NCBI GenBank assembly: GCA_937125455.1
Contig: CAKZLK010000026.1
Coordinates: 1-37,706, forward strand
DNA length: 37,706 nucleotides
Source: an uncultured Aequorivita sp.
GTDB taxonomy: Bacteria; Bacteroidota; Bacteroidia; Flavobacteriales; Flavobacteriaceae
Direction of reading: 5' to 3'
Position numbers and translations under genes: made by a program. The notes beneath the pieces were generated by a model, which was not told the origin of the DNA, did no database searches, and saw only the letters and a program-made list of their open reading frames with translations. Shown here one piece after another: positions 1 to 37,706 of the stretch. Positions within the stretch are counted from its first letter, which is position 1. Every line of letters begins with the position of its first letter.

Positions 1-552
1 GAGATCCGAATATTCATGTTTCTTGATATGAAATCTTCAACAACCATTGCCGAAAAAATTGGTCACGAAAAGTACTTTGACCTACTCAAAGATTATTATT
101 CAGATATGACCGATGCCATTTTGGAAACCTCGGGTCAAATCTACCAATATGTAGGAGATGAGATTGTGATTTCTTGGGACAAAAATGAGGGCTTGTATAA
201 AAACAATTGCCTACAATGCTATTTAAAAATTTCAAATGCCATCGCCGAAAACAAAGAAAAGTATTTAGAAAAATTTGGTGTCATTCCTGAGTTTAAGGCT
301 GGCTATCATATAGGAGAGGTCACTTGTGGCGAAATAGGAATTCTAAAAAAGGATATTATCTATACGGGCGATGTTTTGAATACCACGGCGCGAATTCAGG
401 GCCAGTGCAATAGATTTTTTGCGAAAGTATTGATCTCTAACGATTTGATGGAGGAATTACAAAAGGAAGATTTCATTTCCTATTCAAAAATTGGGGAATT
501 GATCCTTCACGGAAAGACTGAACCTGTTCAATTATTCAGTATTTCTTTCTAA
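1..552 (+). CDS. Class III adenylate/guanylate cyclase domain protein, 5' end outside window
   Basis: This is the C-terminal catalytic domain of a class III nucleotide cyclase, which makes cAMP or cGMP from ATP or GTP. The reading frame is open from base 1, so the ATG at 16 is internal and the N-terminal part lies outside the window. The first metal-binding Asp sits in FMFLDMKSS and the second in YVGDEIVISW. The TGDVLNTTARIQ segment carries the Asn and Arg expected to stabilise the transition state. In flavobacteria such domains often follow a membrane sensor region, which cannot be checked here. It is unrelated to the peptide cluster and lies left of the proposed integrative-element boundary. 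Whether the product is cAMP or cGMP cannot be told. Confidence 0.85.
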   Translation, partial: EIRIFMFLDMKSSTTIAEKIGHEKYFDLLKDYYSDMTDAILETSGQIYQYVGDEIVISWDKNEGLYKNNCLQCYLKISNAIAENKEKYLEKFGVIPEFKAGYHIGEVTCGEIGILKKDIIYTGDVLNTTARIQGQCNRFFAKVLISNDLMEELQKEDFISYSKIGELILHGKTEPVQLFSISF

Positions 553-864
553 TGTTTTCTGCTAGGGTATGAAGTCTGGTAAAACAAACGATTTGAGACT
601 ATCTTTAAACTCTTTAAATTCAATTGAGCCTGTTTGCATTTAATTATACCGAGTATACTAAATTCCACCTTTAAAAGAACTTTTGAAAAATGCTTCTAAA
701 GGGTTTACTTTTTATGTACCTAATTAAATAAGTAACGGTTTAGAAAAGAGATGCTAATGCTATACTTAGTGGGAATTAGTCCTTGAAGTTCTAATCCGGG
801 TTCCCTTCGAACCTAAAATAATAATATCAATAAAATCAAGAGTTTCAGGGCAAGTTGGTAAAAC

Positions 865-884
865 AGGACACCGAATAGGACACC
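865..884. repeat. Direct repeat pair AGGACACC, 12-base period
   Basis: AGGACACC occurs at 865-872 and again at 877-884, a period of 12 bases. The same spacing and related bases (GCACACC at 36337 and 36349) occur upstream of the integrase gene. I infer arm-type integrase binding sites, here belonging to a neighbouring or older element with no integrase gene left in the window. Confidence 0.45.
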
Positions 885-939
885 TTCTTAGTGAAATTTG
901 ATGTGTTTTGAACCGTTTTGGGGTAGTTTTTAAAACTAT

Positions 940-972
940 AAAATCCTGTAAATAATTGATTTACAGGATTTT
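940..972 (-). terminator. Terminator-like hairpin next to tRNA-like end
   Basis: A perfect 14-base-pair stem (AAAATCCTGTAAAT at 940-953, ATTTACAGGATTTT at 959-972) encloses a 5-base loop. Read on the minus strand it follows the tRNA-3'-end-like piece at 984-999 and is followed by TTTTATAG, as for a terminator behind a tRNA gene. A hairpin in the same position relative to the core motif is found at the right junction (36401-36434). Confidence 0.55.
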
Positions 973-983
973 AAAAAATTTAG

Positions 984-999
984 TCGGGGTGGCAGGATT
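984..999 (-). other. Candidate left att core, fragment like a tRNA 3' end
   Basis: TCGGGGTGGCAGGATT, read on the minus strand, is AATCCTGCCACCCCGA, which has the form of the 3' half of a T-stem plus acceptor stem. The sequence then diverges (AATTAAAATTC), and no tRNA body follows. Tyrosine integrases often leave such a duplicated tRNA 3' end at one element boundary. The core GTCGGGGT is shared with 36457-36464. It is a candidate only; the tRNA identity is not determined. Confidence 0.45.
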
Positions 1000-1057
1000 A
1001 ATTAAAATTCTGTAACCCACTATATTTTAACGCTTTAAAACACTTTTAACGATATGT

Positions 1058-1076
1058 GTTCACCTAATTGTACACT
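1058..1076. repeat. Direct repeat pair GTTCACC / GTACACT, 12-base period
   Basis: GTTCACC (1058-1064) and GTACACT (1070-1076) are separated by a 12-base period. The whole CACCTAATTGTACAC closely matches CACCTGATTGCACAC at 36340-36354 beside the integrase. Two such sites just inside both ends of the segment fit arm sites of the same integrase. Confidence 0.45.
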
Positions 1077-1275
1077 AAAGTCAAAAAGAACTATTTAAAA
1101 ACAAATTTAATTTGTCTTTACGGTGGGCAAATATACAATTTCTATTAAAAAATATTAAAATAATTTTTATTTTTTAGTTCAAAGAAAAAGTAAGAAGCTA
1201 GCATCATTGGTTTAGGCAAACAAACTATTAAAAGAGGAAATATATTATCGCAAAAAGAACAAGTTTTTAAGTCGA

Positions 1276-2766
1276 TTAAGTATACTTAAAATCTTTAAAA
1301 AGGTGCTTCATTTTTTCTAATTTTTGCTTGATTATTGGTTTACTGACAGAAGAAAACCCCATAAGCAATCCGTTATCCTTTTTTCCTTTAAAAAAATATT
1401 TGCTATATGGAAATGCTACAATCTCATTTTTACCTAGAAATTCTGAAACTTTAACATCATCTAAATGATTTGGAAGCTTTGCTATAAAATGTAAACCATT
1501 AGTAACAGGGTGAAGTTTAATATCTTCTTCAAAAATATTTTCAAATTGATTGGTGAAAAATAATTTTCGATTGTTAGAAATTTGAATTACTTTTCGTAGG
1601 TGCTGACTTAAATAATCTCTTTCAATGAAATCAGACATGACTCTTTGACTCACAGGAGAAATAAATCGTAACGTCTGTTCATACATCGCTTTTATATCTT
1701 CTATGTAATTTGGAGGGATAATTAAGTAACCCAATCGAATAGAAGGATGCAAAAGCTTGTTAAAGGTGCCCTGATAAACTACCCTATTTCCCTTATCTAA
1801 GCTAAAAATTGATGGAATGGGGTTATTCCAATTGCTAAATTCGTGATCATAATCATCTTCTATAATCAGACAATTTTTTTCATGAGCCCATTTTAAAATT
1901 TCTAATCGCCTATCAAGGCTCATTTGTACACCAGTAGGGTATTGATTTGATGGAGTAGTATAGATTAATTTAGGTTGTTTTAGTTTAACATTTTTTATAC
2001 TCTTGATAGATAACCCTTCTTTATCTATTTCAGTTGGAATAATCTTAGCTTTAAAACTCTTAAATAGTGCGATCGCATTCGCATACGTAGGGTTTTCCAA
2101 AATTACTTCATCTCCATTGTTTAAAAGCAAGTCTCCCAAAATAGAGAGCGAATGCAAAGATCCGGTTACAATAACTATTTGTTGATAATCGCATTGAATA
2201 TTTCTATAAATTTTTAAATAGGCTGCTATATTCTTCCTTAAACTGTCTAATCCAAGTGTATGTCGATATGATAGATCTGAAAAAGTTACATCTTTCCAAT
2301 ACTTATTTGTTAAGCTTTGCCATTGTCTCACAGGAAAAATATCAAGTGGTGGTAAACCGGGTCTAAAAGCTATTCCTTTATACTCTCCTCGATTCATTAA
2401 ATACACATTTTTCCGAAACTGCATAGCTCTTTTGGAAACTGGAGTAATACTATCCTGTTTTATATCAGTTTTAATGGTATCTGATGTCTTCTTAAATGTT
2501 ACCTCATTTACAAAATACCCCGATCCCTGTATTGAACTTATATATTGTTCAGCACAAAGTATCTCATAAGCCTTAATTATAGTGGTTCTAGATAGTTTTA
2601 AGTCTAAAGCCAAAACTCTCGTCGGTGGTAATTGATAATTTTTAGGTAATTTTTTTTCAATAATAGCTTTAGCGATAGCATTACGTAATTTCATATAAAC
2701 GCTAAGACCATCTTTTTTATAATTAAATCCGTTAGAAAAAATAATATTATTTAGCCTATCTTTCAT
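1276..2766 (-). CDS. MocR/PdxR-type transcription regulator
   Basis: This 496-residue protein has a GntR-type winged helix-turn-helix at about residues 24-88, a linker, and a full fold-type I aminotransferase domain. The PLP pocket is intact: TPSNQYPTG at 271-279, EDDYD at 303-307, and the Schiff-base lysine K337 in GTFNKLLHPSIRLGY. MocR regulators sense PLP or a PLP adduct of an amino acid. GabR (with GABA) and DdlR (D-Ala-D-Ala ligase control) are known examples. It stands divergent to the plus-strand operon starting at 4507, the usual arrangement for a MocR protein and its target, but an IS3 element now lies between them, only 51 bases upstream of this start codon. I infer that it controls both arms of the D-amino-acid cluster, with D-Ala, D-Glu or another D-amino acid as a possible effector. 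Confidence 0.9.
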   Translation of the reverse strand: MKDRLNNIIFSNGFNYKKDGLSVYMKLRNAIAKAIIEKKLPKNYQLPPTRVLALDLKLSRTTIIKAYEILCAEQYISSIQGSGYFVNEVTFKKTSDTIKTDIKQDSITPVSKRAMQFRKNVYLMNRGEYKGIAFRPGLPPLDIFPVRQWQSLTNKYWKDVTFSDLSYRHTLGLDSLRKNIAAYLKIYRNIQCDYQQIVIVTGSLHSLSILGDLLLNNGDEVILENPTYANAIALFKSFKAKIIPTEIDKEGLSIKSIKNVKLKQPKLIYTTPSNQYPTGVQMSLDRRLEILKWAHEKNCLIIEDDYDHEFSNWNNPIPSIFSLDKGNRVVYQGTFNKLLHPSIRLGYLIIPPNYIEDIKAMYEQTLRFISPVSQRVMSDFIERDYLSQHLRKVIQISNNRKLFFTNQFENIFEEDIKLHPVTNGLHFIAKLPNHLDDVKVSEFLGKNEIVAFPYSKYFFKGKKDNGLLMGFSSVSKPIIKQKLEKMKHLFKDFKYT

Positions 2767-2833
2767 TAATGGTTAATTCTTAAAAAGTTTAGATAAATAT
2801 CTGCTTTGAAAATTCTTTGTAGCCTTACCTGTT

Positions 2834-3712
2834 TTAGGACGTTGCTAAATTCATAAAATTATTATCAATGTTCATCGTTTCGGGGAAGAATTCTTCCCCG
2901 AAACGGTCTTTGTATTCCCTTGGCGGCATATCCCCCAATGATGAATGTGGATGTCCCGTATTGTAATCCTTTCGCCATTTCTCGGTCAATGTTCTTATCT
3001 GATGAAGGTCGTTGAACCAATAGGCATCAAGTACGTCTTCCCTGTAAAACCTGTTGAGCCTTTCCATAAATCCGTTCTGCATGGGCTTGCCCGGTTGTAT
3101 GAACCGAAGTTTCACCCTTTTGCTCTTGCACCATTGCGACAAGGTCTTCGAGATGAACTCCGGGCCGTTGTCGCACCGTATGGTCTTTGGCAGACCTATC
3201 TCCTCTTCCAAATGCCCCAAGGTCTCCACTACCTTTTTGGCGGGATAGTTCAGGCCAATGTCCATGGCCAGTGCCTCACGGTTGCAATCGTCCATCACGT
3301 TGAACACCCTGACCTTTCTTCCATCGGAGAGAGCGTCGGCCATGAAGTCCATGCTCCAGACCTCATTGAGTTCCGTTGGTGCTTCCAACGGGTTCTTTAC
3401 CCTTGATGGCAATCTCTTTTTGTGCTTTCTTCTCAACTTCAGGTTCATCGACCTATAGACCCGAAGCACACGCTTCCTGTTCCATTTATGGCCTTCGCGA
3501 CGCAGCCGCTTGTAATATACCTCGAAACCCCTGGTGGGCAGTTCTTCAGCCAACTGTGATAGCGCATCGATTACTTCCGTATCGTCCCTCTTGGTATGGT
3601 AGTACCAGATCGAACGGGCAAGACCTATGACCTGACAGGAACGTGATACACAGACCGAATAGGCTTCCTGAAGGTATTTGGCACGGTGCTTCTTGTCGGA
3701 AGGCCCTAGAAC
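2834..3712 (-). CDS. IS3-family transposase, OrfB part (DDE integrase domain)
   Basis: This frame encodes the rve-type DDE catalytic domain of the transposase. The acidic triad is visible: Asp in VWSMDFMADA, Asp in RCDNGPEFIS, and Glu in FMERLNRFYRE. The frame continues upstream of the TTG at 3553 without a stop (VLGPSDKKHRAKYL..., then ...IWYYHTKRDDTEV), so a start at 3553 would cut off the HTH_21-like N-terminal part. It is entered by -1 slippage from OrfA at AAAAAAG (3712-3718), giving an OrfAB fusion. It appears intact and possibly active. Confidence 0.9.
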   Translation of the reverse strand, partial: VLGPSDKKHRAKYLQEAYSVCVSRSCQVIGLARSIWYYHTKRDDTEVIDALSQLAEELPTRGFEVYYKRLRREGHKWNRKRVLRVYRSMNLKLRRKHKKRLPSRVKNPLEAPTELNEVWSMDFMADALSDGRKVRVFNVMDDCNREALAMDIGLNYPAKKVVETLGHLEEEIGLPKTIRCDNGPEFISKTLSQWCKSKRVKLRFIQPGKPMQNGFMERLNRFYREDVLDAYWFNDLHQIRTLTEKWRKDYNTGHPHSSLGDMPPREYKDRFGEEFFPETMNIDNNFMNLATS

Positions 3713-3972
3713 TTTTTTGACAGTACATCCTTGAGCATACGCACGTCCAGACTGACATCGGCGTACATCTGCTTGAGCTTACGGTTCTCCTCTTCCAGTT
3801 CCTTTAATCGCTTCATATGGGCGACCTCCATGCCGCCGTACTTCTTGCGCCAATAGTAGAAAGTGCTCTTGTCGATGCCCATCTCGCGGGAAACATCGCC
3901 CACACTTCTTCCCTGTTCGTTCTCTTTCAGTGCCTTGATGATCTGGCTCTCGGTAAACTTGCTTTTTTTCAT
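3706..3972 (-). CDS. IS3-family OrfA (helix-turn-helix, leucine-zipper part)
   Basis: OrfA of 88 residues opens with MKKSKFTESQII, the standard start of the IS3 HTH_Tnp_1 domain. The helix-turn-helix lies at about residues 10-45 (GDVSREMGIDKSTFYYWRKK), and a coiled coil at about 55-80 (LKELEEENRKLKQMYADV) serves for multimerisation. Its final codons run over the slippery heptamer AAAAAAG (3712-3718) just before the TAG stop. Ribosomes slipping back one base there make the complete transposase. Confidence 0.9.
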   Translation of the reverse strand: MKKSKFTESQIIKALKENEQGRSVGDVSREMGIDKSTFYYWRKKYGGMEVAHMKRLKELEEENRKLKQMYADVSLDVRMLKDVLSKKF

Positions 3973-4039
3973 GTGACAGTTAAAATTTAAAGTTAGAAAA
4001 TTCTAATTTTAAGCTGTCCTATTTTTAGGGAAGGCTACA

Positions 4040-4506
4040 TCTTTATGCAATCATTTTATTTTTAATATAATTAATTTTTTTATTAAAAAGAGAAAGAGGG
4101 AGTAAAAAAATTACTGGTAAGCAATAGTATAAAAACACACAAAAACATTTTTTTAATCATAGTAATTTGAGTTTAGTTAAAATTTTTGAATTTTAATGTT
4201 TGCTTTATATTAAAATAAAATCACTGAGTAAAAATGATAATTAACCAATATCTTTTGGTATACCATAAATTACTTTTGTGGCAAACCAATTTAGTTGTAA
4301 AGTAGAATTGTTTGATGGGGTTTATATTAAAAAATCTTTAATTTATAATAGTCAAAAGTTGTTGATGTATTCTCTAAATTTCTCAAAAAAGGAGTTATAT
4401 GTAAAAAAAAAAATTGGTATGCATTGTATAGTAGAATACATTTTACATTGCAGAGAAATAAATAATAACAATAAATTAAATTGTAAAAACAAAATAATAA
4501 CAAATT
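4040..4506 (+). promoter_or_regulatory. Promoter region and long AT-rich leader of the plus-strand operon
   Basis: There is no gene in these 467 bases. A box TACTTTTG at 4271-4278 matches the Bacteroidota -7 consensus TAnnTTTG exactly; a -33 TTTG at the normal distance is not clear. If transcription starts near 4285, about 220 bases of very AT-rich leader precede the first gene. A second TGGTAT lies in the leader at 4415-4420. An open frame from GTG 4278 is low-complexity, overlaps the first gene out of frame, and is not called a gene. Confidence 0.5.
4244..4289 (+). promoter_or_regulatory. Candidate MocR operator cluster (ACCAA/TTGGT half-sites, TGGTATACCA)
   Basis: Half-sites are packed around the -7 box: ACCAA (4244-4248), TTGGT (4255-4259), the 10-base palindrome TGGTATACCA (4256-4265) and ACCAA (4285-4289). 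ACCAA and TTGGT form an inverted repeat with a 6-base gap. The 9-mer TTGGTATAC at 4255-4263 recurs upstream of the other operon arm at 34048-34056. From memory, GabR of Bacillus also uses ATACCA half-sites. Binding by the MocR protein here is inference. Confidence 0.4.
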
Positions 4507-5502
4507 ATGATTACTGTAATTCAAATTGGACTAGGGCCTTTGGGTCAGCAAATAGGTAAATATATAGACGATAAAGAAGAGGTGAAAACTATTGCTGCTG
4601 TTGATATTAATAACGATTTAAGGAATCAGGATTTTGGAGAGCTTATTAATGGAGAATCTTCTGGTGTATTGATTCAAAACACTATTGAAGAAGCTTTGCA
4701 AAACCTTCCGGAAAAACCTGCTGCTGCTATATTAACTACCGTGTCAAGCATTCAAAAATTAGAATCGCAAATAGAGAATATAGCTAAACATGGTATACCC
4801 ATTGTTTCAACATGTGAAGAGCTATCACACCCATGGGAAGAAAATCCAAAAGCAAGTAAAAGTATAGATGCAATATGCAAAAAATATAATGTAGCTTGTT
4901 TGGGTACTGGTGTTAACCCCGGGTTTTTGATGGACTACCTTCCATCAGTATTGAGTTCGGTATGTAAAGACGTAGAAAGTATTACCGTAGAGCGTTTTCA
5001 GGATGCCACACCACGAAGAATCCCTTTTCAGCAAAAAATCGGTGCCGGCCTTGATCTCGTGGCATTCAAAGCCAAAGAGCAGACCGGTACATTACGACAC
5101 GTTGGATTAAAAGAATCTGTTTATTTTTTGGCTAATAGTGTAGGCTTTAAATTAGACAATGTAACAGAAGATCTTCAACCTGTAATTGCTGAAAACAACA
5201 TAAGTGTTCCATCAATGGATATCAAAGAGGGAGATGCCCGTGGTGTGGAGCAGATTTCCCACGGATATATCAATGGGGATTGTAAAATTAAAATGCATTT
5301 TAAAGCAGCTATCGGAGAGCCCAGATCTTTTGACAGGGTTACTATAAAAGGAGAACCTTCATTTGTTTCGGAAATAGGTACAGGTGTCAATGGAGATATT
5401 GCTACCTGTGCCATTACCATTAACAGTGTTAAAAGTATTTTAAAAGCATCTCCGGGGTTACATACTATGGCAACGATACCGGTTCCGGGTTATATTAATT
5501 AG
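4507..5502 (+). CDS. 2,4-Diaminopentanoate dehydrogenase-like amine dehydrogenase (DapB-type fold)
   Basis: This 331-residue cytosolic protein has an N-terminal Rossmann domain starting VIQIGLGPLGQQI (nucleotide-binding glycine motif), followed by a DapB-like C-terminal domain. Length and features such as CLGTGVNPGFLMDYLP and the conserved ERFQDATPRRIPFQQKIG resemble 2,4-diaminopentanoate dehydrogenase (Ord, from ornithine fermentation) and the related native amine dehydrogenases. Those enzymes interconvert an amine plus NAD(P)+ and a ketone plus ammonia. It is the first gene of the operon and lies 21 bases before a D-amino acid transaminase. No other ornithine-fermentation gene is nearby, so the true substrate is unknown. 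Inference: oxidative deamination of a D-amino acid or diamino acid, or regeneration of an amino donor. Confidence 0.7.
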   Translation: MITVIQIGLGPLGQQIGKYIDDKEEVKTIAAVDINNDLRNQDFGELINGESSGVLIQNTIEEALQNLPEKPAAAILTTVSSIQKLESQIENIAKHGIPIVSTCEELSHPWEENPKASKSIDAICKKYNVACLGTGVNPGFLMDYLPSVLSSVCKDVESITVERFQDATPRRIPFQQKIGAGLDLVAFKAKEQTGTLRHVGLKESVYFLANSVGFKLDNVTEDLQPVIAENNISVPSMDIKEGDARGVEQISHGYINGDCKIKMHFKAAIGEPRSFDRVTIKGEPSFVSEIGTGVNGDIATCAITINSVKSILKASPGLHTMATIPVPGYIN

Positions 5503-5523
5503 TACTAATTTTAATAATTAAAA

Positions 5524-6390
5524 ATGAGGAATTATCCCAAAAAAGTATATCTGAATGATGAGATTTTAGATTATAAAAATGCTAAAATATCTGTATTTGA
5601 TAGGGGCTTTTTATTTGGTGATGGAATTTATGAAGTGATGACTCAGAAAAACGGTTCTTTCTTTTATGGAAAAGAACATTTGAACCGTTTGTCTGAATGT
5701 CTTGATAAAATTCATATAGATTTTGATACAACGACACTTCCTGGTAAAATAGATGATCTGCTCAAAGTTTCTGATATAGATAAAGGTGAGTGCCTTATTT
5801 ATATTCAGGTAACTAGAGGTGTGGCTCCAAGAAAACATGATTTTCCTGATCATGCAGTACCTACATTAATGATGTATGCGCTGCCCAAAAAATTTCCTGG
5901 TATTAATAAGAATGCAATTAAAATAATTACAATGCCCGATTATCGATGGCATCGTTGCGATATTAAAATGATCTCTTTATTAGGAAATGTTATGGCAAAT
6001 GATCATGCTATTAAACAGGAAGCTCATGAAGCTGTTTTTTTTCGAGATGGTTTTATAACCGAAGGTTCGCACAGCAATATCTTTTTTGTCAAAAAAGGGG
6101 TTGTGTATACGCATCCTGCCGATGAATATATTCTTGATGGAATTACACGACAAATCGTGATTCAATTATGCAAAGATTGTGGTATAGAAGTCAAAGAAGA
6201 AGCCATTTCAAAAGAAGATATTATAAAAATGGACGAAGCCTTTTTAACTGGAACGACTACACAAATTGGAGCGATAACACAAATAGATGACTACCTGTTT
6301 TATCAAGATAGAAATGTAGGCTCGGTTACCAAAAAACTCCAAGAGGCATTTTTGATTCTAAAAAACAGTTACAAAAAAGTTATTACTTAA
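5524..6390 (+). CDS. dat: D-amino acid aminotransferase (class IV, fold-type IV PLP enzyme)
   Basis: The enzyme moves the amino group between D-amino acids and 2-keto acids (typically D-Ala and 2-oxoglutarate giving pyruvate and D-Glu). Length (288 residues) fits the Bacillus D-AAT family. PLP lysine K148 lies in WHRCDIKMISLLGN, the phosphate-side Glu E180 in FITEGSHSN, and Y36 in FLFGDGIYEV. APRKH (R103 and H105) matches the Arg/His pair that grips the alpha-carboxylate of the D-substrate in D-AAT, which argues against a branched-chain or aminodeoxychorismate enzyme. There is no signal peptide. It is probably co-transcribed with the dehydrogenase upstream and the D-aminoacylase 11 bases downstream, and would funnel released D-amino acids into central metabolism. 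Confidence 0.85.
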   Translation: MRNYPKKVYLNDEILDYKNAKISVFDRGFLFGDGIYEVMTQKNGSFFYGKEHLNRLSECLDKIHIDFDTTTLPGKIDDLLKVSDIDKGECLIYIQVTRGVAPRKHDFPDHAVPTLMMYALPKKFPGINKNAIKIITMPDYRWHRCDIKMISLLGNVMANDHAIKQEAHEAVFFRDGFITEGSHSNIFFVKKGVVYTHPADEYILDGITRQIVIQLCKDCGIEVKEEAISKEDIIKMDEAFLTGTTTQIGAITQIDDYLFYQDRNVGSVTKKLQEAFLILKNSYKKVIT

Positions 6391-6401
6391 AACAAAATAC
6401 C

Positions 6402-7979
6402 ATGAATACTAAAGCGATTCTCCCTTTTTTTCTCATAATCTTAACATTATGGAGTTGTAACAACACACAAAGCTATGACACCATTATCCTAAACGGAAAT
6501 GTGTACGATGGCTCAGGAAAAGAATCGGTAAAAACCGATATCGGAATCAAAGATGGACTGATTGTGAAAATCGGTGATTTGTCAACCGCCGAAGCTTCCC
6601 GAAAGGTAGATGCCAAAGGCATGGCTGTTGCCCCCGGATTTATTGATATGCATGCGCACTTAGACCCCATTCTTAAACTTTCAAATTGCGAAAGCCATGT
6701 AAGACAAGGTGTAACAACAGCTCTCGGCGGCCCTGACGGTGGCGGCCCCTGGCCTTTTGGCCAATATCTGGACACGCTCGATCAGATAGGGGTAGGGATG
6801 AACGTGGCCTACCTGGTAGGACACAACAGGGTAAGAAAAAATGTAATGAAGCTGGAAAACAGGGCTCCCACCGAAAGCGAACTCAGCCAAATGAAAGCAC
6901 AGGTTCGGCAGGCCATGCAGGAAGGAGCCTATGGAATTTCGACCGGGCTTAAATATTTACCCGGAGCCTTTTCTAAAGTAGATGAGGTTATAGAGCTTTC
7001 AAAAGTAGCATCAATCGAAGGTGGTATCTACACCTCGCATTTGCGTGAAGAAGGGCTGGGCTTATTTGATGCGGTTCAGGAAGCCATCGTTATTTCTAAA
7101 GAAGCAGAAATCCCGGTGATACTCACCCACCATAAAGTCATGGGCAAACCTATGTGGGGTAAAAGTACCAGAACACTGGCTATGGTAGATTCTGCCAGGG
7201 CAGCAGACCTTGACATCAAAATGGATCAATACCCATACAATGCAAGTTATACCGGTATATCTGTACTAATTCCCAGTTGGGCAAGAGCCGGAGGAAATGA
7301 GGCTTTTAAGCAGAGAGTGTCAGAGCCTGCGCTGCGTGATAGTATAAAATCAGGGATCATTTTTAATATTTTAAATGACCGCGGAGGCAGCGACTTAAAC
7401 AGAGTGCAATTTGCCAAAGTAAGATGGATGCCAGAATTGGAAGGGAAAACTTTAAAATACTGGTGTGAACAAAAAGGGCTAAAACCAACGGTGGAAAACG
7501 GTGCAGACTTAGTGATTGAAGCCCAGCTGAATGGTGGTGCATCTTGTGTTTTTCATGCTATGGATGAAGGTGATGTAGAACGCATTATGAAGCACCCTCA
7601 AACTATGATTGCCTCGGATGGAAGGTTGGTAAAACCCGGAATGGGACACCCACACCCACGGTGGTACGGTACTTTTCCAAGAGTTTTAGGGCATTATGTT
7701 CGTGAAAAAGGAACGATTTCATTATCGGAGGCTATCTATAAAATGACAAAACTGCCTGCAACTACGCTTGGACTAAAAGACAGAGGGCAGATTAAAGAGC
7801 AAATGAAAGCAGATATTGTAATCTTCGACCCTAAAACCGTTATTGACAAAGCAACTTTTGAAAAACCACACCAATATCCTGAAGGAATCTCTTATGTAAT
7901 AATTAATGGAAAACTTTCAATCGACAACGGTGTATTTCAAAACATAAAAGCAGGAAAAGTGTTAAGAAAAAACAAATAA
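6402..7979 (+). CDS. N-acyl-D-amino-acid deacylase (D-aminoacylase) lipoprotein
   Basis: This is an amidohydrolase-superfamily enzyme of 525 residues that removes acyl groups from N-acyl-D-amino acids. The N-terminus is a lipoprotein signal with a lipobox ending in LWSC (C19), so it should be anchored in the envelope. The metal site is recognisable: HAHLDP near residue 84, then SHLREE, THHKVMG and the Asp in IASDGRL. The HPHPRWYGTFPRVL segment is typical of the D-aminoacylase branch. A second family member lies in the opposite arm (25551-27029). It is in an operon between the D-transaminase and an S12 hydrolase (22-base gap). Substrate chirality is inferred from family and context; dihydroorotase-like or dipeptidase activity in the same superfamily cannot be excluded. 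Confidence 0.85.
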   Translation: MNTKAILPFFLIILTLWSCNNTQSYDTIILNGNVYDGSGKESVKTDIGIKDGLIVKIGDLSTAEASRKVDAKGMAVAPGFIDMHAHLDPILKLSNCESHVRQGVTTALGGPDGGGPWPFGQYLDTLDQIGVGMNVAYLVGHNRVRKNVMKLENRAPTESELSQMKAQVRQAMQEGAYGISTGLKYLPGAFSKVDEVIELSKVASIEGGIYTSHLREEGLGLFDAVQEAIVISKEAEIPVILTHHKVMGKPMWGKSTRTLAMVDSARAADLDIKMDQYPYNASYTGISVLIPSWARAGGNEAFKQRVSEPALRDSIKSGIIFNILNDRGGSDLNRVQFAKVRWMPELEGKTLKYWCEQKGLKPTVENGADLVIEAQLNGGASCVFHAMDEGDVERIMKHPQTMIASDGRLVKPGMGHPHPRWYGTFPRVLGHYVREKGTISLSEAIYKMTKLPATTLGLKDRGQIKEQMKADIVIFDPKTVIDKATFEKPHQYPEGISYVIINGKLSIDNGVFQNIKAGKVLRKNK

Positions 7980-8001
7980 TAAGGGATTAAAATTCAAGAA
8001 A

Positions 8002-9714
8002 ATGCAAACTATTTACGTAAATTCATCTTATAAAATACTTCAGAAAGTAGTTAAAAAAGCACTATTGACCTTTCTTTTATGTGTTTTTTTTCAAGCGAGC
8101 TATGCACAGTTAACAGCTACGGAATATCAAAAAATTGATGAAATTTTCAGCCAGTGGAATGTTCCTAATCACCCCGGAGGAGCCATAGGGGTGATGAAAG
8201 GCGGCAAGGTGATATTTTCAAAAGCTTATGGATTGGCAAGTTTAGAATATCTTATTCCTAATTCAACAGGAACACGCTTTAATGTAGCCTCCGTTTCTAA
8301 ACAATTCACAGCGATGGGCATTGTACGGCTTCACCTTCAGGGAAAACTTTCTGTTGATGATAACATTAAAAAATATATGCCCGAATTGCCCGAATTTGCA
8401 GAAAAGATTACCATCAGGCAAATGCTGCACCACACCAGCGGATTGAGAAGCCTGCATACCTTGTTTGCCCTGGCCGGATGGCGAGGTGATGACACCAGAA
8501 CCAATGAAGATTTATACCGAATTATGCAAGACCAGCGCAATCTGAACTTTGAACCGGGAAGTGAGTTTTTGTACTGCAATACCGGCTATATGTTTATGGC
8601 AAAAATTATTGAGGAAGTAACCGGAGAAGAGTTTACCAGCTGGATGAAAAAATCAGTCTTTGACCCTTTGGGAATGACGGATACTTATATAGAAGATAAG
8701 TACAACAGGGTGGTTCCCAACAATGCTACATCCTATTACACACAAAAAAACGAGTTCGACAGGGCTGTTGAATATTGGGGCTATGTAGGCTCCGGAAATA
8801 TGCACTCAACTACCGCCGATTTATTAACCTGGCTGGAAAATTTTTCTACTCCCAAATCCGGATGGGAAAAGGCTTTTAAGATGATGCTTACAATCGACCC
8901 ATTAAATAATGGAGCTTATAATGATTATGCTTTTGGTGTTCGGCTCGACTCCTTTAAAGGCGTTAAACGCGTGCAGCATGGTGGCTCCATTGGTGGCTAC
9001 CGGTCATCTATCGGCACCTACCCGGATGAAAAACTGAGTATAGCCATTATCACCAATTTTTCGACCGCATCGCCCGGCAGTAAAGCAAATAAAATTGCTG
9101 AAATACTGCTCACAGATAAACAAGGTGATACAAAAGCAACAACTACACCTAAGGGTATAAAACTTCCTACCAAAACACTCAGCAAATATATTGCTTCTTA
9201 TTGGGACGATGGAAGTAATGGTTTGCGTAAAATATATTTAAAAAATGATACACTAAGATATGTTCGTTCAGAGAATAATGAAACTCCGCTAATCCCTGTT
9301 AAAAAGAATGAGTTTCTATTATCCGGAAGTTCGGTAAAAGTCCGTTTTGAATCGGATAAAAAAGAAAAAACAATGACGGTAACTAATGGCAACTCCTCTA
9401 CTGTTTTCAAAGCATTTGAACCCGTATCTACCCCCTACTCAAAAGAACTATTACAATCCATTGCCGGTGAATATTTTAGCCCGGAGCTAAAAACCAGCTA
9501 TTATGTTTCGATAGACGATAACAACCTGATTGGGAATCATATCAGGCACGGAAATTTTGAAATAGAAATCATTAAAAAAGATGTGCTAAAAGGCAATAGT
9601 GCTTTTCAGTTCGTTAAATTGAAGCGAAATGAAAAAGGCAATGTAATTGGAGCTTTTGTCTCAAACAGCAGGGCCAAAAACGTATGGTTTGAAAAGCAAA
9701 ATTTAAACGAATGA
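8002..9714 (+). CDS. Exported S12 serine hydrolase (beta-lactamase/D-aminopeptidase fold)
   Basis: This 570-residue serine hydrolase of the penicillin-binding-protein/class C beta-lactamase fold has a signal peptide ending near ASYAQ (residues 21-36). The catalytic SxxK is S97-VS-K100, YCN is at 191-193, and the third motif is HGGSIGGYRS. An additional C-terminal beta-rich part (about residues 390-570) resembles the extra domains of D-aminopeptidases such as DAP and DapBII, which cleave N-terminal D-residues. It overlaps the next gene by 4 bases (ATGA at 9711-9714), so the two are probably translated together. It is a clear paralogue of the protein at 27049-28677. D-amino acid or D-peptide specificity comes from context only; esterase or beta-lactamase activity is possible. 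Confidence 0.83.
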   Translation: MQTIYVNSSYKILQKVVKKALLTFLLCVFFQASYAQLTATEYQKIDEIFSQWNVPNHPGGAIGVMKGGKVIFSKAYGLASLEYLIPNSTGTRFNVASVSKQFTAMGIVRLHLQGKLSVDDNIKKYMPELPEFAEKITIRQMLHHTSGLRSLHTLFALAGWRGDDTRTNEDLYRIMQDQRNLNFEPGSEFLYCNTGYMFMAKIIEEVTGEEFTSWMKKSVFDPLGMTDTYIEDKYNRVVPNNATSYYTQKNEFDRAVEYWGYVGSGNMHSTTADLLTWLENFSTPKSGWEKAFKMMLTIDPLNNGAYNDYAFGVRLDSFKGVKRVQHGGSIGGYRSSIGTYPDEKLSIAIITNFSTASPGSKANKIAEILLTDKQGDTKATTTPKGIKLPTKTLSKYIASYWDDGSNGLRKIYLKNDTLRYVRSENNETPLIPVKKNEFLLSGSSVKVRFESDKKEKTMTVTNGNSSTVFKAFEPVSTPYSKELLQSIAGEYFSPELKTSYYVSIDDNNLIGNHIRHGNFEIEIIKKDVLKGNSAFQFVKLKRNEKGNVIGAFVSNSRAKNVWFEKQNLNE

Positions 9715-10856
9715 AAAAGCATCTATATATTTTAATAGTATTAATTGGAGCTCTTTCAATTGCCCAAGCACAAAATCAGCGGCAAAGAGCCAGAGATTTG
9801 GGCATTGAACCCGGCATCCTCACCCCCGGAAAATACAATGCCATCACCGATGTGCAAGGCGTTTCGGTTGGACAAAAAACATTGATCGTTGGCGACTCCA
9901 TTCGTACCGGAGTAACTGTCATTTTACCGCATCAGGGGAATATCTTTCAGGAAAAAGTACCCGCAGCCGTATTTGTCGGCAACGGGTTTGGGAAAGCACT
10001 TGGGTTTACACAAATCGAGGAGCTTGGCAATATCGAAACACCCATTACCCTCACCAATACCCTTAATGCCTTTTTGGTGGCAAACGGTTTAGTTGATTAT
10101 ACCTTATCCATCCCCGAAAATAAAAAGATTCGATCTGTAAACCCCGTGGTTGGCGAAACCAATGATGGCTGGCTCAATGATATCAGAGGCCGCCATGTAA
10201 AAGGCCAACATGTTTTTGAAGCGATTCAAACAGCAAGCACCGGAAAAGTTGCCGAAGGCAATGTAGGCGCAGGCACCGGCACCAGAGCTTTAGGCTTTAA
10301 AGGAGGTATCGGTACTTCATCTCGTGTGTTGCCCAAAGAAAAGGGCGGTTATACCGTAGGTGTGCTTGTACAAACCAATTTTGGAGGCATTCTTACCATC
10401 AATGGTGCTCCGGTTGGCAAAGAACTCAACAATTATTATATGGCAAATGATGTTCCTTATGTGGTGGATGGCTCGTGTATGATTGTCATTGCCACAGATG
10501 CCCCCGTATCTGCTCGCAATTTAAAACGCCTGGCAAAACGTTCTTTTCTGGCTTTTGGAAAAGTAGGATCATTTTCATCCAATGGCAGTGGCGATTACAG
10601 TATTGCCTTTAGCACGCACCCCCAACTTCGCATTCCATACAGTGCAAAAGAAAGAGAGAAAGCTACGATAGAAGTGGCTAATGATTATATGTCGCCTTTG
10701 TTTTTGGCAACGCTGGAAGCTACTGAAGAAGCTATTTACAACTCACTGTTTATGGCAACCGATATAACAGGGCAAAAAGGAAGAACCATGAAAGCACTCC
10801 CTGTAAAAGAGACACTGAAAATAATGGATAAATACAATGCGCGTAAAAAACAATAA
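9711..10856 (+). CDS. Exported P1-family peptidase (DmpA/BapA-type aminopeptidase)
   Basis: This P1-family (DmpA) Ntn hydrolase of 381 residues is expected to cut itself into two chains in front of a nucleophilic serine; the likely site is G254-S255 in VVDGSCMIVIATDAP. Relatives act as L-aminopeptidase/D-amidase-esterase (DmpA of Ochrobactrum) or beta-peptidyl aminopeptidase (BapA). A signal peptide (MKKHLYILIVLIGALSIAQAQ) places it in the periplasm or outside. The family start motif NAITDVQGVSVGQ (about 43-55) and the GxGxGTR region near 187-192 are present. The ATG overlaps the stop of the previous gene by 4 bases. DmpA can release D-Ala from amides and esters, which fits the theme of the cluster; beta-peptides are an alternative substrate. 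Confidence 0.87.
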   Translation: MKKHLYILIVLIGALSIAQAQNQRQRARDLGIEPGILTPGKYNAITDVQGVSVGQKTLIVGDSIRTGVTVILPHQGNIFQEKVPAAVFVGNGFGKALGFTQIEELGNIETPITLTNTLNAFLVANGLVDYTLSIPENKKIRSVNPVVGETNDGWLNDIRGRHVKGQHVFEAIQTASTGKVAEGNVGAGTGTRALGFKGGIGTSSRVLPKEKGGYTVGVLVQTNFGGILTINGAPVGKELNNYYMANDVPYVVDGSCMIVIATDAPVSARNLKRLAKRSFLAFGKVGSFSSNGSGDYSIAFSTHPQLRIPYSAKEREKATIEVANDYMSPLFLATLEATEEAIYNSLFMATDITGQKGRTMKALPVKETLKIMDKYNARKKQ

Positions 10857-10860
10857 TAAG

Positions 10861-12723
10861 ATGAATATATGTATAAGGGCTGCAATATATAGTTTTGTAT
10901 TGTTGTTTCCTCTAATTGGAAAAAGTCAACAAAAATTACCTACTCATAAAAATTTTGATAAAGGTTTACAAAAAGAAACTAGAACAACCTTAGGTGTGCC
11001 AGGAGCAAAGTACTGGCAAAATACAGCTTCGTATGATATTAATGCAGAAATCATCCCCGGTGAAAAAAAACTTATCGGAACAGAAAGCATTCACTATCAA
11101 AACAACAGTCCTGATTCTTTAAAACAACTTGTTTTTCATATTTTTCAAAATTTATATAAAAAAGGAACTATAAGAGATGATGTTGTACACCCTGATGATG
11201 TGCATAACGGGGTTGTTATTAAAGAATTGAAAATTAATAACCAGATTACGCCGTATCGTATAGAAGGAACACAATTAGTGGCAGATATGAAGCAGCCCAT
11301 AGCATCTTCTTCTTCGGTTACAATAAAAGTTGCGTGGAGTTTTTCCATTCCTTCTAAAAGTAATATTCGTATGGGAGCCAAAGATGAAACCTCGTTCTTT
11401 TTAGGGCAGTGGTTTCCTAAGGTGGCTGTATATGACGATCTCAATGGGTGGGATAGAAATATCCATTCAGGCGGGCAAGAATTTTATTACGATTTGGGCA
11501 ATTATAATTACACCGTTACCGCACCTAAAGGCTATTTAGTATGGGGTACCGGGATGCTTCAAAACCCGAACGAAGTATTGGCTAAAAGCATTTATAAGAA
11601 ATATCAAAAAGCAAAAAAGAGAGATGCTGTTGTTTCTATCGTTACTCAAAATGATTATCGTTCAGGAAAACCCATCACTCGCAATAATAAATGGATATTT
11701 GAAGCAAATCACGTTTCTGATGTTGCCTTTGGGGTAAGTGATCATTTTCTTTGGGATGGAACATCGCTAAAAGGGGTTACCGAAAAAGATATTTATATAG
11801 AGGCCGTTTACCCGGTAGCATCCAAAGATTTTATAGAGGTTGCCGAACTTGCCAAAAAATCCATACACTATTTTTCTACCGAACTTCCCTATCCGTTTCC
11901 TTTTCCAACAATGACTTTATTTAATGGTACCAATGGAACCAGCGGTATGGAATACCCGATGATTGCCAATGATCCTTCGGCAGACAACAGAGGGCGAACC
12001 GTAGATGTTACAGCGCATGAAATTGCACACAATTACTTTCCGTTTTATGTATTGACTAATGAAACGGAACAGGCGTGGATGGATGAAGCTTTTGCTGCCA
12101 TGATGCCTTATAAATATCAGCAAAAAACCGAACCTACCTTAAACCGATTAACCCGTTATGCCAGAAGTATGAGTAAATATGCGAATACAGACAGGAATGT
12201 GGCATCTATGGTTAATTCTACGATGTTAAGAGGAGGTACTTCCTATTTCAATTTGTATATGAAACCTGCCGTAGGCTTATATGTGTTGCAAGATATATTG
12301 GGTGAGGAATTGTTTAAAAAATGTTTGGCAGCTTATATAGAAACGTGGAGAGGTAAACACCCTACACCGTTAGATTTCTTTTATCATGTAAATCAAACGT
12401 CTCAGCAAAATTTGAATTGGTTTTGGAAACCATGGTTTTTTGAAAATGCATCTCCTGATTTGGGGATTGAAAAACTGGAAAAAATAACCAAAGATTCTTA
12501 CCAGATTACCATTAAAAAAACAGGAGAACTCCCTGTGCCTTTAGATCTTACCGTTATTTATAAAGATCAAACAACTCAAAACATCCATTATTCTGCTGCT
12601 GTTTGGAAAGAAAATGACAGTAAGACGATTATTGTGAAAACAACAAAACAAATTCAAAAAATAGTCTTAGGGAATGATTATATTCCAGATACGAATTCGA
12701 AAGATAATTACTGGAAGAATTAG
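10861..12723 (+). CDS. Exported M1-family zinc metallopeptidase
   Basis: This is a gluzincin aminopeptidase of the M1 family. I chose the ATG at 10861 because the peptide from there (MNICIRAAIYSFVLLFPLIGKSQQ) is a normal signal peptide; the ATG at 10837 adds only a basic extension inside the previous gene. From this start the zinc motif HEIAH is at 386-390 and the third ligand is E409, the usual HExxH-18-E spacing. The exopeptidase GAMEN motif appears as SGMEYP. The C-terminus includes WFWKPWFFE and a beta-rich domain. M1 enzymes remove L-residues from peptide N-termini, so this one probably degrades the parts freed by the D-specific enzymes. It is the last gene of the plus-strand operon and faces a convergent gene 49 bases away, with no clear hairpin between. 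Confidence 0.88.
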   Translation: MNICIRAAIYSFVLLFPLIGKSQQKLPTHKNFDKGLQKETRTTLGVPGAKYWQNTASYDINAEIIPGEKKLIGTESIHYQNNSPDSLKQLVFHIFQNLYKKGTIRDDVVHPDDVHNGVVIKELKINNQITPYRIEGTQLVADMKQPIASSSSVTIKVAWSFSIPSKSNIRMGAKDETSFFLGQWFPKVAVYDDLNGWDRNIHSGGQEFYYDLGNYNYTVTAPKGYLVWGTGMLQNPNEVLAKSIYKKYQKAKKRDAVVSIVTQNDYRSGKPITRNNKWIFEANHVSDVAFGVSDHFLWDGTSLKGVTEKDIYIEAVYPVASKDFIEVAELAKKSIHYFSTELPYPFPFPTMTLFNGTNGTSGMEYPMIANDPSADNRGRTVDVTAHEIAHNYFPFYVLTNETEQAWMDEAFAAMMPYKYQQKTEPTLNRLTRYARSMSKYANTDRNVASMVNSTMLRGGTSYFNLYMKPAVGLYVLQDILGEELFKKCLAAYIETWRGKHPTPLDFFYHVNQTSQQNLNWFWKPWFFENASPDLGIEKLEKITKDSYQITIKKTGELPVPLDLTVIYKDQTTQNIHYSAAVWKENDSKTIIVKTTKQIQKIVLGNDYIPDTNSKDNYWKN

Positions 12724-12772
12724 TTTTATTCTTTAAAGTAATTGAAAACTATTAACAAAATATAAGAAAATA

Positions 12773-13873
12773 TCAATTGTACCTATACCCTGCTTTTTGT
12801 AAATCTCTCAGATTCTTAAACGGTTTATTTGGTTTTAAGTAGTCATTAAGATGTTTATAGATTTTTAGTCGAATTTCTTTCGCTTTTTTATGATCCATTC
12901 GATCAAATGAATGCCCACCGGGAATATCTTTAAATATGGTGTATTTAAAATTCTTTTTCCCTGTTGCCTTGAGCGATTTAATAAGATGTTCAACTTCCAA
13001 CACATTTACATCGGCATCAATGGTATTGGTGTGAATTAGTAAAGGAGTACCACTGTATTTGTGGGCTTGCCAGGCAGGAGAGCGTCTTCTGTATTCTTCA
13101 ACATTTGCATAAGCCGTTTTACCTATATGATAGTCAGCTGAATATAGATTGCGATACCCTTGCGTTTTGTACCCCATACGTGCAATTAAATCGCTTACAG
13201 GAACTCCCGCAAAAGCAACTTTATAGTTTTTAGGAGAATCAAATATATTGTGTAGTGTAATCAACCCACCATGGCTCCAACCTAAAATACCTACTCTGTT
13301 TTCATCTACTACATCATAATTATCGATCATGTATTGTCGGCTGGCATCCACATCCTGAATTTCCAGTCCTCCATAATCTATTTTTTTGTAGTGTCCCTGA
13401 CCATAACCTGTAGAACCACGGTATTCAGCTGCTACAATGATATAGCCTTGAGAAACCAATTCTCTTATAATATGTGTATAATACGTATTCATATTTGAAT
13501 GTACGCCACCATGAGGAAAAACAAGTAAAGGATATTTACCGGATGGATTGAGATTTTTCGGGAAAAAGATATATGACCAAAATTTTACGGGGTTGCCTGC
13601 TCCCTGGGCAGTAGGATTCTTTTCTTTAGCCAGTGGAGGGCCGGTCATATATACCTTATCAACATAGGCTACATCACCAACCTTATTGTACCAATAAATG
13701 TCATCAATTTTCTTTTGGAGTGCATCCGTCTTATGTCTATAAGATTCAAAAGATTTTTTTATGGATGCAATGGCATCCATTAACTCCTTCTCGTTGGTTT
13801 GTGCATTAACAGACCAAACAAAAGTCAAACTGACTATTACGAGAAAAAAGGTTTTTGTTAGTTTTTGTTTCAT
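12773..13873 (-). CDS. Exported prolyl-oligopeptidase-like (S9) alpha/beta hydrolase
   Basis: This compact alpha/beta hydrolase with an S9 catalytic domain but no beta-propeller is about 366 residues from the start I prefer (MKQKLTKTFFLVIVSLTFVW, a good signal peptide; an ATG 24 bases upstream at 13897 adds MNSIKVKI). The nucleophile is the Ser of GWSHGGLITL, the acid is probably an Asp in NTIDADVNV, and the histidine is in GGHSFDRMDH. Oxyanion-side FPHGGVHSN is typical of the acyl-peptide hydrolase/dipeptidyl peptidase branch. It is the last gene of the minus-strand series but lies 128 bases or more behind its neighbour, with a racemase gene remnant between them, so it may have its own promoter. 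Peptidase or esterase; the substrate is unknown. Confidence 0.8.
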   Translation of the reverse strand: MKQKLTKTFFLVIVSLTFVWSVNAQTNEKELMDAIASIKKSFESYRHKTDALQKKIDDIYWYNKVGDVAYVDKVYMTGPPLAKEKNPTAQGAGNPVKFWSYIFFPKNLNPSGKYPLLVFPHGGVHSNMNTYYTHIIRELVSQGYIIVAAEYRGSTGYGQGHYKKIDYGGLEIQDVDASRQYMIDNYDVVDENRVGILGWSHGGLITLHNIFDSPKNYKVAFAGVPVSDLIARMGYKTQGYRNLYSADYHIGKTAYANVEEYRRRSPAWQAHKYSGTPLLIHTNTIDADVNVLEVEHLIKSLKATGKKNFKYTIFKDIPGGHSFDRMDHKKAKEIRLKIYKHLNDYLKPNKPFKNLRDLQKAGYRYN

Positions 13874-13924
13874 AATTTTCACTTTAATTGAATTCAATAT
13901 CGAACTCGGGTTTTTATTATTGTA

Positions 13925-13958
13925 TTACCAATTTTTATAAAAGAATCATTTTTGGTAA
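13925..13958 (-). promoter_or_regulatory. Inverted repeat TTACCAA-N20-TTGGTAA upstream of S9 hydrolase gene
   Basis: TTACCAA (13925-13931) and TTGGTAA (13952-13958) form a perfect inverted repeat just upstream of the hydrolase start. The first arm continues as TACCAATTTTTAT, which also occurs at 34051-34063 ahead of the large operon. The second arm overlaps the coding part of the racemase remnant, so the pairing may be chance. Operator function is weakly supported. Confidence 0.25.
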
Positions 13959-14022
13959 CTGACCACTCATGTGTATTAGTATATCATATATGCTAGATGA
14001 TTAGGATAAATTCTGGATGACC
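13935..14022 (-). pseudogene. Remnant of an alanine racemase 3' end
   Basis: Read on the minus strand, this stretch ends with SIYDILIHMSGQLPKMILL and a stop at 13935-13937. That is clearly related to the end of the intact racemase at 16172 (SVYDILMHMSARLPKIVL). A little upstream, in another frame, PGHPEF corresponds to PDHPEI of the intact gene, so the copy is frame-damaged and has an internal deletion. Only about 85 bases of homology remain, directly behind the desulfhydrase-like gene. It shows that a second racemase copy once ended here, and that the serine hydrolase and desulfhydrase genes now lie between two racemase 3' ends. Confidence 0.75.
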
Positions 14023-14025
14023 TGG

Positions 14026-15009
14026 TTACTTCCTTAGTCCTTCTGCATGTTCAAACAATGCTGGAAGTCCTCCGGTATGCCAAAAAAGGATGTTTGAATT
14101 TTGTTTGATTTTTTTCTTTTTTAAACAGTCTAGCATTCCGTAAAATGCTCTTCCTGTATAAACAGGGTCTAATAAAATTCCCTCATTTAAAGCCAGTTCA
14201 TTAATGGCAGAAATTTCATTACTAGTCAATACACCATAATCTGCTTCGTTATATTCTTTATTTAAAGGGATATCTTTAAGAGTGTATTGTTTCTCTATGT
14301 TTAGTAACTTTTTTCCTTCATTCATAATTTCTATGATGGCTTCCTCTAGTTCTACCCCCTGTCTCTCTGGTTCATCTTTATCTATTTTAATTGGAATCAA
14401 CTCAATATTTAAATCGGCCAATTCTAAGCCCAGCATTATTCCAGCTTGCGTACCTCCTGAGCTTGAGGCAAAAAAGAGATAATCAATATGTATATCCTGA
14501 CTTGTTAATTGAAGCTTTAACTCTTTTATAGCATCTACAAAACCTAAAGCACCAACGCTATTTGATCCTCCAATTGGTATAATAAAAGGCTTTTTATTCT
14601 TTTCTAATTTACTTGTAAACTCATTAAAATCTATTTCTTTTCGATTGTCGTTGGTAAAGTGAATTTTAGCTCCTAATAAATGCGACAACAATAAATTTCC
14701 TTGATATGTTTTAGGCTCTTTTCCTCTCACTACAATGTGACATTCAATTCCTGCTTGAGCACAAGCTGCTGCTGTTTGCCTACAATGATTAGATTGTTGT
14801 GCTCCCGTAGTAAAAACAGCATCATAATTATTATCCAGTGCCTGTTTAATTAAATATTCCAACTTTCTTGTTTTATTTCCTCCTGATGCCAAACCTGTTT
14901 GGTCGTCTCTTTTTATAAAAAGAGTATAATCAGAATAAATTTTTGACAAGTTGTTGAGTTTGTGCAACGGTGTTGGGAAAAAGCCTAAGTTGTATTTGTT
15001 ATTGTACAT
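14026..15009 (-). CDS. D-cysteine desulfhydrase / ACC deaminase family PLP enzyme
   Basis: This fold-type II PLP enzyme of 327 residues breaks down D-amino acids or 1-aminocyclopropane-1-carboxylate to a keto acid and ammonia (with sulfide from D-cysteine). The PLP lysine is K46 in LASGGNKTRKLEYL, the family signature. TTGAQQSNHCRQTAAACAQAG carries the substrate-carboxylate loop, and a serine-rich loop SSSGGTQAG binds the PLP phosphate. There is no signal peptide, so it is cytosolic. D-cysteine or D-serine/3-chloro-D-alanine are the likely substrates; true ACC deaminases are less likely in this setting. The gene is more AT-rich than the peptidase genes and is coupled to the serine hydrolase upstream (27-base gap). 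It lies between an intact and a broken racemase end. Confidence 0.82.
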   Translation of the reverse strand: MYNNKYNLGFFPTPLHKLNNLSKIYSDYTLFIKRDDQTGLASGGNKTRKLEYLIKQALDNNYDAVFTTGAQQSNHCRQTAAACAQAGIECHIVVRGKEPKTYQGNLLLSHLLGAKIHFTNDNRKEIDFNEFTSKLEKNKKPFIIPIGGSNSVGALGFVDAIKELKLQLTSQDIHIDYLFFASSSGGTQAGIMLGLELADLNIELIPIKIDKDEPERQGVELEEAIIEIMNEGKKLLNIEKQYTLKDIPLNKEYNEADYGVLTSNEISAINELALNEGILLDPVYTGRAFYGMLDCLKKKKIKQNSNILFWHTGGLPALFEHAEGLRK

Positions 15010-15036
15010 GTTTTTTATTCTATCATTAATAATTAT

Positions 15037-16149
15037 TTATTCAATCCAATGGTGTTTTTTTAATAGTTCTAAACCTTTCGCCCTTACTTCAGATAAATTT
15101 TTAACAGGCCTATTAAATAGACCGGCATATATAATATCCTTTTCTGGAATTGAAATGAAAAACGACCTAAATCCACCTTGAGAACCTGTATGTGAAACTA
15201 TTTTAACACCCAATTTGTTCTTTTTATCATTTTTATCTTGAATGAACCAGCTATACCCTATTTTAGGAGGAGTGGTGTCTTTCCAGTTTTTTGGTGAAAG
15301 AATTGTCCGCGATTTTTCAATTGTTTGTTTGCTTAAAAACAGGTTGTTACGTATTGCTAGCTCATACTTTGCCAAATCAAGTACAGAACACCAAACCCCA
15401 CCATTTCCAGCAGCTGCAAATGTTGGATACTCTCCATAATCAAATTCTTTATAACGTCCATCAGCTTTTATATATGCATGAGAAACATCTTTTGTTGGGT
15501 AATCTCCATCAGTAATTCTGCTATCTGACATCCCAGAAGGTTTAAATATTTTTTCTGCAATAAAATCTTGCCATTTTTTCTGTGATACTTGCTCAATAAT
15601 AAGAGCTAATCCATTATAAGCTGGATTGGAATATTCGAATTTTTCACCTGGTTCAAAAACTAATGAATCTACATTTTTTAAAGGCTCAAAGTTTCCTTTA
15701 TCCTTAGCTGTCATATAGAATTCTTTATTTTCTTCTGTTTTCCTGTTGTCAGGAAGCCCCGAACTATGCGAAAGCAAATGTTTTATTTTTATCTTCTTTG
15801 CGATGTCTTTATTTTTAAAATCAGGAAAATACTTGTAAATACTATCTTCAACAGATAGTAAACCTTGTTCTTGAAGGATAAGAATTCCGTTTGATACAAA
15901 TGTTTTTGAAATAGAGCCTGTATTAAAAATTGTATTGGCAGTTATTTTTTTATTTGTCTTAGTATCAGCAACCCCATAACTATTAAGGTAAACCACTTCT
16001 AATCCTTTCTGAACAAGAATAATACCTCCAGGTTCCTTTTCAGAAAATTTATCTTTTAACAAATGATCAAAATCAGTTTCAATGCCTTTATTGTTCTGCG
16101 AACATGATATAAATGCTATTAAAATGACTATCAATAAATTACGTTTCAT
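15037..16149 (-). CDS. S12 serine hydrolase lipoprotein (370 residues)
   Basis: This is a beta-lactamase-fold serine hydrolase without extra C-terminal domains. It is a lipoprotein by signal (lipobox AFISC, C16). The catalytic SxxK is S79-IS-K82 in NTGSISKTF, the second motif is YSN in FEYSNPAYNG, and the third is HTG in SHTGSQGGFRS. The length is that of class C beta-lactamases and DD-peptidases. It lies 22 bases behind the racemase and 27 bases before the desulfhydrase-like gene. It is more AT-rich than the other hydrolases and does not look like a close copy of them, which suggests a separate origin. D-aminopeptidase, DD-carboxypeptidase or esterase are all possible. Confidence 0.8.
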   Translation of the reverse strand: MKRNLLIVILIAFISCSQNNKGIETDFDHLLKDKFSEKEPGGIILVQKGLEVVYLNSYGVADTKTNKKITANTIFNTGSISKTFVSNGILILQEQGLLSVEDSIYKYFPDFKNKDIAKKIKIKHLLSHSSGLPDNRKTEENKEFYMTAKDKGNFEPLKNVDSLVFEPGEKFEYSNPAYNGLALIIEQVSQKKWQDFIAEKIFKPSGMSDSRITDGDYPTKDVSHAYIKADGRYKEFDYGEYPTFAAAGNGGVWCSVLDLAKYELAIRNNLFLSKQTIEKSRTILSPKNWKDTTPPKIGYSWFIQDKNDKKNKLGVKIVSHTGSQGGFRSFFISIPEKDIIYAGLFNRPVKNLSEVRAKGLELLKKHHWIE

Positions 16150-16171
16150 GGCTTATATATCTTGATTATAT

Positions 16172-17401
16172 TTAAAGAACTATTTTAGGTAATCGAGCAC
16201 TCATGTGCATCAGTATATCATATACAGAAGTACCTGTAATCGTTGAAAGGTGACTTGGATGAATTTCCGGATGATCTGGTCCTACCAAGGTTGCCAAATC
16301 TCCTACTTTTACTTTAGGTTCATTTCCAAGTTCAATAATGGTGTGACTGGCACTTACATAACCAATAACAGGATATAAGTTACCATTCACTAAAACTTTA
16401 GCTCCTTTGGTGGCTTTTCGCAAATAACCGTCTGCATGGCCAATAGGCAAGGCCGCAATCCAAACGGGCGACTTAGCTACGTAACTGCCTCCATAGCTTA
16501 CGCTATCTCCGGTTCGCAGTTGTTCAACTCTTACCACCCGAGCATTGAGTCGATACCCCACTTTTAATGGAGCTATCTTTTCTTCTTTTTTCGGATAGGT
16601 AGGATACGCTCCATAAAGTGAAATTCCTGGGCGAATCATATCAAGTGAAGCTTCTGGAAAATGATAAACAGCATTAGATGAGGCAGCATGTAATCTTCCC
16701 ATATTTATTTTTTTTGAAGCAGCTTTAGCATTTAAGTTTTGAAGACGTTTTAATTGCTCTTTATCAAATTCAGGGTCTTCTGTGAAGCCCATGAAGGAGC
16801 CCAGAATATTGATGCTTTTGCTTTTAGCAATGTCTTCTATCCAGGGCATGGCACGGTGATATGGAATTCCCATACGGCTCATCCCCGTATCTATGTACAA
16901 GTGTGTATCAACAGGTCGTTTTGTTCTTTTGGAAATGGATTCCAAAAGCGTTCGCATCCTGCTGTCAAAAATGGACAATTGCACGTTATTAGAAGCCAAA
17001 TCATAAAAGTCTGCATCCGTAGCCATTCCCATATGCAGTATAGGTTTTTTAATTCCTGCTTCTTTTACAGAAATGCACACATCTGTTTTTACCGCGGCAA
17101 ATCCGGCTATCTCCGGCATATCATCCAAAATTTTAGCCGCGTTGATATCACCCAAACCATAGCCGTTGTTTTTAATAACGGCTATCACCGGTTTTTTCCC
17201 GGACAAATTATGCAATACCCCGGCATTATATCTTATAGACTCCGGAAGTACCTCAATCCAGGGATCAAAACGATTTTTTAATGAGCCGTTTACTTTGAGA
17301 TTACTACTGGAACCTAGATTGGCGAATGAAAATGAAGGTATAGCTAAAGACGTTGCAAGTGCTGCACTTGTACGGAGAAAATTTTTTCGTGTGGTTTTCA
17401 T
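16172..17401 (-). CDS. alr: Exported alanine/broad-spectrum amino acid racemase
   Basis: This fold-type III PLP racemase of 409 residues converts L- and D-alanine or related amino acids. The PLP lysine is K77 in VIAVIKNNGYGLG and the opposite catalytic tyrosine is in GDSVSYGGSY. HLYIDTGMSRMG and MIRPGISLYGAYP are standard racemase motifs. Unusually, it starts with an export signal: KTTRKNFLRTSAALATSLAIPSFSFA, which has the layout of a Tat signal (TRKNFLR instead of RRxFLK) and a cleavage site near SFA. Periplasmic broad-spectrum racemases are known in other bacteria. A Tat route would suit a cofactor-loaded enzyme, but Sec export is also possible. It lies 31 bases behind an S12 hydrolase; together they could equilibrate free amino acids in the periplasm. 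Confidence 0.87.
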   Translation of the reverse strand: MKTTRKNFLRTSAALATSLAIPSFSFANLGSSSNLKVNGSLKNRFDPWIEVLPESIRYNAGVLHNLSGKKPVIAVIKNNGYGLGDINAAKILDDMPEIAGFAAVKTDVCISVKEAGIKKPILHMGMATDADFYDLASNNVQLSIFDSRMRTLLESISKRTKRPVDTHLYIDTGMSRMGIPYHRAMPWIEDIAKSKSINILGSFMGFTEDPEFDKEQLKRLQNLNAKAASKKINMGRLHAASSNAVYHFPEASLDMIRPGISLYGAYPTYPKKEEKIAPLKVGYRLNARVVRVEQLRTGDSVSYGGSYVAKSPVWIAALPIGHADGYLRKATKGAKVLVNGNLYPVIGYVSASHTIIELGNEPKVKVGDLATLVGPDHPEIHPSHLSTITGTSVYDILMHMSARLPKIVL

Positions 17402-17432
17402 GATTTGAAATAATTAGTAGACATTAATTTTT

Positions 17433-19016
17433 TTATTTATGCTCAACCCTTTTAAGGCCCAGATCATGAAAATCAAAACTGAAATCAATATCAGGTGAAA
17501 TTCCCTTCATTTTAATACTTTGGGCTTTACCTTCTTCATCAAGGCTAAAAATGGCAAACGCATCGGCATTCATATCCTGATATTCCCACCGTATGGCAAA
17601 GGCATTTCCTTTGTAATAACGCATGGGACCGTTAAGTTTTGGAGAACGGTATGATTTAAACCACAGCTTGCCGTTGTTTAAAAATACTTCAACTTTTCCA
17701 AACCAGTTGTCTTTATAAATTCCGATGTATTGATTGGCATCAATTTTAACGGATTTGGACTTTTCTACCGTTTTCCACACTTGTGTAGTAACCTTATCCG
17801 AGGAGGCTACCCTTTTTTGGCTCGCCTCATAGTAGTAGTCCACCCAATTGAATTTGTCCAAGCCCAAATAGCTATCCAAAATCGTCTGGGTAATAGCACT
17901 GAAGGCAGGCCCGCCACCGCTTTCGGTATTGGTGAGTACGACAATGCCCAGGTTGAGGTCTGGAATCATCACCACTTTGGACAGCATGCCCGGAAGCCCC
18001 CCGGTATGGGATACCATCATGTTACCTTTAACATCTGTTAAGAACCAACCTAGTCCATACCCTGCAAAATGCGAGTTGTATCTGGGGCTTTTTCGGGCAT
18101 TGGTAACAGTATGTATTTGCCACATTTTATGGTGATTTTTTAAGGAAAACAGCGACTGTCCTAAATCCTTGCCGTAATCCCCCTTGTTCAGTCTGGTGAT
18201 GAGCCATTTGCTGAGGTCGGACACATTGGAAATGATCGCACCTGCGGCACCGTTCATTTTTTCAGGGTCTGTCATATAGTGATTGATGGTGCGCAGTTGG
18301 TTGTTGATGGAATTGCTGTGCGGAACAGCCAGTTGGTTGCTGTTCGTTACCCGGTGTATCGAACTGAACGTCTCATTCATTTGCAACGGTTTGAAGATAT
18401 TGTTGGTAACGAAATCTCCCCATTCCATGCCAGAGACTCTTTTGATGACTTCGCCAGCGACCATGTACAGCAGGTTGTCATAATCCCATTTGGTTCTGAA
18501 TGCAGATTGTGGCTTAAAGTATTGAAAGCTTTTAATGATATCGTCAATAGTAAAGTCAGCACCATCGGGGAAATGCATCAAATCACCAACCCCAAGCCCC
18601 AAACCACTTCTATGTGTAAGCAGATCAGCAATAGTAAAGTTTTGGGTCACGTAGTCGTTGTACATTTTGAATTCGGGGATAACGTCAACGACCTTATCTG
18701 TCCACTTTAGCTTTCCCCGATCTTCGAGGATGGCCAGGGCCGCGGTGGTAAATGCCTTGCTGTTGGAGGCGATGGCAAAGAGGGTGTGCTCATCTACCTT
18801 TGCTTTTGTGTCCACCGACTTTACCCCGTACCCTTTGGCGTGGATAGGCTTGCCGTCTTTGACGATGGCAACGGCCACCCCTGCCACGTTGAATTTTTGC
18901 ATGGCATTGTTAACCAGTTTGTCAACTTCCTTTGAAGAAAGTTGCGCTAATACGGTGTTGTGGGGCAGACAGGTAAACAGTAAAAAAAAGAGTACTGCCA
19001 GTTTTAGTTTGCCCAT
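17433..19016 (-). CDS. Exported S12 serine hydrolase with C-terminal DUF3471-like domain
   Basis: This beta-lactamase-fold hydrolase is about 527 residues from the start MGKLKLAVLFFLLFTCLP, a clean signal peptide; an upstream ATG at 19037 would add MYIKQTT. The catalytic SxxK is SNSK in AIASNSKAFTTAA, the second motif is YDN in WDYDNLLYMVAG, and the third is HTG in SHTGGLPGML. A C-terminal beta-rich part (about residue 410 onward, QYIGIYKDNWFGKVEV) is the DUF3471-type domain often fused to these hydrolases. Base composition is richer in G+C than the neighbours at 14026-16149. A gap of some 140 bases upstream holds a vestigial signal-peptide frame. Role inferred from context: hydrolysis of peptides or esters with D-residues. 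Confidence 0.82.
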   Translation of the reverse strand: MGKLKLAVLFFLLFTCLPHNTVLAQLSSKEVDKLVNNAMQKFNVAGVAVAIVKDGKPIHAKGYGVKSVDTKAKVDEHTLFAIASNSKAFTTAALAILEDRGKLKWTDKVVDVIPEFKMYNDYVTQNFTIADLLTHRSGLGLGVGDLMHFPDGADFTIDDIIKSFQYFKPQSAFRTKWDYDNLLYMVAGEVIKRVSGMEWGDFVTNNIFKPLQMNETFSSIHRVTNSNQLAVPHSNSINNQLRTINHYMTDPEKMNGAAGAIISNVSDLSKWLITRLNKGDYGKDLGQSLFSLKNHHKMWQIHTVTNARKSPRYNSHFAGYGLGWFLTDVKGNMMVSHTGGLPGMLSKVVMIPDLNLGIVVLTNTESGGGPAFSAITQTILDSYLGLDKFNWVDYYYEASQKRVASSDKVTTQVWKTVEKSKSVKIDANQYIGIYKDNWFGKVEVFLNNGKLWFKSYRSPKLNGPMRYYKGNAFAIRWEYQDMNADAFAIFSLDEEGKAQSIKMKGISPDIDFSFDFHDLGLKRVEHK

Positions 19017-19095
19017 CGTTGTCTGTTTGATATACATGTGTTTATTTTTTACTCACGTTGTGAGGTTTATACTTTGAGGCCTTTGCCTCACTAAT

Positions 19096-19149
19096 TTAAT
19101 ACTGAGCGAAGCCAATGAATAGTGCAACTAAAAATATTCTTGTCTTCAT
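19096..19149 (-). pseudogene. Vestigial signal-peptide reading frame
   Basis: A minus-strand ATG at 19149 opens MKTRIFLVALFIGFAQY and stops at 19096-19098. This is a textbook signal peptide up to its cleavage site, with no mature protein. It sits at the expected place for a gene start, only 7 bases behind the stop of the S12 gene upstream. I read it as the remains of a deleted exported-protein gene between the two S12 hydrolases. A short leader peptide is an alternative. Confidence 0.5.
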
Positions 19150-19156
19150 CATTTGC

Positions 19157-20230
19157 TTAATTATTGACTGTTCCTGTATAGAATGTGGGCACTTTTTTTA
19201 GGATGTCCAGGCGCACCTTGCCTGAATTTCTTCTTCGATACGCTGCTTTTGTCTTAAAGACCAAAACCGCATCCATGGCTGGAAAGACCGATATGTTTTG
19301 TCCCATAGCACCTTTTGCTGAATAAGCCCTTTCAAAACGCTTGTCTTTCACATTTTGGATGAGCCACCACATATAACCATAGCCAAAATCAACCCCAGAG
19401 TTCCTAAAAACGGGAACATTGGTGTTCAGTTCTTTGTAATTGGTGCGCTCCTTTAACATCTCATCCACCCAGCTTTCGGAGATGAGTTGGGTGCCATTCC
19501 AATTTCCCTTGTTGAGCATCAATAATCCTATCCGTGCCATGTCTCTTGTGGAGAACCACATGGGGTAGGCGAGGTATTTTGAGATGGTGGTGTCTCCTTC
19601 CTTTTGCTGAAGGCTTCGATCCCAGTCCTGCATGTTCAGGGGCTTTGCGAGTTGTGCCTCTACTTCGTCATAGATGTTCTTCCCGGTCTCTTGCTCAAAA
19701 ATATAGCCTGCCACGTTGAAGTCCCAGTTGCTATACAGCCAGTAACTGCCATGTTTTACACTGCCTCTTTTGGGAGCATATTGCTGCATACCACCTGGAT
19801 ACCCCTCCTTATGATAGACACCGGATCTGGCAGAAATAATCTCTTGGACAGTTGCCTTTTCTTCCTCTGGCAAAATGCCATCTACATCATCAATGCCTAG
19901 CTGTTTGATGGTTTTGTTTAAATCGATAGTTTTATCTTCTACATACTTACCATAAATCATAGAAAGCACACTTTTTCGGCAAGAAGCGATATAACTGTTC
20001 TCTTCCACATCGCCATATTCAAAAATGATTTTGCCTTTGTGGACAATCATCATTCCTGTTATGTGAGTACTATCTATAATATACTTTCTAAAGGTCTTTA
20101 AGCTTTTATAATCCCAATTTTCATTGGTTTTATCAATATTGTATTCCCATGTTGCATCTGGAAATGTTTGCCCAAAAAGTGTATTGGACACAAAGAAGGA
20201 TGCGATTATTAAGATGGTTTTTAGTTTCAT
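19157..20230 (-). CDS. Exported S12 serine hydrolase, NylB-like (6-aminohexanoate-dimer hydrolase type)
   Basis: This 357-residue beta-lactamase-fold hydrolase has a signal peptide ending near TLFGQ. The catalytic SxxK is S83-CR-K86 in IASCRKSVLSM, and the second motif is YSN in WLYSNWDFNVAG. The C-terminal AYSAKGAMGQNISVFP replaces the usual HxG/KTG line, as in the NylB (6-aminohexanoate-dimer hydrolase) and EstB-like branch. NylB-type enzymes hydrolyse unusual linear amides and esters of short acids. The gene is 7 bases behind the M20 peptidase gene, so it is in the same operon. It could cut non-standard amide bonds such as omega-amides or D-containing dipeptides; the real substrate is unknown. 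Confidence 0.8.
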   Translation of the reverse strand: MKLKTILIIASFFVSNTLFGQTFPDATWEYNIDKTNENWDYKSLKTFRKYIIDSTHITGMMIVHKGKIIFEYGDVEENSYIASCRKSVLSMIYGKYVEDKTIDLNKTIKQLGIDDVDGILPEEEKATVQEIISARSGVYHKEGYPGGMQQYAPKRGSVKHGSYWLYSNWDFNVAGYIFEQETGKNIYDEVEAQLAKPLNMQDWDRSLQQKEGDTTISKYLAYPMWFSTRDMARIGLLMLNKGNWNGTQLISESWVDEMLKERTNYKELNTNVPVFRNSGVDFGYGYMWWLIQNVKDKRFERAYSAKGAMGQNISVFPAMDAVLVFKTKAAYRRRNSGKVRLDILKKVPTFYTGTVNN

Positions 20231-20237
20231 AATTGCT

Positions 20238-21545
20238 TTATTTCTGTTTAGTGTTTATTAATCTATAAATTAATAATGCGGCTCTTTGTGTAAGCTCGTT
20301 AAAGCGTGTTAAATCCATACGTTCATTGGGCGTATGCGAGCCACCACCCATAGTACCTAAGCCATCTAAGCCATCAACATAGTTGGCTACAAACGAAATA
20401 TCACCTGCTCCTCTCTTTGCAGGGTCAAATGCCTTTACTTCACCATGACCTAAATCTTGACTTACCTTATCCAATACTTTTAAGACTTCATAATTTCCTG
20501 GAGTGGGTTTCATAGGAGGGTATGACAATTTGAAGGTAATGGTGGCTCCTGTCTTTGGAAGGTGTTTTGATACAATCTCATTCATTTTATCCATGGTAGC
20601 TTGTATTTGTTCTTCTGTAAGACATCTTATGTCTCCACTAACAATGGCCTTTTGTGCTACAATGTTTGTTTTTCCAAAGGTATCACCCTTACCTTGTGAA
20701 GCATTGTAATTTACTGTGGTACCTCCAACAACCGTTGCAGGGTTAAAGGTTAAGTTTTGCTCTGGTAACTCGTTGTAGAATGCGTTTAAAATTCGAGCCA
20801 TCTCAAATATGGCACCTGCTCCGGTACCTTTTGAAAAAACACCTGAAGAATGGGCTCTTTTACCAGTAGTTTCTAACAACCAACTGCCTGAGCTTCGTCT
20901 TGCAACCGTTGCATAATTAAATCCTGTGGCACTTTCAAAGCCTAAGGCGATGTCGCTTCGCTTGGCGGCATCAATCAAGTCTTTTCGACTAATACTTATG
21001 GGATTTCCTGCTTTTTCTTCATCGCTTGTAAATGCGGCAATTATTTGAGTATTTTTCAATGCTCCTGCTTGCTGTAATGCCTTTAGGGCATAAAGGATAA
21101 TGATATTACCTCCCTTCATGTCATCCACACCCGGACCATACACCATATTTCCTTCTCTTGTGAATGTTTGAAATGGACTGTCCTCTTCAAAGACAGTATC
21201 TAAATGTCCTATTAGCAATATCTTTTTCCCATTAACATTTCCTGTATTTAACTCACAAAATAAATGGTCGCCTCTTTTAACTTCTGCAGGTAGTTGTTTG
21301 AAAGTGGCGGTAAAACCAATGGCTTCAAACTCTTTTGCAAACTCGCGCCCAACTTTGTTTACGCCTTCAATATTAAGGGAGCCGCTGTTCATGTTCACTT
21401 GCTTTTCTAAAAGTGCAATGGCGTCATCGTTGTTGGCTTTTACGTAATTTACAATACGCTTCTCTATTTTAGTGAGTTTTTGTGCAACGATTGGTTGGCA
21501 TACTAAAAGGAGCAGTAAGATTTTAAGTGTCTTGAATGTTTTCAT
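20238..21545 (-). CDS. Exported M20-family metallopeptidase (glutamate carboxypeptidase-like)
   Basis: This di-zinc M20 peptidase of 435 residues has a signal peptide (MKTFKTLKILLLLLVCQPIVAQ). Metal ligands and catalytic residues are in LLIGHLDTVFEE (His, Asp), YGPGVDDMKGG (bridging Asp), FTSDEEKAG (catalytic Glu pair), GFESATG, and the late GGGSHTPNERMD (His). A dimerisation domain with the conserved His in GKRAHSSGVF is present. The general form is that of carboxypeptidase G2, which removes C-terminal glutamate from peptides or folate. In this setting it may release glutamate from peptidoglycan-type or acylated peptides. It lies between the CocE-like gene (47-base gap) and the NylB-like gene (7-base gap). 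Confidence 0.87.
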   Translation of the reverse strand: MKTFKTLKILLLLLVCQPIVAQKLTKIEKRIVNYVKANNDDAIALLEKQVNMNSGSLNIEGVNKVGREFAKEFEAIGFTATFKQLPAEVKRGDHLFCELNTGNVNGKKILLIGHLDTVFEEDSPFQTFTREGNMVYGPGVDDMKGGNIIILYALKALQQAGALKNTQIIAAFTSDEEKAGNPISISRKDLIDAAKRSDIALGFESATGFNYATVARRSSGSWLLETTGKRAHSSGVFSKGTGAGAIFEMARILNAFYNELPEQNLTFNPATVVGGTTVNYNASQGKGDTFGKTNIVAQKAIVSGDIRCLTEEQIQATMDKMNEIVSKHLPKTGATITFKLSYPPMKPTPGNYEVLKVLDKVSQDLGHGEVKAFDPAKRGAGDISFVANYVDGLDGLGTMGGGSHTPNERMDLTRFNELTQRAALLIYRLINTKQK

Positions 21546-21592
21546 GGTGTTACTTAATTATTGATGGTATTTAAACTTTTTAAAATTCAGTT

Positions 21593-23440
21593 TTATTTCT
21601 TTACTGGCAATTCAATATGCGTTGGGTACTTGGCAGAGAAATAGATTCGTTGCTCTGCCTTTATAAAATCTTCTTCAGTAGCTTCAAAAATACTCGGCAC
21701 AAATTTTTGAGGATTACGATCTATTACTGGAAACCATGAGCTTTGTACCTGAATCATAATACGATGGCCTTTTTTAAAGGTGTGGTCTATATTATGTAAA
21801 TCTATTACATATTCTTCAGGTTTGTTAGGCGTCAACGCTTTTGGTTTTTCAAAACTTTCTCTGTAGCGCCCCCTAAATACTTCCATAGCCACAGGAAACT
21901 GGTAATTGCTCATCAAGATATTTTCTTCATCAAAATTAGGGTACACATCAATTAGCTTTACCACCCAGTCTGAATCAGTGCCAGAGGTACTAGCAAACAA
22001 TCGGGTAATGATGTTGCCAGTTACTGTTACATCTTCGGTCAAGACCTCTCCTGTAAAGCTAACTACATCGGGACGGGTATAAACAAAACGCTGGTCTTCT
22101 ACCTGCCAGCTTCTCCAGCGACTCCCTTTACCATAAGTGGCTTCTATGGGCAATGTACGATACGGTACAGGTCTTGCAGGATCGCTGGTATAACTTGTAA
22201 AACCTTCAGCTACTTTTGGTTTTAAAAATGAGTTGGTATTGTTAGGTCCAATATATAATTTTTTTATTTCAATGTCTTTTGGTGGCCAACTGTCATAACT
22301 TTTCCATTGGTTAGATCCTGTTTGAAAAAAATGGGCTTCTTCAAAATTTCCATCACCTTCATCTTTTAGCCAGAAGTCAAACCATTGCTTTTCCTTTTCT
22401 CGAAAGTGAACGGCCGTCTTGCTGCCAAAATTAATCCTGCCCAGACTATCACCATCCATTCGACCCCAACCTCCATGATTCCAAGGCCCCATGAGTAGAT
22501 AGTTGCGATTGGATTTATCTTTTTTCTCCATATGAAGGTACAAAGCCTGTGGTCCATTCAAATCTTCTTGGTCATAATAACCACCAACATGCAAAATAGG
22601 AATTTCGGGTTCACTCATATAAGTAAAGGCAGACTGCTCTTTCCAAAGGGCATCATAATCAGGGTGGTTGACGAAGCGTTCCCAAGTGGGTAAACGACCA
22701 TGTAAATATTTTTCATTTACATTCTTTAATGGACCAAGATTCAAATACCAATCATATAAATCGAATTGTGGAAAAGGGAAGCTACTGTTTTTGGTAGGGT
22801 CATTTTCAAAGAGATAAGCGTACTCCAACCCATAACTTAGTCTAAAAGCTCCATTATGATGAAAATCATCTCCAAGGTACATATCGGCTGGAGAGGCCTG
22901 CTCCGATGAAGCTTTTAGTGCCGGATGTGGGTCAACTACCGCTACCAAGGCAGTCCACCCAGGGTACGAAATACCGCGAATCCCAGCTTTACCATTATTA
23001 TTCTCCACGTTTTTTACCAACCAATCTACCGTATCGTGACAATCGGTGCTTTCATCGGTTGCGTTTGGATTGGTAAGGTGGTAAAGGGGTTTATTCATTT
23101 CCATTTTCCCTTCACTCTTAAATTTTCCCCGTATATCTTGATACACAAAAATATAGCCATCTTTTGCCAACGCACTTTCATAGGGAATGGCTGTCATATC
23201 TACTGTATCTCTTTCCTTGGCACCATAGGGTGTGCGTTTTATAAGAATAGGCAATTTTTCTTTTGCTCCAATGGGAGTATAGATGGTGGTATAGAGTTTT
23301 ATTCCATCTCGCATAGGAACCATGGTAGCGGTTTTGGTGTATAGTTTATAGGATTGGGCTTGGGCAACTGTATGTGCTATCAATGAAAAAAAGAGGCACA
23401 ATAGCAGTCCTTTTGATGTATTTATCAGAAAATGATTCAT
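21593..23440 (-). CDS. Exported CocE/NonD hydrolase, alpha-amino acid ester hydrolase-like
   Basis: This S15-type hydrolase of 615 residues has a signal peptide ending near TVAQAQ. It has the alpha/beta hydrolase core followed by a jelly-roll C-terminal domain (about residues 400-610, X-Pro dipeptidyl-peptidase C-terminal type). The nucleophile is the Ser of GIRGISYPGWTAL, the acid lies in GGYYDQEDLNGP and the histidine in GPWNHGGWG. The YYDQED piece is characteristic of alpha-amino acid ester hydrolases and glutaryl-7-ACA acylases. Those enzymes accept D-phenylglycine-type acyl groups and beta-lactams, which matches the D-specific theme. The gene is 9 bases behind the S9 peptidase gene. X-prolyl dipeptidyl peptidase activity is an alternative. 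Confidence 0.86.
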   Translation of the reverse strand: MNHFLINTSKGLLLCLFFSLIAHTVAQAQSYKLYTKTATMVPMRDGIKLYTTIYTPIGAKEKLPILIKRTPYGAKERDTVDMTAIPYESALAKDGYIFVYQDIRGKFKSEGKMEMNKPLYHLTNPNATDESTDCHDTVDWLVKNVENNNGKAGIRGISYPGWTALVAVVDPHPALKASSEQASPADMYLGDDFHHNGAFRLSYGLEYAYLFENDPTKNSSFPFPQFDLYDWYLNLGPLKNVNEKYLHGRLPTWERFVNHPDYDALWKEQSAFTYMSEPEIPILHVGGYYDQEDLNGPQALYLHMEKKDKSNRNYLLMGPWNHGGWGRMDGDSLGRINFGSKTAVHFREKEKQWFDFWLKDEGDGNFEEAHFFQTGSNQWKSYDSWPPKDIEIKKLYIGPNNTNSFLKPKVAEGFTSYTSDPARPVPYRTLPIEATYGKGSRWRSWQVEDQRFVYTRPDVVSFTGEVLTEDVTVTGNIITRLFASTSGTDSDWVVKLIDVYPNFDEENILMSNYQFPVAMEVFRGRYRESFEKPKALTPNKPEEYVIDLHNIDHTFKKGHRIMIQVQSSWFPVIDRNPQKFVPSIFEATEEDFIKAEQRIYFSAKYPTHIELPVKK

Positions 23441-23449
23441 AGTGAATGG

Positions 23450-25531
23450 TTATTTTTTATTGAATTGTCGGTTGATGAACTCAAAAGCTGCTTCATAGGC
23501 TTGTATCCAGTGCCGATGTAGCAAAAAGCTGTGCACCTCATCAGGGAAAACCAGTTGCTCAAAAGGCACATTTCGTTCTCTAAGCAATTCTGCCAGTCTT
23601 ACCGTTTCGGTGAAATTCACATTTCGATCGTCATCACCATGGATGAATAATACTGGCGATTTCCATCCGTCTATATAGTATTCTGGGGAAGATTGAAAAG
23701 CGAGTTTTGCAAAGGCTTCTAACTTCTCTGGCGAATAGGAACTCACAAAATTGCGAATGGCTTCATTCCAATCATGCACTCCGTGAATATCCACCCCACA
23801 GGCAAACAAATCGGAGGCCCTCGCCAGCCCATGCGCTGTTAAATAACCGCCATAACTACCGCCCCAAAGCGCAATCTTTTTTGCATCGACATCATCCCTG
23901 TTTTTCAGGTATATGCCGGCTCCTGCTAAATCAAAATACTCGCTGGCTCCCTGTGCTCCATAATTTAGTGCTTCCCTGAATTCCATACCATAGCCAATGC
24001 CACTTCTGTAATTTAACGAAAGTACTACGTAGCCCTTTGAGGCAAAATATTGGTTCAACGCATAGGCGTTGGAATAATACGAGCTGTAATGAAAGCCTAA
24101 CAACATTTGTCTTCTCGAACCTCCATGTGTAAAAATCAATGCTGGATGTTTTTGACCTTTTTTATGATTGGGAGGTAAGAAAATTTGTGCCGGTGCCTGC
24201 ATTCCATCAGTAGCGGTAATCATAATGGACTGTGGAGTTACCATAGCCGATTGTGGGAATGTTGAAGGAAAAAATTCTGAAGCTATCTCGGTAATTTTTC
24301 CCTTTTCAGACAACAAGGCAGGCCATGCCGGCTTTTGTGCCGAGGCGTTTAAAATAGCCAGTCCGTTTTCAAGAGGGACAGGAGACCATTCTATATTTTT
24401 CGTTTTCGAAATTTGAACTGTTTTTCCGGTTTTAACATCCACTTTCCAGATATGCCTCCTGTTTATATCACCGATATTGGTGGTATAATACACGGTTTGC
24501 AAATCCTTACTGATCGATACATTCTCCAATTCGCCTTTGCCGGGCGTAAGGTGCGTTACCTTGCCCGATACCGGGTTGAGCAAATACAATTGCTGCCAGC
24601 CTGTTTTTTCCCAGGGAAAAATAAGTTGATTGCCTGCCGTCCAAAGCAGTTGATTATCTACTACAGGGATTTCGTTGGTTGCGACACTACCCATCCCTTT
24701 ATCTGCTTTCCATATTTCTTTGGTAGTGTTTGTTTTTACATTGTACAATCGTATCGACCACGGAAAACCTTCCCTTTTGGGTGTGAAAGGCAGGCTGTTT
24801 TTTACGGCCGGTCTTCTCCTAAAAGCTAATTGTTGTCCGTTGGGACTCCATACCGGATGGTCATCCAAGTCAATGGATGGATCAATAAATTTGAATTGAT
24901 TGCTGGTAAAATCATAAATACCGATAAATGAATGATCGCCTCGCCTGCTGGTAAAGGCTATTTTGCTTCCATCTGGAGACCAACGTATTTGTGACTGGCT
25001 TCCTCTGGATTGAAATAATTTTTGAGGCTTCTGAATAGTATCAGAGAGTGTTGCTGTCCAAATTTGTTTGTTTTTCAAATAAGCCAACGTTTTGCCATCG
25101 GGTGATATTTTGGGATAAGTGCCCGGCCCTATCTTGCGAAGGTTGCTGCCGTCTTTATCAATTATATATAAGTTCCGGTCGGTAGCCATTGGCAATAGAG
25201 CAGGATTAGCAGCTTCTTTCTTTCGATTATTGGTATTTCCTCTCACAAAAACAATTTGATTTCCATCAGGTGTAAACCGGAGGCTGTTAATGACAATGCC
25301 TTCATCTCCCTGATAAGTAGTCACTTTTTTGGCAGCAAATGATGGGGCGGCTGCATAAAAGATGTTCCGTTCGCCTTTATCATTGAATACCCAGGCGATG
25401 GTTTTACCATCCTCAGCCCCCACAAGGTTGGAAGGGAATGGTGCAGACAAATAATTTTCTATGCCTGTCTGGGCAAATGCAGTAGCTATTGCCAGGAACG
25501 AGAATAAAATTGATAGATATTTGTTTTTCAT
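23450..25531 (-). CDS. Exported S9 peptidase (beta-propeller plus prolyl-oligopeptidase domain)
   Basis: This 693-residue serine peptidase of the acylaminoacyl-peptidase/dipeptidyl-peptidase group has a signal peptide ending in TAFAQ. An N-terminal beta-propeller with PD40/WD-like repeats (for example SPDGKTLAYLKN, WSPDGSKIAFTSR, WSPNGQQLAFRRR) covers about residues 25-430. The catalytic domain follows with Ser in LWGGSYGGYLTAHG, Asp in IHGDDDRNVNF and His in DEVHSFLLHRHW. The propeller limits access to short peptides. Acylaminoacyl peptidases remove blocked N-terminal residues, which fits alongside the acylases here. The gaps to its neighbours (9 and 19 bases) show operon membership. Confidence 0.88.
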   Translation of the reverse strand: MKNKYLSILFSFLAIATAFAQTGIENYLSAPFPSNLVGAEDGKTIAWVFNDKGERNIFYAAAPSFAAKKVTTYQGDEGIVINSLRFTPDGNQIVFVRGNTNNRKKEAANPALLPMATDRNLYIIDKDGSNLRKIGPGTYPKISPDGKTLAYLKNKQIWTATLSDTIQKPQKLFQSRGSQSQIRWSPDGSKIAFTSRRGDHSFIGIYDFTSNQFKFIDPSIDLDDHPVWSPNGQQLAFRRRPAVKNSLPFTPKREGFPWSIRLYNVKTNTTKEIWKADKGMGSVATNEIPVVDNQLLWTAGNQLIFPWEKTGWQQLYLLNPVSGKVTHLTPGKGELENVSISKDLQTVYYTTNIGDINRRHIWKVDVKTGKTVQISKTKNIEWSPVPLENGLAILNASAQKPAWPALLSEKGKITEIASEFFPSTFPQSAMVTPQSIMITATDGMQAPAQIFLPPNHKKGQKHPALIFTHGGSRRQMLLGFHYSSYYSNAYALNQYFASKGYVVLSLNYRSGIGYGMEFREALNYGAQGASEYFDLAGAGIYLKNRDDVDAKKIALWGGSYGGYLTAHGLARASDLFACGVDIHGVHDWNEAIRNFVSSYSPEKLEAFAKLAFQSSPEYYIDGWKSPVLFIHGDDDRNVNFTETVRLAELLRERNVPFEQLVFPDEVHSFLLHRHWIQAYEAAFEFINRQFNKK

Positions 25532-25550
25532 AATGTTGGTTCGTTAAATG

Positions 25551-27029
25551 TTAATTCTTTAACACCCTTCCAGAATAAATCATGGTTGGTGCCTTATTTT
25601 GAAATACTACCTTTCCTGACACAATTACTTTGTGTAATCCTTCAGCTTTAAGTGTGCTTTCTTTAAAAGTAGCCTTGTCTTTAAAAGATTCTATACCGAA
25701 CAATAAGAGGTCAGCATAATAGCCCTCTTTTATAATGCCAATACTGTCTATACCCATATTCTCAGCAGCTTGGGTAGTCATCTTATGAATTTTTGTCTCA
25801 AGGGATTCACCAGTATCCATATTTAGATATCGAGGGAAAGCACCCCAACCCCGTGGATGACCCGAAGGTGCACCATCTGAGCATAGATTGATATGTGGCC
25901 ACCTGCTGAGCGTCTTAATATCTTCCAAATCCATTGATTTAGCAATAATACTTTCTCCAGGGGTCTCCTGAGACATTTTTATTAAGGTTATAAATGTTGT
26001 AACAGCATCCTCTTTCCTGAGGTCTGCAATTTCTTTCAGGGTAAGCCCTTCATAAATTGGGTTAGCGTTGAATTTATTAACGATTACCCCTTCTGGCGTG
26101 GTGAGTTCTGAAAGAGCGAATGCTGCGCTTTCCCTGTTATCAAAGTCGCGTTTTGGAAAGAGCACCGTCATAGTGGACTGCCAGTATTGATACGGATAAA
26201 TATCGGCAGTAACATCAATACCATCGGATCTGGCGCTATCAAGAATAGTCAGAATTTTAGCTGCCTTTCCCCATAGTCCTTTACGAGCTAACTTGAAGTG
26301 AGAAATTTGCACGGGCATATTAGTTTCCTTGCCAACCCTTAAAATCTCATCAATGCTTTGCTCTAAATACATATCCTCACTTCGCATATGACTGATATAT
26401 CTGCCACCATATTGCGAAGCTACTTTGGCCATTTCAATCACCTCCTGTGTATTGGAGTAGATTCCCGGGTCGTATTCCAGCCCTGTAGAAAGCCCAAGGG
26501 CACCACTTTGCATATCGCGGGCAATTAATTTCTTCATTGCTTCTATTTCATCAATTGTAGCTTCCCGTTTAAAATCATTACCCATCACCTTTTGTCTCAC
26601 GGTATTGTGCCCAACATACGATGCTATATTTAAGGATAACGGGGATGTTTTTAATGAATCGAAATAGTTGCTTAAAGAGGGTCTGGAAAATCCATCCTGA
26701 CCTACAATTATGGTGGTTATACCTTGACTAATAGCCGCTTCTACTGTTCGAAGAGTGTCTCCATCATGATGGCTATGCGTATCAATAAAACCCGGACTTA
26801 ATATCATCCCGGTTCCATCTATAATTGAATCAGTATCGAATACTGTCAAATCACCAATATCAATTATCAAGCTGCCCTTAATTCTAAGAGAACCCACAAA
26901 ACGGTCGGCTCCTGTGCCATCAATAATTGTAGCATTTTGTATAAGCAGGTTCTTTTCTTCTGTTGGTTTACATTGATTTAACAAAACTAAAAGGATACTC
27001 AATGAAATGATATAATGGAACTTTCTCAT
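25551..27029 (-). CDS. Second D-aminoacylase-family amidohydrolase lipoprotein
   Basis: This amidohydrolase of 492 residues has a lipoprotein signal (lipobox LLNQC, C20, followed by KPTEEK). Metal-site motifs are DTHSHHDGDT, ISHMRSED, ISHFKLAR and CSDGAPSGHPRGWGAF; the last is the late Asp plus the D-aminoacylase signature. It is a paralogue of the plus-strand enzyme at 6402-7979 but diverged, with a different loop before the late Asp, so the two probably take different acyl or side-chain groups. It lies 19 bases behind an S12 hydrolase gene, mirroring the neighbour pair in the other arm. Confidence 0.85.
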   Translation of the reverse strand: MRKFHYIISLSILLVLLNQCKPTEEKNLLIQNATIIDGTGADRFVGSLRIKGSLIIDIGDLTVFDTDSIIDGTGMILSPGFIDTHSHHDGDTLRTVEAAISQGITTIIVGQDGFSRPSLSNYFDSLKTSPLSLNIASYVGHNTVRQKVMGNDFKREATIDEIEAMKKLIARDMQSGALGLSTGLEYDPGIYSNTQEVIEMAKVASQYGGRYISHMRSEDMYLEQSIDEILRVGKETNMPVQISHFKLARKGLWGKAAKILTILDSARSDGIDVTADIYPYQYWQSTMTVLFPKRDFDNRESAAFALSELTTPEGVIVNKFNANPIYEGLTLKEIADLRKEDAVTTFITLIKMSQETPGESIIAKSMDLEDIKTLSRWPHINLCSDGAPSGHPRGWGAFPRYLNMDTGESLETKIHKMTTQAAENMGIDSIGIIKEGYYADLLLFGIESFKDKATFKESTLKAEGLHKVIVSGKVVFQNKAPTMIYSGRVLKN

Positions 27030-27048
27030 ATTCTGCTCGCTTTAGTTT

Positions 27049-28677
27049 TTATTCTTTTTTGAACAGTAAGTTTTTAACCCGACCTGAGGTCAGTATAAAA
27101 CCTGTCGACTTGTTTTTTGTCCTGATAAACTCAAAAGTACCCATAGCATCATTCACAAAAATATTCTCCTTGCCAGAGACAAGTGGTGAAATTTTCTTAC
27201 CATTTATATATAGTAGTAACTCCTTTCCTTGCAGTTGAAGTAAATAAGAAACTTGTAGTTCTTCACTGTAATAACTTCCTGCAAATGTGTTGAGGTCTGA
27301 TGCTGTATATATAGGTAGTTCATAAGCAGTATATATCTGCGGGTCTCTTCCTGGAAACTGTATTGTCATCCTATCATCCCTAAAACTTACTTTAATTTTC
27401 GGATACTTTACTAAGCTAAACTGCCCGGATTCTATAGCTACTAGTCTATTGTTATCAAGGTAGAGGGTGTCATTTTTAATGCTGACTTTATTGCCCTTCA
27501 TCAAGGTGTCGTTCCAGTAACTACCTACATAATGAGCCAATTTTTCTGGTGTGGTGACATAGTCCTCTGAGGTTTTCTGTGGCTCTATTTTGTCAACAGA
27601 TGTTTTGGGTTTATCAAATAAGACATCTGCAATTTGGTTTGCGTGCTGACCCGCTTGACCATCACTTCTGTTTGTTAGAACAGCAATGGCAATATTTTCC
27701 TCTGGAAAACGCATCAATTCGGCCCTGTAACCAACAAAAGCACCACCGTGGCGCACAACAGGTTTGTCATTGTATTTGGTAATATTTAGGCCGAGCGCAT
27801 AATCAAGGGTATCGCCATTATTCAATATAGCCTTAGTTTGCATTTTTTGAGTGAATTCCTGGCTACCAACAGTATGTGTGCTAAAATTATCTACCCACTT
27901 ACCTAAATCTTCTATGGTTGTGAATACTCCGCCATCGCCAATCATTTCAAGCTGTGTCATACTGATTTCAAAGCCATCATCGGTAGGTGTGTAACCTGAA
28001 GCCCTGTTTGGCACAATCATGGAATTGTTATCATGAAAATGGGTGTTTTTCATTTGCAAAGGTTTGAAAATATTTTGCTCGGCAAATTCTGCTAGTGTAG
28101 TTCCCGATACTTTCAAAACGACCTGTCCCAATAGCCAATAACCACTATTGGAATATAGAAACTCATCGCCTGTGGCAAAATTGAGGTTCTTTTGTTTTAC
28201 CAAAAGGTTCATTACTTCCTCATCGGTATAGAAGTCATCATCATCAAACCCTGCCAGATAAACAAGTTGCAAATAATCTCTAATACCGCTGGTATGATTA
28301 AGTAAATGACGTAGGCTGATGTCTTTTGCATAATCAGGGAATTCAGGAAAAAACTTACTCAATGGGTTATCAAGGCTCAACTGACCTTGTTCTGCAAGTA
28401 ATATTATGCAGGCAGCTGTAAATTGCTTGGATGTTGAAGCAATTCTAAACACCGAATTTGTCGTATTGGCAATACCATAATCCATGTTTGCCATGCCATA
28501 TCCTTTGGCATATTCTAACTTCCCTCCACGGTAAATACCTATTGCTGCTCCAGGTTCAGTAGGTTTCCAGTCGCTAAACACATTATCAACTTTTTCAGCG
28601 TATTCTGGTATTCTTTGTTGCTCTGTACAACTTATCAAAATAATTGCAAGAAGGGCGTTAAATAAGTGTTTCATCAT
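27049..28677 (-). CDS. S12 serine hydrolase lipoprotein, paralogue of the one at 8002-9714
   Basis: This beta-lactamase-fold hydrolase of 542 residues has a lipobox LISC (C17). The catalytic SxxK is S81-TS-K84, the second motif is YSN in FLYSNSGYWL, and the third is RHGGAFVGYRA. The C-terminal beta-rich part ends in RVKNLLFKKE, like RAKNVWFEKQN in the plus-strand paralogue. Both have an acidic insertion after HTSG (LAGFDDDDFYTDEE here, LAGWRGDDTRTNED there), which suggests a shared active-site feature. MM at the start leaves 28677 or 28674 as the first codon. It lies 8 bases behind the DgcA-like gene. D-aminopeptidase-like function is inferred. Confidence 0.83.
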   Translation of the reverse strand: MMKHLFNALLAIILISCTEQQRIPEYAEKVDNVFSDWKPTEPGAAIGIYRGGKLEYAKGYGMANMDYGIANTTNSVFRIASTSKQFTAACIILLAEQGQLSLDNPLSKFFPEFPDYAKDISLRHLLNHTSGIRDYLQLVYLAGFDDDDFYTDEEVMNLLVKQKNLNFATGDEFLYSNSGYWLLGQVVLKVSGTTLAEFAEQNIFKPLQMKNTHFHDNNSMIVPNRASGYTPTDDGFEISMTQLEMIGDGGVFTTIEDLGKWVDNFSTHTVGSQEFTQKMQTKAILNNGDTLDYALGLNITKYNDKPVVRHGGAFVGYRAELMRFPEENIAIAVLTNRSDGQAGQHANQIADVLFDKPKTSVDKIEPQKTSEDYVTTPEKLAHYVGSYWNDTLMKGNKVSIKNDTLYLDNNRLVAIESGQFSLVKYPKIKVSFRDDRMTIQFPGRDPQIYTAYELPIYTASDLNTFAGSYYSEELQVSYLLQLQGKELLLYINGKKISPLVSGKENIFVNDAMGTFEFIRTKNKSTGFILTSGRVKNLLFKKE

Positions 28678-28685
28678 TATACTTT

Positions 28686-29750
28686 TTATGTAAGCTCAAA
28701 ACCGAACCCTGGTTTTTTATTGATACTTAGAATGCCATCTTTTAGTGAAAAACCTCCATTGACCAAGTCTTCTGCCAGATCAAAACTACCGTCCAAATCA
28801 AGGTATTTGGTATGAGGGCAGGCAAATGCCGCATGTATTGCAGCAGTGATGCTTACGATACTCTCGTCATTACAACCCCAAAACAGGTTAATATTAGCGG
28901 CTTTGGCGATGGTTGCAATTTCAAACGCTCCCATAAGCCCTCCACATTTCATCAATTTGATATTGTAGATACCAAAAGGTTGAGGAAGTGTAGCATATTG
29001 TATGGCACTGGTACCGTTTTTTAGGCTTTCGTCTGCGACCAGTATTTTCCTGATTTTTTCATCTACTCCAGTCAGTTCTTGTTCTTTCCCCACAGGAACA
29101 GGCTGCTCTATTACCTCTAAATTTGCTTTTTCTGTTGCTTGTACAAACTGCAGCAATTCTTTTTTCCCATATCCCTGATTGGCATCTACACGGATAATCA
29201 TATCATTATGTTGTTCGTGTAGTTTTAAGATTCGTTCAATATCCAATTCAACCGATTCTCCGGTTTTTACTTTAAGCACTTTAAAACCTAACTTTTTGTA
29301 TTCGGCAGCCTCTTTTAGCGTTTCCTCTACCCCCATAATACCAATAGTTACTGAGGTTGGTAACGATTTGATATGCTGTCCGTAGATTTCCACTACGGGA
29401 ATGCCTAAATATTTAGCGAAAGTATCATGCAAGGCAATGTCCCAAATGGCCTGTGTACCCGGTTTATCGGGGAAAGTAGCATGAACATCTTGAATCATTT
29501 TTCTGAAATGTCGAATGTCTTTACCAATAAAGGATTGAAAGTAATCTGATTGACAATTCTGAAGTGTTTGTGCAGGTGTTTCATTAACCACTTCTTTTGC
29601 TGGATTAGCAGCTCCTATACCGGTAATTCCATTTTCGAGAGTAATAAAAAGAAAAGCACTTTCTACATCAGAAACGGTTTTATAAGCAATGCTATAAGGC
29701 TTGGTAAGTGCTAAATTTTTTGAAAAGGCTTTAATTTCTTTAATCTTCAT
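28686..29750 (-). CDS. dgcA: Enolase-superfamily epimerase: DgcA-like N-acetyl-D-Glu racemase or L-Ala-D/L-Glu epimerase
   Basis: This cytosolic enolase-superfamily enzyme of 354 residues belongs to the muconate lactonizing/dipeptide epimerase group. Acid-base lysines are K162 in LKVKTG and K268 in IKLMKCGG. Magnesium ligands are D189 (RVDANQGY), E215 (EQPV) and D240 (ADES). A DLD motif at 318-320 (KYLDLDGS) is the pair that, in dipeptide epimerases, holds the substrate's free amino group. Its start codon overlaps the end of the DgcN-like gene by 11 bases, so they are translationally coupled. In the published D-glutamate pathway DgcN acetylates D-Glu and DgcA racemizes N-acetyl-D-Glu to the L-form. 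The DLD motif leaves a real alternative: epimerization of murein L-Ala-D-Glu. Confidence 0.75.
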   Translation of the reverse strand: MKIKEIKAFSKNLALTKPYSIAYKTVSDVESAFLFITLENGITGIGAANPAKEVVNETPAQTLQNCQSDYFQSFIGKDIRHFRKMIQDVHATFPDKPGTQAIWDIALHDTFAKYLGIPVVEIYGQHIKSLPTSVTIGIMGVEETLKEAAEYKKLGFKVLKVKTGESVELDIERILKLHEQHNDMIIRVDANQGYGKKELLQFVQATEKANLEVIEQPVPVGKEQELTGVDEKIRKILVADESLKNGTSAIQYATLPQPFGIYNIKLMKCGGLMGAFEIATIAKAANINLFWGCNDESIVSITAAIHAAFACPHTKYLDLDGSFDLAEDLVNGGFSLKDGILSINKKPGFGFELT

Positions 29751-30795
29751 GAACTGTTATTTTTAGCGCGGTAATAAATTTTTGAACACCTTCTTGTATA
29801 GGAATAACAACCGGTATATTTAATGAGGCTTCTAATTCGGATTGTATCGTTTTGGCTTCTTCAGAAGTAAGCCCTTCTGTATTTAAAGCCAATCCAATGA
29901 CTTCGCTATTAAACTTTTTGATGATTTCTATTTCAGATTCAATAGAAGGTATTTCCCCCCATTCGGGTTCCTGATCAAAATATTTTCTTCCGGGAGCACA
30001 CACCAAAATCACTTTTTTTGCATTTCCTGAAATAAGCATCTCTAAACCACAAGGACCGCTAGGGTTTCTAAGACTAGACTGACCTTCCAAAAGGATCATA
30101 TCCGGTTTTTCTTTTTGCCAACAAGAAACAATCGCATGTTCCAATTCACCTGAAACAAAATCATTAAGTGTAGAATCGAAGATAAAACCATACTTACTTC
30201 CTTGCATCCAACCGGTTTGTCCGGTGTAAATCATCTCTGCTTTTATATTTTCTTCCTTACAAGCTTCCAGCATAAGTCTGGTTGTGGTACGTTTGCCCAT
30301 GGCGCAGTCCATTCCTAAAACAGCAACAATAGGAACATCAATATTGAAAATTTCACCAGTCCAAAAATGCAGCTCTTTGATAGATTTTGGCTTACGGATA
30401 TCTATTAACTCTACGCCATATTCTTCAGCCAGTTTTACAATATCTTGTTGTTCGCACAATAAATGATGTAACCCATTTATAATATTGATTTTATAGGTAA
30501 TGGCTTTACGAATAGTTTTTAATAAGATCTCAGATAGAACTCCACCTTTGGTAGCTACTCCTACGATAAGACAATCGATATTATTTAATTGTTTTGTAGC
30601 TTCATCTATAGAACCAATAACTGGAATATTCCTCTTTTTACCGTCCAGAATTTCTCCTGCATCCGAACCTGCATGATTGTGATCTACAACGGCTAATAAC
30701 TTAAAACGATTTGACCCTCTAATCAATCCATGGGTTGTTTTTGCAAAATTGGTATGTAAATCTCCTCCTGTTATTACAATCGCTGTTTTTTTCAT
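29740..30795 (-). CDS. dgcN: DUF1611 protein, DgcN-like D-glutamate N-acetyltransferase
   Basis: This DUF1611-family protein of 351 residues has two parts. An N-terminal Rossmann-like domain (about 1-140) is followed by a P-loop-like C-terminal domain with GMDCAMGKRT at 161-170. A late LLEGQSSLRNPSGP segment is typical of the family. DgcN of this family was shown to transfer acetyl from acetyl-CoA to D-glutamate, the first step of a D-Glu catabolic route in marine bacteria and haloarchaea. It is cytosolic, with no signal peptide. It lies 5 bases behind the M55 D-aminopeptidase gene and overlaps the DgcA-like gene by 11 bases. The pairing is the strongest reason for the name; N-acetylation of another D-amino acid is possible. 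Confidence 0.78.
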   Translation of the reverse strand: MKKTAIVITGGDLHTNFAKTTHGLIRGSNRFKLLAVVDHNHAGSDAGEILDGKKRNIPVIGSIDEATKQLNNIDCLIVGVATKGGVLSEILLKTIRKAITYKINIINGLHHLLCEQQDIVKLAEEYGVELIDIRKPKSIKELHFWTGEIFNIDVPIVAVLGMDCAMGKRTTTRLMLEACKEENIKAEMIYTGQTGWMQGSKYGFIFDSTLNDFVSGELEHAIVSCWQKEKPDMILLEGQSSLRNPSGPCGLEMLISGNAKKVILVCAPGRKYFDQEPEWGEIPSIESEIEIIKKFNSEVIGLALNTEGLTSEEAKTIQSELEASLNIPVVIPIQEGVQKFITALKITVHED

Positions 30796-30800
30796 GCTAA

Positions 30801-31700
30801 TTAGGGTTTTAAAGCAATATTATATCCAGTTACAAATCGCAGGAATGTAGATATTTCAATAATATCTTTCCCAACGAAACGAATGGTATGCGAATCAATT
30901 CGTTTTGCTCCTGGGTAATGTTGTAAAAGTTCTACAGGACGATAGTTTTTCAGGCTAAGGTCAAGCGTTAACGGCCCTTTTAGTTTGTAAGGTTTAAACT
31001 CTTTAATTCTTTTGATGGCTGCTTTTGTTTTGTTGCCGATTACTTCATAGGCAGCATTCGGAGTAAGGGTTTTTGCCGAATGAAAGCTATTTGCCCACTT
31101 TACTACGGCACCTTCTGTATCTCCCAGCAGGTTTTGTGTTTCTTTCACAGCAATATCGTCTCCGGTAATTAGGATGATCGGAACATTGAAATGCCCAGCA
31201 ATTAGTGCATTAATACCTGCCTCCGGCATTACAATATTGTTGATTTTAACAGAGGTAATATTGGCACTCGACATGGTGTGTGCTCTAACTCCTTCTTTAC
31301 TATTAGTACTGGCGTGATAGCCCAAAAATATAGCTCCATCAAAAGAATCGTCAATACCTTCCATCATCCCCAACATACGTGGCCAAGATCTAACAATCAT
31401 CACATCATCAGGGAGTTTCTCAATAAGAATATTCTGCCCGTTTCCATGCGAATCACTAACCAAAATCTCATCTGCTCCTGCTTCACGAGCTGCTTTTATA
31501 CAAGCATTTACTTCGGCAGTCATGAACTTGCGGAAGCGCTCGTATTCAAACCCTCCGGGACCCAATTGTTCGCCTGTTACTGCTCCGACCACACCTTCCA
31601 TATCGGCAGAAATGTAGATTTTTAATTTTTTGTTCTGAGCTTGCACCATAGTAGTTGTTGTTAATAAGATGATAAAAAATAGTTTTTGAATGGTTTTCAT
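30801..31700 (-). CDS. Exported M55-family D-aminopeptidase (DppA-like)
   Basis: This is a zinc D-aminopeptidase of the M55 family, whose prototype DppA of Bacillus removes N-terminal D-residues such as D-Ala and Gly from short peptides. Metal ligands are D33 and E35 in ISADMEGV, then ISVSDSHGNG-type Asp/His (VSDSHGNGQN) and GYHAST. TGDDIAV follows at about 180. Bacillus DppA (about 274 residues) is cytosolic, whereas this 299-residue protein carries a signal peptide (MKTIQKLFFIILLTTTTMVQAQ). D-residues would therefore be released in the periplasm. It is 5 bases upstream of the DgcN-like gene and 23 bases behind the Ntn acylase gene. Confidence 0.87.
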   Translation of the reverse strand: MKTIQKLFFIILLTTTTMVQAQNKKLKIYISADMEGVVGAVTGEQLGPGGFEYERFRKFMTAEVNACIKAAREAGADEILVSDSHGNGQNILIEKLPDDVMIVRSWPRMLGMMEGIDDSFDGAIFLGYHASTNSKEGVRAHTMSSANITSVKINNIVMPEAGINALIAGHFNVPIILITGDDIAVKETQNLLGDTEGAVVKWANSFHSAKTLTPNAAYEVIGNKTKAAIKRIKEFKPYKLKGPLTLDLSLKNYRPVELLQHYPGAKRIDSHTIRFVGKDIIEISTFLRFVTGYNIALKP

Positions 31701-31723
31701 AATGTTTTAATTTATTGTGTTTT

Positions 31724-33964
31724 TTATCTCTGTTGAATTGTGAGGAGTGCTTCTATAGAAGTACTAATTATTTTTTTTCCCGGGTGATATGTACTTTTGG
31801 CTCTCTTTTCTACATCTTCCCGATAGTAGGCAACATCTTTAAATTGTATATCTATATAAGGTTGTACCTGATCATCAAAATGGGGCGAATCGGGGTCGCC
31901 ACTTTGACCACCTGCCAGCATACTTTTGGCTTTTAGTTTATCTCCAAATTCTACTACAGCTACAAAACTGTTACCTGATGTACCGTATATACGTTTTGTG
32001 CCGTTGTATGACCTTGCCCCGAAAGAGGCTAATGCTCCCCATCTGCCTGATGCCAATCCTACCGGTGTACTTGGTTTATCATCATTAAAAGGCTGTCTAA
32101 TATCTCCGTTAAGTCGTTGATATCTGTTAATTTCACCCCAGGGCGTATTCCAATTGCCGAAATCTTCTGTTAATTTGGCTATAGTTTTTTGGAAAATTGC
32201 AAGGCGTTCTTCCTCCGGTGATTCGGAACCGAAGTAGTTTATACGTTCCATATAGCTTAGTTTTTTAGGAGATTTCCCTTCTCGCGAATACATAATGCCA
32301 TAATAGTGGGCTAATGACATGGCTACAGATTCTTTGGATACGGCAAAATCCCAGTTTCGCAAGACTTCGATTGGCACTTTTAATGATTTTTCAGGATTTG
32401 GGGATTGGTCATATGCCGCTACTAATCCTGGAATGAGTACTTCAAAAGCAGGTAAATAAGGGTCGTATGCCATTTCAATCAATTTGTCGAGGTTTAGTTT
32501 ATCTGCTTTTTTCAGTAATCGTATAGCATGTACACCACGAAAGTTCTCACGATTTCTCGACATGTACCGAGGATAGTCTTCAACCTTTGGGCTATATTCA
32601 TCGGCACTTGTAAAAGGGGTTGAGTTACAGTTTTGTATCCAACCATTAGGAGGGTTGATTACAGTGATTGCTTCATCTACTGTGTGCAACCCTTTCCAGT
32701 CGGTGGCTGGATTACTGCCATCTACAGGCTTTGTATAATCAAATTTCACGTCTCTCATAGGAATAAAATTACCATGATAGTAAGCTATATTTCCTTGTGC
32801 ATCGGCATAAACGGTATTGTTGGACGAGTTGGTACGTATGTTCATCATTTCTCTGAATGCCTTATGCCCGTTTAGTTTTGTTCTGGTGAAAGACTGGGTT
32901 AGCGCCTTTACAGGGTCCCACATCATAGCTGTTGCCACCCATTTATCGTCAATTTTTTGTGTAATTGGTCCGTGATGGGTACGATACATGGTGAAGTCAC
33001 GCTTTTTAATTTCTTCATTTTCTTTGTATTTAAGTGCAACTTCTAACGTTTCTACTGGTCGTAATTCATCACCATATTTATATTTTAGTCCATCCTCATT
33101 TTTTACAACAGTTTCAACAAAATCGTCTATAACATCTGTATAAGTTGAAGTATGCATCCAGCCTGTTTCTTCGTTAAATCCCTGATAAACAAAAAATTGC
33201 CCCCAAGTTACAGCACCATAAGCATTTAACCCTTCTTCACTAACTACATGTACTTCTCCTCGAAAGAAAAAGGATGTGTGTGGATTGATAAGCAACATTG
33301 TATTACCCGATTCGGTTAATTTTCCTGAGATAGCAAACCCGTTGGAACCTCTTGGTTCGTTGTCAGCGAGACGTATTAACCCATCGTTAACTTCATTTAA
33401 TGAAAGCGATGGTTGTTCCTTTTCGTAAAAAGTTTTTATTGCTTTTGTAGATACGCGCTCAATATCTCCTCCTATTGATCCTTCACTAAAATACATGGGC
33501 ATCCATGGTTCAAAACGAGTTAACAATCGAGGTTTTACCTCAGGATGTGTATGCAGATAATAATTAATGCCATCAGCAAAGGCATCGCATAACTCTTTAA
33601 GCCAGTCAGGACTTTTATCATAATTGGCTTTTGCTTCTTCTTCTGTCATAAATAACTTTGCCCGTAAATCGCTATATAAAGCTTCCTCTCCTTCAACTTC
33701 TGCCAATCGCCCGGTTGCCCAGATATAGTTTTGCTCTACTCTGTTAAAATCATCTTCGCATTGTGCATATAGCAAGCCGAAAACAGCATCGGCATCCGTT
33801 TTTCCATATATGTGTGGTACGCCAAAATCATCTCTGAAGATCTCTGTATTAGCAGCACGTAGCTCCCAGCGTTGTTGTTCTGTTTGTGGCTGTTTAGCAC
33901 AAGAAATGATAATAAGTGTTAGTAATGATAGGTAAGTATATTTTGCAAGTGTTCGAAGTTTCAT
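31724..33964 (-). CDS. Penicillin acylase-family (S45) Ntn hydrolase lipoprotein
   Basis: This N-terminal-nucleophile acylase precursor of 746 residues should mature by self-cleavage before S207 in EPRGSNGFAISG, releasing a pro-segment between the alpha and beta chains. A lipoprotein signal (lipobox IISC, C22) anchors it. Beta-chain motifs typical of the family follow (INPHTSFF, YRTHHGPI, and TNSSNNTVYADAQGNIAYYHGN with the oxyanion-side Asn). Relatives cleave acyl groups from penicillins, acyl-homoserine lactones or N-acyl amino acids and peptides. It is the first gene of the long minus-strand operon, directly behind the proposed operator. Deacylation of N-acyl-D-amino acids or lipopeptides is the inferred role; quorum-signal cleavage is an alternative. 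Confidence 0.85.
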   Translation of the reverse strand: MKLRTLAKYTYLSLLTLIIISCAKQPQTEQQRWELRAANTEIFRDDFGVPHIYGKTDADAVFGLLYAQCEDDFNRVEQNYIWATGRLAEVEGEEALYSDLRAKLFMTEEEAKANYDKSPDWLKELCDAFADGINYYLHTHPEVKPRLLTRFEPWMPMYFSEGSIGGDIERVSTKAIKTFYEKEQPSLSLNEVNDGLIRLADNEPRGSNGFAISGKLTESGNTMLLINPHTSFFFRGEVHVVSEEGLNAYGAVTWGQFFVYQGFNEETGWMHTSTYTDVIDDFVETVVKNEDGLKYKYGDELRPVETLEVALKYKENEEIKKRDFTMYRTHHGPITQKIDDKWVATAMMWDPVKALTQSFTRTKLNGHKAFREMMNIRTNSSNNTVYADAQGNIAYYHGNFIPMRDVKFDYTKPVDGSNPATDWKGLHTVDEAITVINPPNGWIQNCNSTPFTSADEYSPKVEDYPRYMSRNRENFRGVHAIRLLKKADKLNLDKLIEMAYDPYLPAFEVLIPGLVAAYDQSPNPEKSLKVPIEVLRNWDFAVSKESVAMSLAHYYGIMYSREGKSPKKLSYMERINYFGSESPEEERLAIFQKTIAKLTEDFGNWNTPWGEINRYQRLNGDIRQPFNDDKPSTPVGLASGRWGALASFGARSYNGTKRIYGTSGNSFVAVVEFGDKLKAKSMLAGGQSGDPDSPHFDDQVQPYIDIQFKDVAYYREDVEKRAKSTYHPGKKIISTSIEALLTIQQR

Positions 33965-34040
33965 TGAATTCAGTTTTGTTGTGGTGCGTTACAAACAAGT
34001 TTATTTAAGATTTTATGAAATATGACGTTCCAATTTTTTT

Positions 34041-34083
34041 AAGTAATGTATACCAATTTTTATCGCTAAGTATCATAAAAATT
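34041..34083 (-). promoter_or_regulatory. Candidate MocR operator of the acylase operon
   Basis: In the direction of transcription this reads TTGGTATAC followed at once by ATTACTT. The first 9 bases are identical to 4255-4263 ahead of the plus-strand operon, where ATTACTT follows after 5 more bases. The ACCAA half-site is also one shoulder of an AT-rich inverted repeat (34055-34083). It lies about 50 bases upstream of the -7-like box, a position that would suit activation. Shared control of both arms is inference. Confidence 0.4.
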
Positions 34084-34163
34084 CATTTATGATAAGTGAG
34101 TTTACAAGACGAAGTTTTGTGAAGCAAGAGGGTAACACGCTACGCGATGTTACTTTTTGTTTA

Positions 34164-34184
34164 TTTAACTGAAAATCAGTTAAA
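34164..34184. repeat. Perfect 9-base inverted repeat TTTAACTGA-AAA-TCAGTTAAA
   Basis: The arms at 34164-34172 and 34176-34184 are perfect reverse complements with a 3-base gap. It sits about 10 bases before the -33-like TTTG of the BfmA-like gene. It may be an operator for that gene or a short hairpin; no T-run follows, so terminator function is unlikely. Confidence 0.45.
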
Positions 34185-34281
34185 TATATCCATTTTGGAA
34201 TTTTGTATTTTAGTAAGTTTACATCAAAAACGAAAATTAGCCCAGTAAAACCAAGGATTCATTGTAACAATTCAAAAAAAT

Positions 34282-34815
34282 ATGGATGATTTTAATACGA
34301 TTCGATTAAAGAAAAAGATCATTGAGAAATTCAAGGAATATTCAAAAAAGACTAGTCCAAGTTACTCTGAAACATTGGATTATATGATTGCATTTTTTGA
34401 AGATACTGGACTGTCTCCTTATGATACAATGCGTAATCCTATTTTGTCTTATACTAGGGCTTTAAATAAGAGAGCAAAAGCAGTAATTGACATTTTAAGA
34501 AATATTGAGAAAACTCAGTTGATACCAACTCGTGAAATGTTAGAGTCTTTATTTGAAGAAGTAGAAAAAGAAGAACCTGTATATTTTGAAAGAACTCAAG
34601 AAGAGATTGAAGCTTCTAAAACAGAAACTGAAAAATTATTAGATTCCTATGCTAAAGAATTAGATAAATATAGAAAGGAACTATATGACACAAAGAATGA
34701 ATTTAGCTACCTCTTAAATAAGCTGTCTCATATCAAAAATACATTTGGAAAAAGTTATTACCGACTAGATATGTCAAAAGAAAAAATTGAAGAGTTAAAA
34801 TCAAACTTTCTCTAA
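34282..34815 (+). CDS. BfmA/BtgA-family mobilization protein
   Basis: This 177-residue protein resembles BfmA/BtgA proteins of Bacteroidota mobilizable elements. The N-terminal part (about 1-80) has the RHH-like start FNTIRLKKKIIEKFKEYSKK, then SYSETLDYMIAFFE and the conserved KRAKAVIDILRNIEKTQLIPT. The rest (about 100-177) is a long predicted coiled coil with many Glu and Lys. In characterised elements BfmA/BtgA works beside a relaxase to start transfer at oriT. No relaxase gene is in this window, so the element may depend on a helper or have lost it. It converges on the integrase gene, with a strong inverted repeat between them. Confidence 0.8.
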   Translation: MDDFNTIRLKKKIIEKFKEYSKKTSPSYSETLDYMIAFFEDTGLSPYDTMRNPILSYTRALNKRAKAVIDILRNIEKTQLIPTREMLESLFEEVEKEEPVYFERTQEEIEASKTETEKLLDSYAKELDKYRKELYDTKNEFSYLLNKLSHIKNTFGKSYYRLDMSKEKIEELKSNFL

Positions 34816-34877
34816 TAGTTTTATTTAGTCCCCATAGTGAATAGCTAACGCACTCGCTTTAAGGCTCGTTTATTGCA

Positions 34878-34967
34878 TTTTTAAAGTGATGGATTCTCCT
34901 CGCGCTAACTTAGAATTAATGGAAAGATATCAATTATACCCAGCCCCTGAATCCATCACTTTAAAAA
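34878..34967. repeat. Perfect 19-base inverted repeat between BfmA-like and integrase genes
   Basis: TTTTTAAAGTGATGGATTC (34878-34896) and its exact reverse complement (34949-34967) enclose a 52-base loop. The loop contains CGCGCTAAC, which partly echoes GCTAACGC upstream at 34846. Both genes point toward it, so it could act as a two-way terminator. The long loop and the place next to a mobilization gene also allow an origin of transfer or a recombination site. Confidence 0.65.
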
Positions 34968-34989
34968 CGGATTTTCTTAATGATAAATG

Positions 34990-36240
34990 CTATATAGCAG
35001 ATAATTGTTTCTGCTTTTTTGCTTCAAAACGTTTGAGTAAATTTTGAATATCTTCACTAATTTTGGATTCAATTACTCTAGCATAAATTTGAGTAGTAGA
35101 AAGTTTAGTATGTCCTAATAATTTAGAAACAGTTTCCATAGGAACTCCGTTAGACAACATCAAAGTAGTTGCAAACGTATGTCGAGCAACATGAAATGTT
35201 ATATTCTTATGAATATCACAATCCTTAGCTATTTCTTTTAAATAAGCATTTGTCTTTTGATTAGAACAAAGCGGTAATAAGGTTTTGTTAGAAGTGTTTT
35301 TTGAAGTACTCTTATACTTATTAATAATGTCCAAGGCTTTTGGGAGAATAGGAATTTTAACTGTTTCATTGGTTTTCTCTCGTTTGGTAATTATCCAGTA
35401 ATTGTTATCTATTCCTTTAGTAATTTGATTTAAGGTAAGTTCTTTTACATCTATATAAGATAGTCCTGTATAACAAGCAAAAATGAAGCAATCCTTAATC
35501 TTTTCTAATCGCTCGTTGGTATATTGAGTACTTTCTATAAGTTCTAATTCTCTTTCCGAAAGATATTGTCTATCATATTTATTAAACTTTAATTGAAATT
35601 GACTGAAAGGGTTCTTAACCATCCATTCTAATTTAATAGCGAGGTTAATCATTTTTTTAAAACGCTCTAAATGTTTCATTACTCCATTATTGGCTAAAAC
35701 TAATTGTTTTTTAGAATTCTTATAGGTTCTTAAATATTGTTCAAAATCAATGATGAATCTATAGTTTAGTTGCTTTAGATAAATATCATGTACTTTTAAT
35801 TTTTTAATCAAATATTTGACTAAATACTTTTCGGTAGTATAATAGTTCTTCATTGTACCATATTTCAATACAGTAACCATATTGGAGTTATGATAATCAA
35901 TAAGCTCTTTTAGTGTTTTTTGATTATCATCTTTACCAAGATAGCGATCTTTTACTGTAGATGCAGAAATGATTTTATCTTCTTCTAATAACTGTTTATG
36001 GGAATCTAATAGTTTATTATAGACATAATCAAGATAGTTGTTTAGAATCCTAATTTTTGCTGAAGTTCCTCGTCCACGATTCTTATTGTTATCCCATTGT
36101 TTGAAAGATACGTTTCGTTTTAGGCTAATTTCAGAGCGTTGCTTATTAATGGTTATTCTAACATAAATAGATAATTGGTTTTTAGCATTACGAGATTTTC
36201 TTGTGAAGAAAATAATCGAAAAAGTGTTGTTTGTCTGCAT
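34990..36240 (-). CDS. Tyrosine-type site-specific integrase (Bacteroidota element type)
   Basis: This tyrosine recombinase of 416 residues has an N-terminal arm-binding domain (about 1-90: FSIIFFTRKSRNAKNQLSIY...), a SAM-like core-binding domain (about 105-215) and a catalytic domain. Catalytic residues visible are the Lys around TKREKTNETVKI, H-x-x-R in HVARHTF, the second His in LGHTKLSTTQIY, and the nucleophile Tyr in the same segment. The first catalytic Arg is replaced: the motif reads CYTGLSYIDV, as in IntDOT-like enzymes of this phylum. It should catalyse entry and exit of the surrounding element. The gene points inward from the right end, with paired arm-type repeats and a core-like site 95-225 bases upstream of its start. 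Confidence 0.92.
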   Translation of the reverse strand: MQTNNTFSIIFFTRKSRNAKNQLSIYVRITINKQRSEISLKRNVSFKQWDNNKNRGRGTSAKIRILNNYLDYVYNKLLDSHKQLLEEDKIISASTVKDRYLGKDDNQKTLKELIDYHNSNMVTVLKYGTMKNYYTTEKYLVKYLIKKLKVHDIYLKQLNYRFIIDFEQYLRTYKNSKKQLVLANNGVMKHLERFKKMINLAIKLEWMVKNPFSQFQLKFNKYDRQYLSERELELIESTQYTNERLEKIKDCFIFACYTGLSYIDVKELTLNQITKGIDNNYWIITKREKTNETVKIPILPKALDIINKYKSTSKNTSNKTLLPLCSNQKTNAYLKEIAKDCDIHKNITFHVARHTFATTLMLSNGVPMETVSKLLGHTKLSTTQIYARVIESKISEDIQNLLKRFEAKKQKQLSAI

Positions 36241-36336
36241 GTTACACGTCTTTAGTTAAACAAATATTCTTGTAAAGACGAAAGTCAAATTGCTCTTAAA
36301 AGCTCTTTAAAATTACAATAATTTAGTGAAGAAAAT

Positions 36337-36355
36337 GCACACCTGATTGCACACC
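36337..36355. repeat. Direct repeat pair GCACACC, 12-base period
   Basis: GCACACC occurs at 36337-36343 and 36349-36355, joined by TGATT. The period (12) and bases match the pairs at 865-884 and 1058-1076. Its position beside the integrase gene and a core-like site suggests arm-type integrase binding sites. Confidence 0.5.
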
Positions 36356-36400
36356 TTTTTTATGATGTTAGATGATTTCAATTGATATCATAAAAAATAA

Positions 36401-36434
36401 AAAACACTGAAAACCATACAGTTAACAGTGTTTT
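36401..36434. terminator. Hairpin near the right element end
   Basis: AAAACACTG (36401-36409) pairs with CAGTGTTTT (36426-36434) around a 16-base loop, which can pair a little further. It lies 22 bases before the core-like GTCGGGGT, matching the layout of the left junction. Confidence 0.4.
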
Positions 36435-36456
36435 AATATTTCCTATTTCTAGGTTC

Positions 36457-36467
36457 GTCGGGGTAGC
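36457..36467. other. Candidate right att core GTCGGGGTAGC
   Basis: GTCGGGGTAGC matches GTCGGGGTGGC at 983-993 at all but one position. Read on the minus strand with its surroundings (GGTTCAAAGAGCGCTACCCCGAC) it loosely resembles a tRNA T-arm and acceptor 3' end. The parB-like coding sequence begins to match its family from this point rightward. The exact crossover cannot be set from one sequence. Confidence 0.4.
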
Positions 36468-37665
36468 GCTCTTTGAACCCGAAGAACAGCAGATGATGCT
36501 GGAAACGATGGGCGAGGATTTCAATGCACACCAGATAAACAGGATGTTTAAAGACCAGACTTATGACTTGGAAAAAGCATCGTTTGATGTTACCGATAAA
36601 AAATTGGTCCCGAAAGTTGGGTCTTGTGTGGAATGTCCTTTCAATGTAGCAAATCAAGGCAATCTGTTCGGCGAAGGAAAAATGGTCTGTACAAAATCAG
36701 CCTGTTTTGAAACTAAGAAAAGTAAATCGTTCTTGAACCTGATTGAAAAGTCCAAGAAAGAGAATATCCTTTTAATCCCTGAAATACGACAGTATTGGGC
36801 AGATGACGAGAACAATCAGCTCATTATATCACAATTGGAAAAAAACGGATTAAAAGTCTATCTATTGGACGATGTTGAAATTATAGAGAATCCGATTGAG
36901 CCAACAATCGAAACTATTCAGGAAGAATATCAACATTACGATTATTCTGAAGATGAATTAAAGGCCGAATTGGATGAAGCAATGCAGAATCACAATGAAG
37001 CTTTGGAAGAATACAATTCAGCGAAAGAAAATGGATTCGTCAATGGCATTTTGTTCCATCCTGAAACTTACAGGAATAAAGAAGTCTTCATAAAAATTGT
37101 TGAAAAATCGAAAGATGAATCAACAGATTATTCGGCACCATTGGCCAACAGAAAAATGGCAGATTGTACGCCTGAAGAACAAATCGTTAAAATCAACGAA
37201 AGGGAAATCCGCAAGAAGCAAATAGAGAACAACAAGCAGTTTGAAGAAGTTGTGCAGATGATTCGAGAGACGAAATACATCGATACGAAGAAGACACTTT
37301 CGGTAGATGAAATGGTGGCGTTCTCGATATCGCTATTTGAAAACAATGTGGATTATGTAGGTCGACAAAAATACTTTTCAAAATTATTGGGCAACACATC
37401 CAAGATGACCAAAGTTGAAATGGTCGAGAATTTCAAGAAGAAGTTCAAAAAGGAAATCTTCCATAAGTTGATACGCTATATGCTCACAAAGCAAGTACAT
37501 TTTGGCGAAAGCAATCACGTCAATAATCTCACGAATATTTCATTTTACAACGCAATGCAAGGATATTACAAATCCAAGATTGCCGGCATAGAAAAAGAAT
37601 ATGCTGAAAAACAAGACAAGCGTGAGGAACGTTTGAAAGAGCGCATCACAGTTCTTGAAAAGTAA
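36457..37665 (+). pseudogene. ParB/RepB/Spo0J-like partition protein, 5'-truncated
   Basis: The frame is ParB-like from about VGVALFEPEEQQMMLETM onward: the middle and C-terminal part of a Bacteroidota ParB, with a Cys-rich piece (CVECPFNVANQGN ... MVCTKSACF) and charged helices at the end. The N-terminal CTP-binding/nuclease-like domain with its GxRR-type motif is missing; upstream is the integrase end region. The ATG at 36493 is therefore unlikely to be an original start. At the 3' end TAA (37663-37665) is followed in the same frame by IQELND and TAG (37684-37686), so the stop may be a CAA-to-TAA change that removes seven residues. It probably belonged to another mobile or plasmid-like region cut at the junction. 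Confidence 0.7.
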
Positions 37666-37706
37666 ATTCAGGAACTCAACGATTAGCTTTTGTTGTTTGA
37701 AGAAGG

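Follow-up and report, generated by a model that had tools for sequence, protein, structure and literature searches.

The window, by which we mean the whole stretch of DNA analysed (37,706 nucleotides), is best explained as holding a mobile catabolic island: a probable integrative or mobilisable element, about 35.5 kb long, with cargo genes that would allow feeding on peptides that contain D-residues or are N-acylated. We give this explanation about an even chance. It is built on the gene content and its motifs, on the recurrence of one module, on the element ends and on near-identical copies in other assemblies.

Gene content of the island

The first-pass annotation described an island of named enzyme families in two convergent arms between 4507 and 33964. 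All 21 tightly packed ORFs exist according to an ORF check, and all 21 proteins scored above the Pfam cut-offs for the families named; the count of 'about nineteen enzymes' did not hold, as the annotation's own list sums to 21. Nor is this interval the whole unit, which has mobility genes at its borders and extends left as far as the MocR gene at 1276-2766. The intergenic spacing within each arm is -20 to +128 bp. Crude inspection by eye sorted the proteins into 16 that are apparently exported and 5 that are cytosolic.

The plus-strand arm contains the cytosolic DAP_DH_C/amine-dehydrogenase-like oxidoreductase g04 (4507-5502), the cytosolic class IV, D-amino acid transaminase-like g05 (5524-6390, PRxH kept), the D-aminoacylase-like amidohydrolase g06 (6402-7979, a lipoprotein by eye) and three exported proteins, i.e. 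the S12 hydrolase g07 (8002-9714), the S58 peptidase g08 (9711-10856) and the M1 peptidase g09 (10837-12723), in which HExxH...E was found as HEIAH. The minus-strand arm holds the exported S9-family hydrolase g10 (12773-13897, GWSHGG), the cytosolic PLP enzyme g11 of the D-cysteine desulfhydrase family (14026-15009), the S12 hydrolase g12 (15037-16149, probable lipoprotein), the Alr-like g13 (16172-17401, Tat-type exported), the exported S12 hydrolases g14 (17433-19037, with DUF3471) and g15 (19157-20230, divergent), and the likewise exported M20 peptidase/deacylase-family protein g16 (20238-21545), S15 CocE/NonD hydrolase g17 (21593-23440) and S9 peptidase g18 (23450-25531). It continues with four genes that we call module B: the D-aminoacylase-like amidohydrolase g19 (25551-27029) and the S12 hydrolase g20 (27049-28677), both probable lipoproteins, the enolase-superfamily protein g21 (28686-29750) and the DUF1611 P-loop protein g22 (29740-30795). 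The exported M55 (DppA-like) D-aminopeptidase-family protein g23 (30801-31700) and the S45 acylase-family protein g24 (31724-33964, probable lipoprotein) complete the arm. In addition to Pfam, the assignments draw on inspection (of the N-terminus for g06; also for g07, g12, g14, g15, g16, g18, g20 and g24), on motifs (g09, g10), on solved structures (g08, g19, g21, g22) and on linkage (g19, g20). GxSxG was found in both S9 proteins and GxSxxG in g17.

The five S12 hydrolases that had been claimed were all recovered, each with SxxK and YxN; four of the five have a C-terminal HxG, which was not seen in g15. Of the 12 S12 matches of the genome, five fall in this contig, whose 37.7 kb make up 1% of the genome (binomial P(>=5) of about 8e-8, assuming uniform and independent gene placement). 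No transporter family was matched by Pfam among the window ORFs scanned, in agreement with the annotation.

Relatives of D-amino acid enzymes

In a structure-sequence comparison the closest solved relative was D-aminoacylase for both g06 (1RJP/1M7J) and g19; for g05 it was D-amino acid aminotransferase (1DAA), for g23 the D-aminopeptidase DppA, for g21 a dipeptide epimerase and for g11 D-cysteine desulfhydrase (7YSK). The protein g08 was nearest to proteins named D-aminopeptidase. When the 21 proteins were compared with NCBIfam (best 25 models per protein), the only cut-offs passed among the matches listed were those of alr (TIGR00492) by g13 and of CocE/NonD (TIGR00976, 280.5 vs 66.3 bits) by g17. 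Several names of the first-pass annotation therefore keep their family and lose their precision: g05 falls slightly below the D-amino acid transaminase cut-off (TIGR01121, 267.6 vs 277.45 bits), g11 below that of D-cysteine desulfhydrase (282.8 vs 289.4), g23 below that of DppA (212 vs 430) and g04, annotated as amine dehydrogenase-like, below its model cut-off (229 vs 400). The labels DgcN, DgcA, D-amino-acid transaminase, D-cysteine desulfhydrase, DppA and 2,4-diaminopentanoate dehydrogenase are, as judged from these scores, sub-cut-off resemblances. Nevertheless, with 1DAA as its best solved relative, g05 likely works like a D-amino acid transaminase.

The theme of envelope enzymes and a cytosolic set for D-amino acids, D-peptides and N-acyl compounds is borne out by these relatives and by module B. 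It is supported because the solved structures nearest to six key proteins (g05, g06, g19, g21, g23 and g11) bear names of enzymes that act on D-amino acids, their N-acyl derivatives or D/L-dipeptides, and because an S12/D-aminoacylase/DUF1611/epimerase module recurs in other Bacteroidota. Among the relatives in Bacteroidota a g21-like gene directly follows a g22-like gene in 77 of 78 loci, and in 65 of the 78 a D-aminoacylase-like gene lies at most 4 kb away; the D-aminoacylase/DUF1611/dipeptide-epimerase-like core is thus a recurring one. S12 and D-aminoacylase form a single ORF in 19/78 loci. An amino acid permease is next in line in 46/78; the g19-g22 copy has none, and permeases of its own genome are only 26-29% identical to the module permease. 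In one genome (G292) seven of the cargo genes have relatives (50-85%) within 14 kb, a stretch that also includes a further D-aminoacylase and a PLP enzyme.

It could be argued that the island serves general secreted scavenging of peptides and amides, with L-peptides, N-acyl-L-amino acids and amides as targets and D-labels that come from family names. Membership in M1, M20, S9, S15 or S45, or in most S12 families, does not in itself imply D-specificity, most cut-offs were missed, and relatives of g05 mostly occur without island partners. However, dipeptide-epimerase-, M55, D-amino acid transaminase-, D-aminoacylase- and D-cysteine desulfhydrase-like proteins are all held in one locus, and the fusions of S12 with D-aminoacylase also argue against it. 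We regard this alternative as unlikely, albeit one to be taken seriously.

The annotated 'DgcN/DgcA-like pair' is indeed an adjacent DUF1611 and enolase-superfamily gene, but both equivalog cut-offs were missed (g22 vs NF041892, 137 vs 480 bits; g21 vs NF042940, 130 vs 400). By its sequence g21, the former 'DgcA', is nearest to dipeptide epimerases. It aligned with 3RIT over its full length at 316 bits, followed by 3JVA (160) and 1JPM (150), and its DLDG at 318 is aligned with the DLDG of 3RIT. The DxD motif of dipeptide epimerases binds the dipeptide ammonium. The NCBIfam L-Ala-D/L-Glu epimerase equivalog was not reached (191 vs 500 bits).

Such an enzyme could also point to muropeptide use, the digestion of peptidoglycan stem peptides (L-Ala-D-Glu-DAP-D-Ala), foreign or own, and the S12, M55, dipeptide-epimerase-like and Alr-like proteins would suit the parts of these peptides. 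Yet the window has no match to a muramidase, amidase, LD-carboxypeptidase or NagZ-type family, the S45, S15 and N-acyl enzymes would be superfluous, and g21 scores higher with 3RIT than with 1JPM, an L-Ala-D/L-Glu epimerase. This makes muropeptide use improbable as the role of the island.

An exported Alr-like protein

The annotated 'racemase' g13 belongs to the Alr family (238 bits against a TIGR00492 cut-off of 168) and has a higher score with alanine racemases (156 bits) than with 4DYJ, a broad-specificity racemase (92 bits), but residues of the classical pocket are changed. Residues were numbered after PMC4517790 and mapped through alignment with solved Alr-family relatives. The catalytic bases K77 and Y303 are present in all 33 aligned rows. 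Position 322, the site of the inner-layer Tyr, is His in 120/120 sequences; position 205, the site of the PLP-stacking His, is Gly in 81/120 and Ala in 15/120, and His is not among the four commonest residues. The protein is accordingly placed, from its alignments, in an exported Alr-like subfamily with a predicted changed pocket, differing from classical alanine racemase. The idea that g13 has no catalytic Tyr was rejected, as the same numbering shows Y303 kept and His at the inner-layer Tyr; a D-threonine-aldolase-like metal site (cf. PMC4401734) was rejected as well, as it was built on a wrong motif. The Tat-type subfamily is a large group, several members of which are named alanine racemase by their sources, and they may have another function.

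The probable mobile element

Positions 983-36464 make up the probable integrative or mobilisable element of about 35.5 kb that contains the cargo. An integrase, a mobilisation gene, repeated ends and differing insertion sites were all found. The left end lies at 979-1000: homology with G300 begins at 979, with the core GTCGGGGTGGCAGGATTA at 983-1000, and left of 979 the flanks of G300 and of the assembly of the window (G000) differ. This core recurs at the right junction in L001. The right end (36452-36464) reads GGTTCGTCGGGGT, with GTCGGGGT at 36457-36464, so that GTCGGGGT occurs at both element ends (983 and 36457). At least 17 matches in other genomes that cover the integrase stop at one right-end point (window 36462-36467). 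Directly next to it is the interior of a ParB-like gene (g27, 36493-37665, plus strand), of which the 3' part is present and which belongs to a widespread element; its frame runs uninterrupted in 5 relatives, and the left flank of the window differs from the missing 5' part.

The mobility genes are the BfmA/BtgA mobilisation protein g25 (34282-34815, plus strand; 92.7 vs cut-off 24) and the tyrosine integrase g26 (34990-36240, minus strand), with SAM_5 and Arm_5 domains. At the other side an IS3-family transposase ORF (g03, 2834-3553, minus strand), recognized by profile searches and frames, lies between the plus-strand arm and the MocR-type regulator g02 (1276-2766, minus strand). The latter has a GntR wHTH and an aminotransferase-like domain, scores 365 vs 320 bits with the PdxR model and is divergent from the plus-strand arm. 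Its relatives in G229 and G297, 63-64% identical, adjoin relatives of the transaminase and the D-aminoacylase. The regulator, the element ends, the mobility genes, the near-identical copies and the frequent module permease were all overlooked by the first-pass annotation.

G300 shares the element at 99.8-99.9% identity, and in G299 a 5.4-kb part was found at 99.6-99.8%. Searching G299 with window 1-20000 gave only pieces of 66-71% and short matches, and one other contig (14 kb) gave scattered pieces at 65-81% identity. In L001, the copy of which misses g24, about 6 kb of genes of chromosomal type adjoin the integrase end within a contig of 80.8 kb. Since near-identical full or partial copies occur in otherwise quite different genomes, this suggests that a D-peptide diet can be transferred between bacteria.

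Errors of assembly or binning might instead lie behind the apparent recent transfer, if the contig with the element comes from one organism and was placed in several assemblies. G299 and G300 are MAGs, G000 has a contamination of 2.85%, the contigs that carry the element, 37.7 kb long in G000 and 40.1 kb in G300, consist almost wholly of it, most of the element was not found in G299, and window 1-978 had no strong match in same-genus genomes (G027 gave 63% over 404 bp and G254 gave nothing). Against this stand the chromosomal-type link in L001 and three differing flanks that share one common core. An artefact is, in our judgement, a minor but appreciable possibility, and the mobile-island explanation is held no higher than an even chance, because just 5.4 kb was seen in G299 and window 1-978 is unanchored in the genus.

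Three other ideas on the element were rejected. A plasmid location found no support, as a plasmid collection gave no match to window 979-25900. GC contrast does not serve as a sign of foreign origin, as the cargo has a GC content of 0.388 and another contig of this genome (14.5 kb) one of 0.374. With regard to defence content, among eight proteins run in PADLOC the only clear match was g01, a Pycsar cyclase match (E 1.7e-12) outside the element.

Conservation of the island

The conservation of the module does not extend to the full gene combination, which was not found in the genomes examined; the island is a mosaic. Among 22 neighbourhoods of g05 relatives, two have g02 and g06 (G229 and G297), three others have g08 and 17 have no relevant partner. 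In four of eight g06-anchored loci g06 stands by itself or with one weak neighbour, nine of the 14 loci that other genomes gave with g24 as anchor are without any other cargo relative, and g08 was found alone in all three g08-anchored loci (G160, G080 and G220). The same-genus genomes G027 and G254 gave no g06 match at 1e-40 and no g22 match at 1e-20, which speaks for the mobile-island explanation.

Proposed working

In the mobile-island explanation D-specificity is presumed. The exported S12, S58, M55, S45, S15, S9, M1 and M20 enzymes would trim D-containing or N-acylated peptides in the envelope, giving N-acyl-D-amino acids, short D/L-dipeptides and free D-amino acids. N-acyl groups would be removed by the lipoproteins g06 and g19, and chirality may be changed before uptake by g13. 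After uptake, presumably through host permeases, cytosolic g21 would convert L-D dipeptides into L-L dipeptides that ordinary peptidases can cleave, with g22 as its putative partner in dipeptide salvage, and D-amino acids would become keto acids via transaminase g05, lyase g11 and dehydrogenase g04. The regulator g02 could turn on the gene set on sensing PLP or an amino acid adduct. Counting against this explanation are that the families of most of the proteins have many members specific for L-substrates or acting on compounds other than peptides, that the DgcN, DgcA, D-amino acid transaminase, D-cysteine desulfhydrase and DppA cut-offs were missed, that the island as a whole is not conserved, that an IS3 element separates the regulator from the plus-strand arm, that there is no transporter and no relaxase match, that the left flank differs from the 5' part of the ParB-like gene and that Asp replaces a Cys in g06 and g19.

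A role in detoxifying or consuming antibiotics with D-residues or compounds of the beta-lactam type appears very unlikely. The S12, S45 and S15 families, all present here, include members that act on beta-lactams. However, the class C beta-lactamase model gave only 74-110 bits for g07, g12, g14 and g20 against a cut-off of 415 and was absent for g15 among the matches listed, the PvdQ model gave 82 vs 950, no efflux family was matched in the window and the cytosolic set points to nutrition. The suggestion of the first-pass annotation that the locus gives resistance to D-containing peptide antibiotics thus received no direct support. Use of oxidised chitin (GlcNAc1A), as in Pseudoalteromonas, where the D-aminoacylase-like OngB deacetylates an N-acetyl-D-amino-acid-like sugar acid, is hardly credible despite PpOngB structures among the relatives of g06 and g19, as the hexosaminidase, sugar kinase, RidA and MurR/RpiR regulator of the ong cluster, as given in PMC9537276, are unmatched in the window and the island is rich in peptidases instead.

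A wider proposal, to which we lean somewhat less than to the mobile island itself, is that Bacteroidota own a dedicated, undescribed D-peptide utilisation system with a PUL-like logic. It would comprise envelope S12 and D-aminoacylase (often fused), an amino acid permease and a cytosolic DUF1611/dipeptide-epimerase pair that salvages L-D dipeptides, here brought together, on an element now moving between genera, with a MocR sensor, further enzymes for D-peptides and an uncharacterised type of exported Alr-like enzyme. No described locus of this kind was recognized from titles and abstract starts among the papers listed, in a search mostly confined to freely available literature; a search for a Methylococcus epimerase found none, and DUF1611 as a term was absent from the papers among the matches listed. 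The recurring S12/D-aminoacylase/DUF1611/epimerase/permease module gives a testable pathway context for this DUF1611 branch. According to the abstracts of PMC10845958 and PMC12363236, D-amino acids belong to the ocean's recalcitrant dissolved organic matter, and a transferable D-amino-acid gene set would show a route for re-opening this pool.

Comparison with known systems

Along the barrel sequence g06 and g19 resemble D-aminoacylase and N-acyl-D-Glu deacylase (1M7J/1RJP, 3GIP) as well as OngB (9KB1). HxH, both later His, Lys/Tyr and the SDG...HPR segments of D-aminoacylase are kept, presumably as metal and substrate positions. They differ in being exported lipoproteins in a peptidase-island setting and in carrying Asp for the Cys of GNCG, which we take to be the bridging residue; Asp was found in 38/38 frames that match one motif, a count in which a locus may occur more than once. 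The likeness of g21 to dipeptide epimerases (3RIT/3RO6, 3JVA; L-Ala-D/L-Glu epimerase 1JPM) consists of a full-length alignment and the kept DLDG. With the DgcN/DgcA D-glutamate pathway the locus shares a DUF1611 gene beside an enolase-superfamily gene, but both proteins are far under the curated cut-offs and g22 is closer to 2G0T than to 7XRJ (181 vs 89 bits). Like the periplasmic broad-spectrum or Alr-family racemases (P. putida Alr, BsrV), g13 is exported and has both catalytic bases, whereas the His in place of the inner-layer Tyr and the absence of the PLP-stacking His set it apart as a separate subfamily. Finally, the element has the same SAM_5/Arm_5 integrase and BfmA domain as mobilisable and integrative elements of Bacteroidota with a tyrosine integrase and BfmA/BtgA; here, however, family profile searches gave no relaxase match, and the cargo is a 21-gene catabolic set.

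Composition and layout of the island

The source genome, G000, comprises 3.73 Mb in 63 contigs and the window is the whole of contig C26. According to the ORF listing, 21 tightly packed genes occupy 4507-33964, six on the + strand (g04-g09) and fifteen on the - strand (g10-g24). The two arms converge at 12.7 kb and the intergenic spacing within the island ranges from -20 to +128 bp. Pfam and NCBIfam matches bore out the enzyme families listed in the first-pass annotation. S12 proteins were matched 12 times in G000, five of them within the window; under the idealised null of uniform, independent placement this clustering has a P of about 8e-8. Export signals, sought by eye and with a crude hydrophobicity and lipobox script, were seen in 16 of the 21 island proteins, the exceptions being g04, g05, g11, g21 and g22. 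According to the script, g07, g09, g12, g14, g17, g19, g20 and g24 contain a lipobox. By eye, g06, g12, g19, g20 and g24 were read as probable lipoproteins and the others, apart from g13 with its Tat-like start, as carrying ordinary signal peptides.

Closest solved relatives

A sequence search of the structure database returned the D-aminoacylase of A. faecalis as the nearest solved structure for both g06 and g19. In the alignment to this D-aminoacylase the Cys of GNCG, the bridging Cys, is replaced by Asp (GPDG, GQDG); the remaining metal segments are retained, as are the HHK/HFK, YPY and SDG...HPR segments. When the fetched loci were scanned with a motif, all 38 matched frames had Asp at this position, a count in which the same locus recurs. 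The nearest solved relatives of the other key proteins were D-amino acid aminotransferase 1DAA for g05, DppA (1HI9) for the M55 protein g23, D-cysteine desulfhydrase 7YSK for g11, and 7XDU/6G1M, named dihydrodipicolinate reductases, together with amine dehydrogenases for g04. The S58 peptidase g08 was closest to 2DRH and 5TZB, named D-aminopeptidase, followed by a beta-peptidyl aminopeptidase.

For g21 the search gave the 'dipeptide epimerase' structures 3RIT/3RO6 (316 bits versus 160 for the next), 3RIT being a Methylococcus enzyme active on cationic dipeptides. The DUF1611 protein g22 was nearest to a conserved hypothetical protein (2G0T, 181 bits; 7XRJ, 89 bits). These two had been described as a DgcN/DgcA-like pair. 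Since g22 scored 137 bits against the DgcN equivalog (cut-off 480) and g21 130 bits against that of DgcA (cut-off 400), they were not assigned to this pathway.

The racemase-like protein g13

The g13 protein (16172-17401), annotated at first pass as a racemase, passes the alanine racemase model, has a Tat-like N-terminus and is confidently predicted in structure (mean pLDDT 88.5). Its relatives at E<=1e-60 number at least 2274 among 7997 scored candidates; at E<=1e-70, among 191 genomes of the window's family, a match was found in its own genome only. Residue roles were assigned by counting the T. tengcongensis numbering, as given in an excerpt of PMC4517790, along the alignment of g13 to solved relatives. 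By this numbering the two catalytic bases correspond to K77 and Y303, the conserved inner-layer Tyr has become H322, the PLP-stacking His expected at position 205 is lost and SASH takes the place of the CMDQ loop. In the best 120 of the at least 2274 relatives, Tyr 303, His 322, Ser-Ala 350-351 and His 353 are found in 120/120, position 205 is Gly in 81 and Ala in 15, and a loosely Tat-like pattern marks the first 25 residues of 109. K77, R176, H238, R257, Y303, H322 and S350-H353 are invariant in all 33 rows hand-picked from these 120. The catalytic bases are thus kept but the pocket is altered, which suggests that g13 may be a racemase of different substrate range. The subfamily is large and Tat-type exported, and its named members are labelled alanine racemase. 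An exported Alr serving amino acid catabolism is described for P. putida in an excerpt of PMC6034422.

A recurring DUF1611-epimerase module

A scan with g22 over 11.3 million contigs yielded 125 relatives. The best 80 of the 125 loci were kept and two near-identical copies removed, leaving 78 loci that are not independent samples and include some truncated by contig ends. Among these, a g21-like gene immediately follows the g22-like gene in 77. A D-aminoacylase-like frame lies on the same strand within 4 kb in 65 and at 4.6-4.8 kb in four more, and an S12-like gene within 6 kb in 23. The order DUF1611, epimerase, S12, D-aminoacylase is shared with the window by L007, L009, L015 and L017. In 19 of the 78, S12 and D-aminoacylase form a single ORF of at least 750 aa; this natural fusion of hydrolase and amidohydrolase was observed at 7439-9982 of L030 and in 18 other loci, and Pfam supported it in two. 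An amino acid permease relative (Pfam support in one locus) follows the g21-like gene in 46, with room for it in 28 of the remaining 32. This permease is absent from the window, in line with the earlier remark that no transporter is encoded, and G000 holds only relatives 26-29% identical to it.

Many hosts are titled only 'Bacteroidetes bacterium'; the more precise names are, by our own reading, largely of Chitinophagia, Cytophagia and Saprospiria type. Cultured strains with the DUF1611-epimerase pair exist among Emticicia, Larkinella or Flavihumibacter. Within the window's own family g22 was matched at 1e-20 in 53 of 299 genomes, and a g21 relative is present at four g22-anchored loci (G136, G160, G129, G108). 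The best match in another genome of the family is 46% identical, versus 58-64% for the 78 loci; the module therefore probably came in from outside the family.

The regulator g02

The MocR gene g02 (1276-2766) is divergent from the + arm and lies outside the frame first annotated. MocR proteins carry a PLP-enzyme-like domain, and one of them, DdlR, regulates D-Ala-D-Ala ligase (Table 2 and other portions of PMC6677901). Relatives of g02 adjoin a DAAT gene in G229 and G297. We infer that g02 may regulate the island. An IS3-family transposase ORF (2834-3553) lies between g02 and the + arm and could uncouple this regulation.

Conservation of the island

Relatives of g06 (66-78%) and of g08 (67-80%) each occur in seven other genomes among 299 of the window's family. 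Of eight g06-anchored loci, that in G292 has relatives of seven cargo genes (50-85%) in 14 kb, with another D-aminoacylase and one PLP-dependent enzyme besides, and that in G094 groups eight relatives (24-67%) within 20 kb. MocR, DAAT and g06 relatives stand together in G229 and G297; the g06 relative is alone in G200, G052 and G272 and has one weak neighbour in G178. The Polaribacter MAG G299 carries a DAAT/D-aminoacylase pair of its own, with identities of 59 and 72%. At 1e-40, g05 was matched in 24/299 family genomes, its own included. Neither g02 nor g06 was found in any of 20 fetched g05 neighbourhoods; g08 is adjacent in three (G250, G266, G007) and the remaining 17 have no relevant partner. 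Nine of 14 loci anchored on the S45 gene g24 in other genomes are without a further cargo relative, the partners elsewhere being those in G292, two D-aminoacylases and g12 (G119), g08 (G135), a MocR relative (G204) and a weak g17 (G138). Three g08-anchored loci hold the g08 relative alone. The island is therefore a mosaic of recurring modules rather than a fixed unit. In the genomes examined, the conserved neighbourhoods for which the first-pass annotation had proposed a search exist at the level of modules, as in G292 and the 77/78 pair, but were not found for the whole set, most g05 and g24 loci being without partners.

Copies, ends and flanks of the element

The island lies within a probable integrative element (about 983-36464) that includes the BfmA/BtgA protein g25 and the tyrosine integrase g26; family searches of the window's proteins gave no relaxase match. 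In G300, window 979-19921 was found at 99.93% and 19743-37706 at 99.78% identity. The two genomes diverge left of 979, with AGTCGGGGTGGCAGGATTA at the joint in both. Locus L001 of G299 matches window 28823-31719 and 33963-36467 (5.4 kb, 99.6-99.8%). Its contig ends inside g21, and it lacks g24 almost exactly end to end (L001 about 9075-9095 versus window 31719-33963). Its right joint is GTCGGGGTGGCAGGATTA, followed by chromosomal-type genes. Searching G299 with window 1-20000 returned 66-71% pieces and short matches only; that assembly therefore either has no highly identical copy of this part of the element or left it unassembled.

On the window's + strand GTCGGGGT occurs only at 983 and 36457. 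At least 17 integrase-covering matches in other genomes (66-74%, among the matches listed) share a right end at 36462-36467. There the window enters a ParB-like gene (36457-37706 stretch), whose frame is continuous across the insertion site in five relatives. The gene belongs to a widespread element: among the matches listed, at least 36 places carry it at 78-94% identity along roughly 1.25 kb, one of them in the own genome (G000:C60:7441-8681, 80%). The 5' part of the ParB-like gene does not form the left flank; insertion therefore did not follow a simple course. Window 1-978 had no match in G300, G299 or G254, and its match in G027 was limited to 63% identity across 404 bp and some short pieces; a Pycsar cyclase-like nucleotide cyclase domain was noted at 16-552, at the contig start. 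A further tyrosine recombinase (34% identity to g26) adjoins the element's left end in G300 (L128, from 19177) and perhaps marks a stacked element.

As genome background, the two same-genus genomes each matched a 14-kb contig of G000 at 84% across 12.7 kb. The contig matched G300 only in scattered pieces of 65-76% (65-71% for those of at least 500 bp) and G299 in scattered pieces of 66-81% (68-74%), part of which may be paralogues. Against this 65-81% background the near-identity of the element points to recent transfer, unless binning is wrong.

Overall reading and comparison with a known cluster

The best-fitting reading, to which we give an even chance, is that the locus is a mobile island for scavenging D-peptides and N-acyl-D-amino acids. 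Alternatives are scavenging of L-peptides, use of muropeptides and breakdown of antibiotics. A further one, the use of oxidised chitin, fits less well: the cluster described for this purpose, in an excerpt of PMC9537276, contains a hexosaminidase, a kinase, RidA and an RpiR regulator, and it differs from the window in that none of these four has a family match there.
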